Source: Prevotella sp.
GTDB lineage: Bacteria; Bacteroidota; Bacteroidia; Bacteroidales; Bacteroidaceae
Assembly: GCA_017475265.1 (NCBI GenBank)
Contig: JAFVFY010000071.1
Location: 38,036-102,035, forward strand
Direction: 5' to 3'
DNA: 64,000 bases
Within the stretch, counting starts at the first letter, position 1; every line of letters starts with the position of its first letter. The notes beneath the pieces were generated by a model. It worked only from the letters and a program-made list of their open reading frames with translations, was not told the origin of the DNA and did not search any database. The position numbers and the translations under genes are program-made. Of this stretch, positions 1-64,000 are shown in pieces.

Positions 1-416
1 CCGTAGGGTATATTGACCACAGAATAAATCATGCTCAACACAGTATAACTGGCTGTAGCATAAATCATTTTCATCGTCATAGACCATGAAGCCGCCTGAG
101 GAAGCATCAACAAACAGGCAGCAACTGTAAGAGGAATACCACCATAAAGAAGATAAGTGCGATATTTGCCTAACTTTGGATTGCGGTTATCAATATAACG
201 CCCCACCACAGGACTCCAAAAACAGTCAATGAGTCGAACCGTGAGAATCAGTCCGCTGACAAAAGCAGGATTGATTTTCAATACTGTGGTAAGGTAAATC
301 ATCAGGTAGCATGCTACCGTTTGGAAAATAAGGTTCTGAGCCAAATCGCCCGAACCATAACCGATACGCTGTAGCCAAGACAGCTTGTAAAATCCTTTTT
401 CTTGATTGTTGTTCAT
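1..416 (-). CDS. GPH-family sugar:cation symporter, N-terminal part
   Basis: The 5' part of a membrane transporter, cut by the window edge; about 138 residues are visible. The start is the ATG at 416, giving a product beginning MNNNQEKGFYKLSWLQRIGY. The segment GYGSGDLAQN, followed by hydrophobic helices and a basic loop containing VGRYIDNRNPK, is typical of glycoside-pentoside-hexuronide symporters (MelB/XylP type) in the inner membrane. It lies 45 bp downstream of the SGNH esterase on the same strand and is probably co-transcribed, which fits uptake of sugars released by the neighbouring hydrolases. The substrate cannot be read from the sequence. Confidence 0.8.
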   Translation of the reverse strand, partial: MNNNQEKGFYKLSWLQRIGYGSGDLAQNLIFQTVACYLMIYLTTVLKINPAFVSGLILTVRLIDCFWSPVVGRYIDNRNPKLGKYRTYLLYGGIPLTVAACLLMLPQAASWSMTMKMIYATASYTVLSMIYSVVNIPY

Positions 417-461
417 AATTTTATAGTTAGATGATTAATTAGCAACGGATTATAACTGACA

Positions 462-1658
462 TTACTGTTTCGTTTTTAAAAACTCTGCGGCATATTCACC
501 CATGACGCGGTAGCCCTCGGCGTTCAGATGGAGCCAGTCCTCGCTAAGCTCTTTCTTAAGCTTTTCACGGTCGGAGGGGTCACGGGTCAGTTCGTCGAAG
601 TCAATCACGCCGTCAAACTCTCCGCTGGTGCGAATCCATTCGTTCACATCCTGGCGGGCAGCCTCGTGGTAGGGCGAGTACCACCCGTTGCCTTTGAAGG
701 CGGTGATGGTGGCTCCGTAGACCTTCTTGATGCCAGCCTCACGGGCTTTCTTAATGAGTGTCTTGTAGGCTTCTTTCAGCTCCTTGGCCGTATTCTCGGC
801 ATGAGGCGAAGTGCCGATGTCATTGGTTCCCTGGAAAATGATGAGGCGGTCAACGTTCTTCTGTCCGAGTATGTCACGGTCAAAGCGCTTCATAGCCGGC
901 TCGGAGAGTCCACCTCGCACTACGCAGTTGCCACCGATTCCGAGGTTTAGCACGCCGCAGTCCAGGTTGGCAGCCATCTGGTCGGGCCAGCGATTCTGCA
1001 GGTTTGTTGTGCTGCCACGCCCGTCGGTAATGCTGTTGCCCAGCACGGCAACGGCCTTCACCTGTCCGTCGGTGCGCACGTTCAGCTGCGCTATGCTGTA
1101 CCAGTGATCCAGCTTCTCTGCCGTCTCGAACTTCTTCTTCGCCGCAATCTGTCCTGTGGCAATGAAGCTTGTGGTGCGCGAGCCACGATGCGAAGTCATG
1201 TTCACTGGCACCTCCCCATAGCAGATGGTGACGGCCAAGCGCTGCCGAGGTTTCAACTTGTAGGCGAAATTGTCGCTCATGGCCGTCTCGCCCGGGGCGA
1301 TGGTCACGCTCTTCTGTCCACCGAACTTCAGTTCCTTAACCGTCTTGCGGTCGATGTCGCAAGAGTCCAACGCGTCGGCCACGTAGATGCTCTTGATTTC
1401 TACCGGCTCCTTGCTGAACTCATTGCTCAGCTGCAGCTGCAACTCCTCGCCGCCGATGCTCACCTGGATAATCTCGCGGAGTGTGTTGCCGGCGAGGCTC
1501 ATGCGCGGCATGTCGCCCCGTCCCGTCCACTCTGCCGCAGCAGCCCAGGTGCCAGTAAAATCATTGACCATTGAAGATTGACCATTGACCCCCTGTGCGC
1601 TCAGGCTCATAGTGGCTGCCATCATGACAGCACACAGAATAGTACATTTCTTCATCAT
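462..1658 (-). CDS. Secreted SGNH/GDSL-type esterase
   Basis: A 398-residue exported hydrolase, probably a carbohydrate (acetyl) esterase. It has a signal peptide (about residues 1-22) ending SLSAQG. The SGNH blocks are present: GNSITDG with Ser209, QGTND with Asn279, and DWLH with Asp374 and His377. The region between the signal peptide and block I (about 35-200) is a beta-rich accessory domain often seen in Bacteroidetes SGNH enzymes. Residues 24-33 (VNGQSSMVND) are encoded by a copy of the repeat that also occurs as a tandem array in the GH30 gene at 42886-43011. A TAnnTTTG-like -7 box is at 1686-1693 on the minus strand, without a convincing -33 box. The natural substrate is unknown. Confidence 0.85.
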   Translation of the reverse strand: MMKKCTILCAVMMAATMSLSAQGVNGQSSMVNDFTGTWAAAAEWTGRGDMPRMSLAGNTLREIIQVSIGGEELQLQLSNEFSKEPVEIKSIYVADALDSCDIDRKTVKELKFGGQKSVTIAPGETAMSDNFAYKLKPRQRLAVTICYGEVPVNMTSHRGSRTTSFIATGQIAAKKKFETAEKLDHWYSIAQLNVRTDGQVKAVAVLGNSITDGRGSTTNLQNRWPDQMAANLDCGVLNLGIGGNCVVRGGLSEPAMKRFDRDILGQKNVDRLIIFQGTNDIGTSPHAENTAKELKEAYKTLIKKAREAGIKKVYGATITAFKGNGWYSPYHEAARQDVNEWIRTSGEFDGVIDFDELTRDPSDREKLKKELSEDWLHLNAEGYRVMGEYAAEFLKTKQ

Positions 1659-1909
1659 ATTATTTAATCGTTACTCATTTTTCCGCAAAAATACTCAATT
1701 ATACATTAATATATTAACATTCTACGTTTCACAATCTTCTGTTGCAACAAAACAAGAAGGTTGTGAAACATGGGAAAAACAGGCAGGACTGTATACTCAC
1801 GTACTTGTATCCAGTAAGTTGACAGAGGTTGACATAGTTGAAGCTGAAAATAAGACAGAGAGAAAACGGTTTTCTCTCCTAGACAAAACGGTTTTCTCTC
1901 TTAGCCACT

Positions 1910-3529
1910 CTATTGATTAATTCTCAGTACGGGGGCAATTTTATTGCAAGGCTTTGGCAGCTGCACCTCCAGGCCGTCGGCAGTCTGGCGGGCCTTGAGC
2001 TTGCCGTGACCAAGGAGATAGACGGAGGAGACAGCCTTGGGGAAGTCCTTGCTGCCTTTCGCCAATGACTTAATGAGGAGACGACCGTCCTCGGGCCAGG
2101 CCATGGGGGTGACGTAAAGGTATTTATTCGTCTGGTTGAAGCGTATGTCCTGCGCAGTCATGTCATTGTACATGCCGTCGTTGAATCCCTGTGCCCTGAT
2201 TTTAATGTCGCTGTCTGCCACCGGCCCTTCGCCGAAGCGCACCCAGGGCCGCGTGCCAAAGATGCTCTCACCGTTCTGCGCCATCCAGACCTCCAGCTCG
2301 TCAAGGAAGGCAGAGGCCTTCTCGTCGTAGGTACCATCGGCACGGAGTGGGATGTTCAGCAGTAGGTTACCGTTCTTCGACACCACGTCGACCAGCTCAC
2401 GCACTACGAAGGTGGCAGTCTTGTAGCGATTGTTCTTATAGACGCTGGTGTTGTAGTGCCAGTCTCCGATGCAGTTACAGGTCTGCCAAGGCTGACTGAC
2501 AATCTCGTTGGGAGCACCGCGCTCTACGTCCCAGGTGAGTGCCTTCTTCTGCTCGTCATCGAGAATCTTTCCGAAGACCACACCGCGAGGGTTCTTGTTA
2601 TACATGTGAGTGGCAATTTTCAGGCCTGCATCGCTGATGGGGTAGAAGGGCAGCACGGTAACGTCGAAGTAGATGAGGTCGGGCTCGTATCGGTTGATAG
2701 CATCGAGCGTGCGGTCGTAGAAGTTGGTGACGAACTCCTGCGACGGGCGGCAGGCTCCGTGGCTCCAGTCCCATTGTCCGTGTATGGCCCCGTTGTCCCA
2801 CGAGCCCTTGCTCATGGGGTGACGCTGCTGATAGAGGTTCTGTGGGTCGAGTCCTTCCCACCATTTGCCCTTGCCGTCCTCCTTGGTGAGCGTGCCGTCG
2901 TACCAGATGCCGGCCTTCTCTCCCTCCAAGTCGTAGCGTTGCGACGGCTCGAACCATGTCCAGGCATGGTCGGCATGGAAGGATATGCCTAACGGAAGTC
3001 CTGCCTTCTTCGCCGCAGCCGCCCACTCTTTCAGGATATCACGCTTGGGGCCAATATGCATGGAGTTCCACTCCTGATACTTCGAGTCCCAGAGGTCGTA
3101 GTTGTCGTGGTGATTGCCGAGCACGAAGAAGTACTGCGCGCCGCAACGTTTGTACCGTTCCACGAGGGCTTCCGGGTTCCATTTCTCCGCCTTGAACAGC
3201 GGCAGCACGTCTTTGTAGCCGAACTCCGAGGGGTGACCGTAGTGCTCCACGTGGTATTTGTACTTACCGTTGCCCTCCATATAAAGTTCGCGGGCCATCC
3301 AGTCGCCTGAGCCCTCCACACACTGGGCACCCCAATGCGCCCAGATGCCGAACTTCGCGTTACGGAACCACTCAGGGGTCTCGTGTGTCTGTAGCGACTG
3401 CCACGTCGGTTCATACTGTCCCGTCTGCATCTTCTCATGCTCTTCACTCACGGGTACAGGATACGTCTCTTGCTGTGCCGTCATACCCATAGCAACCAGG
3501 CATGATAGCGATAATAAAATCCGTTTCAT
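1910..3529 (-). CDS. Alpha-L-fucosidase, glycoside hydrolase family 29
   Basis: A secreted GH29 enzyme of 539 residues that removes terminal L-fucose by a retaining mechanism. The mature N-terminus has the family signature PEWFRNAKFGIWAHWG. It is followed by LGNHHDNYDLW, GISFHADHAW and PDLIYFDVTVLP; the Asp of YFD sits where the GH29 nucleophile lies. The start at 3529 is preferred over an upstream in-frame codon at 3607 because it gives a clean signal peptide (MKRILLSLSCLVAMGMTAQQ) and because the promoter at 3556-3587 would start transcription downstream of 3607. The mutarotase upstream on the same strand suggests deoxysugar use. Confidence 0.9.
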   Translation of the reverse strand: MKRILLSLSCLVAMGMTAQQETYPVPVSEEHEKMQTGQYEPTWQSLQTHETPEWFRNAKFGIWAHWGAQCVEGSGDWMARELYMEGNGKYKYHVEHYGHPSEFGYKDVLPLFKAEKWNPEALVERYKRCGAQYFFVLGNHHDNYDLWDSKYQEWNSMHIGPKRDILKEWAAAAKKAGLPLGISFHADHAWTWFEPSQRYDLEGEKAGIWYDGTLTKEDGKGKWWEGLDPQNLYQQRHPMSKGSWDNGAIHGQWDWSHGACRPSQEFVTNFYDRTLDAINRYEPDLIYFDVTVLPFYPISDAGLKIATHMYNKNPRGVVFGKILDDEQKKALTWDVERGAPNEIVSQPWQTCNCIGDWHYNTSVYKNNRYKTATFVVRELVDVVSKNGNLLLNIPLRADGTYDEKASAFLDELEVWMAQNGESIFGTRPWVRFGEGPVADSDIKIRAQGFNDGMYNDMTAQDIRFNQTNKYLYVTPMAWPEDGRLLIKSLAKGSKDFPKAVSSVYLLGHGKLKARQTADGLEVQLPKPCNKIAPVLRINQ

Positions 3530-3555
3530 AGCGATACTTTTAGTCATTGGTGCTG

Positions 3556-3587
3556 CAAAAATACAAATAATCGGGCAAACAGCCAAA
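3556..3587 (-). promoter_or_regulatory. Promoter of the GH29 fucosidase gene
   Basis: On the minus strand, TTTG (3584-3587) is followed by 20 nt and TATTTTTG (3556-3563). This is an exact match to the Bacteroidetes sigma-ABfr consensus TTTG-N19-21-TAnnTTTG. Transcription would begin near 3549, about 20 nt before the chosen ATG. Confidence 0.75.
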
Positions 3588-3632
3588 CAGTTCGCACGAT
3601 TTTTCACTTTTGACTAGTAAGAACTCAGAGAA

Positions 3633-4016
3633 TTAAGGCCAAAGTCGGAACATTCGTTCCATAGGCTGCCACTTCTCGTCGCTGCGGGCATCAGCCCTGC
3701 AGCCCTGAAAACGGGCAACGAAAGCCTCCCATTCGGCCTGGCGAGGCAGGGTGGCCAGGCGGTTCATGGCCTCTTGCCAGTCGAAGTCGGCAGGTGCATC
3801 AACAATCATCACCAGGCGATTGCCCAGGATGTAAATCTCCATCTCCAGAATACCCACCTGGCGTATGCCCTCACGTATCTCCGGCCAGTTGTACTCCTCG
3901 CTGTGCCATTTTCGGTACTCGGCTATCAACTCCGGGTCGTCTTCAATCTCCAGGAACTGCACGTAACGCTTGATTCTCCCTTCGGAAATAGTCTGAATAT
4001 AGCCTTCCATAAACAA
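3633..4016 (-). CDS. L-rhamnose mutarotase family protein (RhaM/DUF718)
   Basis: A 127-residue cytoplasmic protein of the RhaM fold, which interconverts alpha and beta anomers of L-rhamnose; some Bacteroidetes relatives are thought to act on L-fucose. Family features are the N-terminal RYVQFLEIEDDPELI strand-helix, HSEEYNWPEIREGIRQVG (His and Trp-Pro-Glu of the active-site helix), MEIYILGNRLVMIVD, and the C-terminal PMERMFRLWP. A start at the second Met (4010) is equally possible. With the fucosidase next to it on the same strand, a fucose role is a reasonable inference. Confidence 0.8.
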   Translation of the reverse strand: MFMEGYIQTISEGRIKRYVQFLEIEDDPELIAEYRKWHSEEYNWPEIREGIRQVGILEMEIYILGNRLVMIVDAPADFDWQEAMNRLATLPRQAEWEAFVARFQGCRADARSDEKWQPMERMFRLWP

Positions 4017-4102
4017 GTAACTTGGTTCGACGGTGCAAAGGTATGAATTTATTTCCGAAACGACGCCCGTTTACCAAAGAAATATAGTAATTTGAAAAAA
4101 AC

Positions 4103-4133
4103 AGCCGAAAGTTTTGCGCTTTCGGCTTTTTTG
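4103..4133. terminator. Intrinsic terminator-like hairpin
   Basis: A 9-bp perfect stem, AGCCGAAAG (4103-4111) with CTTTCGGCT (4119-4127), is followed by six T and preceded by a run of A, so it could work in both directions. No gene ends just upstream on the plus strand. The loop contains the -33 box of the next gene, so it may instead limit read-through or affect that promoter. Confidence 0.6.
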
Positions 4134-4143
4134 TTTAATTTTG
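4113..4143 (+). promoter_or_regulatory. Promoter of the Rpn-like gene, overlapping the hairpin
   Basis: TTTG (4113-4116), 19 nt, TAATTTTG (4136-4143) matches the Bacteroidetes consensus. The -33 box is in the loop of the preceding hairpin. The ATG at 4167 lies about 17 nt after the expected start point, which excludes longer in-frame starts such as 4092. Confidence 0.7.
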
Positions 4144-4166
4144 TCGCCGATTTAAGACACGTTGAT

Positions 4167-5345
4167 ATGACTACGGTAGCTAATCCCATCTACGACACTG
4201 TTTTCAAATACCTGCTTGAAGACGAGCGCATCACGCGCACCATCCTCTCCGCCCTGCTGAAAGAAGAGGTGATAGAAGTGGAAACCAAGCGCGACGAATA
4301 CTCCAACATCGGACGAGACAACCTGTCGGTGTTCCGCATCGACTTCGGTGCCAAAATCAAGAAAAGCAACGGAGACATACAGCTCATTCTGATAGAGCTG
4401 CAGAAGACGTGGCTGGAGACAGAGACATTGCGCTTCCGACAGTACCTAGGTGCACAGTATGCCAACAAGAACAACATGCGCGCAGAGCATCGTGGGGCAT
4501 ACGCCATACCCTTGGTAACGGTCTATTTGCTTGGACATAAAGTGGGCGACATCGAGGAGCCAGTGCTCTATGTCAGGCGAAAAGCTTTCGACTATAACGA
4601 CAGATTGGTGGAAAAGGGTATTCCCGACCCGTTCATTGATAGTCTGACTCACGACAGCATCATCGTGCAGATTCCACGTCTTCAAGGGCAGGTAAATAAT
4701 AAGCTTGACAAAGTGCTCAGTTTCTTCAACCAAACAGGAACCGACCAAAACAACAAGCAGATGCTTGACATTGATGAGACGGCATACGCAGGCGACAATG
4801 AGATGCTGCGCATCCTTCGCCGCCTGAAGTCTGCGGTTTCGGATGCCAAGATACGCCACGAAATGAACGTTGAGGACGAGTTCTTCTCTGTCATTGAGAG
4901 CAGGGACACAGACATCTTGATGAGAGACAAAACAATAGCTGAACAAAATGCTACAATATCTGAGCAAAGCACCAAAATATCTGAACAAAGTACCAAAATA
5001 TCCGAGCAAAGCACCAAAATATCCGAGCAAAGCACCAAAATATCCGAGCAAAGCACCAAAATATCCGAGCAAAGCACCAAAATATCTGAGCAAAGCACCA
5101 AAATATCTGAGCAAAGCACCAAAATATCTGAGCAAAGCACCAAAATATCTGAGCAAAGCACCAAAATATCTGAGCAAAGCACCAAAATATCTGAGCAAAA
5201 CACCATGATTGAGGAGCAAGCGTCCACCATAAGAACCTCGATTCAGATACTCCACAAGTCAGGAATGAGCGCAGAAACCATTGCGGAAAACCTTAACATG
5301 GATTTACTGCTTGTGAAACGATACATTGACAATAATATAAAATGA
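4167..5345 (+). CDS. Rpn/PDDEXK-type nuclease-transposase family protein
   Basis: A 392-residue protein beginning MTTVANPIYDTVFKYLLEDE, the typical start of the Bacteroidetes PD-(D/E)XK 'transposase' (Rpn-like) family. Related Rpn proteins promote recombination and are nucleases. Residues of the nuclease core are visible as GDIQLILIELQKTW (acidic residue, then E-x-Q). After the catalytic domain comes a coiled coil of 11 identical heptads STKISEQ, flanked by degenerate copies (TIAEQNATISEQ, NTMIEEQ). A helix-turn-helix-like end follows (SAETIAENLNMDLLLVKRYI). The stop overlaps the next ATG (ATGA), so the two genes are translationally coupled. The family is widespread and its cellular role is poorly known. 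Confidence 0.8.
   Translation: MTTVANPIYDTVFKYLLEDERITRTILSALLKEEVIEVETKRDEYSNIGRDNLSVFRIDFGAKIKKSNGDIQLILIELQKTWLETETLRFRQYLGAQYANKNNMRAEHRGAYAIPLVTVYLLGHKVGDIEEPVLYVRRKAFDYNDRLVEKGIPDPFIDSLTHDSIIVQIPRLQGQVNNKLDKVLSFFNQTGTDQNNKQMLDIDETAYAGDNEMLRILRRLKSAVSDAKIRHEMNVEDEFFSVIESRDTDILMRDKTIAEQNATISEQSTKISEQSTKISEQSTKISEQSTKISEQSTKISEQSTKISEQSTKISEQSTKISEQSTKISEQSTKISEQSTKISEQNTMIEEQASTIRTSIQILHKSGMSAETIAENLNMDLLLVKRYIDNNIK
4968..5198 (+). repeat. Tandem 21-bp array coding 11 STKISEQ heptads
   Basis: 231 bp made of eleven 21-bp units inside the Rpn-like gene. Units differ only by silent changes (tct or tcc for Ser, gaa or gag, agt or agc), and the types are grouped: about four consecutive tcc units, then a run of tct units. 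This indicates recent unit duplication by slippage or unequal exchange. The frame is kept because the unit is a multiple of three. Confidence 0.95.
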
Positions 5346-5785
5346 AAGCAACCGAACAGACACTACAGCAGATTGAGCGCGCCCTGCGCAAGGTGGCCGA
5401 GAAATTTCCCGAAGACAAGGAAGCATCGATGCTCACCGACATCCACATCCGCGTAACCCAGGAGACGGGCGAGCTGATGGTCTTCGACGATGACGACAAG
5501 GAGCTCACGCGCTGCGTCGTGGAGCAGTGGATAGACAACAAGGACGATGACTTCTACGACCACGTCGCCGCCACGCTGCGCAAGTGCATCAACAAGCAGA
5601 AGAAGCTGCTGGAAAACCTCTCCGTGCTGAAGCCCTACGCCTTTGTGCTTGAGGACGATGACAACGACTCGAAGGCCGAGCTGTTTGTGGTCGATGACGA
5701 GGACACGGTCATCATCGACACGGAGTTGATGGCGGGTCTGGACAAAGACCTGGACAACTTCTTCGACAACCTGCTGAAGGAATAG
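5342..5785 (+). CDS. Acidic protein of unknown function
   Basis: A 147-residue, very acidic soluble protein with Asp/Glu clusters (FDDDDKE, NKDDDFYD, EDDDNDS, VVDDEDTV). It has no signal peptide or membrane segment. It starts within the stop of the Rpn-like gene and ends 8 bp before the ClC gene, so the three may form one transcript. I do not recognise a named domain. The N-terminal half (about 1-80) is predicted helical; the C-terminal half looks like a compact acidic domain. Confidence 0.8.
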   Translation: MKATEQTLQQIERALRKVAEKFPEDKEASMLTDIHIRVTQETGELMVFDDDDKELTRCVVEQWIDNKDDDFYDHVAATLRKCINKQKKLLENLSVLKPYAFVLEDDDNDSKAELFVVDDEDTVIIDTELMAGLDKDLDNFFDNLLKE

Positions 5786-5793
5786 CCCCCATC

Positions 5794-7620
5794 ATGAAGT
5801 CAACAGGAGTCAACGGGAGTTATCAGGAGGTAACAGACAGTACTGGTTGGCTGGAAAGGCTCGACAGCTGGCGCAAGGCTCACGTCGGCGAGCGCATGTT
5901 TGTGCTCATCTTGGCCTTCATCGTGGGTCTGCTTGCTGCTGTGGCAGCCTTTGTGCTCCACTGGATCATCAACCAGATAGGCCGTCTGCTCACTAGCCAG
6001 TTCGATGCCTCTTCGTCAAACTGGCTCTATCTTGTCTACCCCGTGGTGGGCATTTTTCTCACGTCGCTCTTTGTACGTCGCGTGGTGAAAGACAACATCA
6101 GCCACGGCATTACCCGCATTCTTTACGCCATCAGCCAGAACCGCTCACGGCTAAAGTCCCACAACACGTGGTCGAGCGTGGTAGCCTCGGCCATCACCAT
6201 TGGTTTCGGCGGTAGCGTGGGAGCCGAGGCTCCTATCGTGCTCACTGGCTCAGCCATCGGGTCGAATCTTGGAAAGCTCTTCCGCATGGACAGCCGCACG
6301 CTGATGCTGCTCATGGGCTGTGGTGCCGCAGGAGCCATTGCAGGTATCTTCAAGGCCCCCATTGCCGGACTGGTATTCACGCTCGAGGTGTTGATGATTG
6401 ACCTTACGATGGCATCGCTGATGCCTATCCTCGTGAGTTGCGTCACGGCCACCTGCTTTACCTATATATTTAGTGGTGACACCGCCCTCTTCACCTTCCA
6501 CTTGGACAACCATTGGACGGTGGAGCGCATACCGCCATGCATCCTGCTTGGCGTGTTCTGCGGACTGGTGAGCCTTTACTTCATCCGCGCCATGGGCTGG
6601 TGCGAGGACATCTTTGCCCGTTTCCGTGAAAAGCCTTACGTCAGGCTCGCCCTCGGCGGGTCGGCGCTGAGCCTACTCATCTACCTCTTCCCCTCGCTTT
6701 ACGGTGAGGGCTACGGAGCCATTAACCTACTGCTCAACGGCAACGGCGAGGCCGACTGGGAGCCGTTGCTCAACAACTCACTCTTCGCCGGCGACATGAG
6801 TATGCTCGTGCCTTACGTGGCCCTGGTGCTCGTCACGAAGGTGTTCGCCACGTCGGCCACCAACGGCGGCGGTGGCTGCGGTGGAACATTCGCCCCATCG
6901 CTCTTTATCGGCTGTTTCTCAGGTTTCTTCTTCTCCCACCTGTGGAATATCCACCAGATGGGCGTCTACGTTCCGGAAAAGAACTTTGCCCTCATGGGTA
7001 TGGCCGGCGTGATGTCAGGTGTGATGCACGCCCCGCTGACAGGTATCTTTCTCATCGCCGAACTGACAGGCGGCTACAGTCTCTTCCTGCCGCTGATGAT
7101 TGTCTCCACCGCCAGCTACCTCACTATCATCCTTTTCGAGCCCCACAGCATCTACAGCTCACGGCTGGCCAAGGAGGGCAAGCTTATTACCCACCACACC
7201 GACCACGCCGTACTCACGCTTATGCAGCTCGACTCGGTGATAGACCGCGACTATATGGCTGTGGCTCCCGACACCGACCTGGGACAGATTGTGCACCGCA
7301 TCAGCCGTTCGCACCACAGCGTCATCCCCGTGACCGATGCCGCAGGAGGTCTGTTGGGAGAGATAGACATCAAGAAGATACGTAATATCGTGTTCCGCAT
7401 AGAACTCTATCACCACTTCACCGCCACTCAACTCATGCAGGCACCTCCCGCTATGCTGGCCGACTCGCTGCCCATGGCCGAGGTGATGAAGACCTTCGAC
7501 GCCACACGCGCCGAATGGTTACCCGTACTCGACCGTGAGGGTCATCTGCGAGGCTACGTCTCCCGTGAAAGGCTGCTGACACAGTACCGCAAGATGGTAG
7601 CCGACATGAGCGAGGATTAA
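5794..7620 (+). CDS. ClC-type chloride channel/transporter with CBS pair
   Basis: A 608-residue inner-membrane ClC protein. Hydrophobic helices begin near residue 36. The selectivity motif GSVGAEAP (140-147) has Glu145 at the place of the gating glutamate, and a second conserved segment GGGGCGGTFAPSLFIG lies near 355-370. Two CBS domains occupy about 465-605 and probably sense adenine nucleotides. The first 15 residues are encoded by a degenerate decamer repeat (5798-5838, units like GTCAACAGGA) and look like a late addition to the N-terminus. A later in-frame Met precedes the first helix (about residue 35), so the real start could be downstream. Confidence 0.9.
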   Translation: MKSTGVNGSYQEVTDSTGWLERLDSWRKAHVGERMFVLILAFIVGLLAAVAAFVLHWIINQIGRLLTSQFDASSSNWLYLVYPVVGIFLTSLFVRRVVKDNISHGITRILYAISQNRSRLKSHNTWSSVVASAITIGFGGSVGAEAPIVLTGSAIGSNLGKLFRMDSRTLMLLMGCGAAGAIAGIFKAPIAGLVFTLEVLMIDLTMASLMPILVSCVTATCFTYIFSGDTALFTFHLDNHWTVERIPPCILLGVFCGLVSLYFIRAMGWCEDIFARFREKPYVRLALGGSALSLLIYLFPSLYGEGYGAINLLLNGNGEADWEPLLNNSLFAGDMSMLVPYVALVLVTKVFATSATNGGGGCGGTFAPSLFIGCFSGFFFSHLWNIHQMGVYVPEKNFALMGMAGVMSGVMHAPLTGIFLIAELTGGYSLFLPLMIVSTASYLTIILFEPHSIYSSRLAKEGKLITHHTDHAVLTLMQLDSVIDRDYMAVAPDTDLGQIVHRISRSHHSVIPVTDAAGGLLGEIDIKKIRNIVFRIELYHHFTATQLMQAPPAMLADSLPMAEVMKTFDATRAEWLPVLDREGHLRGYVSRERLLTQYRKMVADMSED

Positions 7621-7634
7621 AATTTCCTTAATCC

Positions 7635-7666
7635 TTTGGCGGTCTGAGTTTTTCTTCGTACTTTTG
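7635..7666 (+). promoter_or_regulatory. lysS promoter
   Basis: TTTG (7635-7638), 20 nt, TACTTTTG (7659-7666): exact Bacteroidetes consensus, 43 bp before the lysS ATG. The leader contains the simple repeat taaatcgtaaataata, a relative of the one before ribBA. Confidence 0.8.
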
Positions 7667-7708
7667 CACCCTAAATTGTATAACAGTAAATCGTAAATAA
7701 TAACTGAG

Positions 7709-9424
7709 ATGAATATTCTAGAACTGAGCGAACAAGAGATACTGCGTCGTCAGTCGCTCGAAGAGCTGCGCCGCCTGGGCATCAACCCCTACCCTGCAGC
7801 TGAGTACCCCACAAATGCTTTTTCCACAGAGATTATCGCCTCCTTCAAGGATGACGAGGCTCCACGCGAGGTCTGCATCGCCGGCCGAATGATGAGTCGC
7901 CGCGTCATGGGCAAGGCTAGCTTCATGGAGCTGCAGGACTCTAAGGGGCGCATACAGGTGTATGTCACCCGCGACAGCCTGGAAGGCGATTTCTATAACA
8001 CAGTATTCAAGAAATTACTCGACATCGGCGACTTCGTGGGTGTCCGCGGCTTCGTGTTCCGCACGCAGACGGGCGAGATCTCCATCCACGCACAAGAACT
8101 GACGCTGCTCTCGAAAAGCTTGAAGCCCCTGCCCATCGTGAAGTACAAGGACGGCGTGGCCTACGACAAGTTCGACGACCCCGAGCTGCGCTACCGCCAG
8201 CGCTACGTCGACCTCGTGGTGAACGAGGGCGTGAAGGACACGTTCCTACAGAGGGCTACCGTCATCCGCACCATCAGAAAGGTGCTCGACGAGGCCGGAT
8301 ACACTGAAGTGGAGACCCCTACCCTACAGATTATTGCCGGTGGTGCCTCGGCACGTCCGTTCATCACCCACTTCAACGCCCTCGATCAGGATATGTACAT
8401 GCGCATTGCCACTGAGCTTTACCTGAAGCGACTCATCGTGGGCGGTTTTGAGGGTGTCTACGAGATTGGAAAGAACTTCCGTAACGAGGGCATGGACCGC
8501 AACCACAACCCGGAGTTCACCTGCATGGAGCTCTACGTGCAGTACAAGGACTACAACTGGATGATGTCGTTCACGGAGAAACTCCTAGAGACCGTTTGCA
8601 TTGCCGTAAATGGCAAGCCAGAGCGTGAGATTGACGGACAGATAGTCTCGTTCAAGGCCCCCTACCGCCGTCTGCCCATCCTCGATGCCATCAAGGAAAA
8701 GACAGGTTTTGACTGCGACGGAAAGACCGAAGAGGAGATTCGTGCCTTCTGCCTCTCGAAGGGTATGGAGGTTGATGAGACCATGGGTAAGGGCAAGCTC
8801 ATCGACGAACTCTTCGGCGAATTCTGCGAGGGAACCTTTATACAGCCCACCTTCATTACGGACTATCCTGTCGAAATGTCGCCGCTGACCAAGATGCACC
8901 GCTCCAAGCCCGGCCTCACCGAGCGCTTCGAGCTGATGGTCAACGGCAAGGAGCTGGCCAACGCCTATTCCGAGCTCAACGACCCCATCGACCAGGAGGA
9001 GCGTTTCAAGGAGCAGATGCGCCTGGCCGACAAGGGCGACGACGAGGCAATGATCATCGACCAGGACTTCCTCCGTGCCCTGCAGTACGGCATGCCGCCG
9101 ACCTCGGGCATTGGCATCGGCATCGACCGTCTCGTCATGCTCATGACGGGCAAGACCTATATCCAAGAGGTGCTCTTCTTCCCGCAGATGAAGCCCGAGA
9201 AGAAAGCCCCGCAGTCCTCCATCCAAGAGTGGGCTGCCATCGGTGTCGCCGAGGACTGGGTCTACGTGCTCCGCAAGGCCGGCTTCTACCTCCTCTCCGA
9301 CATCAAGGACGAGAAGGCACAGGGACTGCAGCAGAAGATAGGCGAGATAGTAAAGAAATACAAGCTTGACCTCCAGAAACCCAGCGTAGAAGAAGTACAA
9401 GCATGGATAACTGCGGTAGAATAG
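7709..9424 (+). CDS. lysS: Lysyl-tRNA synthetase, class II
   Basis: Charges tRNA-Lys in the cytoplasm. The order is an N-terminal OB-fold anticodon-binding domain (about 55-165) and then the class II catalytic core, with motif 2 FRNEGMDRNHNPEFT and motif 3 GIGIGIDRLVMLMTG. At 571 residues it is about 70 longer than typical bacterial LysS. The extra C-terminal segment (about 505-571, ending VEEVQAWITAVE) is the extension common to Bacteroidetes enzymes. The 3' end overlaps gpsA by 22 bp, so the two are co-transcribed from the promoter at 7635. Confidence 0.97.
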   Translation: MNILELSEQEILRRQSLEELRRLGINPYPAAEYPTNAFSTEIIASFKDDEAPREVCIAGRMMSRRVMGKASFMELQDSKGRIQVYVTRDSLEGDFYNTVFKKLLDIGDFVGVRGFVFRTQTGEISIHAQELTLLSKSLKPLPIVKYKDGVAYDKFDDPELRYRQRYVDLVVNEGVKDTFLQRATVIRTIRKVLDEAGYTEVETPTLQIIAGGASARPFITHFNALDQDMYMRIATELYLKRLIVGGFEGVYEIGKNFRNEGMDRNHNPEFTCMELYVQYKDYNWMMSFTEKLLETVCIAVNGKPEREIDGQIVSFKAPYRRLPILDAIKEKTGFDCDGKTEEEIRAFCLSKGMEVDETMGKGKLIDELFGEFCEGTFIQPTFITDYPVEMSPLTKMHRSKPGLTERFELMVNGKELANAYSELNDPIDQEERFKEQMRLADKGDDEAMIIDQDFLRALQYGMPPTSGIGIGIDRLVMLMTGKTYIQEVLFFPQMKPEKKAPQSSIQEWAAIGVAEDWVYVLRKAGFYLLSDIKDEKAQGLQQKIGEIVKKYKLDLQKPSVEEVQAWITAVE

Positions 9425-10398
9425 CTATTATCGGAGGCGGCTCATGGGCTACGGCCATTGCCAAGATTGTGGTGCAGCACACGCACCACATTGGCTGGTA
9501 CATGCGCCGCGATGACCAGATTGACGATTTCCGTCGTATGGGTCACAACCCCAGTTATCTCACCAGCGTGCATTTCAACCTCAGTGAGATAAACTTTGAC
9601 AGCGACCTCAGCCGTATTGCCGAGGCATACGACACGCTCGTCTTCGTCGTGCCCTCCCCCTACCTGAAGAACCACCTACGCAAACTGAAGACCCGCCTGA
9701 AGGACAAGTTCATCGTCACCGCAATCAAGGGTATCGTACCCGACGAGAACCTCATCTGCTCGGAGTATTTCCATCAGGCCTTCGACGTTCCCCATGACAA
9801 TCTCGCCTGTCTGGGCGGACCCTCACACGCCGAGGAGGTGGCCCTCGAGCGACTCAGCTACCTCACCGTGGGCTGCTCCGACATGGAGAAGGCACAGCAG
9901 TTCGCCGAAGTGCTCAACAGCCAGTTCATCAAGACCAAGACCTCGACCGATGTCGTTGGCATAGAGTATTCTTCCGTTTTGAAGAATGTCTATGCCATCG
10001 CCGCCGGTATCTGCTCCGGCTTGAAGTTCGGCGACAATTTCCAGGCTGTGCTCATGTCCAATGCCGTGCAGGAGATGAACCGCTTCCTACAAGCTGTGCA
10101 TCCCCTGGAGCGCAACGTCTACGACAGCGTCTATCTGGGCGACCTCCTTGTCACGGGCTATTCCAACTTCTCCCGCAACCGTGTTTTCGGCACAATGATT
10201 GGTAAGGGCTACTCCGTGAAGAGTGCCCAGATGGAGATGGAAATGATTGCTGAAGGTTACTTCGGCACGAAGTGCATGAAGGAAATCAACCGCCACTGGC
10301 ACGTGAACATGCCCATCCTCGATGCCGTCTACAACATTCTCTATGAGCGCATTTCCCCGCAAATAGAGATTAAGCTGCTCACCGACTCTTTCCGGTAA
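9403..10398 (+). CDS. gpsA: Glycerol-3-phosphate dehydrogenase [NAD(P)+]
   Basis: A 331-residue cytoplasmic enzyme that reduces dihydroxyacetone phosphate to sn-glycerol 3-phosphate for phospholipid synthesis. The Rossmann motif IIGGGSWATAIA is at 9-20, AIKGI in the nucleotide domain, and YSSVLKNVYAIAAG carries the catalytic lysine. The C-terminal helical domain is complete. In other Bacteroidales the order lysS-gpsA-pgi is usual; here pgi is missing and transposase debris follows directly. Confidence 0.95.
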   Translation: MDNCGRIAIIGGGSWATAIAKIVVQHTHHIGWYMRRDDQIDDFRRMGHNPSYLTSVHFNLSEINFDSDLSRIAEAYDTLVFVVPSPYLKNHLRKLKTRLKDKFIVTAIKGIVPDENLICSEYFHQAFDVPHDNLACLGGPSHAEEVALERLSYLTVGCSDMEKAQQFAEVLNSQFIKTKTSTDVVGIEYSSVLKNVYAIAAGICSGLKFGDNFQAVLMSNAVQEMNRFLQAVHPLERNVYDSVYLGDLLVTGYSNFSRNRVFGTMIGKGYSVKSAQMEMEMIAEGYFGTKCMKEINRHWHVNMPILDAVYNILYERISPQIEIKLLTDSFR

Positions 10399-10430
10399 AC
10401 AAAAAAACTTACGACCTGTGCGGTTGAAAA

Positions 10431-10754
10431 CTATGCTTGAAATGTGAATCTTGGCGTCATTCCCATGAGCATGTCATATCTTTCGTTGTTTATTCCTGCC
10501 ACTGTGACGGCAGCCAAGGCATGGCAGCCATCCTCAGACCACGCCATCCCCTTGCCTTTTTGCCTGTGTGCAACAATCATGTCGTTTGCTTTCTCCACGG
10601 GATTGCTTGAGTTGTGCAGTCCGAGGCCCTTTCTGATGGCATAGCAGGGAATGTGTTCCTGCTTGCGCGTAATATACCCTGTTAGCAAGTCGAGTGCCTC
10701 CTGCGATTTGATGTTTTTCTGGCTGATGCCTGCGATATAGTCCAAGGCCCCTCG
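10431..10754 (-). pseudogene. Transposase C-terminal fragment
   Basis: About 104 residues of a transposase end, with LGLHNSSNPVEKANDMIVA and KGKGMAWSEDGCHALAAVTV, a C-terminal pattern of transposases in which a final Trp-Ser/Gly helix follows. The catalytic N-terminal part is absent. Upstream it runs directly into the PP2C fragment in another frame, so this is debris from an insertion plus deletion. The exact IS family is uncertain. Confidence 0.6.
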
Positions 10755-11668
10755 TTCCTCACATCGGCTACTTTATTTTTATATTGTGTGATTTCTTGTC
10801 TTAAACTTTCATTGGTACTTTTCAGTTCGATTATAGTGGAGTCTCTATTAGAAATAGTTTCCTCCAATTGTTCTATACGCTGCTGCCTATCTCTTGGCTT
10901 CATAAGCAGCCAACCAAACAAGAAATTAGCCAGAAGGCTGACGACGAGCCCTACTGTCAAGTACTTGATGATTTTTATAGCTTTTCTGTTCATTTTTTCT
11001 TTTATTTTTGAGTCTTGTTTCATCTCGAAGAGTGCCATAGTTAGGTTGTCGTGAGTGTTGCCCGTCTTGCGTCCTTGCTCATCGATGGTTATGACAATGC
11101 TGTCTACAGCTCCTGGCAGCGACTTTGTAGTGTCCGCTCTTTTCACCAGTTCGTTTTCGGGCAAAGCTCCCCAGATACCATCAGTGCAGAGCAGAAACCG
11201 GTCGCCCCGCTCGTATGGCTGCACGGCAATGTCAGCACGGTTATCGCCGTCGACGCCGAGAGCACGGGTAATGATATTTGATTGCATGGACACACGAGCT
11301 TGCTCCTCTAACAACTCGTTGTTACGCACCATCTCGGCAACCATAGAGTGATCATCGGTACGAAAAACTATACTGCCACGTCTCAGCTGATAAACACGGC
11401 TGTCACCCACATGTGCAATGATGGCTGCATCACGATGAAACAACACTGCCACAACAGTTGTGCCCATACCCTGCAGTTGTGGATTACGCCTGATTTCGGC
11501 TCGTATGGCGCGATGAGCAGCCTCTACGGCTTCGGCCATCATGTCCTCAAAATCTTTTTCTGCAGAACTGCCAGCTACGTATTCAGCTATTGCTTGGACG
11601 GCCATCGTGGCAGCTTGCTTGCCTCCCGGACCACCACCCATCCCGTCGCAGACCCAGATTAAACGCAT
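10755..11668 (-). pseudogene. PP2C-type phosphatase, truncated at both ends
   Basis: A fragment of a Ser/Thr protein phosphatase. It begins inside metal motif II (WVCDGMGGGPGGKQA), so the N-terminal motif with the first metal-binding Asp is lost. It contains AHVGDSRVYQLRRG, LCTDGIWG and THDNLTMALF. A transmembrane helix (YLTVGLVVSLLANFLFGWLL) and a coiled coil follow. The 3' end changes frame into transposase sequence near 10755. The ISAs1-type remnant ends exactly where it begins. The architecture (PP2C, membrane helix, extracytoplasmic part) parallels the intact phosphatase at 45985-47379, so it is probably the wreck of a paralogous gene. Confidence 0.75.
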
Positions 11669-12534
11669 TATAAATTCATTTTGAAATTGTCGAGAAGTTG
11701 TCTGAGATATTCGTCATTCAGTGAAGCTCTTAGCATCTTCCTTCTCAATGGTTCTTTCTTCAAGTCCGTCCTAAGGACGGCCATAGCTATTTTGCTGACA
11801 AGTGAGAAGTTGGTCGCTGCGTTTTTCCTTTTTCTTGATGCGTCCTCGTCAAAGTCCACGTCCAGTCTCCAGTGCAGCCCATTTTCAATACCCCAGTGCA
11901 TCCTCGCTGTTTTCAATGCGCGGGCAGCGTCCATATAGAATGAAGCGATGAAATATCGTGTCTCCTTGACGATGCCATCTTCCGTATCCCTCTCCAGGGT
12001 GATGGCCCCGCATGACTTCACCCATGGCCATTCCTTCCGTACACTTCCGAGCAGCGACATGTCGCCCACCACCATGCACGTCCTGATGCAGAAGTTCTTC
12101 CCTGCCTTGCCTGTATAGTTCTTCCTGAAGTCCTGACAGACCCTTTTGTTGTTCATGGCCGTGTCCACGGCATCCTTCACCCCTCCCATGAGCGATTTCT
12201 GGTTTCCTTTGACGAAGAGCAGGAAGTCGCCGCCGCCTTCGACAACCGCCTTGCACGTGTCCTTCCGGCAGAGCATGGCGTCTGCGGTGACCGTGCACCC
12301 CTTGATGTCCAACTCGCTCACAAGCTTACGCACGGCGGGTATCTCGTTTGTCTTCTCGCCGACGGTCTCCTGCCCCAGCGATATGCCGGCACCCACTGCG
12401 AATGCGCTCACCACGCGCACAGGGCTGCCCTCTGCGGCTGCGGCACCCCGTAACTCCTTGCCGTCAACGACGATTATCTCCCCGTCCGGCCGCTCTCCCT
12501 TGGGAGATTTCCGCATCCGAAAGATTTCTGCCAT
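11668..12534 (-). pseudogene. ISAs1-family transposase, N-terminally truncated
   Basis: 288 residues of a DDE transposase of the ISAs1 (H-repeat) family. Recognisable parts are IIVVDGKELRGAA (first catalytic Asp), TADAMLCRKD (second Asp), LLFVKGNQK, ARMHWGIENGLHWRLDVDF (catalytic Glu) and the C-terminal LVSKIAMAVLR. Full-length members are about 370-400 residues; here the N-terminal part is missing and an in-frame stop lies just upstream near 12577. No terminal inverted repeats were found. Confidence 0.8.
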
Positions 12535-12687
12535 CCAGCAACGGAACTCGCCTTCAAAGCTCTCCAGCCAGAACTAATCAAAATCAAGGGATAATTGTGT
12601 CCAAATGTCAAAAATGTGAGTAAAATATACAGAAATTATACAGAAATGAGTGGGTAAAACTAACAGCAGCACAGAATAGCATCCTCT

Positions 12688-13806
12688 ATGAAGTGGTGCA
12701 TCCCCAAAAGATCAATGCGAATGGGGGTGACAAACAGTTTTTTGCCAATTAATAGAACCTACCTTAACAACGCGACCATCAAAAACCTCCAGACCGAGGG
12801 ATGGGTCAGAACATCCGGGCATCGCCCTGCCAACATTGCCGTGTACGCCGATGGCACCTCCACCATCAGCAACTGCACCTGTGGGGCGTCGATTGAGTCA
12901 ACCCTCAAAAGCTCATGGGTAGATGGCGGCGCCGTGGTGGCCTGCATCAAGTCAGGAGCCACGCTCAACATTACCGACTGCTATGCCAGAGCGTCTGTTT
13001 ACTACGAAGGAACGGCCTATTCGGGCGGTGGCGTGGTGGGCTGGACGGAGGATGCCACGGCGATGGCCAATCTGGAACGCTGCGTGTACAATCCGACCTT
13101 TATTGAGATAGAAAAGAAAGACAATGATCCCCACTACTTCGTGTCGGGCCCAGGGCAGAAGACACTCAACAAATGCTTCTACAACAAGACGGCCGAGGAG
13201 TCGGTGCTCACGGCGGAAGGGACGAGTTGGGAGGTATATTATAACACCGAAAACCTCTGGAATTATCTTGGCTGGAATCTTGAGGACAGGAACCTGCCCA
13301 AGGAGGTAACCGCAGCATCGCTCACCATTGAGAGCCCCGTCATTGAGAACGTGACAATCGACTGCGACGAGACGCCCATCGTGAACTTCGACGGCGGGCA
13401 GTTCATCGGTTCGTACAGCCCCGTCGCCCTGCCCGTGAACGACAGGACCAACCTCTTCCTCGGTGCCAAAAACACGCTCTACTGGCCCAGCGGAACAAAC
13501 TACGAGGACTTCCCCGACCTCAACGGAGCCAACAGCAGCAACTTCTATTTAGGCTCCTGCCGCGCCTACTTCCACATCGGTTCGCCGAGCGGAGTGCGTG
13601 CCTTCGTGCTTAACTTCGACGAGCATGAGCAGACAGGCATCAAGACCATCTTTGCAGACGACAGGAAACCCGGCTCGTCCAACGCTGCCACCGGCATCTA
13701 CACCCTCGACGGCCGCCGCGTGGCCACGGACTTTGACAAGCAAAGTCCCTACAATTTGCCGAAGGGCGTGTATATCGTGAATGGCCGTAAGGTCGCGATT
13801 AAGTAA
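12688..13806 (+). pseudogene. Secreted protein with C-terminal sorting-type tail, 5' truncated
   Basis: 372 residues without any signal peptide, probably the 3' part of a larger surface protein cut by the adjacent insertion debris. Residues about 30-150 have repeated strand patterns with many Gly, Ser and Cys (ADGTSTISNCTCGASIES, SGATLNITDCYARAS), like a beta-helix. The end (GIYTLDGRRVATDF, then LPKGVYIVNGRKVAIK) is the usual C-terminal tail of secreted Prevotella proteins, resembling a type IX secretion signal. Function unknown. Confidence 0.6.
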
Positions 13807-13822
13807 TGATATGTCGTAAGTA

Positions 13823-14407
13823 ATGTCGGTAGTTAAGAGAACCGTTGAACGTGACCTTTCTACCATGCAAAAGATAGGCGTTTTGGTTCGTGAGGGCAAA
13901 ACGAGTGCATTGGGCTATACTTACCATGCCCAGATGGTTGTGCTGCTGTTGTTGCTGCGCAACAAACTTATTGCCAACGTGTTCTATTTGGCCGGATTCA
14001 TAGAGGCATGGAGCCGTGGCTACGAGAAGATTCACGATGCCTTCAAAGCCGAGAATCTGCAGATGCCCGTGTTCGAGGAGGTGCGTGGCGGATTCATGGC
14101 AACCGTCAAACGAGAGAGGTTCTTGGCGATACAAAAAAGGCTTGATATTGCCGATGATGTCACTAGTAATGTCAGTAGTGATGCCACTAGTTTGTCAGTA
14201 GTTCAATTATCTGAAAGGCAGAAGGTTATTTGCAGATTGATAAAAAAGGACATTCGTGTTTCAGTGAAAGAAATGTCACTAGTTTTGTCACTAGCTGAGA
14301 GGACTGTGAAACGTGACCTTTCTGCCATGCAAAAGATGGGCGTTTTAGTTCGTGAAGGCAATACGAGTGAAGGCCATTGGGTGTTATTAACAGACAAGAC
14401 AGAATGA
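13823..14407 (+). pseudogene. Scrambled AlbA_2-type regulator fragment with duplicated HTH
   Basis: About 194 residues. The central part (NKLIANVFYLAGFIEAWSRG, then YEKIHDAFKAENLQMPVFEE) is the conserved end of the ATPase-like domain in Schlafen/AlbA_2 regulators. A winged-helix segment (AERTVKRDLSAMQKMGVLVR) follows at the C-terminus, and a near copy (VKRTVERDLSTMQKIGVLVR) sits at the N-terminus, where the AlbA_2 domain should be. The order suggests deletion and duplication through the repeated linker (cactagt/tcagtagt-type repeats at 14158-14210 and 14274-14296). Probably non-functional, although the frame is open. Confidence 0.6.
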
Positions 14408-14457
14408 TTATAGAGAACCGTACTGTGGCTGTCAATCTGTAATTTCCGTGTCAATAA

Positions 14458-14489
14458 TTTGCACGTATCAGAAATTATTCATATCTTTG
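14458..14489 (+). promoter_or_regulatory. Orphan promoter upstream of the candidate small RNA
   Basis: TTTG (14458-14461), 20 nt, TATCTTTG (14482-14489), an exact consensus match. No open reading frame starts within 400 bp downstream, so it most likely drives the structured RNA. Confidence 0.7.
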
Positions 14490-14496
14490 CACCCGA

Positions 14497-14770
14497 ACCA
14501 CAAATGTGCATTCACAGCACAAGCAAATAACAAACAAAGAGACCGCTATGACAAGAACGTAAGAACAAAAGACAGAACGACATAAAGGAAGTGTTTGCTT
14601 CTACTTGATGTGTCCCCAGAAATCGGCAAAATTCCAGAGACACTCATCAACAATAGAAGTGAATGCTTGCACGTTAGGTGCAGGCTTCACGAGTTGTATT
14701 GAGTGTAGGTGTTTGCCGATACCTTGGGACAACAACCCGGAGAATACCCGCACCTTTCTTTTTGCCCACT
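14497..14770 (+). ncRNA. Candidate rod-shaped small RNA (6S-like architecture)
   Basis: A non-coding stretch with nested pairings forming one long imperfect hairpin: TGTCCC 14611-14616 with GGGACA 14726-14731; ATCGGCAAA 14622-14630 with TTTGCCGAT 14712-14720; CACTCA 14641-14646 with TGAGTG 14700-14705; GTGAA 14659-14663 with TTCAC 14686-14690; TGCAC 14668-14672 with GTGCA 14678-14682, closed by a 5-nt loop. A consensus promoter lies upstream and a U-rich stretch follows at 14754-14765. The long interrupted rod resembles 6S RNA, but I cannot match it to a family. The ends are estimates. Confidence 0.5.
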
Positions 14771-14824
14771 ATGGCAATTAAGAATGAAGAAATGGACGCA
14801 AAATTATAACAATTTCCTTAAACG

Positions 14825-14845
14825 ACATCGCAAAACGATGTTTTT
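14825..14845 (+). terminator. Intrinsic terminator
   Basis: ACATCG (14825-14830) pairs with CGATGT (14836-14841) around a 5-nt loop, followed by five T. It could end the small RNA transcript or insulate the operon that starts at 14932. Confidence 0.55.
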
Positions 14846-14853
14846 CACATTTT

Positions 14854-14866
14854 CACAAGGCTTGTG
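14854..14866. promoter_or_regulatory. Palindromic operator CACAAG-N-CTTGTG, copy 1
   Basis: A perfect 6-bp inverted repeat around one base, 11 bp upstream of the -33 box of the operon promoter. The same palindrome with the same 11-bp spacing is found at 20762-20774. A regulator that binds at this fixed position, probably an activator, is inferred. Confidence 0.6.
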
Positions 14867-14877
14867 GAAGGGAAATC

Positions 14878-14909
14878 TTTGTTAGGAAACGAAATTATCA
14901 CTAATTTTG
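14878..14909 (+). promoter_or_regulatory. Promoter of the unknown membrane/lipoprotein operon
   Basis: TTTG (14878-14881), 20 nt, TAATTTTG (14902-14909), exact consensus, 22 bp before the first ATG. It aligns with the promoter at 20786-20817 over palindrome, spacer and boxes. Confidence 0.75.
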
Positions 14910-14931
14910 AAAACTTTTTAAACATAGTAAC

Positions 14932-15243
14932 ATGGAAATATTTGAATTTATCAGCAACTCTCCTGAAAGGAGAATCGGGAAACAATTTGACAGAGCAGTG
15001 AAAGACGCTGTAGAGCAAAGTGGCGGGGAACCGCTAATTGCAGGAGTCCTGGTTTATAGTGCTATAGCTAAGACTTACGACTCCCTTAAGCATGATGGCT
15101 CTTTTATTCGACAATGTGGATTGCCGGAACCTGAATTCATGCAGTTATTGGAAAATGTCTTAAACAAAAAAGGACGAGAATATGTCAGCAACTGGGATCA
15201 GATGAGAGGAACGGATAGGTTAAGTGATTATATGGAATACTGA
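14932..15243 (+). CDS. Small soluble protein, unknown
   Basis: 103 residues, first gene of the 14932-20750 operon. No signal peptide or membrane helix. It looks all-helical, with an amphipathic N-terminal half (KQFDRAVKDAVEQSGG) and a short hydrophobic helix (PLIAGVLVYSAIAKTY). I recognise no family. The following gene begins 13 bp after its stop. The surrounding DNA is distinctly more AT-rich than the core genes in this window. Confidence 0.75.
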   Translation: MEIFEFISNSPERRIGKQFDRAVKDAVEQSGGEPLIAGVLVYSAIAKTYDSLKHDGSFIRQCGLPEPEFMQLLENVLNKKGREYVSNWDQMRGTDRLSDYMEY

Positions 15244-15256
15244 CATCTTTAATAAT

Positions 15257-15589
15257 ATGGGAACAATAGGAATCATTTTGGCCATTATAGGCTGTGTGTG
15301 CTATCATTATGACATCTGGTGGCTATTCTATATTTGTGGGGCAATTGTCACATTGGCAGACATCTATTCAATTCTCGATGGAGAACTGAGATGTTTTGGA
15401 ACACTGGCCACAATTGTGTGTTGGAGAGTGGGGTATGATGTGACAGGTTCCATAATAGACGGAATTTTATTGGGATCTTGTGCCTCAACAGTGGTTTTAG
15501 TCGTTGCCATGTTTGTTTTTCTTGCTGTAACAGGAGGAATAGGAGCAGCAATGGCTATGATGGGTAGTTTTTGGGGAAATAAAGAATAG
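15257..15589 (+). CDS. Small integral membrane protein, unknown
   Basis: 110 residues with about four hydrophobic segments (MGTIGIILAIIGCVCYHY; WWLFYICGAIVTLADIYS; LATIVCWRVGY; ASTVVLVVAMFVFLAVTGGI). A start at 15257 is preferred over an earlier codon at 15224 that would overlap the previous gene. The 7-bp gap to the next gene indicates one operon. No named family recognised. Confidence 0.7.
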   Translation: MGTIGIILAIIGCVCYHYDIWWLFYICGAIVTLADIYSILDGELRCFGTLATIVCWRVGYDVTGSIIDGILLGSCASTVVLVVAMFVFLAVTGGIGAAMAMMGSFWGNKE

Positions 15590-15596
15590 GATTGTT

Positions 15597-16133
15597 ATGA
15601 GCATCGTGTTATTTGTTATAATTGTATTCGCCCTTATCTTGCTTTTAGCAAAAATATTGGGTGGCAGTCATAAGGGTACAGACAATATCTCAGAAGAGCA
15701 ACTGGTGTTGATGAGAGAAATGTACGAAAGCCTTACGAAAGAACAGAGATTTTCAATTTATAACATATATGATTCTCTTTCTCAGTGTTGTCATGGCAAT
15801 GTTCTAAAATTATCGCAAGTCTTAAAGCAAATGAGGTTGCAAGCAAAAGTGTTGGATGTTAATCCTAAAGAAGCAGACCTTTATTTCCAAAAAACAGGAG
15901 CTGTGGCATTGATGAATAATCTCAGGCAGATTAAAGATAGGGCATTATTGGACAGCATTTTAATCTCTTCATATGGCATCGCAAGTATGGCCAGTGGAAA
16001 AGTAAACGGAATGGATAGCCGATATGTTGCGCAGGAATTGCTAATAAAACAGTTTGGCCAGCTTGGCTATACAGAAAAAGACATCGATGACACCATTATG
16101 AAGATGGGAGCTTTGATGAAACAGTTAGGATAA
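15597..16133 (+). CDS. Membrane-anchored helical protein, unknown
   Basis: 178 residues: one N-terminal membrane helix (MSIVLFVIIVFALILLLAKI), then a soluble, mostly helical domain (about 30-178) that probably faces the cytoplasm. Helices contain EQRFSIYNIYDSLSQ and EKDIDDTIMKMGALMKQL. No catalytic motif is seen. It lies mid-operon, 34 bp before the lipoprotein gene. Confidence 0.7.
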   Translation: MSIVLFVIIVFALILLLAKILGGSHKGTDNISEEQLVLMREMYESLTKEQRFSIYNIYDSLSQCCHGNVLKLSQVLKQMRLQAKVLDVNPKEADLYFQKTGAVALMNNLRQIKDRALLDSILISSYGIASMASGKVNGMDSRYVAQELLIKQFGQLGYTEKDIDDTIMKMGALMKQLG

Positions 16134-16167
16134 TTACTTATATTTTGATAAAGAAAACTATATCGCT

Positions 16168-17415
16168 ATGATTAAGAAAGGAAAACGTTTGTTGTCGTTG
16201 TTGTTTGTTGTAAGCTTCCTTTATTCGTGTGATTTGTACGATTTTTATATTTCAGAGAAACCTGTCTTTTTCAGTTCTGACAACGTTTATAAGGATCTTG
16301 ATATGGATGTGTTTAGGGGGTTTGTCGATAAGATGACAGTGAGAGAGTTACTTGACAGACATGGCCAACCTGACACAATACTTGACGCTAAAGAGGTCGC
16401 AACGATTGATGGCTATGAGATATACGAATACTCTTTCCCAGATGGATGTGTTGATTGTTACGTTCCCATAGCAGACAAATATCTTGAAGATTCTGTCAAG
16501 AAGGGTCGACTGGTCGATTATATTTATTATGAACCCAAGAAGAGTATTATACTCCATGACTTCATATTAAATGACAGTCTTTTAGGATTAGTTCCTACAG
16601 GAGAATCTGTTGTCTATTTCATTGATGACCCTTTTCATAATGTTGTACGTTTTCGACTGGACAGAAAAAACAAAAACGAGATCCTAAACGTAGCGCTGAA
16701 TGATATTTCCATGTTTGAGCAGAAAAATAGTCTTGTTGATGCAGTAGCAGAATTCGATGAACAGCGTCCTATCAGTTTAGGCGATTTGGGTAGTATAACT
16801 AAAATAGAATATGAAAGGAAGCAGTTGAATCTCATTGTAAGTGTTAGTGATTCAAATCTGAATTTCAAAAGATTAGAATCAGATAATCCTTTATGGGCAG
16901 AACTCGTTACAATAAGGATTTTTGACAAATCTCGTGGTATTTGTAAATGGCTAACAGATGATGTTATAAGGGAAGAGGTGGATGTAAGCATTTGTCTTTT
17001 CAGTGGAGATGAATACATAAATAAAGTTGTGGATAGTGCAGCATTTAATGAATTGTTTGGAAAGGGATATTCAAATATAGACAGGTTGAAATGGTTTACG
17101 CAATTTGAGAATTTGGTTTATCCATATACTGTTTATGATATGATGACTTGTGAGAAATTGGAAATACATGATGGTTATTTGGTTATACCTTATACGTTTG
17201 AGAGTGTTCCCGACAATTTTAAAATTGATAAAGATAAAATAAAACGACTTGAACTTAAACAATTGCAAGACCCTGAGAATCCTGAAAGAGACAACTTTTC
17301 TCTGTGCTTTATTTGTAATTATGGCGTTAGAAAGATATATAGATTCAAAGACTTTGAAGAAATAGTAATAGATTTTTCTCCGAAAGAAGTAAAGGATTTA
17401 ATGAAAACAATGTAA
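16168..17415 (+). CDS. Lipoprotein of unknown function
   Basis: 415 residues with a lipoprotein signal ending FLYSC (Cys about residue 21), so it is probably outer-membrane or periplasmic. The mature part contains RELLDRHGQPDTIL, a segment like those of SmpA/BamE-type or 'GxPD' lipoproteins, then beta-rich sequence. The gene is strongly AT-rich. No enzyme motif recognised. The position inside an operon with small membrane proteins suggests an envelope complex. Confidence 0.7.
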   Translation: MIKKGKRLLSLLFVVSFLYSCDLYDFYISEKPVFFSSDNVYKDLDMDVFRGFVDKMTVRELLDRHGQPDTILDAKEVATIDGYEIYEYSFPDGCVDCYVPIADKYLEDSVKKGRLVDYIYYEPKKSIILHDFILNDSLLGLVPTGESVVYFIDDPFHNVVRFRLDRKNKNEILNVALNDISMFEQKNSLVDAVAEFDEQRPISLGDLGSITKIEYERKQLNLIVSVSDSNLNFKRLESDNPLWAELVTIRIFDKSRGICKWLTDDVIREEVDVSICLFSGDEYINKVVDSAAFNELFGKGYSNIDRLKWFTQFENLVYPYTVYDMMTCEKLEIHDGYLVIPYTFESVPDNFKIDKDKIKRLELKQLQDPENPERDNFSLCFICNYGVRKIYRFKDFEEIVIDFSPKEVKDLMKTM

Positions 17416-17424
17416 TCAACAATT

Positions 17425-17859
17425 ATGGATAAAATATTGAGATTCATCGGAGCAATTATTGCCGCTGTAATATTTAGCTTTTTAGCTGAGGCCATTCACA
17501 TTCTATTCTTTGGTGGAGCGGCGCATTTCTTTGCCAACTTTTCTTGGAGTAACTGGCTTGGCTTTGACACCTTTAGAGGCTTTCTGCTTCCGATAGCCTG
17601 GGCAGTTCTATGGTTGGTCGGAATGGGGCTTCAATGGCTGGTCAGAGGATCGAAAAAAATTGCAGCCATCCCAGTTCTGTATTTCTTGCTACGTATTATC
17701 TACGTGTTCTACCTTCTCTTCATAGAAACAGCCGAACCTGTAGTAAATGAGATAGGCACTGGTTTTTGGTACTTTGTGGGGGCAATTGTCACTTATTTCT
17801 TTATTATTGTCTGTTATGTCGTCTGCACGGCAGCTATGCTAACAAGCAATGAAGAATAA
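17425..17859 (+). CDS. Four-helix membrane protein, unknown
   Basis: 144 residues, nearly all hydrophobic: helices about 5-30, 48-72, 80-100 and 112-138. It starts 9 bp after the lipoprotein gene and should be co-transcribed. Trp-rich loops (FSWSNWLGFDTFRG) are the only notable feature. Confidence 0.7.
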   Translation: MDKILRFIGAIIAAVIFSFLAEAIHILFFGGAAHFFANFSWSNWLGFDTFRGFLLPIAWAVLWLVGMGLQWLVRGSKKIAAIPVLYFLLRIIYVFYLLFIETAEPVVNEIGTGFWYFVGAIVTYFFIIVCYVVCTAAMLTSNEE

Positions 17860-17913
17860 AAATGACATGTGATATTATGGCTTTCAATAAAAAGCATTAA
17901 TTTTGCAGTGAAA

Positions 17914-18216
17914 ATGGAAACGTACAGAAATATATACCTTGTACTTGCTGCCATGCTGCTGCTCTGCCTGGCACCGATGCCTTACGGCTATTACACGCTG
18001 GTGCGGTTTGCTTCGGCGGTTATCTTCTGTGTCATGGCCTATAGGTTTTATGAGCAGAAACGGGAGGGCCTGATGTGGACTGCCGGGGCTTTGGCAGTAT
18101 TGTTCCAGCCGTTTTTGAAACTTGCCCTTGGCCGGACGGTATGGAATATTGTTGATGTGATAGTGGCTGTGGGCTTGGTAGTACTTTGGTGGAGGGAACG
18201 CCAATGGGAAAAGTAA
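17914..18216 (+). CDS. Small membrane protein, DUF6804-like
   Basis: 100 residues (METYRNIYLVLAAMLLLCLA...) with three to four membrane helices and a basic end (WWRERQWEK). It resembles the small DUF6804-type proteins of Bacteroidetes, but only by general pattern. The ATG at 17914 is preferred because a TAATTTTG box (17898-17905) lies just upstream, which could provide an internal promoter with a nearly leaderless message. The 3' end overlaps the next gene by 13 bp. Confidence 0.6.
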   Translation: METYRNIYLVLAAMLLLCLAPMPYGYYTLVRFASAVIFCVMAYRFYEQKREGLMWTAGALAVLFQPFLKLALGRTVWNIVDVIVAVGLVVLWWRERQWEK

Positions 18217-19613
18217 AGGAGTGGATGGCGGAAAAGCGGAAGACTGTTAAAGATTTCGCAGCAGAGGAGAAGGAGGGTTTGGGTGGTTTCCCCTTTTCCA
18301 TTTTCTGTGTGTTTGTTATAGTGTTATTTCCGTTCCTTTTGTTTTACTTTTGTATTATTATGCCTATATGGGCAAGCGTCATGACGCTTTGGGAGGCAAG
18401 GAAACTGGGATTCGGGAAGGCATACCAAAAGAATTTCCATAAAGCCCGGTATGAAAAGGGGGAAAGCGACAGACAATGGCAGCAAGAGAAGATGGAAAAC
18501 GCTCCACTACTGCCTGAAGGCAAATGGAAAACGTTTAGGGACAGGAAGCTGTGGCCTGATGCCTACGCCGTCGATCGTATTGCCATATATGCTGCTGAAG
18601 GCCGCACGCTGCTCTATGTCGACGACGGTGTAGAGGATTTCGTGGTTCCAGAGGGAGTGGTGAACATCTGGCATCGCTGTTTCGCTTGCTGCTACTCGCT
18701 GAAGAAAGTCACCCTGCCATCATCGCTGCGACGCATTGGCAACGGGGCATTCTTCGCTTGCGTGGCACTGCGGGAGATAAATGTGCCAGAATCTGTGACG
18801 TTTCTTGGTAATGAGGTGTTTGCCGACTGCACCTCTCTACATTCGGTCGCGTTACCTTCGCATACAAAAGAATTGCCGCCAAGGCTTTTTGACAACTGCC
18901 GAAAGCTTGACAGATTCCAGTTGCCAATGGGCGTAAAGAAGATAGGCGAGGAGTCTTTTCGCAACTGCCACTCGCTGGTGCACCTGACGCTGAACGATGG
19001 CCTTGAGAAAATCTACGAGAGGGCGTTCGAGAACTGCCGGTCTTTAGAGGGGTTCATCATGCCGGAGTCGGTAGTCTTTCTGAAATCTGGCGTATTCAAC
19101 GGATGCCACTCTCTTAGGAAGTTGCATTTCTCCAAACAAATAAAGGACTTTGGAGGCAGTTGCTGTCATGAATGCTGGAGTTTGCGTGACATCAGCATGA
19201 CCAAGGACGAAAGGTGGCAAGAGTATACAAAGGAAAACTGGCGAGAATTTGCCAGCAAAGCAGATCCTGCCACGTCAGAGAATCCTTATCCAGAGAGTTG
19301 TTTCTGGCGGATGGGTGACGCCCTGTATTTCGGCATACCCAGGCTTACGACGGTCTGCCTGATTATTTGCTTCACAAAAGCTGAGGAATTCACAATCCCA
19401 TGTTTTGTGACCAACGTCAAGCAGGAGGCTTTTGGAACGTGTAGAAACCTGCGGACGTTGCGTCTCAGCCCGCTTTTGAGGGTCGGCGATGATGCGTGGG
19501 GAAATGAAAAAATGACCTACTCATTCATTTACAACTACTGGCCACAAGTGGAGCATGTGGTCTTCGACGAGGCACTCAACAACCCAGGCTATTTTTACGG
19601 ACTTATGGCGTAA
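18204..19613 (+). CDS. Membrane-anchored BspA-type leucine-rich repeat protein
   Basis: 469 residues from the ATG at 18204. The short cytoplasmic N-terminus is followed by a hydrophobic stretch (FSIFCVFVIVLFPFLLFYFC) and then LRR_5 repeats over about 140-330, with the pattern LxxVTLPxSLRRIGxGAFxxC. Examples are SLKKVTLPSSLRRIGNGAFF and FRNCHSLVHLTLNDGLEKI. BspA repeats usually mediate surface binding or protein contacts. Having a membrane helix rather than a signal peptide is unusual for the family. The last repeats (about 390-470) are less regular. It overlaps the previous gene. Confidence 0.75.
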   Translation: MGKVKEWMAEKRKTVKDFAAEEKEGLGGFPFSIFCVFVIVLFPFLLFYFCIIMPIWASVMTLWEARKLGFGKAYQKNFHKARYEKGESDRQWQQEKMENAPLLPEGKWKTFRDRKLWPDAYAVDRIAIYAAEGRTLLYVDDGVEDFVVPEGVVNIWHRCFACCYSLKKVTLPSSLRRIGNGAFFACVALREINVPESVTFLGNEVFADCTSLHSVALPSHTKELPPRLFDNCRKLDRFQLPMGVKKIGEESFRNCHSLVHLTLNDGLEKIYERAFENCRSLEGFIMPESVVFLKSGVFNGCHSLRKLHFSKQIKDFGGSCCHECWSLRDISMTKDERWQEYTKENWREFASKADPATSENPYPESCFWRMGDALYFGIPRLTTVCLIICFTKAEEFTIPCFVTNVKQEAFGTCRNLRTLRLSPLLRVGDDAWGNEKMTYSFIYNYWPQVEHVVFDEALNNPGYFYGLMA

Positions 19614-19628
19614 AGCAACACCGATTCT

Positions 19629-20750
19629 ATGATTGACACCAACGACTTGAAATATCGCGGCAGTTCAGCCTTAGTGGAGTTCATTGGCATACCTGACAAT
19701 GATTTCGGCGACGCTGTATATATAGAAAATGAGTATCATAAGAACTTTAACCGCTTTCTCCAGAGGAACCACAAGAATCTTCAGCGAAAAGTATTCCACC
19801 AATATGAGGGCGGTTTTACTGACTTGATATATGTTCCCGTCGTATCGAAGAAGCTGAGACGGCAGCGGAATATGCTCTATTATGCACCGTTTCTCAACAA
19901 AGAGCAACTTGACAAGGCTGGCCACGCCAAGACCACTGACCTACTCTCGTATCTTGAAGATCCCGATGATGCCCGTTTTCTGAAGCCTGGCTTTATGTTC
20001 TACAAAGAGACGAGGGCAAACGGAGCCGTTGTCTATGAATACAATCCGTTGCTTTCCATTGACGAAAAGCATCTTACATACAAGGAACAGATTGCGGAGA
20101 TACTGAAGGCTCACAAAGATAAGATTGAGAAATACAGATGGGCCAGCCAAGACGAAGGCAGCAGAATAGGCCATGGCGGCGTTTACTGTACGCAAGAAAC
20201 AGTGCCTGAGGGCGACGAGGTGGCCGACTATGGCTTCGACAATATCGACAAAAGCCTTTTAAAGGATATGCGACTGTTTATAAAGCTGGCGCGTTTTTTA
20301 CGGCAGGAAGGTGTGCCGCTGGCCTTGCTTGAGAAGATTATCCACGAAAACGAGAAACTGAGTCGGATTGTCATTACAAAGAAACACGCCATTATCCTGC
20401 CCGACTACAACGACATGGAAATAAATATGGAGCCACTGACCAAGGCAGTCTATTTCCTTTTCCTGCGACACCCTGAGGGCATCATCTTCAAGCATCTGCC
20501 CGACTACCGTGAGGAACTTATCAAGATATACGACAAATTGCGCCCCCTGGGCATCAGCAAACGCGCCATACAGAGTATAGAGGATGTGACGAACCCCTGT
20601 CTGAACTCCATCAACGAGAAATGTGCCCGCATTAGGGCGGCGTTCTTACTAAAATTCAATGAGCGTCTTGCCAAGAACTATTACATAACCGGCGAGCGGG
20701 GGGAAGCTAAAAAAATAATGCTGCCCCGCGATTTGGTGGTCTGGGAATAA
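19629..20750 (+). CDS. Conserved Bacteroidetes protein of unknown function
   Basis: 373 residues, soluble. A charged N-terminal half (IENEYHKNFNRFLQRNHKNL, SKKLRRQRNMLYY) is followed by a conserved-looking C-terminal block (LTKAVYFLFLRHPEGIIFKH, then IKIYDKLRPLG, DVTNPCLNSINEKCARIR, YYITGERGEAKKIMLPRDLV). The C-terminal block recurs in hypothetical proteins of Bacteroides and Prevotella as I recall, but no function is known to me. Last gene of the operon; a palindrome follows at 20762. Confidence 0.7.
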   Translation: MIDTNDLKYRGSSALVEFIGIPDNDFGDAVYIENEYHKNFNRFLQRNHKNLQRKVFHQYEGGFTDLIYVPVVSKKLRRQRNMLYYAPFLNKEQLDKAGHAKTTDLLSYLEDPDDARFLKPGFMFYKETRANGAVVYEYNPLLSIDEKHLTYKEQIAEILKAHKDKIEKYRWASQDEGSRIGHGGVYCTQETVPEGDEVADYGFDNIDKSLLKDMRLFIKLARFLRQEGVPLALLEKIIHENEKLSRIVITKKHAIILPDYNDMEINMEPLTKAVYFLFLRHPEGIIFKHLPDYREELIKIYDKLRPLGISKRAIQSIEDVTNPCLNSINEKCARIRAAFLLKFNERLAKNYYITGERGEAKKIMLPRDLVVWE

Positions 20751-20761
20751 TCTTCCGTTTC

Positions 20762-20774
20762 CACAAGCCTTGTG
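20762..20774. promoter_or_regulatory. Palindromic operator CACAAG-N-CTTGTG, copy 2
   Basis: The same 6-1-6 palindrome as at 14854, again exactly 11 bp upstream of the -33 box. Bases flanking the palindrome are also conserved (GGA-GG after it). Confidence 0.6.
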
Positions 20775-20785
20775 GAGGGTAATTG

Positions 20786-20817
20786 TTTGGTTGCGAAGGG
20801 AAATAGGAGTACCTTTG
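20786..20817 (+). promoter_or_regulatory. Promoter of the YbjN-like gene
   Basis: TTTG (20786-20789), 20 nt, TACCTTTG (20810-20817), exact consensus, 19 bp before the ATG at 20837. Organised like the promoter at 14878. Confidence 0.75.
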
Positions 20818-20836
20818 CAACCAAACTTATTACTAT

Positions 20837-21412
20837 ATGGTAACAACACTTTTATTATTAGTGGCCCTTGGGCTGTACACCCTGTTCTGCTACTACAAAG
20901 GACGGGAGGAGAATGATGAAGAGACGGATGATGACATTGTCTGTGAGCAAACAGACAATGACGTGGAAGAACTGGGAAATTGCTCAACCAGAGTGCTTGT
21001 CATGCGGACTTTGAGGAATATGGGAGCAGAGCCTGAACTTGATGAAAAAGAGAATTTCAGGTTTCAATACCAAGGCGAGCATTTCATGATAGAGGCCGAT
21101 AACGACTGCCTTTTCATCAATGTGTATGATTTGTGGTGGTATCATCTGTCAACCTATTGCGACGTGGAGGAGTTCGCAAGGATGCAGAAGGTAGTTAATC
21201 TGATTAACAGCTATTCCAGTTGTACCGTGCTTTACACCATCAACAAGGAAGCAGAAATGATAGGGATTCATTCGAAGAAGAACATGCTCTTTATACAACA
21301 AATTCCAAATCTTGAGGGGTATTTAGCGAGCGTACTTGATGATTTCTTCAAGGTGCAGCGTACTGTGATTACAGAGATTGAGAAAATGAAAGTGGCAGAA
21401 GAACAACAATAA
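20837..21412 (+). CDS. Membrane-anchored YbjN-like protein
   Basis: 191 residues: an N-terminal membrane helix (VTTLLLLVALGLYTLFCYY), an acidic linker (about 23-45) and a domain with the YbjN/type III chaperone-like pattern. This contains STRVLVMRTLRNMGAEPELD, an NFRFQYQGEHFMIEAD strand pair and LINSYSSCTVLYTINKE. YbjN-like domains are often found beside polymorphic toxins or secretion genes as chaperone-like modules; that role is inferred here. It is transcribed from its own promoter, which shares an operator with the 14932 operon. Confidence 0.6.
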   Translation: MVTTLLLLVALGLYTLFCYYKGREENDEETDDDIVCEQTDNDVEELGNCSTRVLVMRTLRNMGAEPELDEKENFRFQYQGEHFMIEADNDCLFINVYDLWWYHLSTYCDVEEFARMQKVVNLINSYSSCTVLYTINKEAEMIGIHSKKNMLFIQQIPNLEGYLASVLDDFFKVQRTVITEIEKMKVAEEQQ

Positions 21413-21427
21413 AAAGAAGGAATGATT

Positions 21428-21841
21428 ATGACAGACTATGAGTTTATTTTGGCGCAATGCCGGAAGTTTCATTTCACCAAGTGGGATGAAAATGTGTTGA
21501 GGGAGTGCCAGGAGGTGTTGCCGAACCTGACGAGGGAGCAGTTGGTGAGTTTGTATAGGAGTAGGCTGCTTGATGAGAAACATCCGTTGAGGCAGACAGC
21601 GTTCAAGGTGCTGTTTGCAGACAAAGTGGGGAAACGGGAGGAGCGCATCAAGAACCTGCCAACGGAGAAACTAATAGAGGAGTTTGGCGACAAGAAGAGC
21701 GGGAACCTAGCACTTATCCGCAAGGAGATGCGCGAGCGGTACTCGGCGGGCAAGGATAAGACAATGATTGCCACGGCCTTCAACAACGCCACGAAGAGCG
21801 ATCAGAAGTGGATGAAGTCACAAGTGCGCAAAGAGAGATAA
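21428..21841 (+). CDS. Small helical protein, unknown
   Basis: 137 residues from MTDYEF (an alternative start is two codons upstream). Strongly charged and helical, with KREERIKNLPTEKLIEEFGD and a basic tail KWMKSQVRKER. No motif recognised. It follows the YbjN-like gene by 15 bp and is probably its partner. The stop codon touches the vapC remnant on the other strand. Confidence 0.65.
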   Translation: MTDYEFILAQCRKFHFTKWDENVLRECQEVLPNLTREQLVSLYRSRLLDEKHPLRQTAFKVLFADKVGKREERIKNLPTEKLIEEFGDKKSGNLALIRKEMRERYSAGKDKTMIATAFNNATKSDQKWMKSQVRKER

Positions 21842-22075
21842 TGTCAAGCCCTTCGATATGTTCAAAGTGCTTGACATTGTGGGTGACGATAGTCAACCCT
21901 TTGGCTTTGGCAGCACAGCTGATAAGCAGGTATCCTGTCATAATTGCACGTCAAAGTTATTTGTTGTTCTGGAGGCACGGATATCGGCAACGATCTCATC
22001 AGCTGAGCGGCTGTCCTGCACATCGTTTCCCGTCTCTAAACAAATCGGAGGTGGCTTTTTCTCCTTTTCGTGCTG
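21842..22075 (-). pseudogene. VapBC toxin-antitoxin remnant
   Basis: Read on the minus strand, about 21945-22075 encodes an antitoxin tail (ETGNDVQDSRSADEIVADIR). About 21842-21930 encodes the end of a PIN-domain toxin (AKAKGLTIVTHNVKHFEHIE), where THNVKHF is the usual VapC C-terminal motif. The N-terminal PIN part with the first catalytic acids is deleted, so the toxin cannot be active. Confidence 0.65.
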
Positions 22076-22085
22076 AAGAATGTAA

Positions 22086-22132
22086 AAAACTCTGCGAAAT
22101 CTTGATTTTTTTTGCACTTTTCGCAGAGTTTT
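22086..22132. repeat. 14-bp perfect inverted repeat before the ATPase gene
   Basis: Arms 22086-22099 (AAAACTCTGCGAAA) and 22119-22132 are perfect complements around 19 nt. A TACTTTTG -7 box (22146-22153) follows, 24 bp before the ATPase ORF. It may be an operator or a hairpin in the vapBC leader; no clear -33 box is found. Confidence 0.6.
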
Positions 22133-22167
22133 GAAAAAACTTTTGTACTTTTGCAGGGACAAAACAC

Positions 22168-23595
22168 TTGACAGTCATGATTATCGGCAGAGAAAAAGAA
22201 TTGCAGCTACTCCGCGAGGCTTACAACGATGAATACTCCCAGTTCGTGGTGGTATATGGACGCAGGCGTGTTGGGAAGACTTTTCTGGTGCGCGAGGCCT
22301 TTAACTATAAGTTTACATTTCAGCATGCAGGTATTGCCAATGCGCCTAAGAGCGTGCAGTTGGAAGAATGGAGGAACTCGCTCGTAAAGCATGGGATGAA
22401 GACAGAAATGGCCCCAAAGACGTGGTTTGAGGCGTTTTCGCTCTTGGATGACTTGATTAGGAAGTCACGGGCAAGGCGTAAGGTCATCTTCATTGACGAA
22501 CTTCCTTGGATGGACACGCAGGCTAGCAATTTCGTCCCCGCCTTGGAGCATTTCTGGAATGCGTATGCGTCGGCCCGCAAGGATGTGCTGCTGGTGGTGT
22601 GTGGTTCGGCCACTTCCTGGATTGTGGACAAGATTCTGCACAATCACGGTGGCTTGCATAACAGACTTAATCTGAAAATCAATCTCCGCCAGTTTACCCT
22701 GCATGAGTGTGAGTTGTATGCGAAAAGCAGGAAGCTTGGCATGCAGCACAGACAACTGCTGGAGTGTTACATGGTGATGGGCGGCATACCGTTCTATTGG
22801 TCTTTGCTGAAAAGGGACCTGAGCTTGCCACAGAACATAGACGCCCTGTTTTTCTCTGAGGATGGTGAGCTTAACGGTGAATTTGATGCGCTGTACCACT
22901 CACTGTTCAGACATCCCGAAGCATATATTGCCGTAATTAACGCTCTTGGCACGAAACGTATAGGCATGCCGAGGGAGGAGATTGTCAAAGAGAGCGGGTT
23001 GGAGGAAAACGGGAAACTCTCTACTGTCTTGAAAGACCTTGAGCATTGCGGCTTCATACGGAAGTATAACCAAATTGGAAAGGTGACAAAGAACGCCATA
23101 TACCAGTTGGTGGATTTCTATACCCTGTTCTATTTCAAGTTTATTCAGGAAAACAAACGTCATGACCCTTGTTTCTGGTCAAAGAGCATTGGCAGCAGTT
23201 TCTATAATAATTGGTGTGGACTTGCCTTTGAGCGTGTGTGCTTTGCCCACATCCCGCAGATAAAACACGCTTTGAGCATTGGAGGTGTTACATCCAACGA
23301 ATACTCTTGGTTTACCCGTAAGACTGGAGACAACCCTGGGGCGCAAATAGACCTGCTGCTTGACCGGAGTGACGAGACCATTAATATTTGCGAAATCAAA
23401 TACACATCATATGGCGAATATACCGTGAACGAAGAGGAAGAGCAGAAAATACTTAATCGCCGCGAGCGTTTTTTGGAAGACACACAGACAACCAAGGCAA
23501 TTCATTTAACATTGATAACTACACGAGGACTTGTCCGTAATGCTCATGCCGATATTTTCCAAAACGTGGTGACAGCCACATCTTTTTTTGAATAA
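22168..23595 (+). CDS. Archaeal-type ATPase with DUF234 nuclease-like domain
   Basis: 475 residues. The P-loop ATPase domain (about 1-230) has Walker A GRRRVGKT near residue 30 and Walker B VIFIDELPW near 110. A winged-helix part follows (ALGTKRIGMPREEIVKESGL). A C-terminal DUF234 domain of PD-(D/E)XK type ends with GAQIDLLLDRSDETINICEI, where Asp and E-x-K form the expected metal site. ATG at 22177 (MIIGREKE) is an equally likely start. The family is common in Bacteroidetes accessory regions and is suspected to act in defence or DNA processing; its precise role is unknown. Confidence 0.8.
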   Translation: MTVMIIGREKELQLLREAYNDEYSQFVVVYGRRRVGKTFLVREAFNYKFTFQHAGIANAPKSVQLEEWRNSLVKHGMKTEMAPKTWFEAFSLLDDLIRKSRARRKVIFIDELPWMDTQASNFVPALEHFWNAYASARKDVLLVVCGSATSWIVDKILHNHGGLHNRLNLKINLRQFTLHECELYAKSRKLGMQHRQLLECYMVMGGIPFYWSLLKRDLSLPQNIDALFFSEDGELNGEFDALYHSLFRHPEAYIAVINALGTKRIGMPREEIVKESGLEENGKLSTVLKDLEHCGFIRKYNQIGKVTKNAIYQLVDFYTLFYFKFIQENKRHDPCFWSKSIGSSFYNNWCGLAFERVCFAHIPQIKHALSIGGVTSNEYSWFTRKTGDNPGAQIDLLLDRSDETINICEIKYTSYGEYTVNEEEEQKILNRRERFLEDTQTTKAIHLTLITTRGLVRNAHADIFQNVVTATSFFE

Positions 23596-23612
23596 TAGGA
23601 GGACGTAGGAAC

Positions 23613-23637
23613 AGGGGGATGTCCCACCCCCTTTCTT
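23613..23637 (+). terminator. Probable terminator between convergent genes
   Basis: AGGGGG (23613-23618) pairs with CCCCCT (23627-23632) around 8 nt, followed by TTCTT. It lies just after the ATPase gene and touches the end of the convergent lipoprotein gene at 23636. Confidence 0.4.
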
Positions 23638-25402
23638 AGTGCCAGCCGCCAGGGATGCCACCAGGACCGCCACCCATGCCGCTGTCGCCCGTATAGGAGG
23701 AGAGGCTGACGGATGAACCGCCGCTGACGGTGCCGCCGCTGATGGCGAGACCACCGAAGCAGGACGTGCCGCCACTAATGCTTACGCCCGACTGAAGCGT
23801 GGGCTGCGAGGCACCGCTGACAACCATTCCGCTGCCGCCGCTTGATGGGGTCTGGAATGAGAATGTGTCGCTGCCGACGGTCAGCGCATACCATGTGTTG
23901 GCCGACCACGAGCTCTGATAGCACGACTGCGTGAGCTGAGAGCCGTTTTCCAGTCCGCCTACGGCGACAACGGTGCCGCCAGTGAGGTAGAGCTTGTAGC
24001 CACCCTCGGTGTTGGCGTCGATGGCCACTTCTGGTGTGCCGGAGCAGATGGCATAGACGGTGCCACCCTTGATGTAACAGTTGCCGTTGGCATCCAGTCC
24101 GTCGTTGTGCTGGCCGTGGGCATAGATGTATCCGCCGCTGATGGTCATCGTGCTCTTCGAGTTGATGGCGTCATCGTAGGCATACGAGGCCACTTCGCCG
24201 CCCGTGATGCTCAGTTCTTTCTTCGTTTCGATGCCCTCACCGTTGGTGCCGCTGGTGCGCACCCAGAGGCGGCCTACGCTGATGCTGATGTTACCGTCGG
24301 CCTTGATGCCCTTGGGCGACGAGGTGTCGTTATTGCTCCTGTACTGGCTGCCCGTGGTGACCACATAGACGCTGCCGCCGCAGAAGCGAGCCTCGCCATC
24401 GACGTTGATGCCCTTGCCGCCCGAACCGGTGCTCTTCAGCCACAACTCGCCACCGTTCACCATCAGGGTCGAGTCGGCTTTAATACCAGCCGTACCCTTT
24501 GCCTCCTTATCCTCCGAGTCGTACATACCGTTGCCCGTGGTCAGCACCGTGGTGCGTCCGCCGTTGACGATGATGTTACTCTCGCAGTTGATGCCCTTGG
24601 CAGCAGTAGCCGATACTTCGACATTCAAGATGCCGCCGTTGATATAGATGCCGTCGTTGGCCTTGATGCCGTGGTTAGCTGTCGACTTCACATAGATGTT
24701 ATTGCCCTTGCTGAAGACGATATAGTCGGCCGAGTGGATACCGTTGTTCGTGTTGCCCGTCACGCTCAGCGCGCCACTGCCGTTGAACAGCAGCTTGCCC
24801 TTGCAATAGAGCGCGCCCTTCTGACTGCCACCCGTGCCGTCGGCCAGTGTGTTTGTAGTGCCGTCGGCCAGGATGATAAACGCCCGCTTGCCACTCAGCA
24901 GGTTCAGCGCCGCCGAGTCGGGATTGGTAATGCTCGCGCCACTGAGTTTCAAGGCATACTTCTTCTCGCCCAGAATAGTCAGCGAGCCGTTGGCCGTCGT
25001 GCCGCTCACCACGTAGCAAATCTTTTTCTCCGCCCCATGGTTGGCCGTCACGTGGCCACCGTTGACCGTCACCTCCACGCCGTTCTCCGTTTTTGTCACA
25101 GGATTCGACATGTCGATGCTGACCTCCGTCGTGAACTCATTGTTTTCCAGCGCGTCCTCCTCGTCGGGGAAATATGCCGTTGTGGCATCTGTCGGTTCGG
25201 CAGAGGTCTTGTCAATCGTAACGTCGAACGTGGCCAGTTCGCCTGTCGTGGCCGAGCTGCCGTTTCCACCACCCATACTGCCATTGTTAATCCAACCGTT
25301 ATTTCCATTGTTTACGTACTCCTCGAACGGGTCTTCTGCCGAACAGCCGGTCATCATTGCTATAGATGCTGCAAGCATCGCGTAATACATAATTTTCTTC
25401 AT
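23636..25402 (-). CDS. Carbohydrate-binding domain lipoprotein (Cthe_2159-like beta-helix)
   Basis: 588 residues with a lipoprotein signal (MKKIMYYAMLAASIAMMTGC). After a low-complexity GGNGSS linker come repeated beta-helix turns rich in the pattern GIKADxTLxVNGGxLWxxSTG (about 190-480). This is typical of the 'carbohydrate-binding domain-containing protein' family related to Cthe_2159, calcium-dependent polygalacturonate-binding beta-helix proteins. The last 40 residues are Gly/Ser-rich (SSYTGDSGMGGGPGGIPGG). It is most likely an outer-surface anchored protein; the ligand is unknown. It is monocistronic with its own promoter. Confidence 0.85.
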   Translation of the reverse strand: MKKIMYYAMLAASIAMMTGCSAEDPFEEYVNNGNNGWINNGSMGGGNGSSATTGELATFDVTIDKTSAEPTDATTAYFPDEEDALENNEFTTEVSIDMSNPVTKTENGVEVTVNGGHVTANHGAEKKICYVVSGTTANGSLTILGEKKYALKLSGASITNPDSAALNLLSGKRAFIILADGTTNTLADGTGGSQKGALYCKGKLLFNGSGALSVTGNTNNGIHSADYIVFSKGNNIYVKSTANHGIKANDGIYINGGILNVEVSATAAKGINCESNIIVNGGRTTVLTTGNGMYDSEDKEAKGTAGIKADSTLMVNGGELWLKSTGSGGKGINVDGEARFCGGSVYVVTTGSQYRSNNDTSSPKGIKADGNISISVGRLWVRTSGTNGEGIETKKELSITGGEVASYAYDDAINSKSTMTISGGYIYAHGQHNDGLDANGNCYIKGGTVYAICSGTPEVAIDANTEGGYKLYLTGGTVVAVGGLENGSQLTQSCYQSSWSANTWYALTVGSDTFSFQTPSSGGSGMVVSGASQPTLQSGVSISGGTSCFGGLAISGGTVSGGSSVSLSSYTGDSGMGGGPGGIPGGWH

Positions 25403-25431
25403 AACTTGTCACTTTTTGATGATTGATGATG

Positions 25432-25463
25432 CAAAGATAATCCAAACAAAACGGTTCGCCAAA
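25432..25463 (-). promoter_or_regulatory. Promoter of the beta-helix lipoprotein gene
   Basis: On the minus strand, TTTG (25460-25463), 20 nt, TATCTTTG (25432-25439): exact consensus, 29 bp before the ATG. Confidence 0.75.
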
Positions 25464-25609
25464 AATAATCAGCAAACCGGTTGTTTCGTTCAACAAAAGC
25501 TATTCGCGAGGCTTGTGGAATCTTTTTTCCTTATTTTCTTTCCTTTTTATGGAAATAGTTGTAACTTTGCACTCTCCAATGACTGAACATTATACACAGG
25601 TATTTTGCT

Positions 25610-25780
25610 ATGGCGATATGGAATAAGGAGAATCTCGCGCGAGAGAACGGCGAAAAAGTTCCGATGCAGATGCCAGAGATTGTATCTGCAAGCAGGAGTA
25701 CGGACATTCCTGCCTTTTATGCTGACTGGTTCTTCCATCGGCTGAAGGTGGGCTTCTCGGCATGGACAAATCCTTTTTAG
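25610..25780 (+). pseudogene. DUF1848 gene stub (N-terminal 56 residues)
   Basis: A short frame with MPEIVSASRSTDIPAFYADW and ends SAWTNPF. This matches the start of DUF1848 proteins (SASR-TDIPAFY...W...NPF); complete members are about 300 residues. It still has a -7 box TAACTTTG at 25562-25569. The rest of the gene is gone, so this is the left edge of a deletion beside the restriction-modification gene. Confidence 0.65.
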
Positions 25781-25956
25781 ATAACTGCTTGTTGACAAAC
25801 TAGGCAAGGGGCGGTTGAGTATTAAATAATGTGTAAAAATGTGCTGTGTTGTGGACGATCTCACAAAAAATGCGTAAATTTGTAGCCTAATATTGAGGTG
25901 CAACATGATGCGCAACCAGATACTTATATGTAATTTGTAATAAGACAAATATAGAT

Positions 25957-28932
25957 ATGAAGACAGAGCAACAAATATCGTTGGCGGCTGCTGAATTTGC
26001 AGAGCGTTGGAAAGACAGAGGATATGAGCGGGGCGAATCGCAACCGTTTTGGATTGACTTGCTTTCCAATGTCTTTGGAATTGAAAGGCCTTCGGATAGT
26101 TTCATAACTTTTGAGGAGCATAACAAGGTGGATGCCTCCAACTTCATTGATGCCCGCATCCGCTCCACAAAGGTCTTGATTGAGCAGAAATCACTGGGCG
26201 TTGACTTGCGGGCTGGCAGACGCCAGAGCGACGGTGCTGTGCTTAATCCATTCCAACAGGCCCGTCGTTATGTGGTCAGCCTGCCAGTGTCAGAGCATCC
26301 CCGCTGGATAGTCACTTGCAACTTCTCGGAATTTCTTGTCTATGATATGGAGCAGCCAAACGGTGAGCCTGAGCAGATTCTTTTGGAGAACTTGGGGAAA
26401 GAGTATTACCGCTTGATGTTCCTCGTCGATGCAAAAAGCGAGCATCTGAGCAAGGAAATGCGGGTGTCGATGCAGGCTGGTGAGATTGTCGGCAAGATAT
26501 ACGATGCTTTGCTGAAGCAATACGAAGAACCACTGGGAGCGCGGGCGTCCTCGCCCGCCAAAAGTGCGGACGAGGACGTCCGCGCTCCCATGCTGCGTTG
26601 GCTCAACATCCTTTGCGTCCGCATCGTGTTCTGCCTTTATGCCGAGGATGCTGAGGTATTCAGTCACGACCAGTTCCATGATTACCTTGCCAGGTTTGAT
26701 GCCGAAGGTATGCGTGTGGCACTCTTGCAACTTTTCGACACCCTCAACAAGCCTATAGATAAACGTAGCCGATTCTTGCGTGACGACCTGAAAGCATTTC
26801 CTTACACCAACGGAGGATTGTTTGAAGAAGAGATAGAAATACCACAGTTCACAGAGGAACTCCGTACTACGTTGCTGCAAAACGCCAGCCTCGACTTCGA
26901 CTGGAGCGAGATTTCGCCCACCATCTTCGGATCCGTGTTCGAGAGCACGCTGAATCCTGAGACCCGTCGCAGCGGTGGGATGCATTATACCAGTATTGAG
27001 AACATTCACAAGGTGATAGACTCGCTTTTCCTGAACGACCTCCGCCGCGAGCTTGACGAGATACTGGAAGAGAAGATAGAGAAACAGCGTAAGCGGAAAC
27101 TGGGCGATTACCAGATGAAGCTCTCGTCGCTGACATTCCTCGACCCGGCTTGCGGATCAGGAAACTTCCTTACTGAGACCTTCCTTTCGCTGCGCCGCTT
27201 AGAGAACGAGGCTATCCGAGAGATGTATCATGGCCAGACGATGCTTGGGGCATTCGTGAATCCCATCAAGGTCAGCATTCAGCAGTTCTACGGCATCGAG
27301 ATTAACGATTTTGCCGTAACGGTTGCCACGACAGCACTATGGATTTCCGAGGCCCAGATGTTGAGAGAGACGGAGAAGATTATCAAGCAAGACATCGATT
27401 ACCTGCCGCTGAAGCCTTACAAAAACATTCGTGAGGGGAATGCGCTGAGGATGGACTGGGACGTGATGGAGTATCCCACAGACGTTACTACTATTTATGC
27501 TAAGAACGCACATATCATTCATGAAGACGAAAGTCAATGGAAGGCAAGCGAACCTGTTGTGGAATATGACGATATCAATCTTGTTACTGCTCACTATGAC
27601 AGCGAACCTAAGCCAACAACCACAAGGGTAGAAGTCCGTTTTGACTATATCATTGGCAATCCGCCGTTTGTGGGATATACATTCCAGTCTGAACGTCAAA
27701 AGGAAGATCTTTCGATCGTTTGTCGTGAATGTGGAAAGAATATCGACTATGTTGCAGGATGGTACTACAAAGCTGCCATGCTGATGCAACACTCAAATGT
27801 GAAGGCTGCACTAGTGTCAACCAATAGCATTTGCCAAGGCGAACAGGTTTCGGCTATCTGGAAATTGCTTATGGAACAATATGGGCTGCGCATAGACTTT
27901 GCTTATCGTACCTTCCAATGGGATAGTGAGGCTACGCTCAAAGCCCACGTTCATTGCGTGATAGTTGGGTTCAGCAGCTTATATAGCCCTGAACCGATGG
28001 AAAAGCTAATCTTCAACGACAATTGCATCATCAAGGCAGACAACATCAATCCCTATTTGCTGGATGCGCCAACCGTCTTTGTTGACAAACGCAAAAAACC
28101 GCTCTGTGTGGGTGTGCCACAGATGATGAAAGGAAGCCAGCCTACTGATGGCGGCAACCTCCTTCTGTCATCAGAGGAGCGGGAGGAATTGCTCAAGAAG
28201 AGTCCAACGTTGTCACGCTATGTGCGTCCGTTTGTTGGTGCCGACGAGTTTATCAAGGGCAAAGAACGTTATTGCCTATGGCTTGACGGAGCCAATCCCG
28301 ATGACTTGATGCATAGTGCAGAACTGGCACGGCGTATTGCTGCCGTCCGTGAGTGCCGCAATGCGAGCCCCAAAGCCGCTACGCGCCAATGGGCAAAATT
28401 CCCGACACTGTTCACGGAGAACCGCCAGCCAAGTGACACCTATATTATTGTGCCTAGTGTTTCATCAGAGAAGCGTCGCTATGTGCCTATGGGATTTGTT
28501 TCTCCCCAGGTGGTGGCCAGCAATCTGGTGCTTATTATCCCCAACGCCTCCTTATACCATTTCGGTGTGCTCACTTCCAATATTCACATGGCTTGGATGC
28601 GGGCTATTTGCGGACGCCTTGAAGTGGATTATCGTTATAGTGCTCAGATTGTATACAACAATTTCCCATGGCCAGAACCTACAGATGCCCAGAAAGCAAA
28701 GATAGAACAGACGGCACAGGCCATCCTTGATGTTCGTGCCAAGTATGCTAACAGCACTTTGGCTGCCCTCTATAGCGAGAATTTCATGCCCGCTGACCTT
28801 CTTCACGCCCATGAGGAGAATGACCGTGCCGTAATGGCTGCATACGGATGGAAGACCAACAGCATCTATCAGGAGAGCATGGATGTAGCCAAGCTTTTCA
28901 GATTATACCAAGAAATGACGAATAAAGTCTAA
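25957..28932 (+). CDS. Type IIL (MmeI-like) restriction-modification enzyme
   Basis: 991 residues combining nuclease, methyltransferase and target recognition in one chain. The N-terminal nuclease site is Asp65, then E76-Q77-K78 in LIEQKSLG (MmeI has D-X9-E-x-K). A helical spacer follows (about 180-370). The adenine methyltransferase core has motif I DPACGSGNF near 400 and motif IV NPPFVGY near 570. The target recognition and C-terminal helical region run to the end (AAYGWKTNSIYQESMDVAKL). All catalytic motifs look intact. Residues about 193-211 come from a palindromic insertion (26534-26590). A relic of a second C-terminus lies at 29139. The recognition sequence cannot be predicted by eye. 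Confidence 0.85.
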   Translation: MKTEQQISLAAAEFAERWKDRGYERGESQPFWIDLLSNVFGIERPSDSFITFEEHNKVDASNFIDARIRSTKVLIEQKSLGVDLRAGRRQSDGAVLNPFQQARRYVVSLPVSEHPRWIVTCNFSEFLVYDMEQPNGEPEQILLENLGKEYYRLMFLVDAKSEHLSKEMRVSMQAGEIVGKIYDALLKQYEEPLGARASSPAKSADEDVRAPMLRWLNILCVRIVFCLYAEDAEVFSHDQFHDYLARFDAEGMRVALLQLFDTLNKPIDKRSRFLRDDLKAFPYTNGGLFEEEIEIPQFTEELRTTLLQNASLDFDWSEISPTIFGSVFESTLNPETRRSGGMHYTSIENIHKVIDSLFLNDLRRELDEILEEKIEKQRKRKLGDYQMKLSSLTFLDPACGSGNFLTETFLSLRRLENEAIREMYHGQTMLGAFVNPIKVSIQQFYGIEINDFAVTVATTALWISEAQMLRETEKIIKQDIDYLPLKPYKNIREGNALRMDWDVMEYPTDVTTIYAKNAHIIHEDESQWKASEPVVEYDDINLVTAHYDSEPKPTTTRVEVRFDYIIGNPPFVGYTFQSERQKEDLSIVCRECGKNIDYVAGWYYKAAMLMQHSNVKAALVSTNSICQGEQVSAIWKLLMEQYGLRIDFAYRTFQWDSEATLKAHVHCVIVGFSSLYSPEPMEKLIFNDNCIIKADNINPYLLDAPTVFVDKRKKPLCVGVPQMMKGSQPTDGGNLLLSSEEREELLKKSPTLSRYVRPFVGADEFIKGKERYCLWLDGANPDDLMHSAELARRIAAVRECRNASPKAATRQWAKFPTLFTENRQPSDTYIIVPSVSSEKRRYVPMGFVSPQVVASNLVLIIPNASLYHFGVLTSNIHMAWMRAICGRLEVDYRYSAQIVYNNFPWPEPTDAQKAKIEQTAQAILDVRAKYANSTLAALYSENFMPADLLHAHEENDRAVMAAYGWKTNSIYQESMDVAKLFRLYQEMTNKV
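26534..26590. repeat. 57-bp palindromic REP-like insert, in frame
   Basis: Two 25-bp arms (26534-26558 and 26566-26590) match at 23 of 25 positions as inverted repeats with a 7-nt loop. They are GC-rich, unlike the flanks. The insert adds 19 residues (G-A-R-A-S-S-P-A-K-S type) to a spacer region of the restriction enzyme without breaking the frame. Confidence 0.9.
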
Positions 28933-28936
28933 CAAT

Positions 28937-29137
28937 ATGAAAAAGCCAGAAGTTGATTTCTTAACTATCCTGCATCTATCGGAATTGTATTGTAAACAAT
29001 ACGACGAAAAAGGTTATTGCTTTTCACAAGAGCAGAACGATGCTTATTTCCGTAACTTCGTTGCACAGTACTATGGTGCAGTTTATTTGGGCCAAGAACC
29101 CCATCCAGTGATTAATCCAAACATACCGTTATTCTGA
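28937..29137 (+). CDS. Small protein of unknown function
   Basis: 66 residues, starting 5 bp after the MmeI-like gene (MKKPEVDFLTILHLSELYCK...). Soluble, no recognised motif; possibly co-transcribed with the enzyme. It sits between the intact C-terminus of the enzyme and a relic of a second one, so it may have arrived with that recombination. Confidence 0.5.
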   Translation: MKKPEVDFLTILHLSELYCKQYDEKGYCFSQEQNDAYFRNFVAQYYGAVYLGQEPHPVINPNIPLF

Positions 29138-29138
29138 G

Positions 29139-29225
29139 GCCTACGGCTTCTCTGTCAAGAGCAACTTTACCGAAAGCCAGTGTGTAGCCGAGCTGTTTAA
29201 GATGTATCAGGAACTGACAAAATAA
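29139..29225 (+). pseudogene. Relic of a second MmeI-like C-terminus
   Basis: The frame encodes AYGFSVKSNFTESQCVAELF and ends KMYQELTK followed by a stop. It is clearly related to the last residues of the enzyme upstream (AYGWKTNSIYQESMDVAKLF...YQEMTNKV). It has no start and marks a lost or exchanged methyltransferase 3' end. Confidence 0.75.
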
Positions 29226-29283
29226 TTATTTCAATGGCAAAGAAAAGCAAGAAGAAAGAGAACAGTAAAACAATTTTCAGATT

Positions 29284-31086
29284 ATGCCTCAATTCTCAGT
29301 AGACAGCAGAACCATTGACAATGTCATTGGTTATATAAACAACGGTCAGATCTCCATTCCAGAAATCCAGAGACCTTTTGTGTGGGACGGATCAAAGATT
29401 CGTGACCTCATTGATTCTTTGTACAACGGTTTTCCTGTTGGGTATCTCATTGTCTGGCAGAATCCAAACATGAAAGACAAACAGGGAAACCTGACAAGCG
29501 GAAAGATGATTATGATTGACGGGCAACAGCGTGTTACCGCCATGATGACTGCACTTGTCGGAATGAAAGTTCTTGACAAAGACTTCAATGAGAAAGTCTA
29601 CAAAATTGCCTTCAACCCATTCGCAAGTAATGACGAACCCAGATTTGAAGTGCAGAGTGCTGCCATATTGAAAGACAAGCGCTGGATTCAAGACATAGCC
29701 GAATTGTTCAAGCCAGACTTCAATTCATGGACTTTTGTAACAGAGTTCTGTAACGCAAATCCTGAAATGGAACCTCAGGTGCTTAGTTCTCTCATTCAAA
29801 ACGTCATTAACATCAAAAACTGTCCTATTGGAATCATTCGCTTGTCAGAAAGCCTTTCCATAGATGAAGTGACTGAAATCTTCATCCGAATCAACAGCCA
29901 GGGAAAGGCACTGACACAGGCAGACTTCGTGATGTCTACAATCGCAGCCGATGAGAAATACGGAGGATACATGCTTCGCAAAGCTATAGACTACTTCAGT
30001 CATTTGGCTGTCAGTCCTGAGTTCATTAATAAGATTAATCAAGACTCTGAATTTGTGGCCTCAGAATACTACAACCTAATCAAGTGGGTTGCCAATTACC
30101 ATTTCAGCATCTACACGCCTGTTTTTGACGATGTGCTGAGGACTTCTTTCATGACAAAGTATTATCGTGGTAAACTGGCTAACTTGACAGATTTGCTACA
30201 TGGCAGAAACTTTGAGACACGTTCGTTTGAAGAGGCAATACAGGAAGATACATTTGCCAGGTTTACCGATGGTGTCAAGGACTATTGCAACGAGTATATC
30301 CTGAAACAATTCTTTGACACAATCAAACAAGCAGGCTTCGTCTATTCAAGACTGGTCAAGGGTAGAATGGCATTGGACTTTGCCTATACTTTGTTCATAA
30401 GACTAAGGAATGACAATTCGGTAGAAAAGCTTAAAGTGCCACACTATGTGCAGAGATGGTATGTGATGTCTGTATTGACAGGCCGCTATGTCGGCTCACC
30501 TGAGACTCAGATGGAAAGGGATTTGAGAGCCATCAATGACAGAGGCTTTTTGCGGTATTACAATGAGGTGATGGCAAACTTGGCTGAGACTTTCTGGGAA
30601 GTAACACTGCCTCAGCAGTTGGAAACGTCTTCTTCTACCTCGCCAGCATTTACTGTTTTCCTTGCTGCACAATGCAAACTTAACGATGACTCTTTCCTGA
30701 GTCCAGGAGCAAAAGTGAGAGACTTGCTTGAAACAGCAGACATTCATCACTTGTTCCCAAGAAAATATTTGCAGAATGCTGGTATCAACAGCGTCGTCCG
30801 TTATAATCAGGTCGCCAATTATGCCGTACTGTCAAAGCCCATCAATATTGCCATTGGGATGCAGGCTCCTAATGTGTACATGAAAGAAGTTTACGAGGCA
30901 TGCATGAATGGGACAGAGTCGAAATATACAACCATTACGAATACTGACGAACTGATAAACAATTGTAGAGCCAATTGTATTCCGATGGATTTCAAGGACA
31001 TGAACTTTGCAGAATATGACAGTTTCCTTGAGAAACGAAGACTGCTGATGGCTCAAAAGATCAAGGATTATTTCTATAGTCTATAG
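29284..31086 (+). CDS. DUF262/GmrSD-like protein with HNH-type C-terminus
   Basis: 600 residues. The N-terminal DUF262 (ParB-like nuclease) domain contains IPEIQRPFVWDGSKIRDLID and MIDGQQRVTAM, the family's nucleotide-binding signature. The C-terminal part has IHHLFPRKYL, a His-His motif as in the DUF1524/HNH half of GmrSD-type enzymes. GmrSD is a type IV restriction enzyme against glucosylated phage DNA, so an antiphage role is likely. A 22-codon frame at 29234-29302 (MAKKSKKKENSKTIF) overlaps the start and may be translated as a leader. Confidence 0.8.
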   Translation: MPQFSVDSRTIDNVIGYINNGQISIPEIQRPFVWDGSKIRDLIDSLYNGFPVGYLIVWQNPNMKDKQGNLTSGKMIMIDGQQRVTAMMTALVGMKVLDKDFNEKVYKIAFNPFASNDEPRFEVQSAAILKDKRWIQDIAELFKPDFNSWTFVTEFCNANPEMEPQVLSSLIQNVINIKNCPIGIIRLSESLSIDEVTEIFIRINSQGKALTQADFVMSTIAADEKYGGYMLRKAIDYFSHLAVSPEFINKINQDSEFVASEYYNLIKWVANYHFSIYTPVFDDVLRTSFMTKYYRGKLANLTDLLHGRNFETRSFEEAIQEDTFARFTDGVKDYCNEYILKQFFDTIKQAGFVYSRLVKGRMALDFAYTLFIRLRNDNSVEKLKVPHYVQRWYVMSVLTGRYVGSPETQMERDLRAINDRGFLRYYNEVMANLAETFWEVTLPQQLETSSSTSPAFTVFLAAQCKLNDDSFLSPGAKVRDLLETADIHHLFPRKYLQNAGINSVVRYNQVANYAVLSKPINIAIGMQAPNVYMKEVYEACMNGTESKYTTITNTDELINNCRANCIPMDFKDMNFAEYDSFLEKRRLLMAQKIKDYFYSL

Positions 31087-31231
31087 CGGAATCGGTGAGG
31101 ACAGTTCATAATCACAGTTCCCTCTAATGAGAAAAGAAATTAGTGCACATGAAAAGTGGCACTTGAACAGACGCACTGCCATGATTTCAACAAACAATAG
31201 AAACGGGAACGAAAACGTTATAGATTATATG

Positions 31232-31345
31232 ATGACGAAAGAAAAACTGTTACAGAAACTGACAGAGATAGAATGGGACGACTTTGAATGTAAAGCGCCC
31301 CTGCGAATAAAGAATTGTGAAGTATTGACAAGACAACATTATTAA
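31232..31345 (+). pseudogene. AlbA_2 regulator N-terminal stub
   Basis: MTKEKLLQKLTEIEWDDFEC is the usual beginning of an AlbA_2/Schlafen-type regulator; it stops after about 37 residues. It directly precedes a complete gene of the same broad family, so it is left from a replaced neighbour. Confidence 0.55.
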
Positions 31346-31359
31346 TACGTTATATTGGT

Positions 31360-32934
31360 ATGACAACTGAACTGATAAGAAATATGATTGGACAGACGGA
31401 GAGTACGGAGTTGGAGTACAAGTCGGCTAAAGGCGGTTTTCCAGAAAGTTTTTGGGAAACTTTCTCGGCCTTTGCCAACACTCATGGTGGCATCATTGTG
31501 CTGGGCATGAAGGAAAAGAGTGGAAAACTTATACCCGACGGACTTGATGATACACAGATAGCCAAGTACAAGAAGGCATTCTGGGATTGCGCCCACAATA
31601 AGGGCAAGGTTAGTGCCACCATGTTGACTGACCGCGACGTGAGCGTGGAAGAAGTGGAAGGCAACCGTATGCTGGTGTTCCGAATTCCTAAGGCAGCATA
31701 CGACTTGAAGCCTGTGTATTTGAACGGCAATCCTTTTGGTAACACCTATCGCCGCAACCATGAGGGAGACTATCGCTGTACAGACTCGGAGGTGCGCCTG
31801 ATGATAGCTGACGCAGAAAGCCAGAAACATTCGTTCGACAGCATGATACTGCCCAACTATACGATGGATGACATTGACATGCCAACGCTACGTGCCTATC
31901 GTCAGAGATTCTTATTACGGCACGAGAACCATCCATGGAATGATTTTGACGATATGACATTCCTGACGAAAATCGGTGCATATCAAGTGAACCGCGAGGA
32001 TGGCAGTGAAGGTTTTACTCGTGGAGGAATCATGATGCTGGGAAAGACGGAGAGTATTACAGACCAGGTTTGTGTACCATTGTATTTCGTGGACTATCAG
32101 GAGAAACTGTCATCCGACCCCATGCTACGATGGACGGATCGCATCTACCCGGACGGAACATGGGAGGCCAACCTCTTTCAGTTCTTCTACAAGACATACA
32201 GGAAACTTTCGCAGCTGTTGCCAACTCCGTTCATGCTGAAAGGCATAGACCGCCAGGAAGAAACAACGGCACATATCGCGTTGAGGGAAGCATTGGCAAA
32301 CTGTCTGATTCACTGCAACTATGCCCAGATTGGGAATATCCTTGTCGTAGGGCGTAACAGCAGTATAATGATGCGCAATCCTGGTTGCATGCTTATCTCC
32401 ATTGATGAATTCTATGCAGGAAGCCATAGCATCTGTAGAAATCCAACGCTACAGAAGCTCTTCATGTTCTTAGGGTATGGAGAGAAGGCTGGTAGCGGTG
32501 CAGACATAATCAGGAAAGGATGGGATGACAACAACTGGCCCATGCCAGTGTTGACGGAGAGAGTGCAGCCTGAAGAGACGTTGATGACACTTGTAATAAC
32601 GTCATCAGATTCGTCCAAGGTGTCACCAGAAAATATCAAAATGTCACCAGAAACGGATGGTATGTCACCAGAAAACGCGCAAACGTCACCAGAAACGAAT
32701 GTTGTGTCACCAGAAATGTCACCAGAAAATGTGCAAACGTCACAGAAAATAATCGAACTGATAAGGAATAATAAAAACATTACGATGCAGGAGATGGCCA
32801 ATGTTCTTGGCCTCAATAAGAGAAGCGTGGCAAGAAACATCAAAAAGCTTCAGGAGCATGGACTTATCCATAGGGTGGGAGCAAATAAGAATGGATACTG
32901 GGAAATTGATGAGGAGAATAAAGGGTCTCGCTGA
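31360..32934 (+). CDS. AlbA_2/Schlafen-type ATP-binding regulator with winged helix
   Basis: 524 residues. The AlbA_2 domain (about 1-130) has the signature TESTELEYKSAKGGFPESFW and FANTHGGIIVLGM. The middle ATPase-like domain has REALANCLIH and GYGEKAGSGADIIRKGW. A repeated linker (about 423-465, VSPEN/MSPET/TSPET units) leads to a C-terminal winged helix (MQEMANVLGLNKRSVARNIK). Such proteins are common in defence islands and may act as transcription regulators or nucleic-acid sensors; the role here is inferred from context. Confidence 0.8.
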   Translation: MTTELIRNMIGQTESTELEYKSAKGGFPESFWETFSAFANTHGGIIVLGMKEKSGKLIPDGLDDTQIAKYKKAFWDCAHNKGKVSATMLTDRDVSVEEVEGNRMLVFRIPKAAYDLKPVYLNGNPFGNTYRRNHEGDYRCTDSEVRLMIADAESQKHSFDSMILPNYTMDDIDMPTLRAYRQRFLLRHENHPWNDFDDMTFLTKIGAYQVNREDGSEGFTRGGIMMLGKTESITDQVCVPLYFVDYQEKLSSDPMLRWTDRIYPDGTWEANLFQFFYKTYRKLSQLLPTPFMLKGIDRQEETTAHIALREALANCLIHCNYAQIGNILVVGRNSSIMMRNPGCMLISIDEFYAGSHSICRNPTLQKLFMFLGYGEKAGSGADIIRKGWDDNNWPMPVLTERVQPEETLMTLVITSSDSSKVSPENIKMSPETDGMSPENAQTSPETNVVSPEMSPENVQTSQKIIELIRNNKNITMQEMANVLGLNKRSVARNIKKLQEHGLIHRVGANKNGYWEIDEENKGSR

Positions 32935-33064
32935 CGTGCAGCATGTATATGAGGCGACAGACTATCTTATTCGCCTCTGATAATGATGGGGGGGCGGAGA
33001 TGATTTCGGAGACTTGTCGGTGACGAAACTTGCTGAACGCCAGCAGAATATGTTATTGCAACGG

Positions 33065-33514
33065 TCACCAGATGTAGTCCTCGGTGTAGGAATCGAAGAC
33101 GGGCTCGGATTCCCAGCCGTTGGCCTTGATGGTTTTGCGGATGATTTTCTCTATGTCGGGGGTGATGGGGCGGGAGCCGCTGTGGTACTGGTAGTAGCGC
33201 TTGCGGGAGAAGGTGCTGATGAGGCTGCTTTTGATTTCTTTCGCCGTATGGCCGGGCATGTCATAATAGGTGTGGGTAAGGCCGACGGGCATGCGGCGGG
33301 GCTGGTCGTTGCGGTAGTGGGGACAGCCATCGCGCTGCATCTGCGGATTCGTGAGGTTCACACTGTTGACGACGAACTGGCGCTCGGGGACATAGTCTTT
33401 CAGGATGTTGCGAAGGCAATGCTCACGGAGGGGGCATTCTTGGCTGTAGCATACGGTGTAGCTTCCGGCCTTCTCACGGAAAAGATCTTCTTTGGTTTTG
33501 ACGGGGGTGGACAT
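33065..33514 (-). CDS. DUF6078 family protein
   Basis: 149 residues from MSTPVKTKEDLF. Contains CYSQECPLREHCLRNIL (four spaced Cys/His that could bind a metal), PRRMPVGLTHTYYDMPGHTA and FSRKRYYQYHSGSRPITPDI. I recognise it as the Bacteroidetes DUF6078 family; its biochemical role is unknown. The start is supported by the promoter at 33562-33593. It is divergent from the VirE-type gene across a control region with perfect inverted repeats, suggesting common regulation. Confidence 0.75.
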   Translation of the reverse strand: MSTPVKTKEDLFREKAGSYTVCYSQECPLREHCLRNILKDYVPERQFVVNSVNLTNPQMQRDGCPHYRNDQPRRMPVGLTHTYYDMPGHTAKEIKSSLISTFSRKRYYQYHSGSRPITPDIEKIIRKTIKANGWESEPVFDSYTEDYIW

Positions 33515-33561
33515 GATGGAAAAAATTGAAAGATGAAAGAATGAAATGTTGTTGTCGTGTG

Positions 33562-33593
33562 CAAAGGTAAGCAAATTATTTGAATTGTGCAAA
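33562..33593 (-). promoter_or_regulatory. Promoter of the DUF6078 gene
   Basis: On the minus strand, TTTG (33590-33593), 20 nt, TACCTTTG (33562-33569). The -33 box touches the left arm of the 47-bp inverted repeat. Confidence 0.75.
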
Positions 33594-34030
33594 TTTTCTC
33601 ACGAACTTTTTTTCAAAACACTATACATTCCTACATTTTTAATGTAAATATCTAAATATAAATGGTTTAAGTTATGTATGGAGCATACATAATTGGTGAG
33701 CTCTATACATAGATTGAGAAAAGACGTAGGATAGTAACTGCAATAACGTATCTAAGTATCGGATAATCAGTTTGTTTCCTTTTGTTTCTGCCGTGGAAAC
33801 AATTTGTTTCTACGGTGGAAACAAACAGTTTCCACGGAGGAAACTGTGGCAAAGGCCGGTTATTGTTACTACTTTCTGACGTTAAGTTTATGGAAAAAGT
33901 CCGTTCTATGTCTGTGTATAGTTGCACCAAAAAATGTATGGTCTATACATAAACTAACATCCTGTATATATGTCAGTTACACGAAAAATGTAGGAATGTA
34001 TAGTGTTTTGAAAAAAAGTTCGTGAGAAAA
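33594..34030. repeat. 437-bp control region bounded by perfect 47-bp inverted repeats
   Basis: Left arm 33594-33640 and right arm 33984-34030 are exact reverse complements over 47 bp. The 343-bp interior is non-coding and AT-rich. It carries palindromes of the form TGTAT-N5-ATACA (33675-33689 and 33935-33949) and three 17-bp units at 22-bp spacing (33784-33844). Each arm abuts the -33 box of a promoter that points outward. Confidence 0.9.
33784..33844. repeat. Three 17-bp dyad repeats with 22-bp period
   Basis: GTTTCTGCCGTGGAAAC (33784-33800), GTTTCTACGGTGGAAAC (33806-33822) and GTTTCCACGGAGGAAAC (33828-33844). Each has GTTTC...GAAAC dyad symmetry. The 22-bp period is two helical turns, as expected for cooperative binding on one DNA face. 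Confidence 0.85.
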
Positions 34031-34062
34031 GTTGCATGTCTCAGAAGAATGTAGTACCTTTG
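34031..34062 (+). promoter_or_regulatory. Promoter of the VirE-type gene
   Basis: GTTG (34031-34034, one mismatch to TTTG), 20 nt, TACCTTTG (34055-34062), 31 bp before the ATG. The -33 box directly follows the right 47-bp arm, mirroring the DUF6078 promoter. Confidence 0.65.
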
Positions 34063-34092
34063 CAACCTGTAATAACAAAAAACTTCTGAATT

Positions 34093-36378
34093 ATGGCTAA
34101 GGCAACTATCATCAGGCAATATCGTAATACGGAGACGCTCCGGCAAATGGAGCTTTCCGAAGTGGTTGACAACATCCGGAGTCAGGTCTATGCTGCGCCT
34201 TGCAGCGAGCTGCGACAGATATACCCTTTGGCAGAGGTGAAGCAGCGGTTGGTGAACAGCGGCGGACTGACGTTCAACTGCACGAAGGACCTGCCCAAGG
34301 TCTGCTTCGCCACGGCGATGGGGAACAGGAACAAGCAGCGGGTGATGAAGGCGTATAATGGGCTGGTGCTGCTCGAAGTGAACAACCTGGCAAGCCTCGA
34401 CGAGGCTGAGGCCGTGAGGAAGAGCGCCAGTCGGATTCCGCAAACCATGCTGGCCTTCATCGGTGCGAGCGGGTTGAGTGTGAAGATTGTGTGCCGGGGG
34501 GAGCTGTATCCTGGCGAGAAGACCCCGCCCCTGACCCCTCCCCTTAGAGGGGCGGGGAAAGGTCACACAGATGACACGGATAACACAGATAGGAAAGGTC
34601 ACACAGATACCACAGATAGGAAGGGTGGACACACGGATACCACAGATAAGAGTTTGCCAACGAATGACGACGACGTGCGACGCTTCCACGTGAACCTCTA
34701 CGAGAAGGCGCGGGTGGCCTACAACATGCAGTTGGGCGTGACCATCGAGAAGCTAGAGCCCGAGCTGACACGCGACTGCTTCATGAGCAGCGACCCCGAC
34801 ATATTCTATAATGAGCTGGCGCAGCCTTTCTACACCGACTGCTCAGACGTGACGACGGCGGTGAAGCCCGTGGCGCTCAACGACGGCAAGAAGGGAACGC
34901 TGATTCCCACCATCGACAACTATCACGCCATGCGGCTCATCTATGAGTTCTGCCTCTCGAAGGCCTACGACGACGTGACGGGCGTCACTGAGGAGGAGGG
35001 CCGCACACACCTGATACTGACACGTCTGGCAGGCTATTGTCAGGAGGCCGGTCTGGAGATGGCGGTGGCCCGCGAAATGGCTTTGCTCAACCTCCGTCTG
35101 GGTCAGGAGAAGGATGTGGTTTTCAAGGTTTTTGAGAATGCCTACCGCGAAGAGCACGAGAAGCAGTACCGCCGGCGGAAGAACATCGTGAAGCCCCTGA
35201 AGAACATCCCTGCGGAGACGTTGCTGATGATGAAGGTGGACATGTTCCTGAACGCGAACTACGAACTGCGCAAGAACGTGATGCGCGGCGTGGCAGAGTT
35301 CAGGATGAAGGCCGCGCTGGGCTTCGACTTCCAGGATCTGACCGACGAGGCGAAGAACAGCATCACCATGCGGGCCCTGTCGCAGGGCGTGAAGTGCTGG
35401 GACAAGGACATCAGCCGTTATGTCAACTCCGACGACATCGCGCTTTACGAGCCGATGACCGACTTCCTCGACCATTTGCCCCGCTGGGACGGCGTGGACC
35501 GTGTGGAGGAGCTGGCTCGGAGGGTGAAGACCGATTATGAGGCGTGGCCCCACCTCTTCCATGTGTGGATGCGCTCGATGGTGGCTCTATGGCGCGGCAA
35601 GGGCCAGCTCACGGGCAATGCCCTTGTGCCCATCCTCATCGGCCGTCAGGGCTGTGGCAAGACGTCGTTCTGCCGTATCTTGCTGCCAAGGAAGCAGCGC
35701 GAGTACTACAACGACCGCATCAACTTCAAGAACGAGAGCGACCTGAACCTCGGCCTCACCAGCTTTGCGCTCATCAACCTCGACGAGTTCGACAAGATTA
35801 CCCAGCGGCAACAGGTGGTGCTGAAGTATCTCGTCTCGACCAGCGACCTAAAGTACCGTCCGCCCTACGGCAAGGCATACAGCAGCCACCGCCGCTACGC
35901 CTCGTTCATCGGCACCACCAACGAGAGCATGCCCCTGACCGACCCCTCTGGCAGCCGCCGTTTCATCTGCGTGACAGTGGAGGGCGACATCGACTTCACC
36001 ACGCCCATCGACTACCCCCAGCTCTATGCCCAGCTGGAGTACGAGGTCTCGACGCTGCGCCTGCGCTATCACCTGACCCGCGACGAGGAGCACGCCCTGA
36101 TGGAGCACAACCTGCGCTTCCAGCGTCTCTCGCAGTTGGGCGAGCAGCTCCTCTCGCTCTACGAGAAGCCTGAGGGCAACCCGGAGACCAACCCCGACGG
36201 CGGCCAGTGGCTGTCGCTGAAGGACATCTCCGCCCGTCTGAAGCAGGTATTCCGTGGTGCATACGTCGAGGACGAGGGCTGCTACGTCAAGATAGGCCAG
36301 TTCCTGAGCCGTCCCGAATATAAGTTTGAAAGCGAGCGGAAGTCCTCCGGCATGGTCTATTGGGTGAAGGAGCGGTAA
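34093..36378 (+). CDS. BT4734-like/VirE-family primase-helicase protein
   Basis: 761 residues. The N-terminal BT4734-like domain (about 1-260) resembles a primase-like module and includes GNRNKQRVMKAYNGLVLLEV. The VirE-type ATPase domain (about 440-690) has Walker A GRQGCGKTS, the segment LDEFDKITQRQQVVLKYLVS and the GTTNESMPLTDPSGSRRFIC block. The C-terminal end (LSLKDISARLKQVFR) is a winged-helix-like tail. Related proteins occur in Bacteroidetes mobile elements and as isolated chromosomal genes. Residues about 144-186 derive from an in-frame repeat insertion (34523-34650) in the middle of the first domain. The target of its replication activity, if any, is unknown. Confidence 0.8.
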   Translation: MAKATIIRQYRNTETLRQMELSEVVDNIRSQVYAAPCSELRQIYPLAEVKQRLVNSGGLTFNCTKDLPKVCFATAMGNRNKQRVMKAYNGLVLLEVNNLASLDEAEAVRKSASRIPQTMLAFIGASGLSVKIVCRGELYPGEKTPPLTPPLRGAGKGHTDDTDNTDRKGHTDTTDRKGGHTDTTDKSLPTNDDDVRRFHVNLYEKARVAYNMQLGVTIEKLEPELTRDCFMSSDPDIFYNELAQPFYTDCSDVTTAVKPVALNDGKKGTLIPTIDNYHAMRLIYEFCLSKAYDDVTGVTEEEGRTHLILTRLAGYCQEAGLEMAVAREMALLNLRLGQEKDVVFKVFENAYREEHEKQYRRRKNIVKPLKNIPAETLLMMKVDMFLNANYELRKNVMRGVAEFRMKAALGFDFQDLTDEAKNSITMRALSQGVKCWDKDISRYVNSDDIALYEPMTDFLDHLPRWDGVDRVEELARRVKTDYEAWPHLFHVWMRSMVALWRGKGQLTGNALVPILIGRQGCGKTSFCRILLPRKQREYYNDRINFKNESDLNLGLTSFALINLDEFDKITQRQQVVLKYLVSTSDLKYRPPYGKAYSSHRRYASFIGTTNESMPLTDPSGSRRFICVTVEGDIDFTTPIDYPQLYAQLEYEVSTLRLRYHLTRDEEHALMEHNLRFQRLSQLGEQLLSLYEKPEGNPETNPDGGQWLSLKDISARLKQVFRGAYVEDEGCYVKIGQFLSRPEYKFESERKSSGMVYWVKER
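34523..34650. repeat. Composite in-frame repeat insertion in the VirE-type gene
   Basis: Begins with a GC palindrome (CCCCGCCCCT 34523-34532 with AGGGGCGGGG 34548-34557). It continues with repeats of the type cacagatnncacagatagg, coding for HTDTTDRKG-like units. Length and frame are compatible with the surrounding coding sequence. The peptide is Thr/Asp-rich and probably a disordered loop. Confidence 0.85.
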
Positions 36379-36437
36379 GCACTACAGCTTTAGCGATTCA
36401 ACAAAATTCAGGAAATAAACTGAATTTTGCGTTTTTC

Positions 36438-36469
36438 TTTGGCTGTTCTAGGAAAAAGCAGTACTTTTG
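36438..36469 (+). promoter_or_regulatory. ribBA promoter
   Basis: TTTG (36438-36441), 20 nt, TACTTTTG (36462-36469), exact consensus. The leader (36478-36512) is a simple repeat of taaatagtcaaat type that also occurs inside the ribBA coding region. No FMN riboswitch pattern was recognised in this 45-nt leader. Confidence 0.8.
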
Positions 36470-36513
36470 CACCCCAAATCGTAAATAGTAAATAGTCAAA
36501 TCGTCAAATAGCT

Positions 36514-37749
36514 ATGCTCCTGAATACCATTCCCGAGGCCATCGATGACATCCGCGATGGCAAGTTCGTAATAGTGGTCGACGACGAAGACCGCGAGAAC
36601 GAGGGCGACCTCATCTGTGCCGCCGAGAAAATCACCGCAGAAATGGTGAACTTCATGCTCAAGCACGCCCGGGGCCTCCTTTGCGCGCCCATCACCATCA
36701 GCCGCAGCGAGGAGCTGCAGCTGCCACGCCAGGTGCAGGACAACACATCGCTGCTCGGCACACCCTTCACCGTCACCGTCGACAAGCTGGAAGGATGCTC
36801 CACGGGTGTCTCCGCCCACGACCGTGCCGCCACCATTCGCGCACTGGCCGACCCCACTTCGACCCCTGAGACCTTCGGGCGTCCAGGTCACGTGAACCCC
36901 CTCTATGCACAGGACAACGGCGTGCTGCGCCGTTCGGGACACACCGAGGCCGCCATAGACCTCTGCAAGATGGCAGGATTATATCCCGCCGGCGCACTCA
37001 TGGAAATCATGAACGATGACGGCACTATGGCACGCATGCCACAGCTCATGGAGTTTGCCCGCAAATGGGACTTGAAGCTCATCACCATCAAGGATATGAT
37101 AGCCTACCGGCTGCAGACCGAAATGCTCGTGGAGCAGGGTCAGGAAGTTGACATGCCCACGGAATGGGGGCACTTCCGCCTCATACCCTTCCGTCAGAAG
37201 AGCAACGGGCTGGAGCACTTCGCCCTCATCAAAAATAGCCAGATAGTAAATAGTCAAATAGTAAATGGTCCCCTGGACTGGGGACCCGACCCCGTTCTTG
37301 TTCGTGTCCACTCCAGTTGTGCCACCGGCGACATCCTCGGCTCGAAGCGTTGCGACTGCGGCGAGCAGCTGCACAAGGCCATGCAGATGATTGAGGCCGA
37401 AGGACGTGGTGCTCTCGTCTACATGATGCAGGAAGGCCGCGGCATCGGCCTGATGAATAAAATTGCTGCCTACAAGCTGCAGGAGGAGGGCTATGACACC
37501 GTAGACGCTAACACCCATCTGGGCTTCAAGCCTGACGAGCGCGACTACGGCTGTGGCGCCCAAATACTCCGTCTGCTCGGCATACAGAAGATGCGCCTCA
37601 TGACCAACAACCCCGTGAAGCGCGTCGGGCTCGAAGCCTACGGACTGGAAATCGTTGAGAATGTGCCCATAGAGGTCACTCCCAACGAATACAACCTCCG
37701 CTACCTCCGGACCAAGCAGAACCGCATGGGGCATACCCTGCACCTCTAA
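36514..37749 (+). CDS. ribBA: Bifunctional DHBP synthase / GTP cyclohydrolase II
   Basis: 411 residues catalysing the two entry steps of riboflavin synthesis in the cytoplasm. The N-terminal RibB part has [16 protein letters not shown], the [10 protein letters not shown] segment and [14 protein letters not shown]. The C-terminal RibA part has [20 protein letters not shown], with the zinc-binding cysteines, and [20 protein letters not shown] with the catalytic region. Between them, residues about 240-253 ([14 protein letters not shown]) are encoded by a repeat tract (37231-37270) matching the leader, an unusual insertion in a core enzyme. It is transcribed towards dnaA. Confidence 0.95.
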
Positions 37750-37758
37750 GAGTATCTA

Positions 37759-37775
37759 ACGAGCCTATGGCTCGT
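37759..37775. terminator. Hairpin between convergent ribBA and dnaA
   Basis: ACGAGCC (37759-37765) and GGCTCGT (37769-37775) form a perfect 7-bp stem with a 3-nt loop. There is no clear T-run on either side, so termination is plausible but not shown. Confidence 0.4.
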
Positions 37776-37795
37776 GGAGATAACGGACAAAATTC

Positions 37796-39208
37796 CTATT
37801 GTTTGAGTCGGAACGACTGCTCAATGCTCTGCAGCTCGTCCCTGAAGTTTTTCTCCACCTTGAGTCGCTGTTCCACGGTGTTGCAGCTGTGGAGCACGGT
37901 GGAGTGGTCGCGTCCGCCGATGAGCTGACCGATGCGCGAGGCCGGCATCTTCGTGTACTTCTGTGCGAGGTACATACTAACCTGACGCACCTGCACATAG
38001 TCGCGCTTGCGGCTCTTGCTGTACACCTGCTGCTGGGTGACGCCGTAGTGCTGGCACACCTTCTCCATGATGTCGTCGATAGTGAGTGGCAGGTTATCCA
38101 CCTTCACCGCCCGCTTGATGACACGCTCTGCTAGGTTGAGGTCGACGGCCGAGTTGTAGACGATGGAATAGGCCATCAGCGAATTGAGCACACCCTCCAA
38201 GTCGCGTACTGAGCTGTTTGCCGTCTTGGCAATGAACTCTATGACATCGGCGGGAATCTTCAGACCGTCGCGGCGGCATTTGCTCTGCAGGATGTCTATG
38301 CACAGTTGCTTGTTAGGCTTCTCCAGCTCGGCGATAAGTCCGCAGGCGAACCGTGTGAGCAGACGCTCCTTCACCCCTTCGAGGTCCACTGGCGGACGGT
38401 CGCTGGCCAGGATGATTTGCTTGCCCAGACGGAAGAGGTGGTCGAAGATGTGGAAGAAGGTGTCCAGCGTCCTGGGTGCCGACACCCACTCCTGTATGTC
38501 ATCGACTATCAGCATGTCGATGCTCTGGTAGAAGTTGATAAAGTCGTTGGTGGTGTTGCGCCTCACGGAGTCCGTGAACTGAATCTGGAAGAGCCTTGCC
38601 GAGACATAGAGCACGCGTAGCTGAGGGTTCTGCTTCTTGGCATCCACGCCGATGGCATTAATAAGATGTGTCTTTCCACAGCCCGATGGCCCATAGACGA
38701 AGAAGGGGTTGAAGGTGGTCTTGCCAGGCTGTCCGGCGATGGTCAGTCCCACGGTGCGCGGCAGCTTGTTCGAATCTCCCTCAATGAAGCTGTCGAAGGT
38801 CTTCTTCGGGTCGAGCTGAGGGTCAATGTCCTGCGGCTGGGCGGTGTCGAGCACCGTTGGCGACAGGTTGCCCCTATTGGTAGGTTTCGGCCCGTCAATG
38901 TCGGCAGGCTTCTCTCCCTCCCAGTCCACACGCTTCTTGTTCTCCTTGTCCACCATGAGGCGGTAGGTCAGCCTGACGTTCGCCTTGAAGCTGTTGGCCA
39001 GCGCCCATCCCATGAGCTTGACGTAGTTCTGCTCCAGGTACTCGTAGACGTACATGCTCGGAACCTCCACCAGGAGTGTCTTCTGCTGCTCATCGTAACT
39101 TACAAATACAATAGGCTCGAACCAGGTCTTAAAGACTTGTTCGGTAACGTTTTGCCTGATAAGTTGGAGGCAGTTGTTCCAGAGTGGCCTATGACTTCGT
39201 TGTGTCAC
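37796..39208 (-). CDS. dnaA: Chromosomal replication initiator DnaA
   Basis: 470 residues. Domain I (about 1-90) is followed by a linker, then the AAA+ domain with Walker A GPSGCGKTH and Walker B MLIVDDIQ. The C-terminal DnaA-box binding domain IV has the signature IGGRDHSTVLHSCNTVEQRL. Length is normal for Bacteroidetes. Transcribed away from the GH30 gene and convergent with ribBA. I saw no cluster of DnaA boxes (TTATCCACA) in the 500 bp upstream, so the replication origin may lie elsewhere. Confidence 0.97.
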   Translation of the reverse strand: MTQRSHRPLWNNCLQLIRQNVTEQVFKTWFEPIVFVSYDEQQKTLLVEVPSMYVYEYLEQNYVKLMGWALANSFKANVRLTYRLMVDKENKKRVDWEGEKPADIDGPKPTNRGNLSPTVLDTAQPQDIDPQLDPKKTFDSFIEGDSNKLPRTVGLTIAGQPGKTTFNPFFVYGPSGCGKTHLINAIGVDAKKQNPQLRVLYVSARLFQIQFTDSVRRNTTNDFINFYQSIDMLIVDDIQEWVSAPRTLDTFFHIFDHLFRLGKQIILASDRPPVDLEGVKERLLTRFACGLIAELEKPNKQLCIDILQSKCRRDGLKIPADVIEFIAKTANSSVRDLEGVLNSLMAYSIVYNSAVDLNLAERVIKRAVKVDNLPLTIDDIMEKVCQHYGVTQQQVYSKSRKRDYVQVRQVSMYLAQKYTKMPASRIGQLIGGRDHSTVLHSCNTVEQRLKVEKNFRDELQSIEQSFRLKQ

Positions 39209-39703
39209 GATAGTTTTAGATGCTTAGACGTATATGGCGTGTTACCAGATGTGGTATTAGAGCCTTGTTTTTTGTTTTGAGGATGCAAAGTTCGCAATTT
39301 TTTTTGTAACCACCAACCCCCCCTGAAATATTAAGTGTGTGTACAAACATCGTAACTGCCTAATGTTGGCACGATTATGATGTTTCACGTTTTTTCAACA
39401 TCCGAGGGGGCTTGCACAAATCCCTATGCCTCATTTTCAGCAAGTTACTAAACTCGTTAAAGGGGTTTCGGAAAAAATATTATTTAGACAAAATAAAATT
39501 AGCCTCTCTTCGAAAGATATGCTGATACTTGATGATGAAGTTTTGTTCCCTTCCCTCTTCCATTCCCTCACACATATTAATTATTGTAGACCCTTGCATT
39601 TTTTCCCCACTTTTTGCATGAGTTTCAATATTTATGCGTACATTTGTAGCCTGAAAACCTAAAACGAAGAAATTATCAATAACGAATAATTAACTACTTA
39701 ACT
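39209..39703. other. Intergenic region upstream of dnaA and the GH30 gene
   Basis: 495 bp, AT-rich, no convincing gene on either strand. A weak dnaA promoter is possible (GTTG, 20 nt, GAACTTTG on the minus strand at 39286-39317). The GH30 promoter is on the other side. No DnaA-box array or AT-rich repeat set typical of oriC was found. Confidence 0.6.
39613..39646 (+). promoter_or_regulatory. Probable promoter of the GH30 gene
   Basis: TTTG (39613-39616), 22 nt, TACATTTG (39639-39646). The spacing is slightly long. The ATG is 58 bp downstream. Confidence 0.5.
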
Positions 39704-42700
39704 ATGATGATGAGAAAGACAATGATGACATTATTGGCCGTTCAGGCTGCTGTTTTGGCGGCATGGGCAGGGCAGACGTTCACTATTATGGTGGACCAGC
39801 CTCGGCAGACGATAATGCATTTCGGGGCGAGTGATGCTTGGTCGATGCAGGACATCGGGACTTGGGCGGACACGACGGAGCAGAAGAAGATTGCGGATTG
39901 GCTGTTCTCCATGGAGACGGACGAGAACGGACAGCCACGGGGAATAGGGCTTTCGTTGTGGCGGTTTAATCTGGGAGCGGGCAGTGCGGAGCAGGGAGAT
40001 GGTGCGGCCATTAACCGTGACACACGCACAGAGTGCTTCCTCCAGGCCGACGGCAGCTATGACTGGAGCCGACAGGAGGGACAGCGGCGGTTCCTGCGTA
40101 TGGCCAAGGAGAGGGGTGTTCCTTATTTCCTGGCTTTCCTTAATTCGCCGCCTGTGTATTTCACACAGAACGGACTGGCCACGAACACTGGGCGGGGCGG
40201 AACGCTGAACCTGCGCGAGGACTGCTTTGATGACTTCGCACAGTATATGGCCACGTCGATGCGGGGACTGGAGGAGCACGACGGCATACACTTCGACTAC
40301 ATCAGTCCGGTGAATGAGCCTGATGGTCACTGGAACTGGCAAGGGCCAAAGCAGGAGGGGTCTCCGGCTACTAACCGCGAGATAGCAAGGCTGGCCAAGG
40401 CCACCAGTGAGGAGTTCCGGCGGCAGGGCGTGAGCACACAGATTATGGTCAATGAGTCGAGCGACCTGCGCTGCCTTCTGGGCATCTACAAGACAACGTG
40501 GGAACGGGGCAACACGCTTCGAACGTTCTTTTCCAAGGACAGTACGAAGACTTATTTGGGCGACACACCACAGGTGCCACGCCTCATCCTGGGTCACAGC
40601 TATTGGACGAACACGCCCGTGAGACGTATGAAATCCATCCGAGAGCGACTGCGCAAGGAGTGTCGTGACCTCGGCGTGAAGTTCTGGCAATCGGAGATTT
40701 GCATCATGAGCAACGACGAAGAGATAGGAGGCGGCGGGGGCTATGACTTCACCATGAAGACGGCGCTCTACGTGGCGCGCATCATCCATCACGACCTGAC
40801 CTACGCCGATGCCGAGAGCTGGTCGTGGTGGCGGGCCTGCGGCGGCAACTACAAGGACGGACTCATCCGCGTGTGGAACCGTGGGCACCGTGCCCAGGAC
40901 TCGCGGTTGCTATGGGCGATGGGCAACTACAGCCGATTCGTTCGTCCCGGAGCCGTGCGCTATGACATCAGCGGCAACGAAGACCCGCGCGGGCTGATGC
41001 TTACCGCCTTCCGCAACAAGGACGCGCTGTGGGTGGTGGTGGCCATCAACTACAGCGACAAGGAGCAACCGCTTGACATTGCCTTCTCAGACGGCAGCGA
41101 GACACAGTGGAAGGCCTATCGTACCAGCGACGTGGAGGGTGAGACGCTCAAACCAGTAGGCCACGCTTCCCAGCGTGGCAGTTCAGGCCAAGGTGGAGCC
41201 TGTAACACCCTTCCGCCGCGTAGCATAACCACATTCGTAGAGGTAAACACTGAACTGCCACGCAAGGAAGCGTGGCCTACTACTGTGGCTGCGGAGGGTG
41301 CTTGGTGCTGGTTTGCCGACCCTCGGGCGCTGCACTATAAGGACGAGAAAGGGACGGTGGACGCCACCTACATAGGCTATATTGATGTTCATGGAAATGT
41401 GAAGGCTACACAGTATGACTGGCTGCGGCAGAAGAAGACCGACGTGCTGGTGCGCTCGTTCTTCCAGCCCGACGACCATAACAACCCGACGTTTCTCGTC
41501 TTGCCTGACGGTCGTGTGATGATATTCTACACGCGCCACACCGATGAGCCTTGCATCTGGTACCGCATTTCGGAAAAGCCTGGCGACATCACCGCCCTGG
41601 GCGAGGAGAAGCGCTTGGCCACGAAGAACAACACGACCTACCCCTCGCCCTTCATCCTCAGCGACGACCCGCAGCACATCTACCTCTGCTGGCGCGGCAT
41701 CGGCTGGCATCCCACCATCGCACGCCTGACCATGCCCGATGCCGACGGCAACTGCTCGTTCGACTACGGCCCCTACCAGGTGGTGCAATCTACCGGCGCG
41801 CGTCCCTATGCCAAGTATGCGAGCAACGGCAAGGACAAGATTTACGTGGCCTACACCACGGGGCATCCCGACAACGAGCAGCCCAACTGGCTCTACTTCA
41901 ACGTCATCGACATCAACCACGGGCAAGGCCCGCTGCTGCGCGACATCCTCGGGCAGCAGCTGAGCGTCGTCAGCGAGGGGACGTTCCATGTGGACAAGAG
42001 CGAGAAGTATGCCGCTGAGTACCCTGCCACCATTATTGACCGCACGGCGCAGACACGCAACTGGGTGTGGCAAATAGCTTTGGACAATAAACGTGAACCA
42101 ATAACCAATAACCGTGAAACAATAACCAATAACCGTGAAACAATAACCAATAACCGTGAAACAATAACCAATAACCTTGAACCAATAACCAATAAACGTG
42201 ATTCTGAGCGGCCGGTGGTGGCCTACACGCACATCGACGAGGCCAAGACGTCGCACGAGTACTGGTATGCCCGCTGGAACGGACAGCAGTGGCAGACCAC
42301 TGTCATCGCTCCTGCTGGTCATGCCTTCCACCAGAACTGGGACAAGACGGAGCGCTGCTACAGTGGCGGCATGGCCATCGACCCTGATGACACTAAACAG
42401 CTCTACCTCTCCATGCCCGTAGTAGCCCACGCTTCCCAGCGTGGGAGCAGCCTCACCATAGCAGACAACCCTTCAGTTGCGCACTTCGACCGTGACGGTG
42501 TTTATGAGATATGGCACTACACACTGGCCGATGATGGCAGCGTCAGTAATAAGGAACAAGTGACGCGAGGCTCCGCGAAGGGCAACGCACGGCCTTACGT
42601 CATCCCCGGCTCAGCAAACTCAAAGATGCGGCTGACGTGGATGCAAGGCGACTACTATTATTGGATGGTGAACAAGTGGTACCCGAAAGGTTACCCCACG

Positions 42701-43237
42701 GCCATTGTATGTGATGCCCCGATACTTGCAGAATTTGACAAGCAAACTTCACTACAGTCTATAGATATTCCGTTGGGGGATGTCCGTGAGCCTCTTGTGC
42801 TTACCCCAGGAAAGCCCGTAAGGCTGACGCTGCATCCTGACACCGCCAACTATGCCGGAGTGCTCTTCACCGCCACACTGGCCGATGGTCAACATTCAAT
42901 GGTCAATGGTCAACATTCAATGGTCAATGGTCAACGTTCAATGGTCAATGGTCAACGTTCAATGGTCAATGGTCAACGTTCAATGGTCAATGGTCAACGT
43001 TCAATGGTCTACAGCATCTCCCCTGATGACCAACGGCCAGTGGTTACCATCGGCGACCGCACCTTCTATAGCCAGAACCGTCTACTCAATAGTGATGCCT
43101 GGGCGCAGCACAGCACAGGCACCAATGGTGACACCCACCCCACGAAGCTGACCGCCGTCGACCTCACCCTCTGCTACGATGGGCATACGCTCACCATTCT
43201 CCGCGACGGCCACGTAGACCAAGTAGTGGAGTTCTGA
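39704..43237 (+). CDS. Secreted GH30-type glycanase fused to a BNR propeller
   Basis: 1177 residues with a signal peptide (about 1-22, ending AAWAG). The N-terminal half is a GH30-like barrel: Glu205 in SPVNEPDGHW fits the acid/base and Glu331 in WQSEICIM fits the nucleophile. Relatives include endo-beta-1,6-galactanases. The C-terminal half (about 530-1177) is a BNR_4-like propeller (AWCWFADPRALHY, NPTFLVLPDGRVMIFYTRHT), a fold used by some lyases and rhamnosidases. The gene holds four kinds of in-frame repeat insertion, all in the linker or propeller and none in the GH30 core. Probably an arabinogalactan- or similar glycan-degrading enzyme; the substrate is inferred. Confidence 0.8.
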   Translation: MMMRKTMMTLLAVQAAVLAAWAGQTFTIMVDQPRQTIMHFGASDAWSMQDIGTWADTTEQKKIADWLFSMETDENGQPRGIGLSLWRFNLGAGSAEQGDGAAINRDTRTECFLQADGSYDWSRQEGQRRFLRMAKERGVPYFLAFLNSPPVYFTQNGLATNTGRGGTLNLREDCFDDFAQYMATSMRGLEEHDGIHFDYISPVNEPDGHWNWQGPKQEGSPATNREIARLAKATSEEFRRQGVSTQIMVNESSDLRCLLGIYKTTWERGNTLRTFFSKDSTKTYLGDTPQVPRLILGHSYWTNTPVRRMKSIRERLRKECRDLGVKFWQSEICIMSNDEEIGGGGGYDFTMKTALYVARIIHHDLTYADAESWSWWRACGGNYKDGLIRVWNRGHRAQDSRLLWAMGNYSRFVRPGAVRYDISGNEDPRGLMLTAFRNKDALWVVVAINYSDKEQPLDIAFSDGSETQWKAYRTSDVEGETLKPVGHASQRGSSGQGGACNTLPPRSITTFVEVNTELPRKEAWPTTVAAEGAWCWFADPRALHYKDEKGTVDATYIGYIDVHGNVKATQYDWLRQKKTDVLVRSFFQPDDHNNPTFLVLPDGRVMIFYTRHTDEPCIWYRISEKPGDITALGEEKRLATKNNTTYPSPFILSDDPQHIYLCWRGIGWHPTIARLTMPDADGNCSFDYGPYQVVQSTGARPYAKYASNGKDKIYVAYTTGHPDNEQPNWLYFNVIDINHGQGPLLRDILGQQLSVVSEGTFHVDKSEKYAAEYPATIIDRTAQTRNWVWQIALDNKREPITNNRETITNNRETITNNRETITNNLEPITNKRDSERPVVAYTHIDEAKTSHEYWYARWNGQQWQTTVIAPAGHAFHQNWDKTERCYSGGMAIDPDDTKQLYLSMPVVAHASQRGSSLTIADNPSVAHFDRDGVYEIWHYTLADDGSVSNKEQVTRGSAKGNARPYVIPGSANSKMRLTWMQGDYYYWMVNKWYPKGYPTAIVCDAPILAEFDKQTSLQSIDIPLGDVREPLVLTPGKPVRLTLHPDTANYAGVLFTATLADGQHSMVNGQHSMVNGQRSMVNGQRSMVNGQRSMVNGQRSMVYSISPDDQRPVVTIGDRTFYSQNRLLNSDAWAQHSTGTNGDTHPTKLTAVDLTLCYDGHTLTILRDGHVDQVVEF
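41155..41281. repeat. Inverted pair of a 32-bp palindromic element, both in frame
   Basis: Copy A (41155-41186) and copy B (41250-41281, opposite orientation) match at 30 of 32 positions. Each has its own dyad (CCACGC...GCGTGG). One orientation codes VGHASQRGSSG, the other ELPRKEAWPTT; neither breaks the frame. They flank the junction of the GH30 and BNR parts. Confidence 0.9.
42091..42200 (+). repeat. 21-bp tandem array coding NNRETIT heptads
   Basis: About five units of the type ccgtgaaacaataaccaata, with variants at both ends, inside the BNR part of the GH30 gene. Seven-codon periodicity keeps the frame. Confidence 0.9.
42421..42450 (+). repeat. Third copy of the CCACGC-GCGTGG palindromic element
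   Basis: Same core as the copies at 41155 and 41250 (cccacgcttcccagcgtggg), again in frame, coding VAHASQRGSS. Confidence 0.85.
42886..43011 (+). repeat. 21-bp tandem array coding GQ(H/R)SMVN heptads
   Basis: Six units of the type ggtcaacgttcaatggtcaa. The first two have cat (His), the last four cgt (Arg), showing stepwise duplication. A single related copy is in the SGNH esterase gene (1561-1592, minus strand) in the same reading frame. Confidence 0.95.
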
Positions 43238-43419
43238 ATGATTAGTTTTGACAGAATGCTCTATGCAGAATTCATGGGATTCCCATGCTTTCTGATAAGT
43301 GGAGTTGTCTATAAACTGATGATGTGCTTTTGCCATGTCCAAATGTGACTTCTCTGTGCTTAAAAACGCTTCTGTCATCTTATTTTTCCACTTTGGGAAA
43401 GTGTTGTTTACGCCTGCTG

Positions 43420-44058
43420 TTATGTGTCATAATGCTGATAATGGTAGAGAATGCTACCATGTCCTGTAGCCGGATATTTCCATCTATTCATTACCTGTGC
43501 CATAGCGGTGGCTACACAGCCAGTCACACAGTTGTCACCAGTCGGTGCCTTCGGACAATAGTCATTATAGGGCGACCACTGGTTCCATTGCGACTTCACC
43601 AGGGGGGCAATATTCTTTGTAGGACCACGACGACTATTGCCTGCTACTGCTCCGTCAGCCTCCTGCAGTATTTCATACTCTCTGTCATACCCGTCAAGCA
43701 TGTCGAGTAGCCCTTCGGGGATGCTGTCGACATTAAAAGTACCATTGTCCGAATATCCCAGTATGGCATGCATCCGCTCATCAGCTGCCACGATGACAAA
43801 GCGTCCATTCGCATCGTCATTGACGATGTAGCGTGCATAACTCTTTGATTCAACCTGTTTAGCCTTTGCACGATGCCGATTCAAGATTGACAGCATCTGT
43901 CTCTGCGGCACTGATTCTAACCGCGCTGGATTCGCGGCCTTTCTTTCATTGAAAAACTCCTGAGCCTTCTCTACGGCCTCTTGCTCACTCCTGTGCTGCG
44001 CTGTGACAACGATACAGCAAAGAGAAAGATATGCGATGGTTAGTAGTGCTTTTTTCAT
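43420..44058 (-). pseudogene. C10 (streptopain-like) peptidase, 3' truncated
   Basis: About 212 residues from MKKALLTIAYLSLCC (signal peptide). It has the propeptide (EKAQEFFNERKAAN...) and the catalytic cysteine region APTGDNCVTGCVATAMAQVM. The frame stops soon after, at HYQHYDT, before the catalytic histidine and the rest of the protease domain (about 150-200 residues missing). Cannot be active as a protease; it might still make a propeptide, which in this family is inhibitory. Located downstream of the phosphosignalling cluster on the same strand. Confidence 0.75.
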
Positions 44059-44100
44059 ACTGGGACATATTTGAAGTTTTGACTTGCTTAATATCGTTAG

Positions 44101-44143
44101 ACAGGAAAAAGAACAGGGGAAGAAGCCCTGTCCCTTTTCCTGT
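44101..44143 (-). terminator. Hairpin after the phosphosignalling operon
   Basis: Nested arms: ACAGGAAAA (44101-44109) with TTTTCCTGT (44135-44143), and ACAGGG with CCCTGT inside. It lies 30 bp after the lipoprotein stop. No strong T-run follows, so it may stabilise the transcript or terminate weakly. Confidence 0.5.
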
Positions 44144-44172
44144 ACAAGCAAAGAAATAAGTGCTATAAAATA

Positions 44173-45936
44173 TTATTCTGGTTTTGCATATACCATCATG
44201 TTGTAGTCAGGATAGTAAGTTGCACGAAGAGTGGCATCTTCGATTTTCTCTGCATTATACCAACGAATGCGTGGTCCCTGATCGGTGTTATTTTTTTCAT
44301 GATAATAATACTTCTTGTTGAGGTAGGCGATGATGGTGTCATCATCAACCTTATCCTGAAGCTGCATGTTGATTTGAACAGCCTTTCCCGATGTCTCATC
44401 AATCATGACGTTAAAGTAGTATATAACGTCAGTAAATGGAGCATAGCGAAGATAATACCCGGTCTCATCTTCTACTAACGGTTCCCCAAACGCGCTGACA
44501 ATCTGTTCTTTTGTCATGCCTATAATTTTCCAATATGGTCCGAGTATTACTTCCTCGAATGGGGACATCGTGAGATCTGTAAAATAGAGCGTTTTACTTA
44601 GAATGTCAAACTCTGCCTTCTGTGTTTTTCCGGCATTGTAGTAAACCCACTTACGCGTAGTTTTCTCATTATCAGCAGCCATGAAATTATCTCCCAAGTA
44701 CGCAAGTATTTCCCTGTCAGGAGTGCTTGGGCTCATATAGACTACACACTGCGACACCAAGTTTTCTGTATTATATACCAATTCGATGGCATTTGTATAA
44801 TCATATCCTTCGAAGTTGTATGCCACTGAACCATTTTCGGAGTAAACGTCATCGAACTCTTGAAGAAGTGTCCATCCTTTCTTCTCGGCCTTAGCCTTTG
44901 TCTGTTGCTTGTCCAGGCCGAAGAAGTATTTATATGTGGGGAAGAGGCTCGAACCTGACAGTCTTTCGAACTCCTCTTCAGTCATCATGAACACAGCGCG
45001 ACTTCCATTGCCAACTTTTACTGTGTCTGTCTCGAGTGCATACACGGCTCTTGACTCGCCAAGTGAAGGCGACGTGCTGTAGTATATCTGAGTGCCGTCT
45101 TCGGCAAAGCGATAGTAGTGAGCTTTCATGTAAGACGTCAGTTTGTCTAACGTGACTCCTGGACGTATAATGAGGTCTATCTGATCTATTCTGCGGCTTA
45201 CGGGGCTGACATCCACCCTTAGACCTCTCATTATGTTATGTAAGTCAGTAACATAGACATGCATGGTACCTGCGGGGCTTTCGCTTGATCTGTCGGGTTC
45301 ACCAAGCAATGCCTTCATGTCATCGAAGGTACCTTCGAGAAGTCCGCTATAGTCAGCCCAAAGGTCTGGCATATTGTTGTCGACGATAACTTTTGCATAA
45401 ACATTGCCAACTCCGGTTTTGATTTTGATATAAACAATACCCTTTTCGCCGGTTGTAGTAATGGTTCCATCAGGAGAAACTGTGGCAATGAACTCATTAG
45501 TAGATTCGTAACCTTGTACGTCAAGTTCATTGAATGCAATCTTCTGCGTATCGCCCCCTTTCATCTCGTGGGTTTCCACGACTTTACCGTATGTGAGTAT
45601 TGCCTCATCAGAATATTCCGTGAACTGATACTTGCTGACGTCTCTTAGTTTCCAGTCGTACGTCATGCCCATGCCGTTAACGTGAAAGGACTCTGTTTTT
45701 CTGTTTTTGGCTGCATCAATCCTGTATATTCCTTCTCCTTCGCCCTGTGTACGTAGATTACAGTAGTGTCCGTAAAAAGTGCCCGTTGGTCCGTAGGTGT
45801 CTTCTTCGTTTTGGGTTTCTTCATACCAAGAACCAACAATGTCCAAAACTGGATTAATATCAAAACCATGATTGCAATCATCATTGCACGATGCTACGGC
45901 AATAGCCGTGAGCAGTAGGAAATAAATCTTTTTCAT
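44173..45936 (-). CDS. Lipoprotein with Ig-like segment, last gene of the kinase cluster
   Basis: 587 residues; lipoprotein signal ending AVASC (Cys about 17). After a head domain comes a Big_2-like segment (VSPDGTITTTGEKGIVYIKI). Several related modules follow that contain short Gly-Pro turns (ALLGEPD, SAFGEPL), possibly duplicated domains of about 110 residues (each with an AYLGDNF/AYLNKKY-type helix). No catalytic motif. Cotranscribed with the upstream PP2C gene (48-bp gap). Possibly the extracytoplasmic sensor or output of the cluster; this is an inference. Confidence 0.75.
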   Translation of the reverse strand: MKKIYFLLLTAIAVASCNDDCNHGFDINPVLDIVGSWYEETQNEEDTYGPTGTFYGHYCNLRTQGEGEGIYRIDAAKNRKTESFHVNGMGMTYDWKLRDVSKYQFTEYSDEAILTYGKVVETHEMKGGDTQKIAFNELDVQGYESTNEFIATVSPDGTITTTGEKGIVYIKIKTGVGNVYAKVIVDNNMPDLWADYSGLLEGTFDDMKALLGEPDRSSESPAGTMHVYVTDLHNIMRGLRVDVSPVSRRIDQIDLIIRPGVTLDKLTSYMKAHYYRFAEDGTQIYYSTSPSLGESRAVYALETDTVKVGNGSRAVFMMTEEEFERLSGSSLFPTYKYFFGLDKQQTKAKAEKKGWTLLQEFDDVYSENGSVAYNFEGYDYTNAIELVYNTENLVSQCVVYMSPSTPDREILAYLGDNFMAADNEKTTRKWVYYNAGKTQKAEFDILSKTLYFTDLTMSPFEEVILGPYWKIIGMTKEQIVSAFGEPLVEDETGYYLRYAPFTDVIYYFNVMIDETSGKAVQINMQLQDKVDDDTIIAYLNKKYYYHEKNNTDQGPRIRWYNAEKIEDATLRATYYPDYNMMVYAKPE

Positions 45937-45984
45937 AATATGTTTTAATTAATTATTCTAAATGTATTGTAGTTGTTAAGAACA

Positions 45985-47379
45985 TCATTTTTTCACATGA
46001 GAAATCCCTGTAATATCTTGATTGTCTTGATCACTTAGGGTTGGTTCTCCTTCACTGGGTTTTTCTTCCTCATGCTCTGTTTCTGTGTCTATCATATCAT
46101 TCTCAACCTCGTGGATAATTTGCGGTATAATTGTTCCCATGTGGAGCAATTCATTATTATCTTTGAGTCTGATACAGACAATGTCTTGCTTTGAGCTGTC
46201 GGATTTAGCAGTGGCAATAAGAGTATCTGTTCCAGAGACATTCTTTTTCAACCAAATTTTCCTATTAACGGAATCTATCTCCAGTTTTCCGTCCTTACTT
46301 TTAATGGTGTATCCCTGTTCTGCAGCATCAGGCAGTATGGTTACATCATAATTAAGTGTGTCACCGTAATTTAGCGTATCCTTATTTAATTGTAGTATAA
46401 TCTTTTCTGTAGGGAGAAACTCTTCTTCTTCATGTGACTTTCTGGGGTATAAAAAGCATAGAATGACTATGGCAATTGATACAATTCCAGCCACGACACC
46501 CTTTTCCTTCCAAGACAATCTTGTAAGCCAGGACTTTCCCCTTAGGTCACAATTCTCTTTTGATACCTCAACCGCTTTCAACAATGTGACAGTTATATTG
46601 TCGCTGCCTCCGGCATCGAGTGCGGATTCCGTGAGTGCTTCGTGACATTGTGGTAGACTGCCGTAGTTTTCTTCAATCACATCGGCAATTTCCTTATCTG
46701 TGCATACGCCGCAGAGACCGTCTGAACAAAGCATGATTATCTCCCCCTCACATACACGATGCACAGTCACGTCGGGCTTTGCCTTCTGCGACATGTCACC
46801 TAAGCTACGGGTGATGACGTTGCTCATGTCGTGGTTCATTGCCTCCTCCTCCGTCAGCTGTTTGGCATCTACCAGTTCTTGCACGTAGGAGTGGTCTTTC
46901 GATAAGCGGGCGATGCCTTTTTCCGGGATAAAGGAGTAGGCACGACTGTCGCCCAACCAAGCAATATAGGCATCACTGCCTATCAGCCATGCCATGACGA
47001 TGGTAGATCCCATGCCTTTTGTCTCTGGATTGTCCTCTGCATATTGTTTCACGCGCCTGTCAGCCTCAACAATGACCTTCTTCAGGTATGCTTTTACATT
47101 TTCCTGCTTAAAGGTCACGTTTGAGGTCAACACTGGCGGGGCAAACAATTCCTGCACGGTTCTGATGGCAATGTCGGAGGCTACCTCGCCGGCATTCATG
47201 CCTCCCATGCCGTCAGCCACTACCATCAGACTGCCGTGCCGTCCGAGTGGGAAAACTACCTGAACATTTTCAGGAAGTTCCCACTCGTCAAGCGTGAGGT
47301 CAGGACAGACGGTATAGTTGTCCTCGTTGTTGTCGCGCAGACCGATGTTGGTGTCTGCATATAATGTTATCAATGCCAT
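45985..47379 (-). CDS. Membrane-anchored PP2C-type Ser/Thr phosphatase
   Basis: 464 residues. A cytoplasmic PP2C domain (about 1-265) has all metal motifs: GLRDNNEDNY, VVADGMGGMNAGEVAS, WLGDSRAY, MLCSDGLCG and GSDNITV. Then one membrane helix (GVVAGIVSIAIVILCFLYP, about 300) and an extracytoplasmic Ig-like domain (about 325-410), with an acidic tail. It should reverse the kinases encoded upstream (49824, 53797). A truncated paralogue is at 10755-11668. Confidence 0.9.
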   Translation of the reverse strand: MALITLYADTNIGLRDNNEDNYTVCPDLTLDEWELPENVQVVFPLGRHGSLMVVADGMGGMNAGEVASDIAIRTVQELFAPPVLTSNVTFKQENVKAYLKKVIVEADRRVKQYAEDNPETKGMGSTIVMAWLIGSDAYIAWLGDSRAYSFIPEKGIARLSKDHSYVQELVDAKQLTEEEAMNHDMSNVITRSLGDMSQKAKPDVTVHRVCEGEIIMLCSDGLCGVCTDKEIADVIEENYGSLPQCHEALTESALDAGGSDNITVTLLKAVEVSKENCDLRGKSWLTRLSWKEKGVVAGIVSIAIVILCFLYPRKSHEEEEFLPTEKIILQLNKDTLNYGDTLNYDVTILPDAAEQGYTIKSKDGKLEIDSVNRKIWLKKNVSGTDTLIATAKSDSSKQDIVCIRLKDNNELLHMGTIIPQIIHEVENDMIDTETEHEEEKPSEGEPTLSDQDNQDITGISHVKK

Positions 47380-47390
47380 AGCAAGGATAT

Positions 47391-48260
47391 TCAGTTGATT
47401 GGTGTCGGTTCAAAACCTTCAGACTCATCCTTCTTTTTCTCCTTTTTCTTTCTTTTGTCAGACTTGTCTGCTTTGTTATTTTCGTCGCTCTTCGCAAGCA
47501 GACACAATACCCATTTACCTTCTTTGTTCTTTACAGCAATACCAGCCATCAACAGTTTGATGTATCCAGCCCTCTCAATCTGTGGCACTACGAATATACC
47601 ACCGATTATTCTGTCTGCATCGTCGGGACTCACGCTGTAGTGCAAGCTGTCAGCCGATACATTGATAACTCGACTTTCCTGCCGCAGACTGATGTGCATG
47701 GCACTGTCACTGGCGTTGGTGGTGGAATAAGCCCAGACCATAAAGCCTTGTTTCCTTCCGAGGGTCTCGTCTATGGCCAGACCAAAGTCAGGTCTCTCCT
47801 CCTCGAAATTGAAGATGAGGCTGTCGCCGTCTATCGGCTTTACATATCGGCTGCCCTCGCGATCCAGCTCCACACGCTTCCATAGGCTGTCTGTGAGTTG
47901 TCGCTGATAGCTCCAGAACAAGGAGTGTGTATATTTTCCTCCCTCACTGACGCGCAGGTAGTCTTCATCGTTCTCCCAAGGGTACAGGACGGAACGTTGC
48001 ATAATTGTTCCGCCCGGCACCTTTACTGCCAGTGTATAGGTCTCGCCGTAGAACGGCTTATTGTTCTTGCCGTAGTACTTGCCTTCACGCTTCAAGCGGT
48101 ATTGCTGGCGGATGACAGATAGTGCAGGCATTAATGCCTCGGTCAGGATGGTATTGTTTTCTATACGTCTATTTTGCAGATGATTGATGGCATCCTGAAA
48201 GGACTGTGCATGGGTCTGTTGGAGTGATACAGAAAACAGGACTGCGATCATAACTCGCAT
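47391..48260 (-). CDS. Secreted protein of unknown function in the kinase cluster
   Basis: 289 residues from MRVMIAVLFSVSLQQTHAQS (signal peptide); a start ten codons earlier is possible. Contains a beta-rich body (YTLAVKVPGGTIMQRSVLYP) and a very basic, Lys-rich tail (KADKSDKRKKKEKKKDESEG). No family recognised. Its gene lies between those for the FHA-protease and the PP2C, with gaps of about 33 and 11 bp. Confidence 0.75.
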   Translation of the reverse strand: MRVMIAVLFSVSLQQTHAQSFQDAINHLQNRRIENNTILTEALMPALSVIRQQYRLKREGKYYGKNNKPFYGETYTLAVKVPGGTIMQRSVLYPWENDEDYLRVSEGGKYTHSLFWSYQRQLTDSLWKRVELDREGSRYVKPIDGDSLIFNFEEERPDFGLAIDETLGRKQGFMVWAYSTTNASDSAMHISLRQESRVINVSADSLHYSVSPDDADRIIGGIFVVPQIERAGYIKLLMAGIAVKNKEGKWVLCLLAKSDENNKADKSDKRKKKEKKKDESEGFEPTPIN

Positions 48261-48293
48261 TTTTGAATTAATTGTTACCATATTCAGCAATAT

Positions 48294-49802
48294 TTATTGT
48301 ATATTTGATATTGAAGTTATTCCTCCATGGGTGGTCGTTGATATGCTGTATGAGACGATGCCTATAGCCTTGAGTTTTCCGTTCTGCATATAGAAAACAG
48401 GACCTCCCGAATTACCTGACTCATAGTTACGTGCGCTGATTCTAATAATGCCGTTCTCGAGCCCCGACTGTGAAGTTTTGCATGAGCCATAAAGGGGAGA
48501 CAAGGACGATGTATCAACAGCTCCCATTCCCAAAGGGAATCCAAGGAGGTGTAGGTCGGCTCCGATGGGCAACTGGCTTGCCAGTTCCCTGTCAATGACG
48601 ATGGAGCCTTTTTCAGAAGTTTTTGCATATGCCCAATCGGTATGACCTACGGATGCCTCGATAATATAGTTTTCTTCATCAATATAATGCTTCTTCTCCC
48701 CCCTGTGATCCATTATGAACTCTTCGCTGGTAAAGTGTAGACGTCCGCTCTTGGAAATAGCTGTAATGTCAGCAACAATTTTGAGATTTGACGTATTTGT
48801 AGCAAGATACAGAAGCAAGAGAGCCTCGTCGTTGTCAGTCGGAAGCTTATACTTCCACCCCTCGACACAGTGTTTTGCAGTTATGAATTTTCCATCGGTT
48901 GTCAGGAATCCGGTTCCCACCCATCCATAGTTAGGGATTTCTTGTTTGTCTGTTCCGTCGGTGACGTAAACAGTTGCCATCATGAAGTAAACATCTTTTT
49001 CGACAGCAGAAATCAACTTACTCACCTCATTGCTCCTGTCAACGATTCTTACTTGTTGTTTCTGCTTTTTGTAAGCTTCAACAAGTGAGTCTTGTCTTTT
49101 TTGTTCTATTGCGGCAAGAGCCAGAAGACTATCCAATTCTGCATTTTTACCTTGTATAGATACAATTACCTTTCTTGCACTGTCCAATTGTTGGTTAAGA
49201 CCCGTTAATTGTCCTTCCTGAGCGGCTATCTGCTGACCTTGTATGATTGCCCAACATGAAAGTCCTCCTACGGCTATCACGAGCACTGCCGCCAAGGCTG
49301 CGATAGCCCTCTTGTAAGGCCTCAAAGCTTGCTCGCGGAAAAGTTCCAAGCGTTTTGTCAGACGAATGCTGGACACGAGTCCCTGCTTTCCTTCTGGCAC
49401 GATGAAGCCCATAATTGGACCTCCCGCTGCGAGTTGTATCTCGTCGCCGTTAGCAAGACGGCATTCAGACTCCACTTTCTTCCCGTTGACGAAAGTGCTG
49501 TTAACCTTAGATAAATGGATGAGCTTCCATCCATCGCCATCGCGCTCTATAGCAGCATGTCGGCGACTGACGATACCCCACGTCTCCTGGTCGAAGCGTA
49601 CCTGACACTCCTTGCTGCATCCCAGTGTCACCTGATCGATGATGATTTCCTGAGACTCGCCGGCCTTGTGATACTTCGACGCGCTGCGGTGGTTGAGGAT
49701 GTAGTAACGGCGTCCATTGCCATTGAACAAGGCTCCCATGCCCGCGCCGACGGATTTTTTTAAAGAGCCCTTGTACTGATTGACTGTTTTCTTTTCTTCC
49801 AT
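48294..49802 (-). CDS. FHA domain, membrane helix and trypsin-like protease
   Basis: 502 residues. A cytoplasmic FHA domain (about 58-134: GIVSRRHAAI and NSTFVNGKKV) would bind phosphothreonine. A membrane helix (about 165-187) follows, then a coiled coil (about 192-255). The periplasmic trypsin-like protease has His311 (TAKHC), Asp389 (HTDWAYAK) and Ser465 (ESGNSGGPV). All three catalytic residues are present. This architecture could couple phosphorylation in the cytoplasm to proteolysis outside, a testable inference. Confidence 0.9.
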   Translation of the reverse strand: MEEKKTVNQYKGSLKKSVGAGMGALFNGNGRRYYILNHRSASKYHKAGESQEIIIDQVTLGCSKECQVRFDQETWGIVSRRHAAIERDGDGWKLIHLSKVNSTFVNGKKVESECRLANGDEIQLAAGGPIMGFIVPEGKQGLVSSIRLTKRLELFREQALRPYKRAIAALAAVLVIAVGGLSCWAIIQGQQIAAQEGQLTGLNQQLDSARKVIVSIQGKNAELDSLLALAAIEQKRQDSLVEAYKKQKQQVRIVDRSNEVSKLISAVEKDVYFMMATVYVTDGTDKQEIPNYGWVGTGFLTTDGKFITAKHCVEGWKYKLPTDNDEALLLLYLATNTSNLKIVADITAISKSGRLHFTSEEFIMDHRGEKKHYIDEENYIIEASVGHTDWAYAKTSEKGSIVIDRELASQLPIGADLHLLGFPLGMGAVDTSSLSPLYGSCKTSQSGLENGIIRISARNYESGNSGGPVFYMQNGKLKAIGIVSYSISTTTHGGITSISNIQ

Positions 49803-49823
49803 AGTTGTAGTTGTTTTTGGTTT

Positions 49824-51137
49824 TTATTTCAGTTTCATTTTAAACTCTCCAGCGGTGATGATATCGCCGGTATAGACCCTCTCTCCTTCTGTCCCTACGG
49901 CCCTTGCATTGAGATACGTCCCGTTGGTCGATGGCACCCAAGAGCGTTCCTCCGGTCGCCACTGTCCGTCTTTTATCAACCAGAACGCGCCATTTTTCGA
50001 ACGTTCCAGAGTGAAGTGCCATCGCGAGGTGACGCTTTCTTGAATACTGCTGTCGTTAAGCACAATGTCGTTTTTCATGCTGCGTCCCACCATTATCATT
50101 CGGCCGCGATTCTCCAAAAGTTTATTCAAGTTGTAACCTACGCCGACATCCCCCCCTTGTGTTATGATGATTCTCGTCACCTTTTCCGAACGTATGTCCG
50201 GCGTAATGTCTTCCACAGGTGTGTTAAGCAGCGGCTTCAAGTCCTCCAACACATCAATCGCACTTTGATAGCGATCTCTGTAGTCACTTTTTAGGCATTC
50301 CCCGATAATGTTGAGCCACACATCAGCATTAGCAATATTGGAAATGCTGTTTTTATCCCAACGTCCATCCTTGATGTTTTCAATATACTCATCAAGAAAT
50401 TCTTTGCTATACGCTTCAAGTTGCTTTTCGTCCATTTCTGGATGTTCCTGCGGATTCCCGAATGGGAACTTACCACCAGAGAGCAGTTCGTATAACATTA
50501 CGCCGAGTGAGAAGATGTCGATGGTGGGAAGATAGGTCACTCCTCCACCCTTTCTGTCATGCATTTCCGGAGCCATGTACAACGGACTGCCAAATTGTTG
50601 TTTCAGCTGACCAAAGATATTTTTCTTGGTTCCTTGCTTCTTTGGGTCTTTGTAACCTATCGTTCCGAAATCGGTGAGAGCCGCCGTTCCGTCTGCTCGC
50701 ACCAAAACGTTTGCAGATTTCAAATCGCGGTGGATGATGCCCGATGTGTGCAGATCGTGCAGTCCGGCAAGGATGTTGTACGCCAGCTGTGGCAGCAGCG
50801 CTGTGTTGCTGCCTAAGTAGCTGGCAACGTCACCATTGGCGCAGTACTCCATTGAGAAGAAGGGGTTCCCCTTTATCTCCCCATATTCCAGCGAGTGAAC
50901 CAAATACCTTCCTGGCATCTTTGCCGTTTCGTATTCGCGTTCGAAACGTGCAACCATCTCCTTGTGAAATGAGAAGTCAGAATGTGATAGGCGCAGCACT
51001 TTTAGGGCATAGAACGAATCGTAGATGTCCTTCACGAGAAACACATCGCCATACGTTCCACTGCCAATGTCCTTAACGATACGATACTTACCGCCAATGA
51101 TATCGCCGCTGCTTAGCTCTATTCTACGGGCACACAT
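49824..51137 (-). CDS. Ser/Thr protein kinase with C-terminal FHA domain
   Basis: 437 residues, soluble. The kinase domain (about 15-290) has the glycine loop GSGTYGDVFLV, the VAIK-type lysine (ALKVL), HRDLKSANVL, DFG, APEMHD and DIFSLGVMLYELLSGG. A C-terminal FHA domain (about 340-437) has MVGRSMKNDIVL, SRWHFTLE and NGTYLNARAV. All catalytic residues are canonical. It lies 12 bp downstream of the zinc-ribbon/FHA gene. Likely the active kinase of the cluster. Confidence 0.92.
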   Translation of the reverse strand: MCARRIELSSGDIIGGKYRIVKDIGSGTYGDVFLVKDIYDSFYALKVLRLSHSDFSFHKEMVARFEREYETAKMPGRYLVHSLEYGEIKGNPFFSMEYCANGDVASYLGSNTALLPQLAYNILAGLHDLHTSGIIHRDLKSANVLVRADGTAALTDFGTIGYKDPKKQGTKKNIFGQLKQQFGSPLYMAPEMHDRKGGGVTYLPTIDIFSLGVMLYELLSGGKFPFGNPQEHPEMDEKQLEAYSKEFLDEYIENIKDGRWDKNSISNIANADVWLNIIGECLKSDYRDRYQSAIDVLEDLKPLLNTPVEDITPDIRSEKVTRIIITQGGDVGVGYNLNKLLENRGRMIMVGRSMKNDIVLNDSSIQESVTSRWHFTLERSKNGAFWLIKDGQWRPEERSWVPSTNGTYLNARAVGTEGERVYTGDIITAGEFKMKLK

Positions 51138-51148
51138 CGCTTTTCGGA

Positions 51149-51790
51149 TTACTCTTGGACCCTGAACTCATAGAGCTGGCTGCCAAGGAAGATGAGGTCA
51201 CCGTCTTTGAGCGTTATGGGACGCGAAGCTTGAACAAATGTAGATTTCAGCTCACTCTTATCTGTGATGCTCCATTCACCATTGGCAAAAGTCATCAGCG
51301 CCTGCACTTTTGAGGTTATAGTCTTATTGTCAGGTGCCGTGTTCTCACGTGTCAGTTCTACTTCACTGCCATTAAACGGGATTGGGTCGCCTTCTGCTTT
51401 TCCTGTCTTTGCCGACAGGGGGTTGAGTACGAAGCATCCTTTCTCTATTTCTGTGACATGGTCCCACCTGATAGTTTCACTTCCAATTTTTTTCATTTCT
51501 TTTTCCGGTTTTGATTCTTCTTTTTTGTATCCACAGCGTGAACACTCGCCGTCCTCTAACGGTTTATGACACGTGGGACACTCCTCTTCTTGAGTCTGTG
51601 GCTTTTGTATGCTGCCCTCAGGAATTGTGCCTTTCAGAATTTCAGTTACTTCCGTTCCTGTTTTTCGTTTTGTCTTTTTCTCGTTACTTTCCATAGATGA
51701 TAGTTGTTTTTTTTGTTCAACAAGTTGTTTACAGTATTTGCATTTCTTGCTCCCGTCGGGAATTTCTTCTCCGCAATTCTTACATATCAT
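51149..51790 (-). CDS. Zinc-ribbon and FHA-like adaptor protein
   Basis: 213 residues. Two short zinc ribbons (CKNCGEEIPDGSKKCKYC at 3-20 and CPTCHKPLEDGECSRCGY at about 75-92) are joined by a charged linker rich in Thr that could be a kinase substrate (TKRKTGTEVTEILKGTIPEG). The C-terminal FHA-like domain (about 115-213) keeps the strand pattern but has lost the usual GR and SxxH residues, so phosphopeptide binding is uncertain. The operon position points to a regulator or adaptor. Confidence 0.8.
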   Translation of the reverse strand: MICKNCGEEIPDGSKKCKYCKQLVEQKKQLSSMESNEKKTKRKTGTEVTEILKGTIPEGSIQKPQTQEEECPTCHKPLEDGECSRCGYKKEESKPEKEMKKIGSETIRWDHVTEIEKGCFVLNPLSAKTGKAEGDPIPFNGSEVELTRENTAPDNKTITSKVQALMTFANGEWSITDKSELKSTFVQASRPITLKDGDLIFLGSQLYEFRVQE

Positions 51791-51816
51791 GGGAATAAAT
51801 AATTAAAGGGTTATTG

Positions 51817-53778
51817 TTAATTCTTTTTTTTCTTCATTCCGAGGTAGCGCATGGTGTATGCCAGCTTCAGCTCCAGTGTGTGTATGCGGTGCTTATAGCC
51901 TGGCATCACCTGGTTGCTCTCATTGAGCACAGTCCAGCGTTTGTTTTCCCAATATCCATCGTTGGCCATGTTTGAGAGCATCATGGTGTAGTAGATGCCA
52001 AAAGATATACCCGCAATCTCGTATGCCGCTCCAGCACGCACCCCCCAGTTGAAACGGTGCATAGGGGAGTCGCTGAAAAAAACATGGTCTGATATAGTAC
52101 CTGTGTTGCCTGTGGTGTAGGCCTCCGTCCATGCCACACAGGATTTGTAAAGGTCGAACTCAGCCTGCGTTGAGGTGTGATGTGGTATGTCCGATGGGCC
52201 TACCTGTGTGTCAGTCCCCCTGTTGTAAAGATGCATCTTTTCTGTGTTGGTATTGCCCGTTAAGTCCATCTTTGCTGTCATTCCAAAATTGAATACAGGA
52301 CCGAGATTCAGCTGCACGTGACTTACATCATTTATTGGGAAACGATAGCTGGCTAAGATCGGCACTTCGAGCATGGTGTGAGAGTATTCCTCAGTATAGG
52401 AATTCTGTACTTCTCCCATGAGGTATTGATAGGTGTTGGAGGGAACCTTTCTTATGGTGTTCAGTCCAAAGGTGTTCTTGTATTTTATCTGTGTGAAGTT
52501 CATTCCGGCCATCAGGTAGATGTTCTTGTATAGACGCATGTCGGCAAACAGCCCGAAGCTGTATCCAACAGCAGATTTATAGGAAGCATTCTCTTGACTG
52601 TTACCCAAGGAATAGTCCACCACAGAACCCACGTAGTCTCCCCCTGCCGTAGTGCTGACGAAGGGCATATAGTAGCTGGCACTGACACCAAGAGAGATGT
52701 TGCGTCCAGGAATGGTTTTTCTGTTCCACCAGTCTTCGATGACATATTTAGGAGATTGTCTGACCATTACACCTACGGTCTGTCGGTCAGTCTTTATCTG
52801 CACGCTACCAGAACGAGCAAGTTCTTCGTAACTGTATGTAGCATATTTGTCTGCTTCTATACAAATGCTGTCATTTCCTACTTTCTCAACATTCAGCCAG
52901 TTGGGGAAATCGCCAATAAACCAATTGTCGGCATCAGTATAGACTCTCATAAAGTGCTTGCCACCTTCACTGGGCAGAGAAATGTCGTTCTGCGATAAGG
53001 AGAGACGCTCCCTGCCGGCAATCTGGTGGATTTTCACGATAACTTTCTCGTCGTTAGGCATTTTCAGTACGATACTGTTGTCTCGCTCTAAGGTTCGTTC
53101 ATTCGGAGAGACAATGATTTGGATTGTACTATCACTCTTCTCCACTTTGCACCAATCAGCCACGTTCTCAATACTCCAGTTCACATTTGATTCCACCTTG
53201 ACGGTTTCCGTCGCTCCTGATGGCGGGAAGTTCAGACTTTGAACATCCACTTCGATATATTGAGGACGTGCGGCCTGCACAACTTCTAGCTCTTTTAGGA
53301 AACTTCCGCTAATGAACTTAAGTGTAGTCGTGCGCTCGCGGGTACTATTATTTTGGTTGGGGCATGACACGATGACGTTGCCCTTGTCATCTTTCTCTAT
53401 ATTCATCCATTTCTCTTTTTTGCCCTCATAGTTCCACTTTGATGATGAAATGACTCCAATAAATTGGTCGCCTCCCTGATATGGGATTTCCACTTTCTTC
53501 TCTGTCAATTCTAATCTGGCATCACACCCTTTGCCGATAATCTTCTTGCATTTCTCAATGTTCTTGCTACACTCAATACGTAGATTACGGTCGACCTTCA
53601 TTGCCTTGTTGTAAAAGTTGATTGCCTTTTTGGCATCCTCACAACCACCATGCCTCATCTGGGCGTTTCCTTGTTTGAACAGTTCTACACCTGAATTTGG
53701 GGTCGTCTGTTGGGCCTGAACCTGCAATGACAATCCAAGTATGACGGTCATTGCCAAAAGATTTCTTTTCTGTTTCAT
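51817..53778 (-). CDS. BACON-domain outer-membrane beta-barrel protein
   Basis: 653 residues from MKQKRNLLAMTV (signal peptide ending QVQAQ). A short TPR-like head (ELFKQGNAQMRHGGCEDAKK) is followed by three BACON-type Ig domains (about 90-345, each ending like KELEVVQAARP or VGVMVRQSPK). The C-terminal half (about 360-653) is a PorT-type beta-barrel with alternating aromatic strands, ending AYTMRYLGMKKKKN. The cluster therefore reaches from cytoplasmic kinase to outer membrane. Confidence 0.85.
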   Translation of the reverse strand: MKQKRNLLAMTVILGLSLQVQAQQTTPNSGVELFKQGNAQMRHGGCEDAKKAINFYNKAMKVDRNLRIECSKNIEKCKKIIGKGCDARLELTEKKVEIPYQGGDQFIGVISSSKWNYEGKKEKWMNIEKDDKGNVIVSCPNQNNSTRERTTTLKFISGSFLKELEVVQAARPQYIEVDVQSLNFPPSGATETVKVESNVNWSIENVADWCKVEKSDSTIQIIVSPNERTLERDNSIVLKMPNDEKVIVKIHQIAGRERLSLSQNDISLPSEGGKHFMRVYTDADNWFIGDFPNWLNVEKVGNDSICIEADKYATYSYEELARSGSVQIKTDRQTVGVMVRQSPKYVIEDWWNRKTIPGRNISLGVSASYYMPFVSTTAGGDYVGSVVDYSLGNSQENASYKSAVGYSFGLFADMRLYKNIYLMAGMNFTQIKYKNTFGLNTIRKVPSNTYQYLMGEVQNSYTEEYSHTMLEVPILASYRFPINDVSHVQLNLGPVFNFGMTAKMDLTGNTNTEKMHLYNRGTDTQVGPSDIPHHTSTQAEFDLYKSCVAWTEAYTTGNTGTISDHVFFSDSPMHRFNWGVRAGAAYEIAGISFGIYYTMMLSNMANDGYWENKRWTVLNESNQVMPGYKHRIHTLELKLAYTMRYLGMKKKKN

Positions 53779-53796
53779 AGTGATATTCAATTATTG

Positions 53797-55143
53797 TTAT
53801 CTGATATTGCTGGAAATATAATTTTTCATTATTATGCATCTGTTGGCGAAAGAGTCAGCAGGAGCAGACCTTTCACTTAGGTCTGGGTCGGCATAGTATG
53901 CCTCTCTGTCTTGAAAATACTGATAGGTGCGGTCTATGAGCTTCTGAGCGTCTGCCCATTGTTTCTGTCCACTATTCCTGATGCTGTCATTTGAAACGGG
54001 AATCTTCTGCGCTTCCTCGTAAAGGTGGCATGCCTTTCCTATGTTATTCACTGTCACAAGGCTTGACTCCATGTCTTCTTTGCGGTTGGAAAGCCATTCC
54101 TCTTCTATTATTGTAATTGCTTCTTCCACTTTAGCTACATAAACGCTGTCTTCATGAGTCAATTCTGTCACAATTGGTTCTTTTTCCCTTGATATATATC
54201 CGATGATGGAAGTAGTAGCTACGACAAAAGCAAAAATCGCAGCATATCTCCACCATCTCAGCTTCGGCCCAGGCGCTTCATGTCGTAGGGTACATTCTTC
54301 AATCTGTTGTGCCGTAGGACGTTCGTATGTCTTCAATGCAAGACACATCTTCACAAGTTTCCTCAGCTCTTTGGAGTATTTCTTTTTTATGGGAGGGATG
54401 GAATTTCTATTCATATTCCACCACTTTAGTTTTTTGCACTTCTCTTTCTGGCAAGCCCCACCGGTTTCGCCAAAAGGAGTACTGCCCATCATCAGTTCGT
54501 ACAGCGTTGCCCCTAATGACCAGATGTCACTAGCACGTACTGGCACCCTCGATGGTATATATTTTTCCTTTTCATCTGGCCAACGTTCAGCGCCCATATA
54601 ATCCGGGGTACCGCTGCCATAGTTGAAGTCCTGCATCTGCTTGACTTGATTCTCTGTCATTCTGCGGGTGGGATCCTGACGAGTGCTGATATCGAAATCG
54701 GTAATCATGAACTTACCGTCATTGTCAATAAGGATATTTGCAGGTTTGATGTCTTGATGGACTATGCCCTTCCTCCTGTTATGGAGGTATGCCAGTCCAG
54801 CTGCTACGTCGTGGGCAAATTTCCATATCTCATCTTCTTCCATATCGCCTATTCTACTCGAAGCAGAACCGTTCTGACAGTAGGACATGACGAGAAAAGG
54901 CACACCATTGTGTACATCGTAGGATTTAGGAGTAAATATGTTACTATGATTGAGGTTCACAACAAGGTTGAAATTCTTGCGGAACTCATCCATGCTTTCC
55001 ACATCATCGTATATTTTCAGGGCGAAGTCAGTTCCGGCCTTCAAGTCCCTCGCAAGCCATACAGAAGAAAACCCTCCCCCGTCGAAGTGCTTCTTCAGCT
55101 GATATTTAGAACACAAGATGTCGCCTTCCTTGAATTCAGGCAT
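53797..55143 (-). CDS. Membrane-anchored Ser/Thr kinase with altered catalytic motifs
   Basis: 448 residues from MPEFKEGDIL; the codon at 55179 would give a longer, less typical N-terminus. The kinase domain (about 8-285) has GGGFSSVWLARD, FALKIY, HQDIKPANILI and TDFDIS. HQD replaces HRD and DFD replaces DFG, though the metal-binding Asp and Asn remain. GTPDYMGAERW and DIWSLGATLYELMMG are normal. A membrane helix (about 300-320, AAIFAFVVATTSIIGYIS) precedes a helical extracytoplasmic domain. First gene of the cluster. Confidence 0.9.
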   Translation of the reverse strand: MPEFKEGDILCSKYQLKKHFDGGGFSSVWLARDLKAGTDFALKIYDDVESMDEFRKNFNLVVNLNHSNIFTPKSYDVHNGVPFLVMSYCQNGSASSRIGDMEEDEIWKFAHDVAAGLAYLHNRRKGIVHQDIKPANILIDNDGKFMITDFDISTRQDPTRRMTENQVKQMQDFNYGSGTPDYMGAERWPDEKEKYIPSRVPVRASDIWSLGATLYELMMGSTPFGETGGACQKEKCKKLKWWNMNRNSIPPIKKKYSKELRKLVKMCLALKTYERPTAQQIEECTLRHEAPGPKLRWWRYAAIFAFVVATTSIIGYISREKEPIVTELTHEDSVYVAKVEEAITIIEEEWLSNRKEDMESSLVTVNNIGKACHLYEEAQKIPVSNDSIRNSGQKQWADAQKLIDRTYQYFQDREAYYADPDLSERSAPADSFANRCIIMKNYISSNIR

Positions 55144-55962
55144 TGTTCTAACAAAATGTTCTTGGTGACCCACAGCCAAGAAGGTTTTTTAGTACTTATG
55201 CTGTCTATATACAAAAGAAGCGTGAGAGTCAGTCTTGTTGCTCATCCCACCCTTCGAAGCTCTGGCATTGCTCTAATAGTCAAGAACGAGCAACGCCGAA
55301 GCCCACGCCTGTATGAATATATACATTATTATATATATCATACCCATGGACGCCATTGTTGCTTTGTTGTTTTGACTATTAGTTTTGGAACTGCCAGATT
55401 CCGAAGAGTCAAGAACAAAGCGTCAAGTAACGCCTTTTTATATATAGCAACTCTCTTACCCACCCTACCAAGGGCTTTGCAGCCCTGAAGTATTGTCCTC
55501 CATTCCTGTTCCGACCCTTGCGGGATTCCGTTTCCATGGTCAGGCGTAGGCTAATGAGTCGTCTGCAAATTTACATATTAATCTTTATTTTATAAATATG
55601 GTTTAATATTATTAAAGACTTAGGTCTAACAATTAACACAAATTAATTGTTGCGGGTCGTCAGTTTATGTAGAAATCAGGCCAATCTCACAGTAATCATT
55701 GCTTATGCCGTCTTAGTATCTTGCGGTAGCATTGTTTACCCCTAGCATGGAGATGGGTAGTACTTATCCCCTAAAGGGAACATTCCGGTTCTTCATTTTT
55801 CCTGAGTCCCCTCATGGCTTGATAGTTACTTTCTTCCACATACGGAATAAGGTAATATGTGTAATTCTTAATTTAAGTTAAACATCTGCCATTTAGCATG
55901 CTATTCGGGAAAAAAGCATTACTTTTGCTCCCAAAATCTTTAATACCAATACTAATAAGACA
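55144..55962. other. Long intergenic region upstream of the kinase cluster
   Basis: About 820 bp with no convincing gene on either strand. It holds the inverted-repeat element at 55273-55382, repeats of the type agtcaagaacaaagc (also near 55408), and low-complexity AT-rich DNA. No consensus promoter for the kinase operon was found; the best match on the minus strand (ACATTTTG, about 55150) lacks the TA. Confidence 0.6.
55273..55382. repeat. 110-bp MITE-like inverted-repeat element
   Basis: Perfect 11-bp ends (CTAATAGTCAA at 55273-55283, reverse complement at 55372-55382) plus partly paired subterminal sequence, enclosing a run of TA dinucleotides. No coding capacity. A related half-site follows near 55408. 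Confidence 0.55.
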
Positions 55963-56391
55963 ATGAAAAAGACTGTATTCATTCTGTTGGCTCTTTTGCT
56001 GACAATGTGTATGCCTATGATGGCCGACAACGACCGAGTGATAACCTTCGACCAGTTGCCCCAGACGGCTCAGACGATGCTCAAGACACACTTTGCCGAC
56101 AAAGTGCCCTTGGTGATTACCGTAGACTGGGACGACTACAAGGTGATGTACCAGAGTGGCGAGAAAGTGGAGTTCGACAAGAAGGGCAACTGGAAAGATT
56201 TAGACTGCAAGGTGTCAGCTGTGCCCACAGCACTCATCCCCGAGCAGATTAAGACCCACGTGAAGGCCACTTTCCCCGGCACCACCATCATCAAGCTTGA
56301 CCGCGACCGCCGAGGCTACGATGTGAAGCTCAATAATGGTCTTGAGCTGGAGTACAACAAACAATTCCAAGTGGTTGACATCGATGACTAA
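55963..56391 (+). CDS. Secreted PepSY-like protein
   Basis: 142 residues with a signal peptide (MKKTVFILLALLLTMCMPMMAD). The mature part is two PepSY-like (DUF2874) units: ITFDQLPQTAQTMLKTHFAD...VMYQSGEKVEFDKKGNWKDL and LIPEQIKTHVKATFPGTTII...LELEYNKQFQVVDID. Periplasmic; often paired with two-component or envelope genes. A TACTTTTG -7 box is at 55920-55927, without a good -33. The stop overlaps the next start. Confidence 0.85.
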   Translation: MKKTVFILLALLLTMCMPMMADNDRVITFDQLPQTAQTMLKTHFADKVPLVITVDWDDYKVMYQSGEKVEFDKKGNWKDLDCKVSAVPTALIPEQIKTHVKATFPGTTIIKLDRDRRGYDVKLNNGLELEYNKQFQVVDIDD

Positions 56392-56641
56392 ACAATTATC
56401 TATCATGGCTGCACATATCAGTGCAGCCATGATGCTTTTCTCATGCAGTGAGAAGCCTATCCCCGCCGACCAACTGCCAGAGGCCGCCAAGGCTTACATC
56501 GAACAGCAGTTCCCTGGGCAGAAGGTGCTCTTCGCCGAGAAAGATCCCGACCTTTTCAACACTACCTACGATGTGAAGCTCGACAATGGGCTGGAACTTA
56601 CCTTCGACAGCGATGGTATGTTGATTGATGTCGATGACTGA
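56384..56641 (+). CDS. PepSY-like lipoprotein
   Basis: 85 residues starting at the ATG overlapping the previous stop by 8 bp. Lipoprotein signal ending MMLFSC. One PepSY-like unit: PADQLPEAAKAYIEQQFPGQ, then VKLDNGLELTFDSDG. It closely resembles the second unit of the preceding protein, so the pair arose by duplication and is translationally coupled. Confidence 0.8.
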   Translation: MTKQLSIMAAHISAAMMLFSCSEKPIPADQLPEAAKAYIEQQFPGQKVLFAEKDPDLFNTTYDVKLDNGLELTFDSDGMLIDVDD

Positions 56642-56659
56642 TTTTTGGTCTATCAACGT

Positions 56660-57418
56660 CTACTTCAGCCTGTAAAACACTCCTATGGTGCCATAGACGG
56701 GGTAAAGCGTCTGCTCCACCGTCTTGAAGTCGCCGGGGAAGATACCTGTCAGTCCCCAGTTCAGGTCGGCTGACACACCAAATCGCTTGTGCACCTGCCA
56801 GTCGACGCCAATGCCGAGGCCAAACTGAACGCTGCGCATGTCATCGTTGAATTCGTAGGTTGCCCATTCTCCTTCCTTGTTGCCCATCAGTATCTTGGCG
56901 CCCGTCGGGGTGTCCTTGCGTAGGTAGCCGTCATAGGCAATGCCGCTGAACTCTTTGTTCAGGAGGAATGACACGTAGGGACCGCCCTTCAGCATCACCT
57001 TGCGGCCCAATGTTAACGTGGCCTGCACGGGCACGGTAAGCATCCATTGCTTTACTTTCTGATCTACACGACCGGAAAAGAGTCCTGCCATCTTCTGGTC
57101 GCCTTTCACCACTTCCATATAGTAAGCCTTGGTGGTGGCTGTTGTTTTCATACCTTTGTTCTCGAAGTGCAGTCCAGCCAGAATACCCCACTTCGGATTG
57201 AGCGGCAGCATGGCGTCGATTCCCACCATGAACGATGGTGTCAGGCTGTAGCTATCTATACTGCGGATAGTCTCAGGCAGCGGGATGGGTGTCGTGCCAC
57301 CGATGTTATAGCCCACCCGGGCTTTCAGTTGCAGACTGTCGAGGGTGGCGGCCTGTGTCGTGCTTCCGATGAACAATGACGTTGCTATAAATATAATGTA
57401 TGCAATAATCTTTTTCAT
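56660..57418 (-). CDS. PorT-like outer-membrane beta-barrel protein
   Basis: 252 residues; signal peptide MKKIIAYIIFIATSLFIGST. Alternating strands with aromatic ends (GILAGLHFENKGM, FGVSADLNWGLTGIFPGD) and a C-terminal GTIGVFYRL typical of small Bacteroidetes barrels. Its gene follows the PCMD lipoprotein gene by 21 bp, a recurrent pair in this phylum. Confidence 0.8.
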   Translation of the reverse strand: MKKIIAYIIFIATSLFIGSTTQAATLDSLQLKARVGYNIGGTTPIPLPETIRSIDSYSLTPSFMVGIDAMLPLNPKWGILAGLHFENKGMKTTATTKAYYMEVVKGDQKMAGLFSGRVDQKVKQWMLTVPVQATLTLGRKVMLKGGPYVSFLLNKEFSGIAYDGYLRKDTPTGAKILMGNKEGEWATYEFNDDMRSVQFGLGIGVDWQVHKRFGVSADLNWGLTGIFPGDFKTVEQTLYPVYGTIGVFYRLK

Positions 57419-57439
57419 TTTTTACCTTTTCATTTTTCT

Positions 57440-58621
57440 TTATTTCCCATACAACACTTCCACCTCGTCTATATAGAGCGTACTACCGATGGCCCCCTCA
57501 AACTGTGCCCCGTACTTGCTTGACGAGAACACGAGTGCCAGGTTGCATCCCAGGGCAGAGACGATGTCTTCGGGGACATCCCTGCCTTCGAAGAACATTT
57601 CCCAGCGCGTCCACGTGTCGGTGGCGGGCAGCGACGCCACTTGCGCCACCTTATACACCTGCGGGTTGTCCAGTATTTTGCTGAGGTCTGCCACGTCATG
57701 GCCGTCAAGGATATAGCTGTTATTCTGGTCATCTAAGTTGCGATAGTACACGGCATAGATGCTGGCCTCGTCCGTACGGTCGGGATATTCCTTCATATCC
57801 TGGTCAGTGAACTTCTCGCCAGGCTTATACTTGTACCAGCCAGTGATGCGCACTGGTTCCTTGGCATTGGGTATACCGAATTGCGTGGCTTGCAAGGGAT
57901 CCTTCAAGACTTGCTCGACGATGAATTTTCCCAAGAACAGGCTTCCTGCAGCAATGGGTTTATGCATCCATTCTCCCATTGAACCAGACGACTGGGTGTT
58001 CAGACAAACGCCTCTTTCTTCTTTGCCGCTGGGCGTAGAATACGTGGGGAATCCCTCCGGCTTAACACCGTTCATGACAAATGCGGCACCAGAATTGCCT
58101 GTCGCCCAGCAGTAAATCTTCTCGTCTTTATCTGATGACGATGTCTCCTCATAGAAGTAATGCATTTCGTTTTTGCCGCCAAGCAGAGTAGTCTCTGTAC
58201 GGGTCTCCACGTTCTCGAAGCTGAACTTCTGTACAGGGAGCGATGCTTCCTGAAAACTCACATTGTACGTGCGCTGCCATTGTCCGTCCTCCGACGTGAC
58301 GGTGTAGGTGACTTTACCCTTCGTGAAGTCATGTACCGAGCCGTTTGCTGGCTCAATAGTGGCACCGTCGGTAATCTTGAAATTCACTGGAATCTGCGTA
58401 GACAGCGAGATGAGCGAACGCACCATGAATACAATGTTCGTCTCTGCCGAGCTGATTGTCTCCTTGCGCATCTCTGTTGTCTGATAGAAATACTGTTCAT
58501 ACTCTGCGCCTTCTACCCAGGCGCTTTCAATGTCGCACTCCTTGTTCAGGGCCTCGTCCTTGATGCACGAAGTCATGCAGCAACAGCAGAGGGCGATAAT
58601 CATCAATCGATTTTTATGCAT
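57440..58621 (-). CDS. PCMD-domain lipoprotein
   Basis: 393 residues with a Cys-rich signal peptide whose likely lipobox is MTSC at about residue 19. An N-terminal Ig-like part (about 60-130, KITDGATIEPANGSVHDF) precedes a PCMD 'putative carbohydrate metabolism' domain (about 135-393) with TRTETTLLGGKNEMHYFYE and GNSGAAFVMNGVKPEGFPTY. The name reflects an old guess; the fold suggests carbohydrate binding. Exported to the cell surface. First gene of a two-gene operon. Confidence 0.85.
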   Translation of the reverse strand: MHKNRLMIIALCCCCMTSCIKDEALNKECDIESAWVEGAEYEQYFYQTTEMRKETISSAETNIVFMVRSLISLSTQIPVNFKITDGATIEPANGSVHDFTKGKVTYTVTSEDGQWQRTYNVSFQEASLPVQKFSFENVETRTETTLLGGKNEMHYFYEETSSSDKDEKIYCWATGNSGAAFVMNGVKPEGFPTYSTPSGKEERGVCLNTQSSGSMGEWMHKPIAAGSLFLGKFIVEQVLKDPLQATQFGIPNAKEPVRITGWYKYKPGEKFTDQDMKEYPDRTDEASIYAVYYRNLDDQNNSYILDGHDVADLSKILDNPQVYKVAQVASLPATDTWTRWEMFFEGRDVPEDIVSALGCNLALVFSSSKYGAQFEGAIGSTLYIDEVEVLYGK

Positions 58622-58664
58622 TGTTTATTTCGTTTGTATTATTTATGGTTGTTGCGTTTCGCTG

Positions 58665-58696
58665 CAAAGGTATATAAAAATACGGTTGCAGAGAAA
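58665..58696 (-). promoter_or_regulatory. Promoter of the PCMD lipoprotein operon
   Basis: Minus strand: TTTC (58693-58696, one mismatch), 20 nt, TACCTTTG (58665-58672), about 44 bp before the ATG. Confidence 0.6.
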
Positions 58697-58844
58697 AAAA
58701 AGACATAAAATGGTCTATTGGTTATTCATTTTTAACGTATTGTATTTTATCCAGAAACAAAGTACCGACACTCTGTAATGAATGTCGGTACTTTTCATAC
58801 CGTTCCTATTTGTATTTAATGGTTCTGTTACATGAATGTAGAGA

Positions 58845-60056
58845 CTATTCTTCTCTTGCGGCCCGTGCCCGTGCCGCCATCTCTTCGATGATGGTAGCGA
58901 TGTCGGCCACATCGACCACGCCGTCGCCGTTCACGTCGGCGTAGTTGGCAACGCCTCCGAGCGTTGCATCCCCCGCCATGACGCTGATGACGGTGGCGAT
59001 GTCGGCCACGTCGATGGTAAAGTCGCCGTTCACGTCGCCAGCCTTGTTGGCCTTGATGGTGATGGTGGGGTATGATGTCCAGGACTGCTGTGTAGTGGTT
59101 CCCTGTGTCTGGGCACGGCTGCCGGCGGTCTCTTCCTCTAAGCCCACGACGTTCAGACGTGCGGTATAGACACCAGCGGCCATATCTTCCACCACGTAGA
59201 GCGTGATGTTCATTATGTGACCTGCATTAACGGGGAACTTGCTCTCGTCGAGTGGTATGGCCGTGAAGCGCCAGGTGTTCATGTTCGATATTTCACCCAT
59301 TGACTCTTGCCAAGGCTGCACCATGAGCAGCATCGTGCCGTTGGCGTACTTGCCCACGAGCTTCGCGTCTATCTGGCCGTAGTCGTGCTCGGCCACGACG
59401 ATGCCACTAGGCAGCGTGAGGTCGAAATAGAACGATGCCACCTCATTCCTGTTGTTGAGGAAGATGGGCATGGTGATGCGTTTTGCTGGACTTCCCTCCA
59501 CGTCATCGGCGGTGACCACGGCGGGTTCAGCCTCCTCCATGTCCTTCTCCACGGTGACGTTAGCTACGGTCGAGGTCATGGCCACGGACTTGCTGTCGCG
59601 TGTGGAACAGACCACATGCTCCACACGCACGGTGTATTTCCCAGCGGATAAGGCTGAGTCGGCGGTCAGCTCGATGTCCATGAGCGGGCCCGACGTCAGG
59701 GCATCAATGCCAGTGTCCATCGAGTAGGCCAGGCAGAGGAAGCTGCCGTCGGTGGCCGGGCGGATGCTGCCGTTCCTGGTGCGGTCGCTCCGCTCCTGGA
59801 ACAGGTATTTGCCCTTTTCGTCGGTGGCAATGCTGATGCCCTCGGGCAGGTAGAGGCTGAACTGGTACATGGTGTAGTCGGTGCCCTCGGTGGTGAGGTT
59901 CACGGTCATCGTAGCCTGACCACCGGCCTTCAGCGTCACGTCGGCTACCGTAATGGTGTCTTTCGAGTCCCAGATGGTGTCACGGGGTTCTTCCGTAGCT
60001 GCGTCGGCCATCATGGGAAGAATGGCTGTGAGTAAAATAAATAATGTCTTTCTCAT
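58845..60056 (-). CDS. Secreted protein with two cohesin-like and a dockerin module
   Basis: 403 residues; signal peptide ending MMADA. Two cohesin-like beta-sandwich domains (about 35-170 and 175-320) are marked by YQFSLYLPEGISIATD and SFYFDLTLPSGIVVAE. The C-terminal dockerin type I module (about 340-390) has two calcium loops, GDVNGDFTIDVADIATVIS and ADVNGDGVVDVADIATII. Having both partner types on one chain allows self-assembly. It is 29 bp downstream of a paralogue on the same strand. Confidence 0.8.
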   Translation of the reverse strand: MRKTLFILLTAILPMMADAATEEPRDTIWDSKDTITVADVTLKAGGQATMTVNLTTEGTDYTMYQFSLYLPEGISIATDEKGKYLFQERSDRTRNGSIRPATDGSFLCLAYSMDTGIDALTSGPLMDIELTADSALSAGKYTVRVEHVVCSTRDSKSVAMTSTVANVTVEKDMEEAEPAVVTADDVEGSPAKRITMPIFLNNRNEVASFYFDLTLPSGIVVAEHDYGQIDAKLVGKYANGTMLLMVQPWQESMGEISNMNTWRFTAIPLDESKFPVNAGHIMNITLYVVEDMAAGVYTARLNVVGLEEETAGSRAQTQGTTTQQSWTSYPTITIKANKAGDVNGDFTIDVADIATVISVMAGDATLGGVANYADVNGDGVVDVADIATIIEEMAARARAAREE

Positions 60057-60085
60057 AATTGTAATGGTTTGTTGTTTGTTTTTAT

Positions 60086-62158
60086 TTATCTGAAACCAAT
60101 TTGAATAATATCCCTCTGTCTTCTTGCGTTGGCGGCCATAGTGTCGATGATGGCGGCTATGTCGGCCACATCGACCGTGCCGTCGCCGTTCACGTCGGCT
60201 GATGCGGACGAGACGTCTGCGCTCCCAGCCATAACATCGATGACGGTGGCGATGTCGGCAACATCGATGGTGTTATCGCCATTCACGTCACCCTGCTTCT
60301 GGGTCTTGATGGTAATGGTTGAGTAGGATGTCCATGCAGCGGAAGAGGCTGGGGCATGCATCACACCGAACAACGAATTTGACGAATTAAACGAATTGTC
60401 CGTGGACAACGGATTAAACGGATTGTCCATGAAGGTGCGGCTGCCTGCAGCAGCATCATTGGCCTCCACGAACTTCACAACGTTCATGCGAGCGGTATAG
60501 ACACCGCCGGCCATGTCCTTGTCGACCTCAAGCGTGACATTCATCACGCGCCCGGCATTGGCATGGAACACACCATTGTCTTTCGGCGTGGCGATGAAGC
60601 GCCAGGTGTTCACGTTGTTGGTCGTTCCCATCGAGGCATCCCAGGGCAGGCAGCTGAGCAGCATCGTGTCGCCGTAGTCGCCCGTGAACGTGGCGATGAA
60701 CTGCCCGTTCTTCTCTGTAGCCACGGTAACACCCTTCGGCAGCGTCAGGTCGAAGTAGAAGGCGTTGATGTCTTTCGCGTTGTTCAGGAACACGGGCAGC
60801 GTGATGCGGCTGGCGGGCTCGCCCTCAACGTCATCGGCGGTAATTACTCCCTGAGTATCTGTCCCGGCCTTCTCTACGGTAATGGTAGCAGTTGACGACG
60901 GCAGGCCTACCGATTCATTATCGCGGGTGGCACAGGTTATGCGCTCTATACGCACGGTGTATTTCCCGGCGGCGAGGGCCGAGTCGGCAGTAAGCTTTAT
61001 TTCCATGAGCGGGCCGCTGGCGAGGGCGGCATGGTTCTTATCGGCCATCGTGTAGAACAGCACGCTGCCGTCCTCCACGGGAAGGACAACTTTCTTCCTG
61101 CCGGTCTTTTCCGTCACGAGATAATTGCCGTTCTCGTCGGTGGACACGCTGATGCCCTCGGGCAGGTAGAGGTTGAACTGGTAGCCCTTGTAGTTAGTGC
61201 CACCAGTGGTGTTGAGGCTCACGGTGAGCGTGGCGTTCTCCCCAGCCTTCAGGGTCACGCTGCTGACCGTGACCCTGTCGGTTGCGTCCTCGTCCACTTC
61301 GCCCATCTCATGGATGCTGCGAAACTTATCCCACTGCGGTTCGTCAAGGTAGAACTCTATACGGTTCTTTGGCACATAGAGGTCGTAATACTCCATGCCG
61401 AAAATGGAGTTTTCGTCCAACGTGCATGGGCGTTTCATGTTTGCGATGAAATTGCACGTCGCACTCTCGTTTTTGATGTTTCCGTAGCGGAAGGCGTAGG
61501 TGCCAGTAATGCGCTTCAACGTTGACGGTAGCACGACCATCGTCAACGGACAGCCGTTGAAGGAGTAGGCCATTATCTCTTCCACGCCTTCGGGAATGTT
61601 AACGGCTCGCAGATTAGTGGCTAAACGAAAGGCACCCTCGCCGATGTAGCTAATACCAGCGGGAATACTAACGCTGGTGATGCCAATGCACTCGCGGAAC
61701 GAGTTGCTTCCGATGCCCACCACACGGTAGCCATCAATCTCGGCCGGGATAATGAGGTCGCCCTTGGTTTCCGAATTGATGCACGGAACGAAGTCCTCAG
61801 CGGAATTGTAATCCCCAGCGTAGGTCTCTACGGCCTTCTCTTCGTCATCCACCACGCGGAACTGCATCTTGATTCCCTGTTGAGTCACTGATTTGAAGAT
61901 GTACTGCAACTCATCAATAACCTTGAAGCCTTTCCAAATATCTGCTGCCTTGTAGGCGGCAATCTTTCCTGGTGGTACGTATAAGGAAATGTTTTTGACA
62001 TTAGAAAAGGTGTTTTGTTCTATATGAGGTGGAATCATTGGTAAAGCAATTACTGTTTCTAAGCTCTCGCAACCAGAAAAAGCATATTCTCCTATGCTTG
62101 TTACCCCGCTGCCAATCGTAACGGAGGTCAGACCGCTGCAATTGCAGAAAGCTGATTT
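60086..62158 (-). CDS. LRR, cohesin-like and dockerin protein, 5' end cut by an IS
   Basis: The frame is open from about 62158 with no start codon, so the N-terminus is lost at the IS edge. The first residues are LRR_5 repeats (FCNCSGLTSVTIGSGVTSIG); LRRs continue to about position 61300. Two cohesin-like domains (YQFNLYLPEGISVSTDENG, FYFDLTLPKGVTVATE) and a dockerin pair (GDVNGDNTIDVADIATVID, ADVNGDGTVDVADIAAII) follow, ending in a basic tail. The first internal Met is at 62038. Compared with the paralogue at 58845, an extra stretch near 60361-60432 is a repeat insertion. Confidence 0.75.
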   Translation of the reverse strand, partial: KSAFCNCSGLTSVTIGSGVTSIGEYAFSGCESLETVIALPMIPPHIEQNTFSNVKNISLYVPPGKIAAYKAADIWKGFKVIDELQYIFKSVTQQGIKMQFRVVDDEEKAVETYAGDYNSAEDFVPCINSETKGDLIIPAEIDGYRVVGIGSNSFRECIGITSVSIPAGISYIGEGAFRLATNLRAVNIPEGVEEIMAYSFNGCPLTMVVLPSTLKRITGTYAFRYGNIKNESATCNFIANMKRPCTLDENSIFGMEYYDLYVPKNRIEFYLDEPQWDKFRSIHEMGEVDEDATDRVTVSSVTLKAGENATLTVSLNTTGGTNYKGYQFNLYLPEGISVSTDENGNYLVTEKTGRKKVVLPVEDGSVLFYTMADKNHAALASGPLMEIKLTADSALAAGKYTVRIERITCATRDNESVGLPSSTATITVEKAGTDTQGVITADDVEGEPASRITLPVFLNNAKDINAFYFDLTLPKGVTVATEKNGQFIATFTGDYGDTMLLSCLPWDASMGTTNNVNTWRFIATPKDNGVFHANAGRVMNVTLEVDKDMAGGVYTARMNVVKFVEANDAAAGSRTFMDNPFNPLSTDNSFNSSNSLFGVMHAPASSAAWTSYSTITIKTQKQGDVNGDNTIDVADIATVIDVMAGSADVSSASADVNGDGTVDVADIAAIIDTMAANARRQRDIIQIGFR
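60361..60432 (-). repeat. In-frame gaattaaacgaattgtcc-type repeat insertion
   Basis: A run of related units (aatccgtttaatccgttgtcc / aattcgtttaattcgtcaaa on the minus strand) coding MDNPFNPLSTDNSFNSSNSL. The paralogous gene at 58845 lacks it at the corresponding place, which shows insertion rather than ancestral sequence. Confidence 0.8.
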
Positions 62159-63822
62159 ATTTAGTGTTTGCTGATTTATTGGTAACTAGCTAATATTTAA
62201 ATATATATAACATTATTTCTTCTTTTATTTAACAAAAAATGAGTACCTTTGGGTGTTAAAACTGACAAGCAGATGAAATTTAAACCAAGCTACAAGCAGT
62301 TGACCATTGATGGTTTCAGGTCCTCCCTGGAAGGGTTGGACAAGACCAACCGCTGGGTTTGGCTGGGCGACCATCTTCCTTGGGACGAATATGAGAAACT
62401 GTACGGTCAGACACTCAACAACCAGACAGCAGGAGCCAGTGCCAAGCCTGCCCGCATGGTGATAGGTGCCATGATAGTCAAGCATATCACCCGCCTGTCC
62501 GATCAGGACACCATTGAGATGATTCAGGAGAATCCGTATATGCAGTATCTCTGTGGACTTGGGGAGTTCACCGACCAGCCGATATTTGATTCCTCCCTCT
62601 TCGTTGACCTGCGCAAGCGTATCAGTGACGATGACATCAATAAGATGACAGAAGCTCTTTTGAAGCGTGAGCAGCAGATGAAGGAAGATATGCGTAAGCA
62701 CAAAGAGGACGAGGCCAGGAATCGTGGTGAGGAGCCGCCAGCCGCTCCTGCCGTAGACGAGAATGCATCCGCCTTCACGGATAGCAAAGGACGTGAGCAC
62801 AAAGGCGTGCTGAAGATAGATGCGACATGTGCCGATGCCGAGGTTCGCTACCCTGTTGATGTGGATATTATTGATGACGGATGCCGTGTCATAGACCGCT
62901 TCATCCGGCGTATCTGCAAGGCGGACAGCATATCTGTTCCCTATACATATTACGGTAAGGCGAGGAACGCCTACAGATATCTGGTGAAGATGAAGAAGAA
63001 GGGCGGCAAGCTGGTGAAGGACACCATCGAGCAGATGCTCAGTTGTCTGCACAGAGACATTCTTACCTTGATAGACCTCACCGCTGGGGAGTTCCGTTAT
63101 CGCCTTGACTGTCTGCGCAAAGACCAGCGCAGGATTCTGGATGCTACTATGAAGATGTACTTCCAGCAGGAGCAGATGTTCCGAACAGGCGAGCATCGTT
63201 GCAAAGATCGCATCGTTAGCATCTTCCAGCCCCATGTACGCCCCATTGTCCGTGGAAAGGCTTCCGCAAATGTGGAGTTCGGTGCCAAGATTGGTGTCAG
63301 CATCGTAGAGGGCTATAACTTCATCGACCACCACAGCTGGGATGCCTACAACGAGTGTGCAGACCTTCAACTCCAAATCGACAAATACAAGGAACGATTC
63401 GGCTGTCTGCCTGCCACCATCCTTGCAGACAAGATATACATGAACAAGGCAAACAGAACCGTACTCAAAGACCTGGAAATCAGGAACTACTGCAAACCAC
63501 TTGGACGACCTCCCAAGGAACCGCCCAGTCCTGAGAGGCAGGCCCTGATGGCCAAGACCGTGGGACAGAGAAATGAGATCGAATGCTCGTTCGGTACAGG
63601 CAAGAGAGTATATCAAGCCAACGACATAAGAGCCAAGCTCCCCGAAACCGCAGAATGCTGGACTGGGATGTGCTACTTCGCCAAGAATGTGATGAAGTTC
63701 TTCAGGGAGCTTTGTCATACCTTATACGATCTATTGAAATTTTTAACTTTGGTGACCATTGTTGGGACAGGATTGAGACCTGCCTGGCAAGTGGAAGCCA
63801 ATTAATCAGTGAACACTATTTA
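62158..63822 (+). mobile_element. IS5-like insertion sequence, about 1.66 kb
   Basis: One transposase gene flanked by imperfect inverted ends: left about 62158-62182 and right about 63798-63822 share TAGTGTT, CTGATT and ATTGG blocks (about 19 of 25 positions). The right end overlaps the transposase stop codon. It interrupts or abuts the LRR/dockerin gene. The outer limits and target duplication could not be fixed by eye. Confidence 0.7.
62273..63805 (+). CDS. IS5/IS1182-type transposase
   Basis: 510 residues from MKFKPSYKQL; a TACCTTTG box at 62244-62251 supports this start over one at 62249. The N-terminal DUF772-type domain (about 40-150) includes MVIGAMIVKHITRLSDQDTI and DSSLFVDLRKRI. The DDE core has LKIDATCADAEVRYPVD (first Asp), a second Asp in LADKIY and a Glu in VGQRNEIECSFGTGKR. 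The length is normal and no frameshift was seen, so the element may be active. Confidence 0.85.
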   Translation: MKFKPSYKQLTIDGFRSSLEGLDKTNRWVWLGDHLPWDEYEKLYGQTLNNQTAGASAKPARMVIGAMIVKHITRLSDQDTIEMIQENPYMQYLCGLGEFTDQPIFDSSLFVDLRKRISDDDINKMTEALLKREQQMKEDMRKHKEDEARNRGEEPPAAPAVDENASAFTDSKGREHKGVLKIDATCADAEVRYPVDVDIIDDGCRVIDRFIRRICKADSISVPYTYYGKARNAYRYLVKMKKKGGKLVKDTIEQMLSCLHRDILTLIDLTAGEFRYRLDCLRKDQRRILDATMKMYFQQEQMFRTGEHRCKDRIVSIFQPHVRPIVRGKASANVEFGAKIGVSIVEGYNFIDHHSWDAYNECADLQLQIDKYKERFGCLPATILADKIYMNKANRTVLKDLEIRNYCKPLGRPPKEPPSPERQALMAKTVGQRNEIECSFGTGKRVYQANDIRAKLPETAECWTGMCYFAKNVMKFFRELCHTLYDLLKFLTLVTIVGTGLRPAWQVEAN

Positions 63823-63872
63823 TACTCGTCACGGAATTCGGAATGGTGACGCTCTTAAGTGATAATATCGGC

Positions 63873-63977
63873 CAAATGATACCGATGTTGTCGCTCAAAT
63901 GATACCGATGTTTTCACTCCAAATGATACCACTTATATCACCCCAAATGATACCGCAATATCGTTGCAAATGATACC
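63873..63977. repeat. Array of five CAAATGATACC repeats, 23-24 bp apart
   Basis: Identical 11-mers at 63873, 63896, 63920, 63944 and 63967, separated by variable 12-13 bp. The regular spacing (about two helical turns) resembles transposase-binding arrays at the ends of IS21-type elements. The array probably continues past the window. Confidence 0.75.
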
Positions 63978-64000
63978 GATAGAATCTTCGCATATCACTC

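Follow-up and report, generated by a model that had tools for sequence, protein, structure and literature searches.

Palindromes of the REP type are described as mostly intergenic in passages of two papers (PMC3733652, PMC8266576), and the excerpts of the first also report intragenic, in-frame GTAG REPs, most of them in Opitutus terrae. The Rickettsia palindromic elements (RPEs) are, in passages of the MITE review PMC10969869 and of PMC3733652, palindromes of about 150 bp in ten families that lie in frame in unrelated genes, and RPE-4 and RPE-6 are classed there as CGTC REPs (PMC3733652). Direct repeats of TAACTGA and other heptamers are dispersed in Beggiatoaceae, Cyanobacteria and some Bacteroidetes, sporadically between genomes; the TAACTGA repeats lie mainly upstream of start codons, and the few in open reading frames have a stop-free orientation (PMC4679880). 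G-rich heptameric G-quadruplex repeats are enriched in single genomes of Xanthomonas and Nostoc (PMC4692102). Among the matches listed in open-licence full text, we found no report of intragenic heptamers or REPs in Prevotella. The cyanobacterial STRR and LTRR sequences are tandem heptanucleotide repeats of high copy number. While in-frame REPs and RPEs are known, the scale, the heptamer component and the turnover described here look new.

We studied a 64-kb stretch of Prevotella DNA (hereafter the window) in which the original prediction had placed short repeats, in frame, in at least eight unrelated genes, eight of which it named. The repeat sequences are present where it put them, and comparison with relatives shows that in six genes (esterase, MmeI-like, VapE/VirE-type, ribBA, GH30 and dockerin) they were inserted in frame, related genes being without them; neither a target-site duplication nor an exactly matching empty site was established. 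In the GTP cyclohydrolase II half of ribBA, an AAATAGT/AAATCGT-family heptamer array (37231-37270, plus strand) adds ~13 residues; 108 of 109 other loci, some possibly the same genome counted twice, lack the insert and are 11-15 residues shorter, and one locus (L051) has an unrelated insert of similar length at the same place. Distant orthologues did not share the insertion in this survey. The MmeI-like enzyme contains two inverted copies of PAL2, a GC-rich hairpin element (26534-26590), which supply 16 extra residues, giving 26 residues in the window against 10-11 in the 14 listed of 21 relatives with at least 50% identity. Directly after the signal peptide of the GDSL/SGNH esterase, a heptamer array of the AATGGTC family (1562-1590, minus strand) codes for GVNGQSSMVN; 14/28 listed rows have 0-12 residues at this place, the heptamer peptide being found in none, and the esterase of locus L336 has 2 residues where the window has 11. 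The VapE/VirE-type gene holds a C/G-rich palindromic element coding for PPLTPPLRGAG (34521-34555, plus strand) and next to it a 9-mer (ACACAGATA/ACACGGATA) array (34556-34648, plus strand) that matches a dispersed 9-mer family loosely, at up to 5 mismatches; against at least 48 residues for the whole of 34521-34648, 9 of the 13 alignable rows listed (of 19) have 6-13, and four have 19-37. In the dockerin-bearing gene, a 9-mer type repeat (ACGAATTAA/ACGGATTAA; 60361-60432, minus strand) accounts for 23 residues absent from the tandem paralogue at 58845-60056.

The GH30 gene, credited earlier with four repeat places, has five by our count, all on the plus strand except one. Two are heptamer arrays: a CAATAAC array forming a ~38-residue insert, with every third unit altered where a stop would read (42085-42201), and a CAATGGT array with a 21-bp super-period forming a ~36-residue insert with the peptide GQHSMVN (42885-43009). 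The other three are GTAG-tagged PAL1 hairpins, namely an exact copy coding for VVAHASQRGS (42419-42448), a copy with degenerate outer bases (CCAG) that codes for PVGHASQRGS in the GH30 part (41153-41182), and an inverted copy at the joint of the GH30 part and the BNR part (41254-41283, minus strand). The two arrays and the exact hairpin are each absent from 12/12 relatives of the BNR half. Upstream of ribBA, an AAATAGT/AAATCGT heptamer array separates the start codon from a TACTTTTGC promoter-like box (36474-36511, plus strand), and AAATCGT-type heptamers lie upstream of the gene at 7709 (7686-7699, plus strand).

In an 800-kb sample outside the window, 13-mers taken from the inserts in five genes (esterase, ribBA, MmeI, GH30, dockerin) recurred at five or more other places. 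On this comparison, the repeats of five of the six genes, the loosely matching VapE/VirE-type one being the exception, are families dispersed through the genome. Many distinct families were recognized, and in the cases examined the repeats lie in loops, in a linker or after a signal peptide, both in support of the original prediction. The two other genes of the eight did not stand as insertions. The ClC repeat (5798-5838) is a weak 10-mer array (TRF score 43) with no dispersed 13-mer, in an N-terminus of variable length among the 14 listed of 29 relatives; the Rpn repeat (4932-5205) is a 21-bp, 7-residue ISEQSTK heptad repeat, also with no dispersed 13-mer, whose sole NCBIfam match is SMC. The 21-base repeats of an AlbA-type gene (32621-32728) had no tie to a dispersed family and were left out.

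The main sample comprised 864 kb of this genome, the window included, with 620 genes called by a hexamer-based method made for this analysis (a non-standard annotation). It contained 187 arrays at period 7, or 216 per Mb, against 5-7 per Mb at periods 5, 13 and 17 and 10-35 per Mb at periods 8, 10, 11, 16, 19 and 20. A count over 464 kb of the same genome gave 103 arrays at period 7 versus 2-5 at periods 5, 13, 16 and 17 and 11 at period 8; the second sample of this genome was drawn from contigs already listed in earlier searches. One heptamer pattern matched 640 places genome-wide, a long array being counted several times, and its reversed control matched 1. The first 464-kb sample yielded 32 consensus units, and TAACTGA was not one of them. 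The Beggiatoaceae study concerned one unit; here there are many units per genome and about half of the arrays (96/187) lie wholly within genes, and comparison with orthologues shows insertions within conserved enzymes.

The arrays occur in 74 of the 620 called genes, so the units are not confined to one gene family; neither of the two conditions that the original prediction had set for its own refutation was borne out. Their density is 0.86 per kb outside genes versus 0.13 per kb inside. The sense unit is stop-free in 76 of the 96 genic arrays, units open on a single strand only are in the sense orientation in 69 cases versus 18, and would-be stop codons are altered. Counts of orientation and of edited stops carry some circularity, an open frame being a prerequisite for calling a gene. 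Repeat families were grouped as genic or intergenic after the counts had been seen, and this grouping omits the 11-mer family (10/31 in genes) and a second 9-mer pattern (1/3 in genes).

Could the arrays simply have expanded in place, by slippage from chance seeds of 7-14 bases and with no movement between loci? Heptanucleotides are reported to be the commonest class of long simple repeat in the majority of genomes examined, and polymerase slippage was put forward as a mechanism (PMC4679880); the 21-base super-periods of the coding arrays also show local amplification. We nevertheless find this explanation unlikely. A small set of units turns up at locus after locus (AACTCTC in 19 and AATGGTC in 17 of the 187 arrays), no evident seed was visible by eye at array-free orthologous sites, and expansion in place cannot produce the hairpin families. 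Moreover, matches to one unit range from 0 to 606 between genomes of the genus, figures to be read as counts and not as excess because the reversed AATTCTC used as control is itself a repeat family, with many matches, in other genomes.

An artefact of draft or metagenome-derived assemblies is another reading, and one that we consider scarcely credible. In its favour, this genome is a draft in 135 contigs, and most of its nearest named relatives were assembled from metagenomes; in a 200-kb sample of the single-contig genome G133, period 7 gave 6 arrays, none genic, and did not exceed period 8, which gave 8. Against an artefact, a 200-kb sample of the three-contig genome G010, one stretch of which was placed on a known heptamer match, contained 8 period-7 arrays, two of them within genes, versus 2-5 at periods 5, 8, 10, 13, 16 and 17. 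A sample from a further genome, G040, had 4% N, and its gene calls, from a model trained on the window's genome, covered 30% and were not used.

Arrays also tend to come in related pairs. For 35 pairs less than 100 bases apart, 63% had a common unit (15 inverted, 7 direct), compared with 17.5% for arrays on different stretches. Some arrays adjoin shared palindromic cores (PAL4, PAL5). Perfect hairpins, in turn, showed no excess in the array flanks (0/96 genic arrays versus 7/288 random places), which led us to abandon, as a generalization, the view that heptamer arrays are always arms of hairpin elements.

The original prediction had missed the palindromic second component of the repeats. PAL1, in which GTAG directly precedes a 20-base hairpin, resembles the GTAG REPs (REP, BIME and REPIN) in its tag, in falling in the 20-40 bp class, in being multicopy and in forming inverted pairs. 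Nine such pairs, one of them 2074+/2120- in L019, have starts separated by 36-57 bases, and the window pair 41153+/41254- is a wider one. Unlike the mostly extragenic REPs, 33 of 35 sampled PAL1 copies lie wholly within genes, and no RAYT was found beside PAL1. One reading frame is used in 18 of the 33 genic copies versus about 1 in 5 expected (p 1e-5), with copies within one gene not being independent. The outer arms, of seven types, are fully paired in 39 of 42 copies, six of which come from stretches chosen for holding PAL1, while 2,000 shuffles gave a mean of 11 and a maximum of 20. The covariation score was 0.327 versus 0.086, with 0/500 shuffles as high, and only 3/8 pairs vary; two of the five covariation measures did not rise above shuffles (both-side pair changes, 395/500; further pair types, 112/500). 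Taken as sequence evidence, this indicates that PAL1 keeps its hairpin by compensatory changes.

Across the genomes searched, PAL1 is hardly found outside this genome and the one closest to it. Allowing up to 3 mismatches, it has 52 matches here and 5 in that relative, and 11 of the other 198 genomes of the genus have one match each, with 3 mismatches. A motif independent of the arms was found at 47 places in 984 kb of loci from this genome (overlapping loci counted twice), at 4 places in 292 kb of G088, and nowhere in the 2.0 Mb of loci that came from other genomes.

As with REPs and RAYT/TnpA_REP, a GTTC-tagged type of hairpin here flanks a RAYT. The RAYT (L002:6231-6791; 97.7 bits against the NF047646 cut-off of 80) sits between two GTTC-tagged hairpins at 6164-6186 and 7333-7351, both centred on ATTTGCAAT. 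Nine of the 14 hairpins with this centre are in genes; the GTTC tag occurs in 7/14, comprising 5/5 outside genes and 2/9 in genes. Even with 3 mismatches allowed, the two RAYT-flanking hairpins fall outside the genic PAL6 consensus, and neither PAL1 nor PAL2 was found near the three Y1_Tnp loci of this genome, one of which is cut by a contig end. The link between the RAYT and the genic hairpins is loose, which counts against the overall explanation given below. We also considered whether RAYT presence explains the heptamer load and rejected it, the association being weak: Y1_Tnp genes, a family model that pools RAYT and IS200 types, occurred in 14/22 heptamer-rich and 5/22 heptamer-free genomes (p 0.014), both groups picked by hand, and 8 rich genomes therefore had no Y1_Tnp by that search.

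The comparison with Rickettsia holds in part. As with RPEs, elements lie in frame in unrelated genes and are absent from orthologues; unlike RPEs, the hairpins are of ~20-57 bases and not of about 100-150 bp, in Prevotella, and stand alongside tandem heptamers. The palindromic part exists, but it is of REP type and closer to intragenic REPs than to RPEs.

The CobJ-CbiC protein illustrates the reuse of sites. Its site-1 PAL1 block is found in 0/29 relatives, and its CbiC loop has other inserts in 6/29, five of them with a recognizable, different repeat. These alignments indicate that loops occupied by one repeat family in one species are occupied by another family elsewhere. In the CobJ-CbiC structure model, the only internal segments with pLDDT below 50 (101-134, 273-296 and 405-413) coincide with the three repeat sites; low pLDDT is expected anyway for residues that have no aligned homologue, and the inserted peptides are probably floppy. 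That the seeding is ongoing may be inferred from the near-confinement of PAL1 and the reuse of loops by other families, both seen in comparisons between species.

Two other readings concern what the inserts do. They might be functional peptide or RNA modules kept for regulating expression or folding, as the PAL1 frame bias, its kept hairpin and the array that separates the ribBA start codon from the promoter-like box could suggest; we judge this improbable, since the hosts are unrelated, most relatives are without inserts, those in one loop vary between species and the inserts are modelled at low confidence, as if disordered. Ribosome bypassing is known from the mitochondrial byps. A similar skipping of hairpins, so that the peptides are never made, would fit hairpins of 20-57 bases lying in conserved enzymes, and we regard it as very improbable: the inserts examined are in frame and stop-free, with would-be stops altered in heptamer arrays, and bypassing needs neither.

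Dispersal, in-frame position, absence from orthologues, reuse of loops by other families and conservation of the PAL1 hairpin are evident at the level of sequence comparison. The likely explanation, in our view, is widespread insertion of selfish short repeats, with selection preserving those copies that are in frame, free of stops and located in tolerant loops. Two builds of selfish repeat would coexist in the genome: REP-type hairpins, with a short tag (GTAG in PAL1) and a ~20-base palindrome, often in inverted pairs, and tandem arrays of 7-base or, less often, 9- or 11-base units. Both would insert at many places, gene-breaking copies being lost, and the survivors, in frame and stop-free in surface loops, in linkers or behind signal peptides, would be translated as flexible peptides, most of them presumably tolerated and not useful. 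Whichever of the three frames of a strand is used, a heptamer array reads as one and the same cyclic 7-residue peptide, and it is therefore open or closed in all three; arrays with a stop-giving unit would survive after a change of the stop and then grow by 21 bases. The hairpin families may be moved by RAYT, an HUH single-strand transposase, and slippage may lengthen the heptamer arrays, which would get to new sites by some route. Preferential targeting of genes was not apparent, with arrays denser outside genes and PAL1 and PAL6, pooled, at the coding share (49/53 in genes versus 88%, p 0.40). A bolder version, which we offer tentatively and rather doubt, makes the heptamer arrays mobile coding elements: species-specific sets of heptamers and hairpins would be copied, perhaps in single-strand form by RAYT-like HUH enzymes at replication forks, repeatedly into the same permissive loops, and would be a main source of new loop sequence in the genus and occasionally a source of gene fusions.

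In this rumen-type Prevotella, selfish DNA seems to remodel proteins extensively. For one unit, genomes of the genus range from no matches to hundreds, so that comparing them could test how RPE-like and heptamer repeats move, an old question; through the hairpin families, in-frame palindromes might be connected with a resident RAYT. Given a heptamer array in 74 of 620 sampled genes, repeats of this kind would rank as an important and rapid means for working enzymes to acquire new loop peptides, in common rumen bacteria whose sequenced relatives run into the hundreds.

The original prediction, that short repeats were inserted in frame in at least eight unrelated genes of the window, was borne out by comparison with relatives or a paralogue for the ribBA, MmeI-like, GH30-BNR, esterase, dockerin and VirE-type genes, where the repeat-encoded segments are missing or shorter. 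In ribBA, 108 of 109 other loci lack the segment and are 11-15 residues shorter. By this gene the nearest named relatives are Prevotella of the rumen and deer gut; the closest, locus L051 of an uncultured Prevotella of red deer (88% identity; runner-up 84%), carries an unrelated insert of similar length at the identical point. The MmeI-like enzyme has 26 residues where relatives have 10-11 (DDNSPEALRW and the like; 14 rows shown of 21 relatives), and the extra residues are encoded by a 57-base double hairpin. All 12 relatives of the BNR half of the GH30-BNR gene lack its CAATAAC array (2-4 residues vs 41-42), its CAATGGT array (3-15 vs 43-50) and the copy at 42419 of PAL1, a GTAG-tagged hairpin. 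Opposite 11 residues of the esterase, locus L336 reads SAQ-ND-YTGTW, and the segment ranges from 0 to 12 residues in the 14 rows shown of 28. The neighbouring paralogue of the dockerin gene lacks 23 residues, and 9 of the 13 alignable rows shown (of 19) for the VirE-type gene have 6 to 13 residues against at least 48. Upstream of the latter lies a 101-base inverted repeat pair (33547-33647 and 33977-34077; 79% complementary, 329 bases apart), and 22-base palindromic tandem units occur at 1859-1904 and 33781-33844.

The GH30 and BNR parts form a single frame (39704-43237) with an inverted PAL1 copy at the joint (near 41254-41283). Among the relatives listed, the two parts match separate genes, on different contigs where one genome has both; GH30 matches stop near residue 520 and BNR matches start near 526. 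Two BNR relatives that we inspected have a signal-peptide-like start at the position of the PAL1 joint. This arrangement suggests a repeat-associated gene fusion.

PAL1 hosts include an alpha-L-rhamnosidase, GH127, CobJ-CbiC, a CbiG fusion, CbiD-CbiJ, CobQ, CobB and an MMPL protein. When CobJ-CbiC was compared with solved CobJ relatives, the alignment to 3nut ran to residue 106 and resumed at 136, around the PAL1 block, while that to 2zvb continued through the block with gaps. In an AlphaFold model built from 30 aligned sequences (mean pLDDT 74.6, pTM 0.46), the only internal stretches with pLDDT below 50 were 101-134, 273-296 and 405-413, which are the three repeat sites. Such scores are also expected for inserts that lack aligned homologues, and so they count as support rather than proof. 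In the RibBA model the insert around 239-253 lengthens a beta hairpin, with pLDDT below 50 at 246-248; stretch 74-83, which has no repeat, also falls below 50.

The same positions are occupied by different repeats in different relatives. The CbiC loop of CobJ-CbiC holds inserts in 6 of 29 relatives, five of them recognisable repeats and every one different: AACTCTC heptamers, CTCAATCT octamers, CACCTCT heptamers, a C/G hairpin and, in G088, the genome closest to that of the window, a hairpin of the GC-rich PAL2 type followed by a PAL1 variant. The first site of this protein has inserts in 8 of 29 relatives (four recognisable, one being an AAGCAAG heptamer array within a 57-residue segment), and the linker in 3 of 29, without any recognisable repeat. 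Longer segments also occur at the VirE site in 7 of 18 relatives, and two of these contain heptamer arrays. It seems that one tolerant loop is filled independently by different families.

We counted repeats in 864 kb (~18%, window included) of the 4.75-Mb, 135-contig genome by comparing each base with the base p positions further on. The first 464 kb contained 103 arrays at period 7 against 2-5 at periods 5, 13, 16 and 17 and 11 at period 8, with an excess likewise at multiples of 7 and a weaker one at 9, 11 and 22. The full sample held 187 period-7 arrays, or 216 per Mb, compared with 5-7 per Mb at periods 5, 13 and 17, 10-35 at 8, 10, 11, 16, 19 and 20, and 76 and 91 at 22 and 9. Ninety-six of the 187 lie wholly in called genes, 43 are intergenic and 48 straddle a boundary (0.86 per kb outside genes vs 0.13 inside); such arrays are found in 74 of 620 called genes.

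Since 7 is not a multiple of 3, a heptamer array encodes one cyclic seven-residue peptide whichever frame of a strand is read, so that the three frames are either all open or all closed. The sense unit is open in 76 of the 96 genic arrays, and units open on exactly one strand lie the open way in 69 cases and the closed way in 18 (binomial 3e-8), a bias that is partly circular because a gene call requires an open frame. The altered would-be stops are more informative. In arrays whose unit would read CAT TGA or CAA TAA, every third unit is altered, with CGT GAA replacing CAA TAA in the GH30 array (42085-42201) and CAT TCA replacing CAT TGA at 4310-4362 of locus L004. This pattern recurs each 21 bases, which indicates that the alteration predates the last rounds of growth and that growth proceeded by in-frame multiples. 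Conditioned on genic location, 35 of 99 bases at would-be stop codons deviate from the unit vs 55 of 708 elsewhere. Some arrays (36474-36511 and some straddling ones) have a promoter-like TTTGC box on one side and a start codon on the other; a position upstream of start codons is likewise reported for Beggiatoaceae heptamers.

By k-mer counts, hairpin families reach roughly the frequency of single heptamer families in the sample. With up to 6 mismatches allowed, PAL1 (GTAGTAG-CCCACGCT-TCCC-AGCGTGGG) occurs 35 times (reversed control, 0), and 33 of the copies are wholly genic. Eighteen of the 33 use the frame VVAHASQRGS (p 1e-5 against one in five open frames, although copies in the same gene are not independent), and nine inverted pairs have starts 36-57 bases apart. 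Among 42 copies picked by the inner motif, the outer arms, in which three base pairs covary, are fully complementary in 39, in seven versions (2,000 shuffles: mean 11, maximum 20). In a 44-row alignment, paired cells reached 99.0% (85.6% shuffled) and the covariation score 0.327 (0.086 shuffled), neither attained in 500 shuffles; pairs changed on both sides and further pair types showed no excess over shuffles, with three of eight pairs varying. Across 200 genus genomes the CCC/GGG version gave 52 matches in the window's genome, 5 in G088 and a single 3-mismatch match in each of 11 others, and an arm-independent motif matched nowhere in 2.0 Mb of loci belonging to other genomes. With its hairpin retained and its copies nearly confined to the window's genome and G088, PAL1 is probably of recent origin and still forms a hairpin. 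Sixteen of the 42 copies lie on the L018-L019 stretches of contig C103 of the window's genome (about 73-87 kb), and most of these are in genes of cobalamin biosynthesis, which suggests local spread.

Families differ in where they reside. PAL1, PAL6, PAL2, PAL4, PAL5 and the C/G-rich element together are genic in 72 of 82 copies, and the 9-mer family, the 22-base family and PAL3 in 6 of 80 (Fisher 2e-27, for a grouping made after the fact that leaves out the 11-mer family, 10 of 31 genic). Together, PAL1 and PAL6 are genic in 49 of 53 copies, in line with a coding share of 88% (p 0.40), so that neither a depletion in genes nor a preference for them is seen. Inspection of the 22-base and 9-mer units shows stops in few of their frames, so that an open frame is not enough to explain where families live. 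A 22-base family (TTGTACTACAAAAGATATGGTC) other than the tandem units at 1859-1904 and 33781-33844 lies between genes in all 18 copies sampled, and period 22 is in excess; a tandem repeat of 23-24 bases (CCAAATGATACCGATGTTGTCACT) lies at 63872-63980, just 3' of a transposase-like ORF (62249-63805).

As to movement, slippage would account for the growth of heptamer arrays but not for their spread between sites; hairpin elements could be moved by HUH transposases. A GTTC tag and palindrome centred on ATTTGCAAT lie on both sides of a gene scoring above the cut-off of the NCBIfam model for REP-associated tyrosine transposases (RAYTs); passages of PMC3733652 and PMC8266576 describe mobile REPs and their enzyme as arranged in this way. 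Hairpins linked to these by the common centre are genic in 9 of 14 cases; the genic ones have stems unlike those beside the RAYT gene and carry the tag in 2 of 9, vs 5 of 5 outside genes. No such gene was found for PAL1 or PAL2: neither lies near any of the three Y1_Tnp loci of the window's genome, one of which is cut by a contig end. Y1_Tnp genes (RAYT and IS200 types together) occur in 14 of 22 heptamer-rich vs 5 of 22 heptamer-free genomes, with none found in 8 rich ones. On this evidence, movement of the hairpins by HUH transposases is plausible. On contig C29 of the window's genome (L296:1-420), the contig start truncates a RAYT-like Y1_Tnp ORF, after which comes a long hairpin (CTAGGGTCGTGGGGACAGG...CCTGTCCCCACGACCCTAG) that may represent another REP family.

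In-frame REPs inside genes and in-frame Rickettsia palindromic elements are already published; passages of PMC3733652 suggest linkers or loops, and passages of PMC4679880 note heptamers inside ORFs for a few Beggiatoaceae genes. As far as full-text searches of an open-licence library show, the new points are the mixture of many families, heptamers inserted into conserved enzymes as judged from orthologues, a GTAG family whose sampled copies are nearly all genic, and a single loop repeatedly filled by different families. Finally, genome-wide the pattern TCAATGGTCAATGGTCAA matched 640 places at up to 3 mismatches (1 for the reversed control; a long array is counted several times), and across 246 further genomes of the class, only a few of which belong to this genus, no genome had more than 6 matches to a pattern like it. 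The unit AATTCTC occurs in 243 of 299 genus genomes, with 0 to 606 matches per genome. These counts indicate that the repeat class is genus-wide and that the favoured units vary between genomes.
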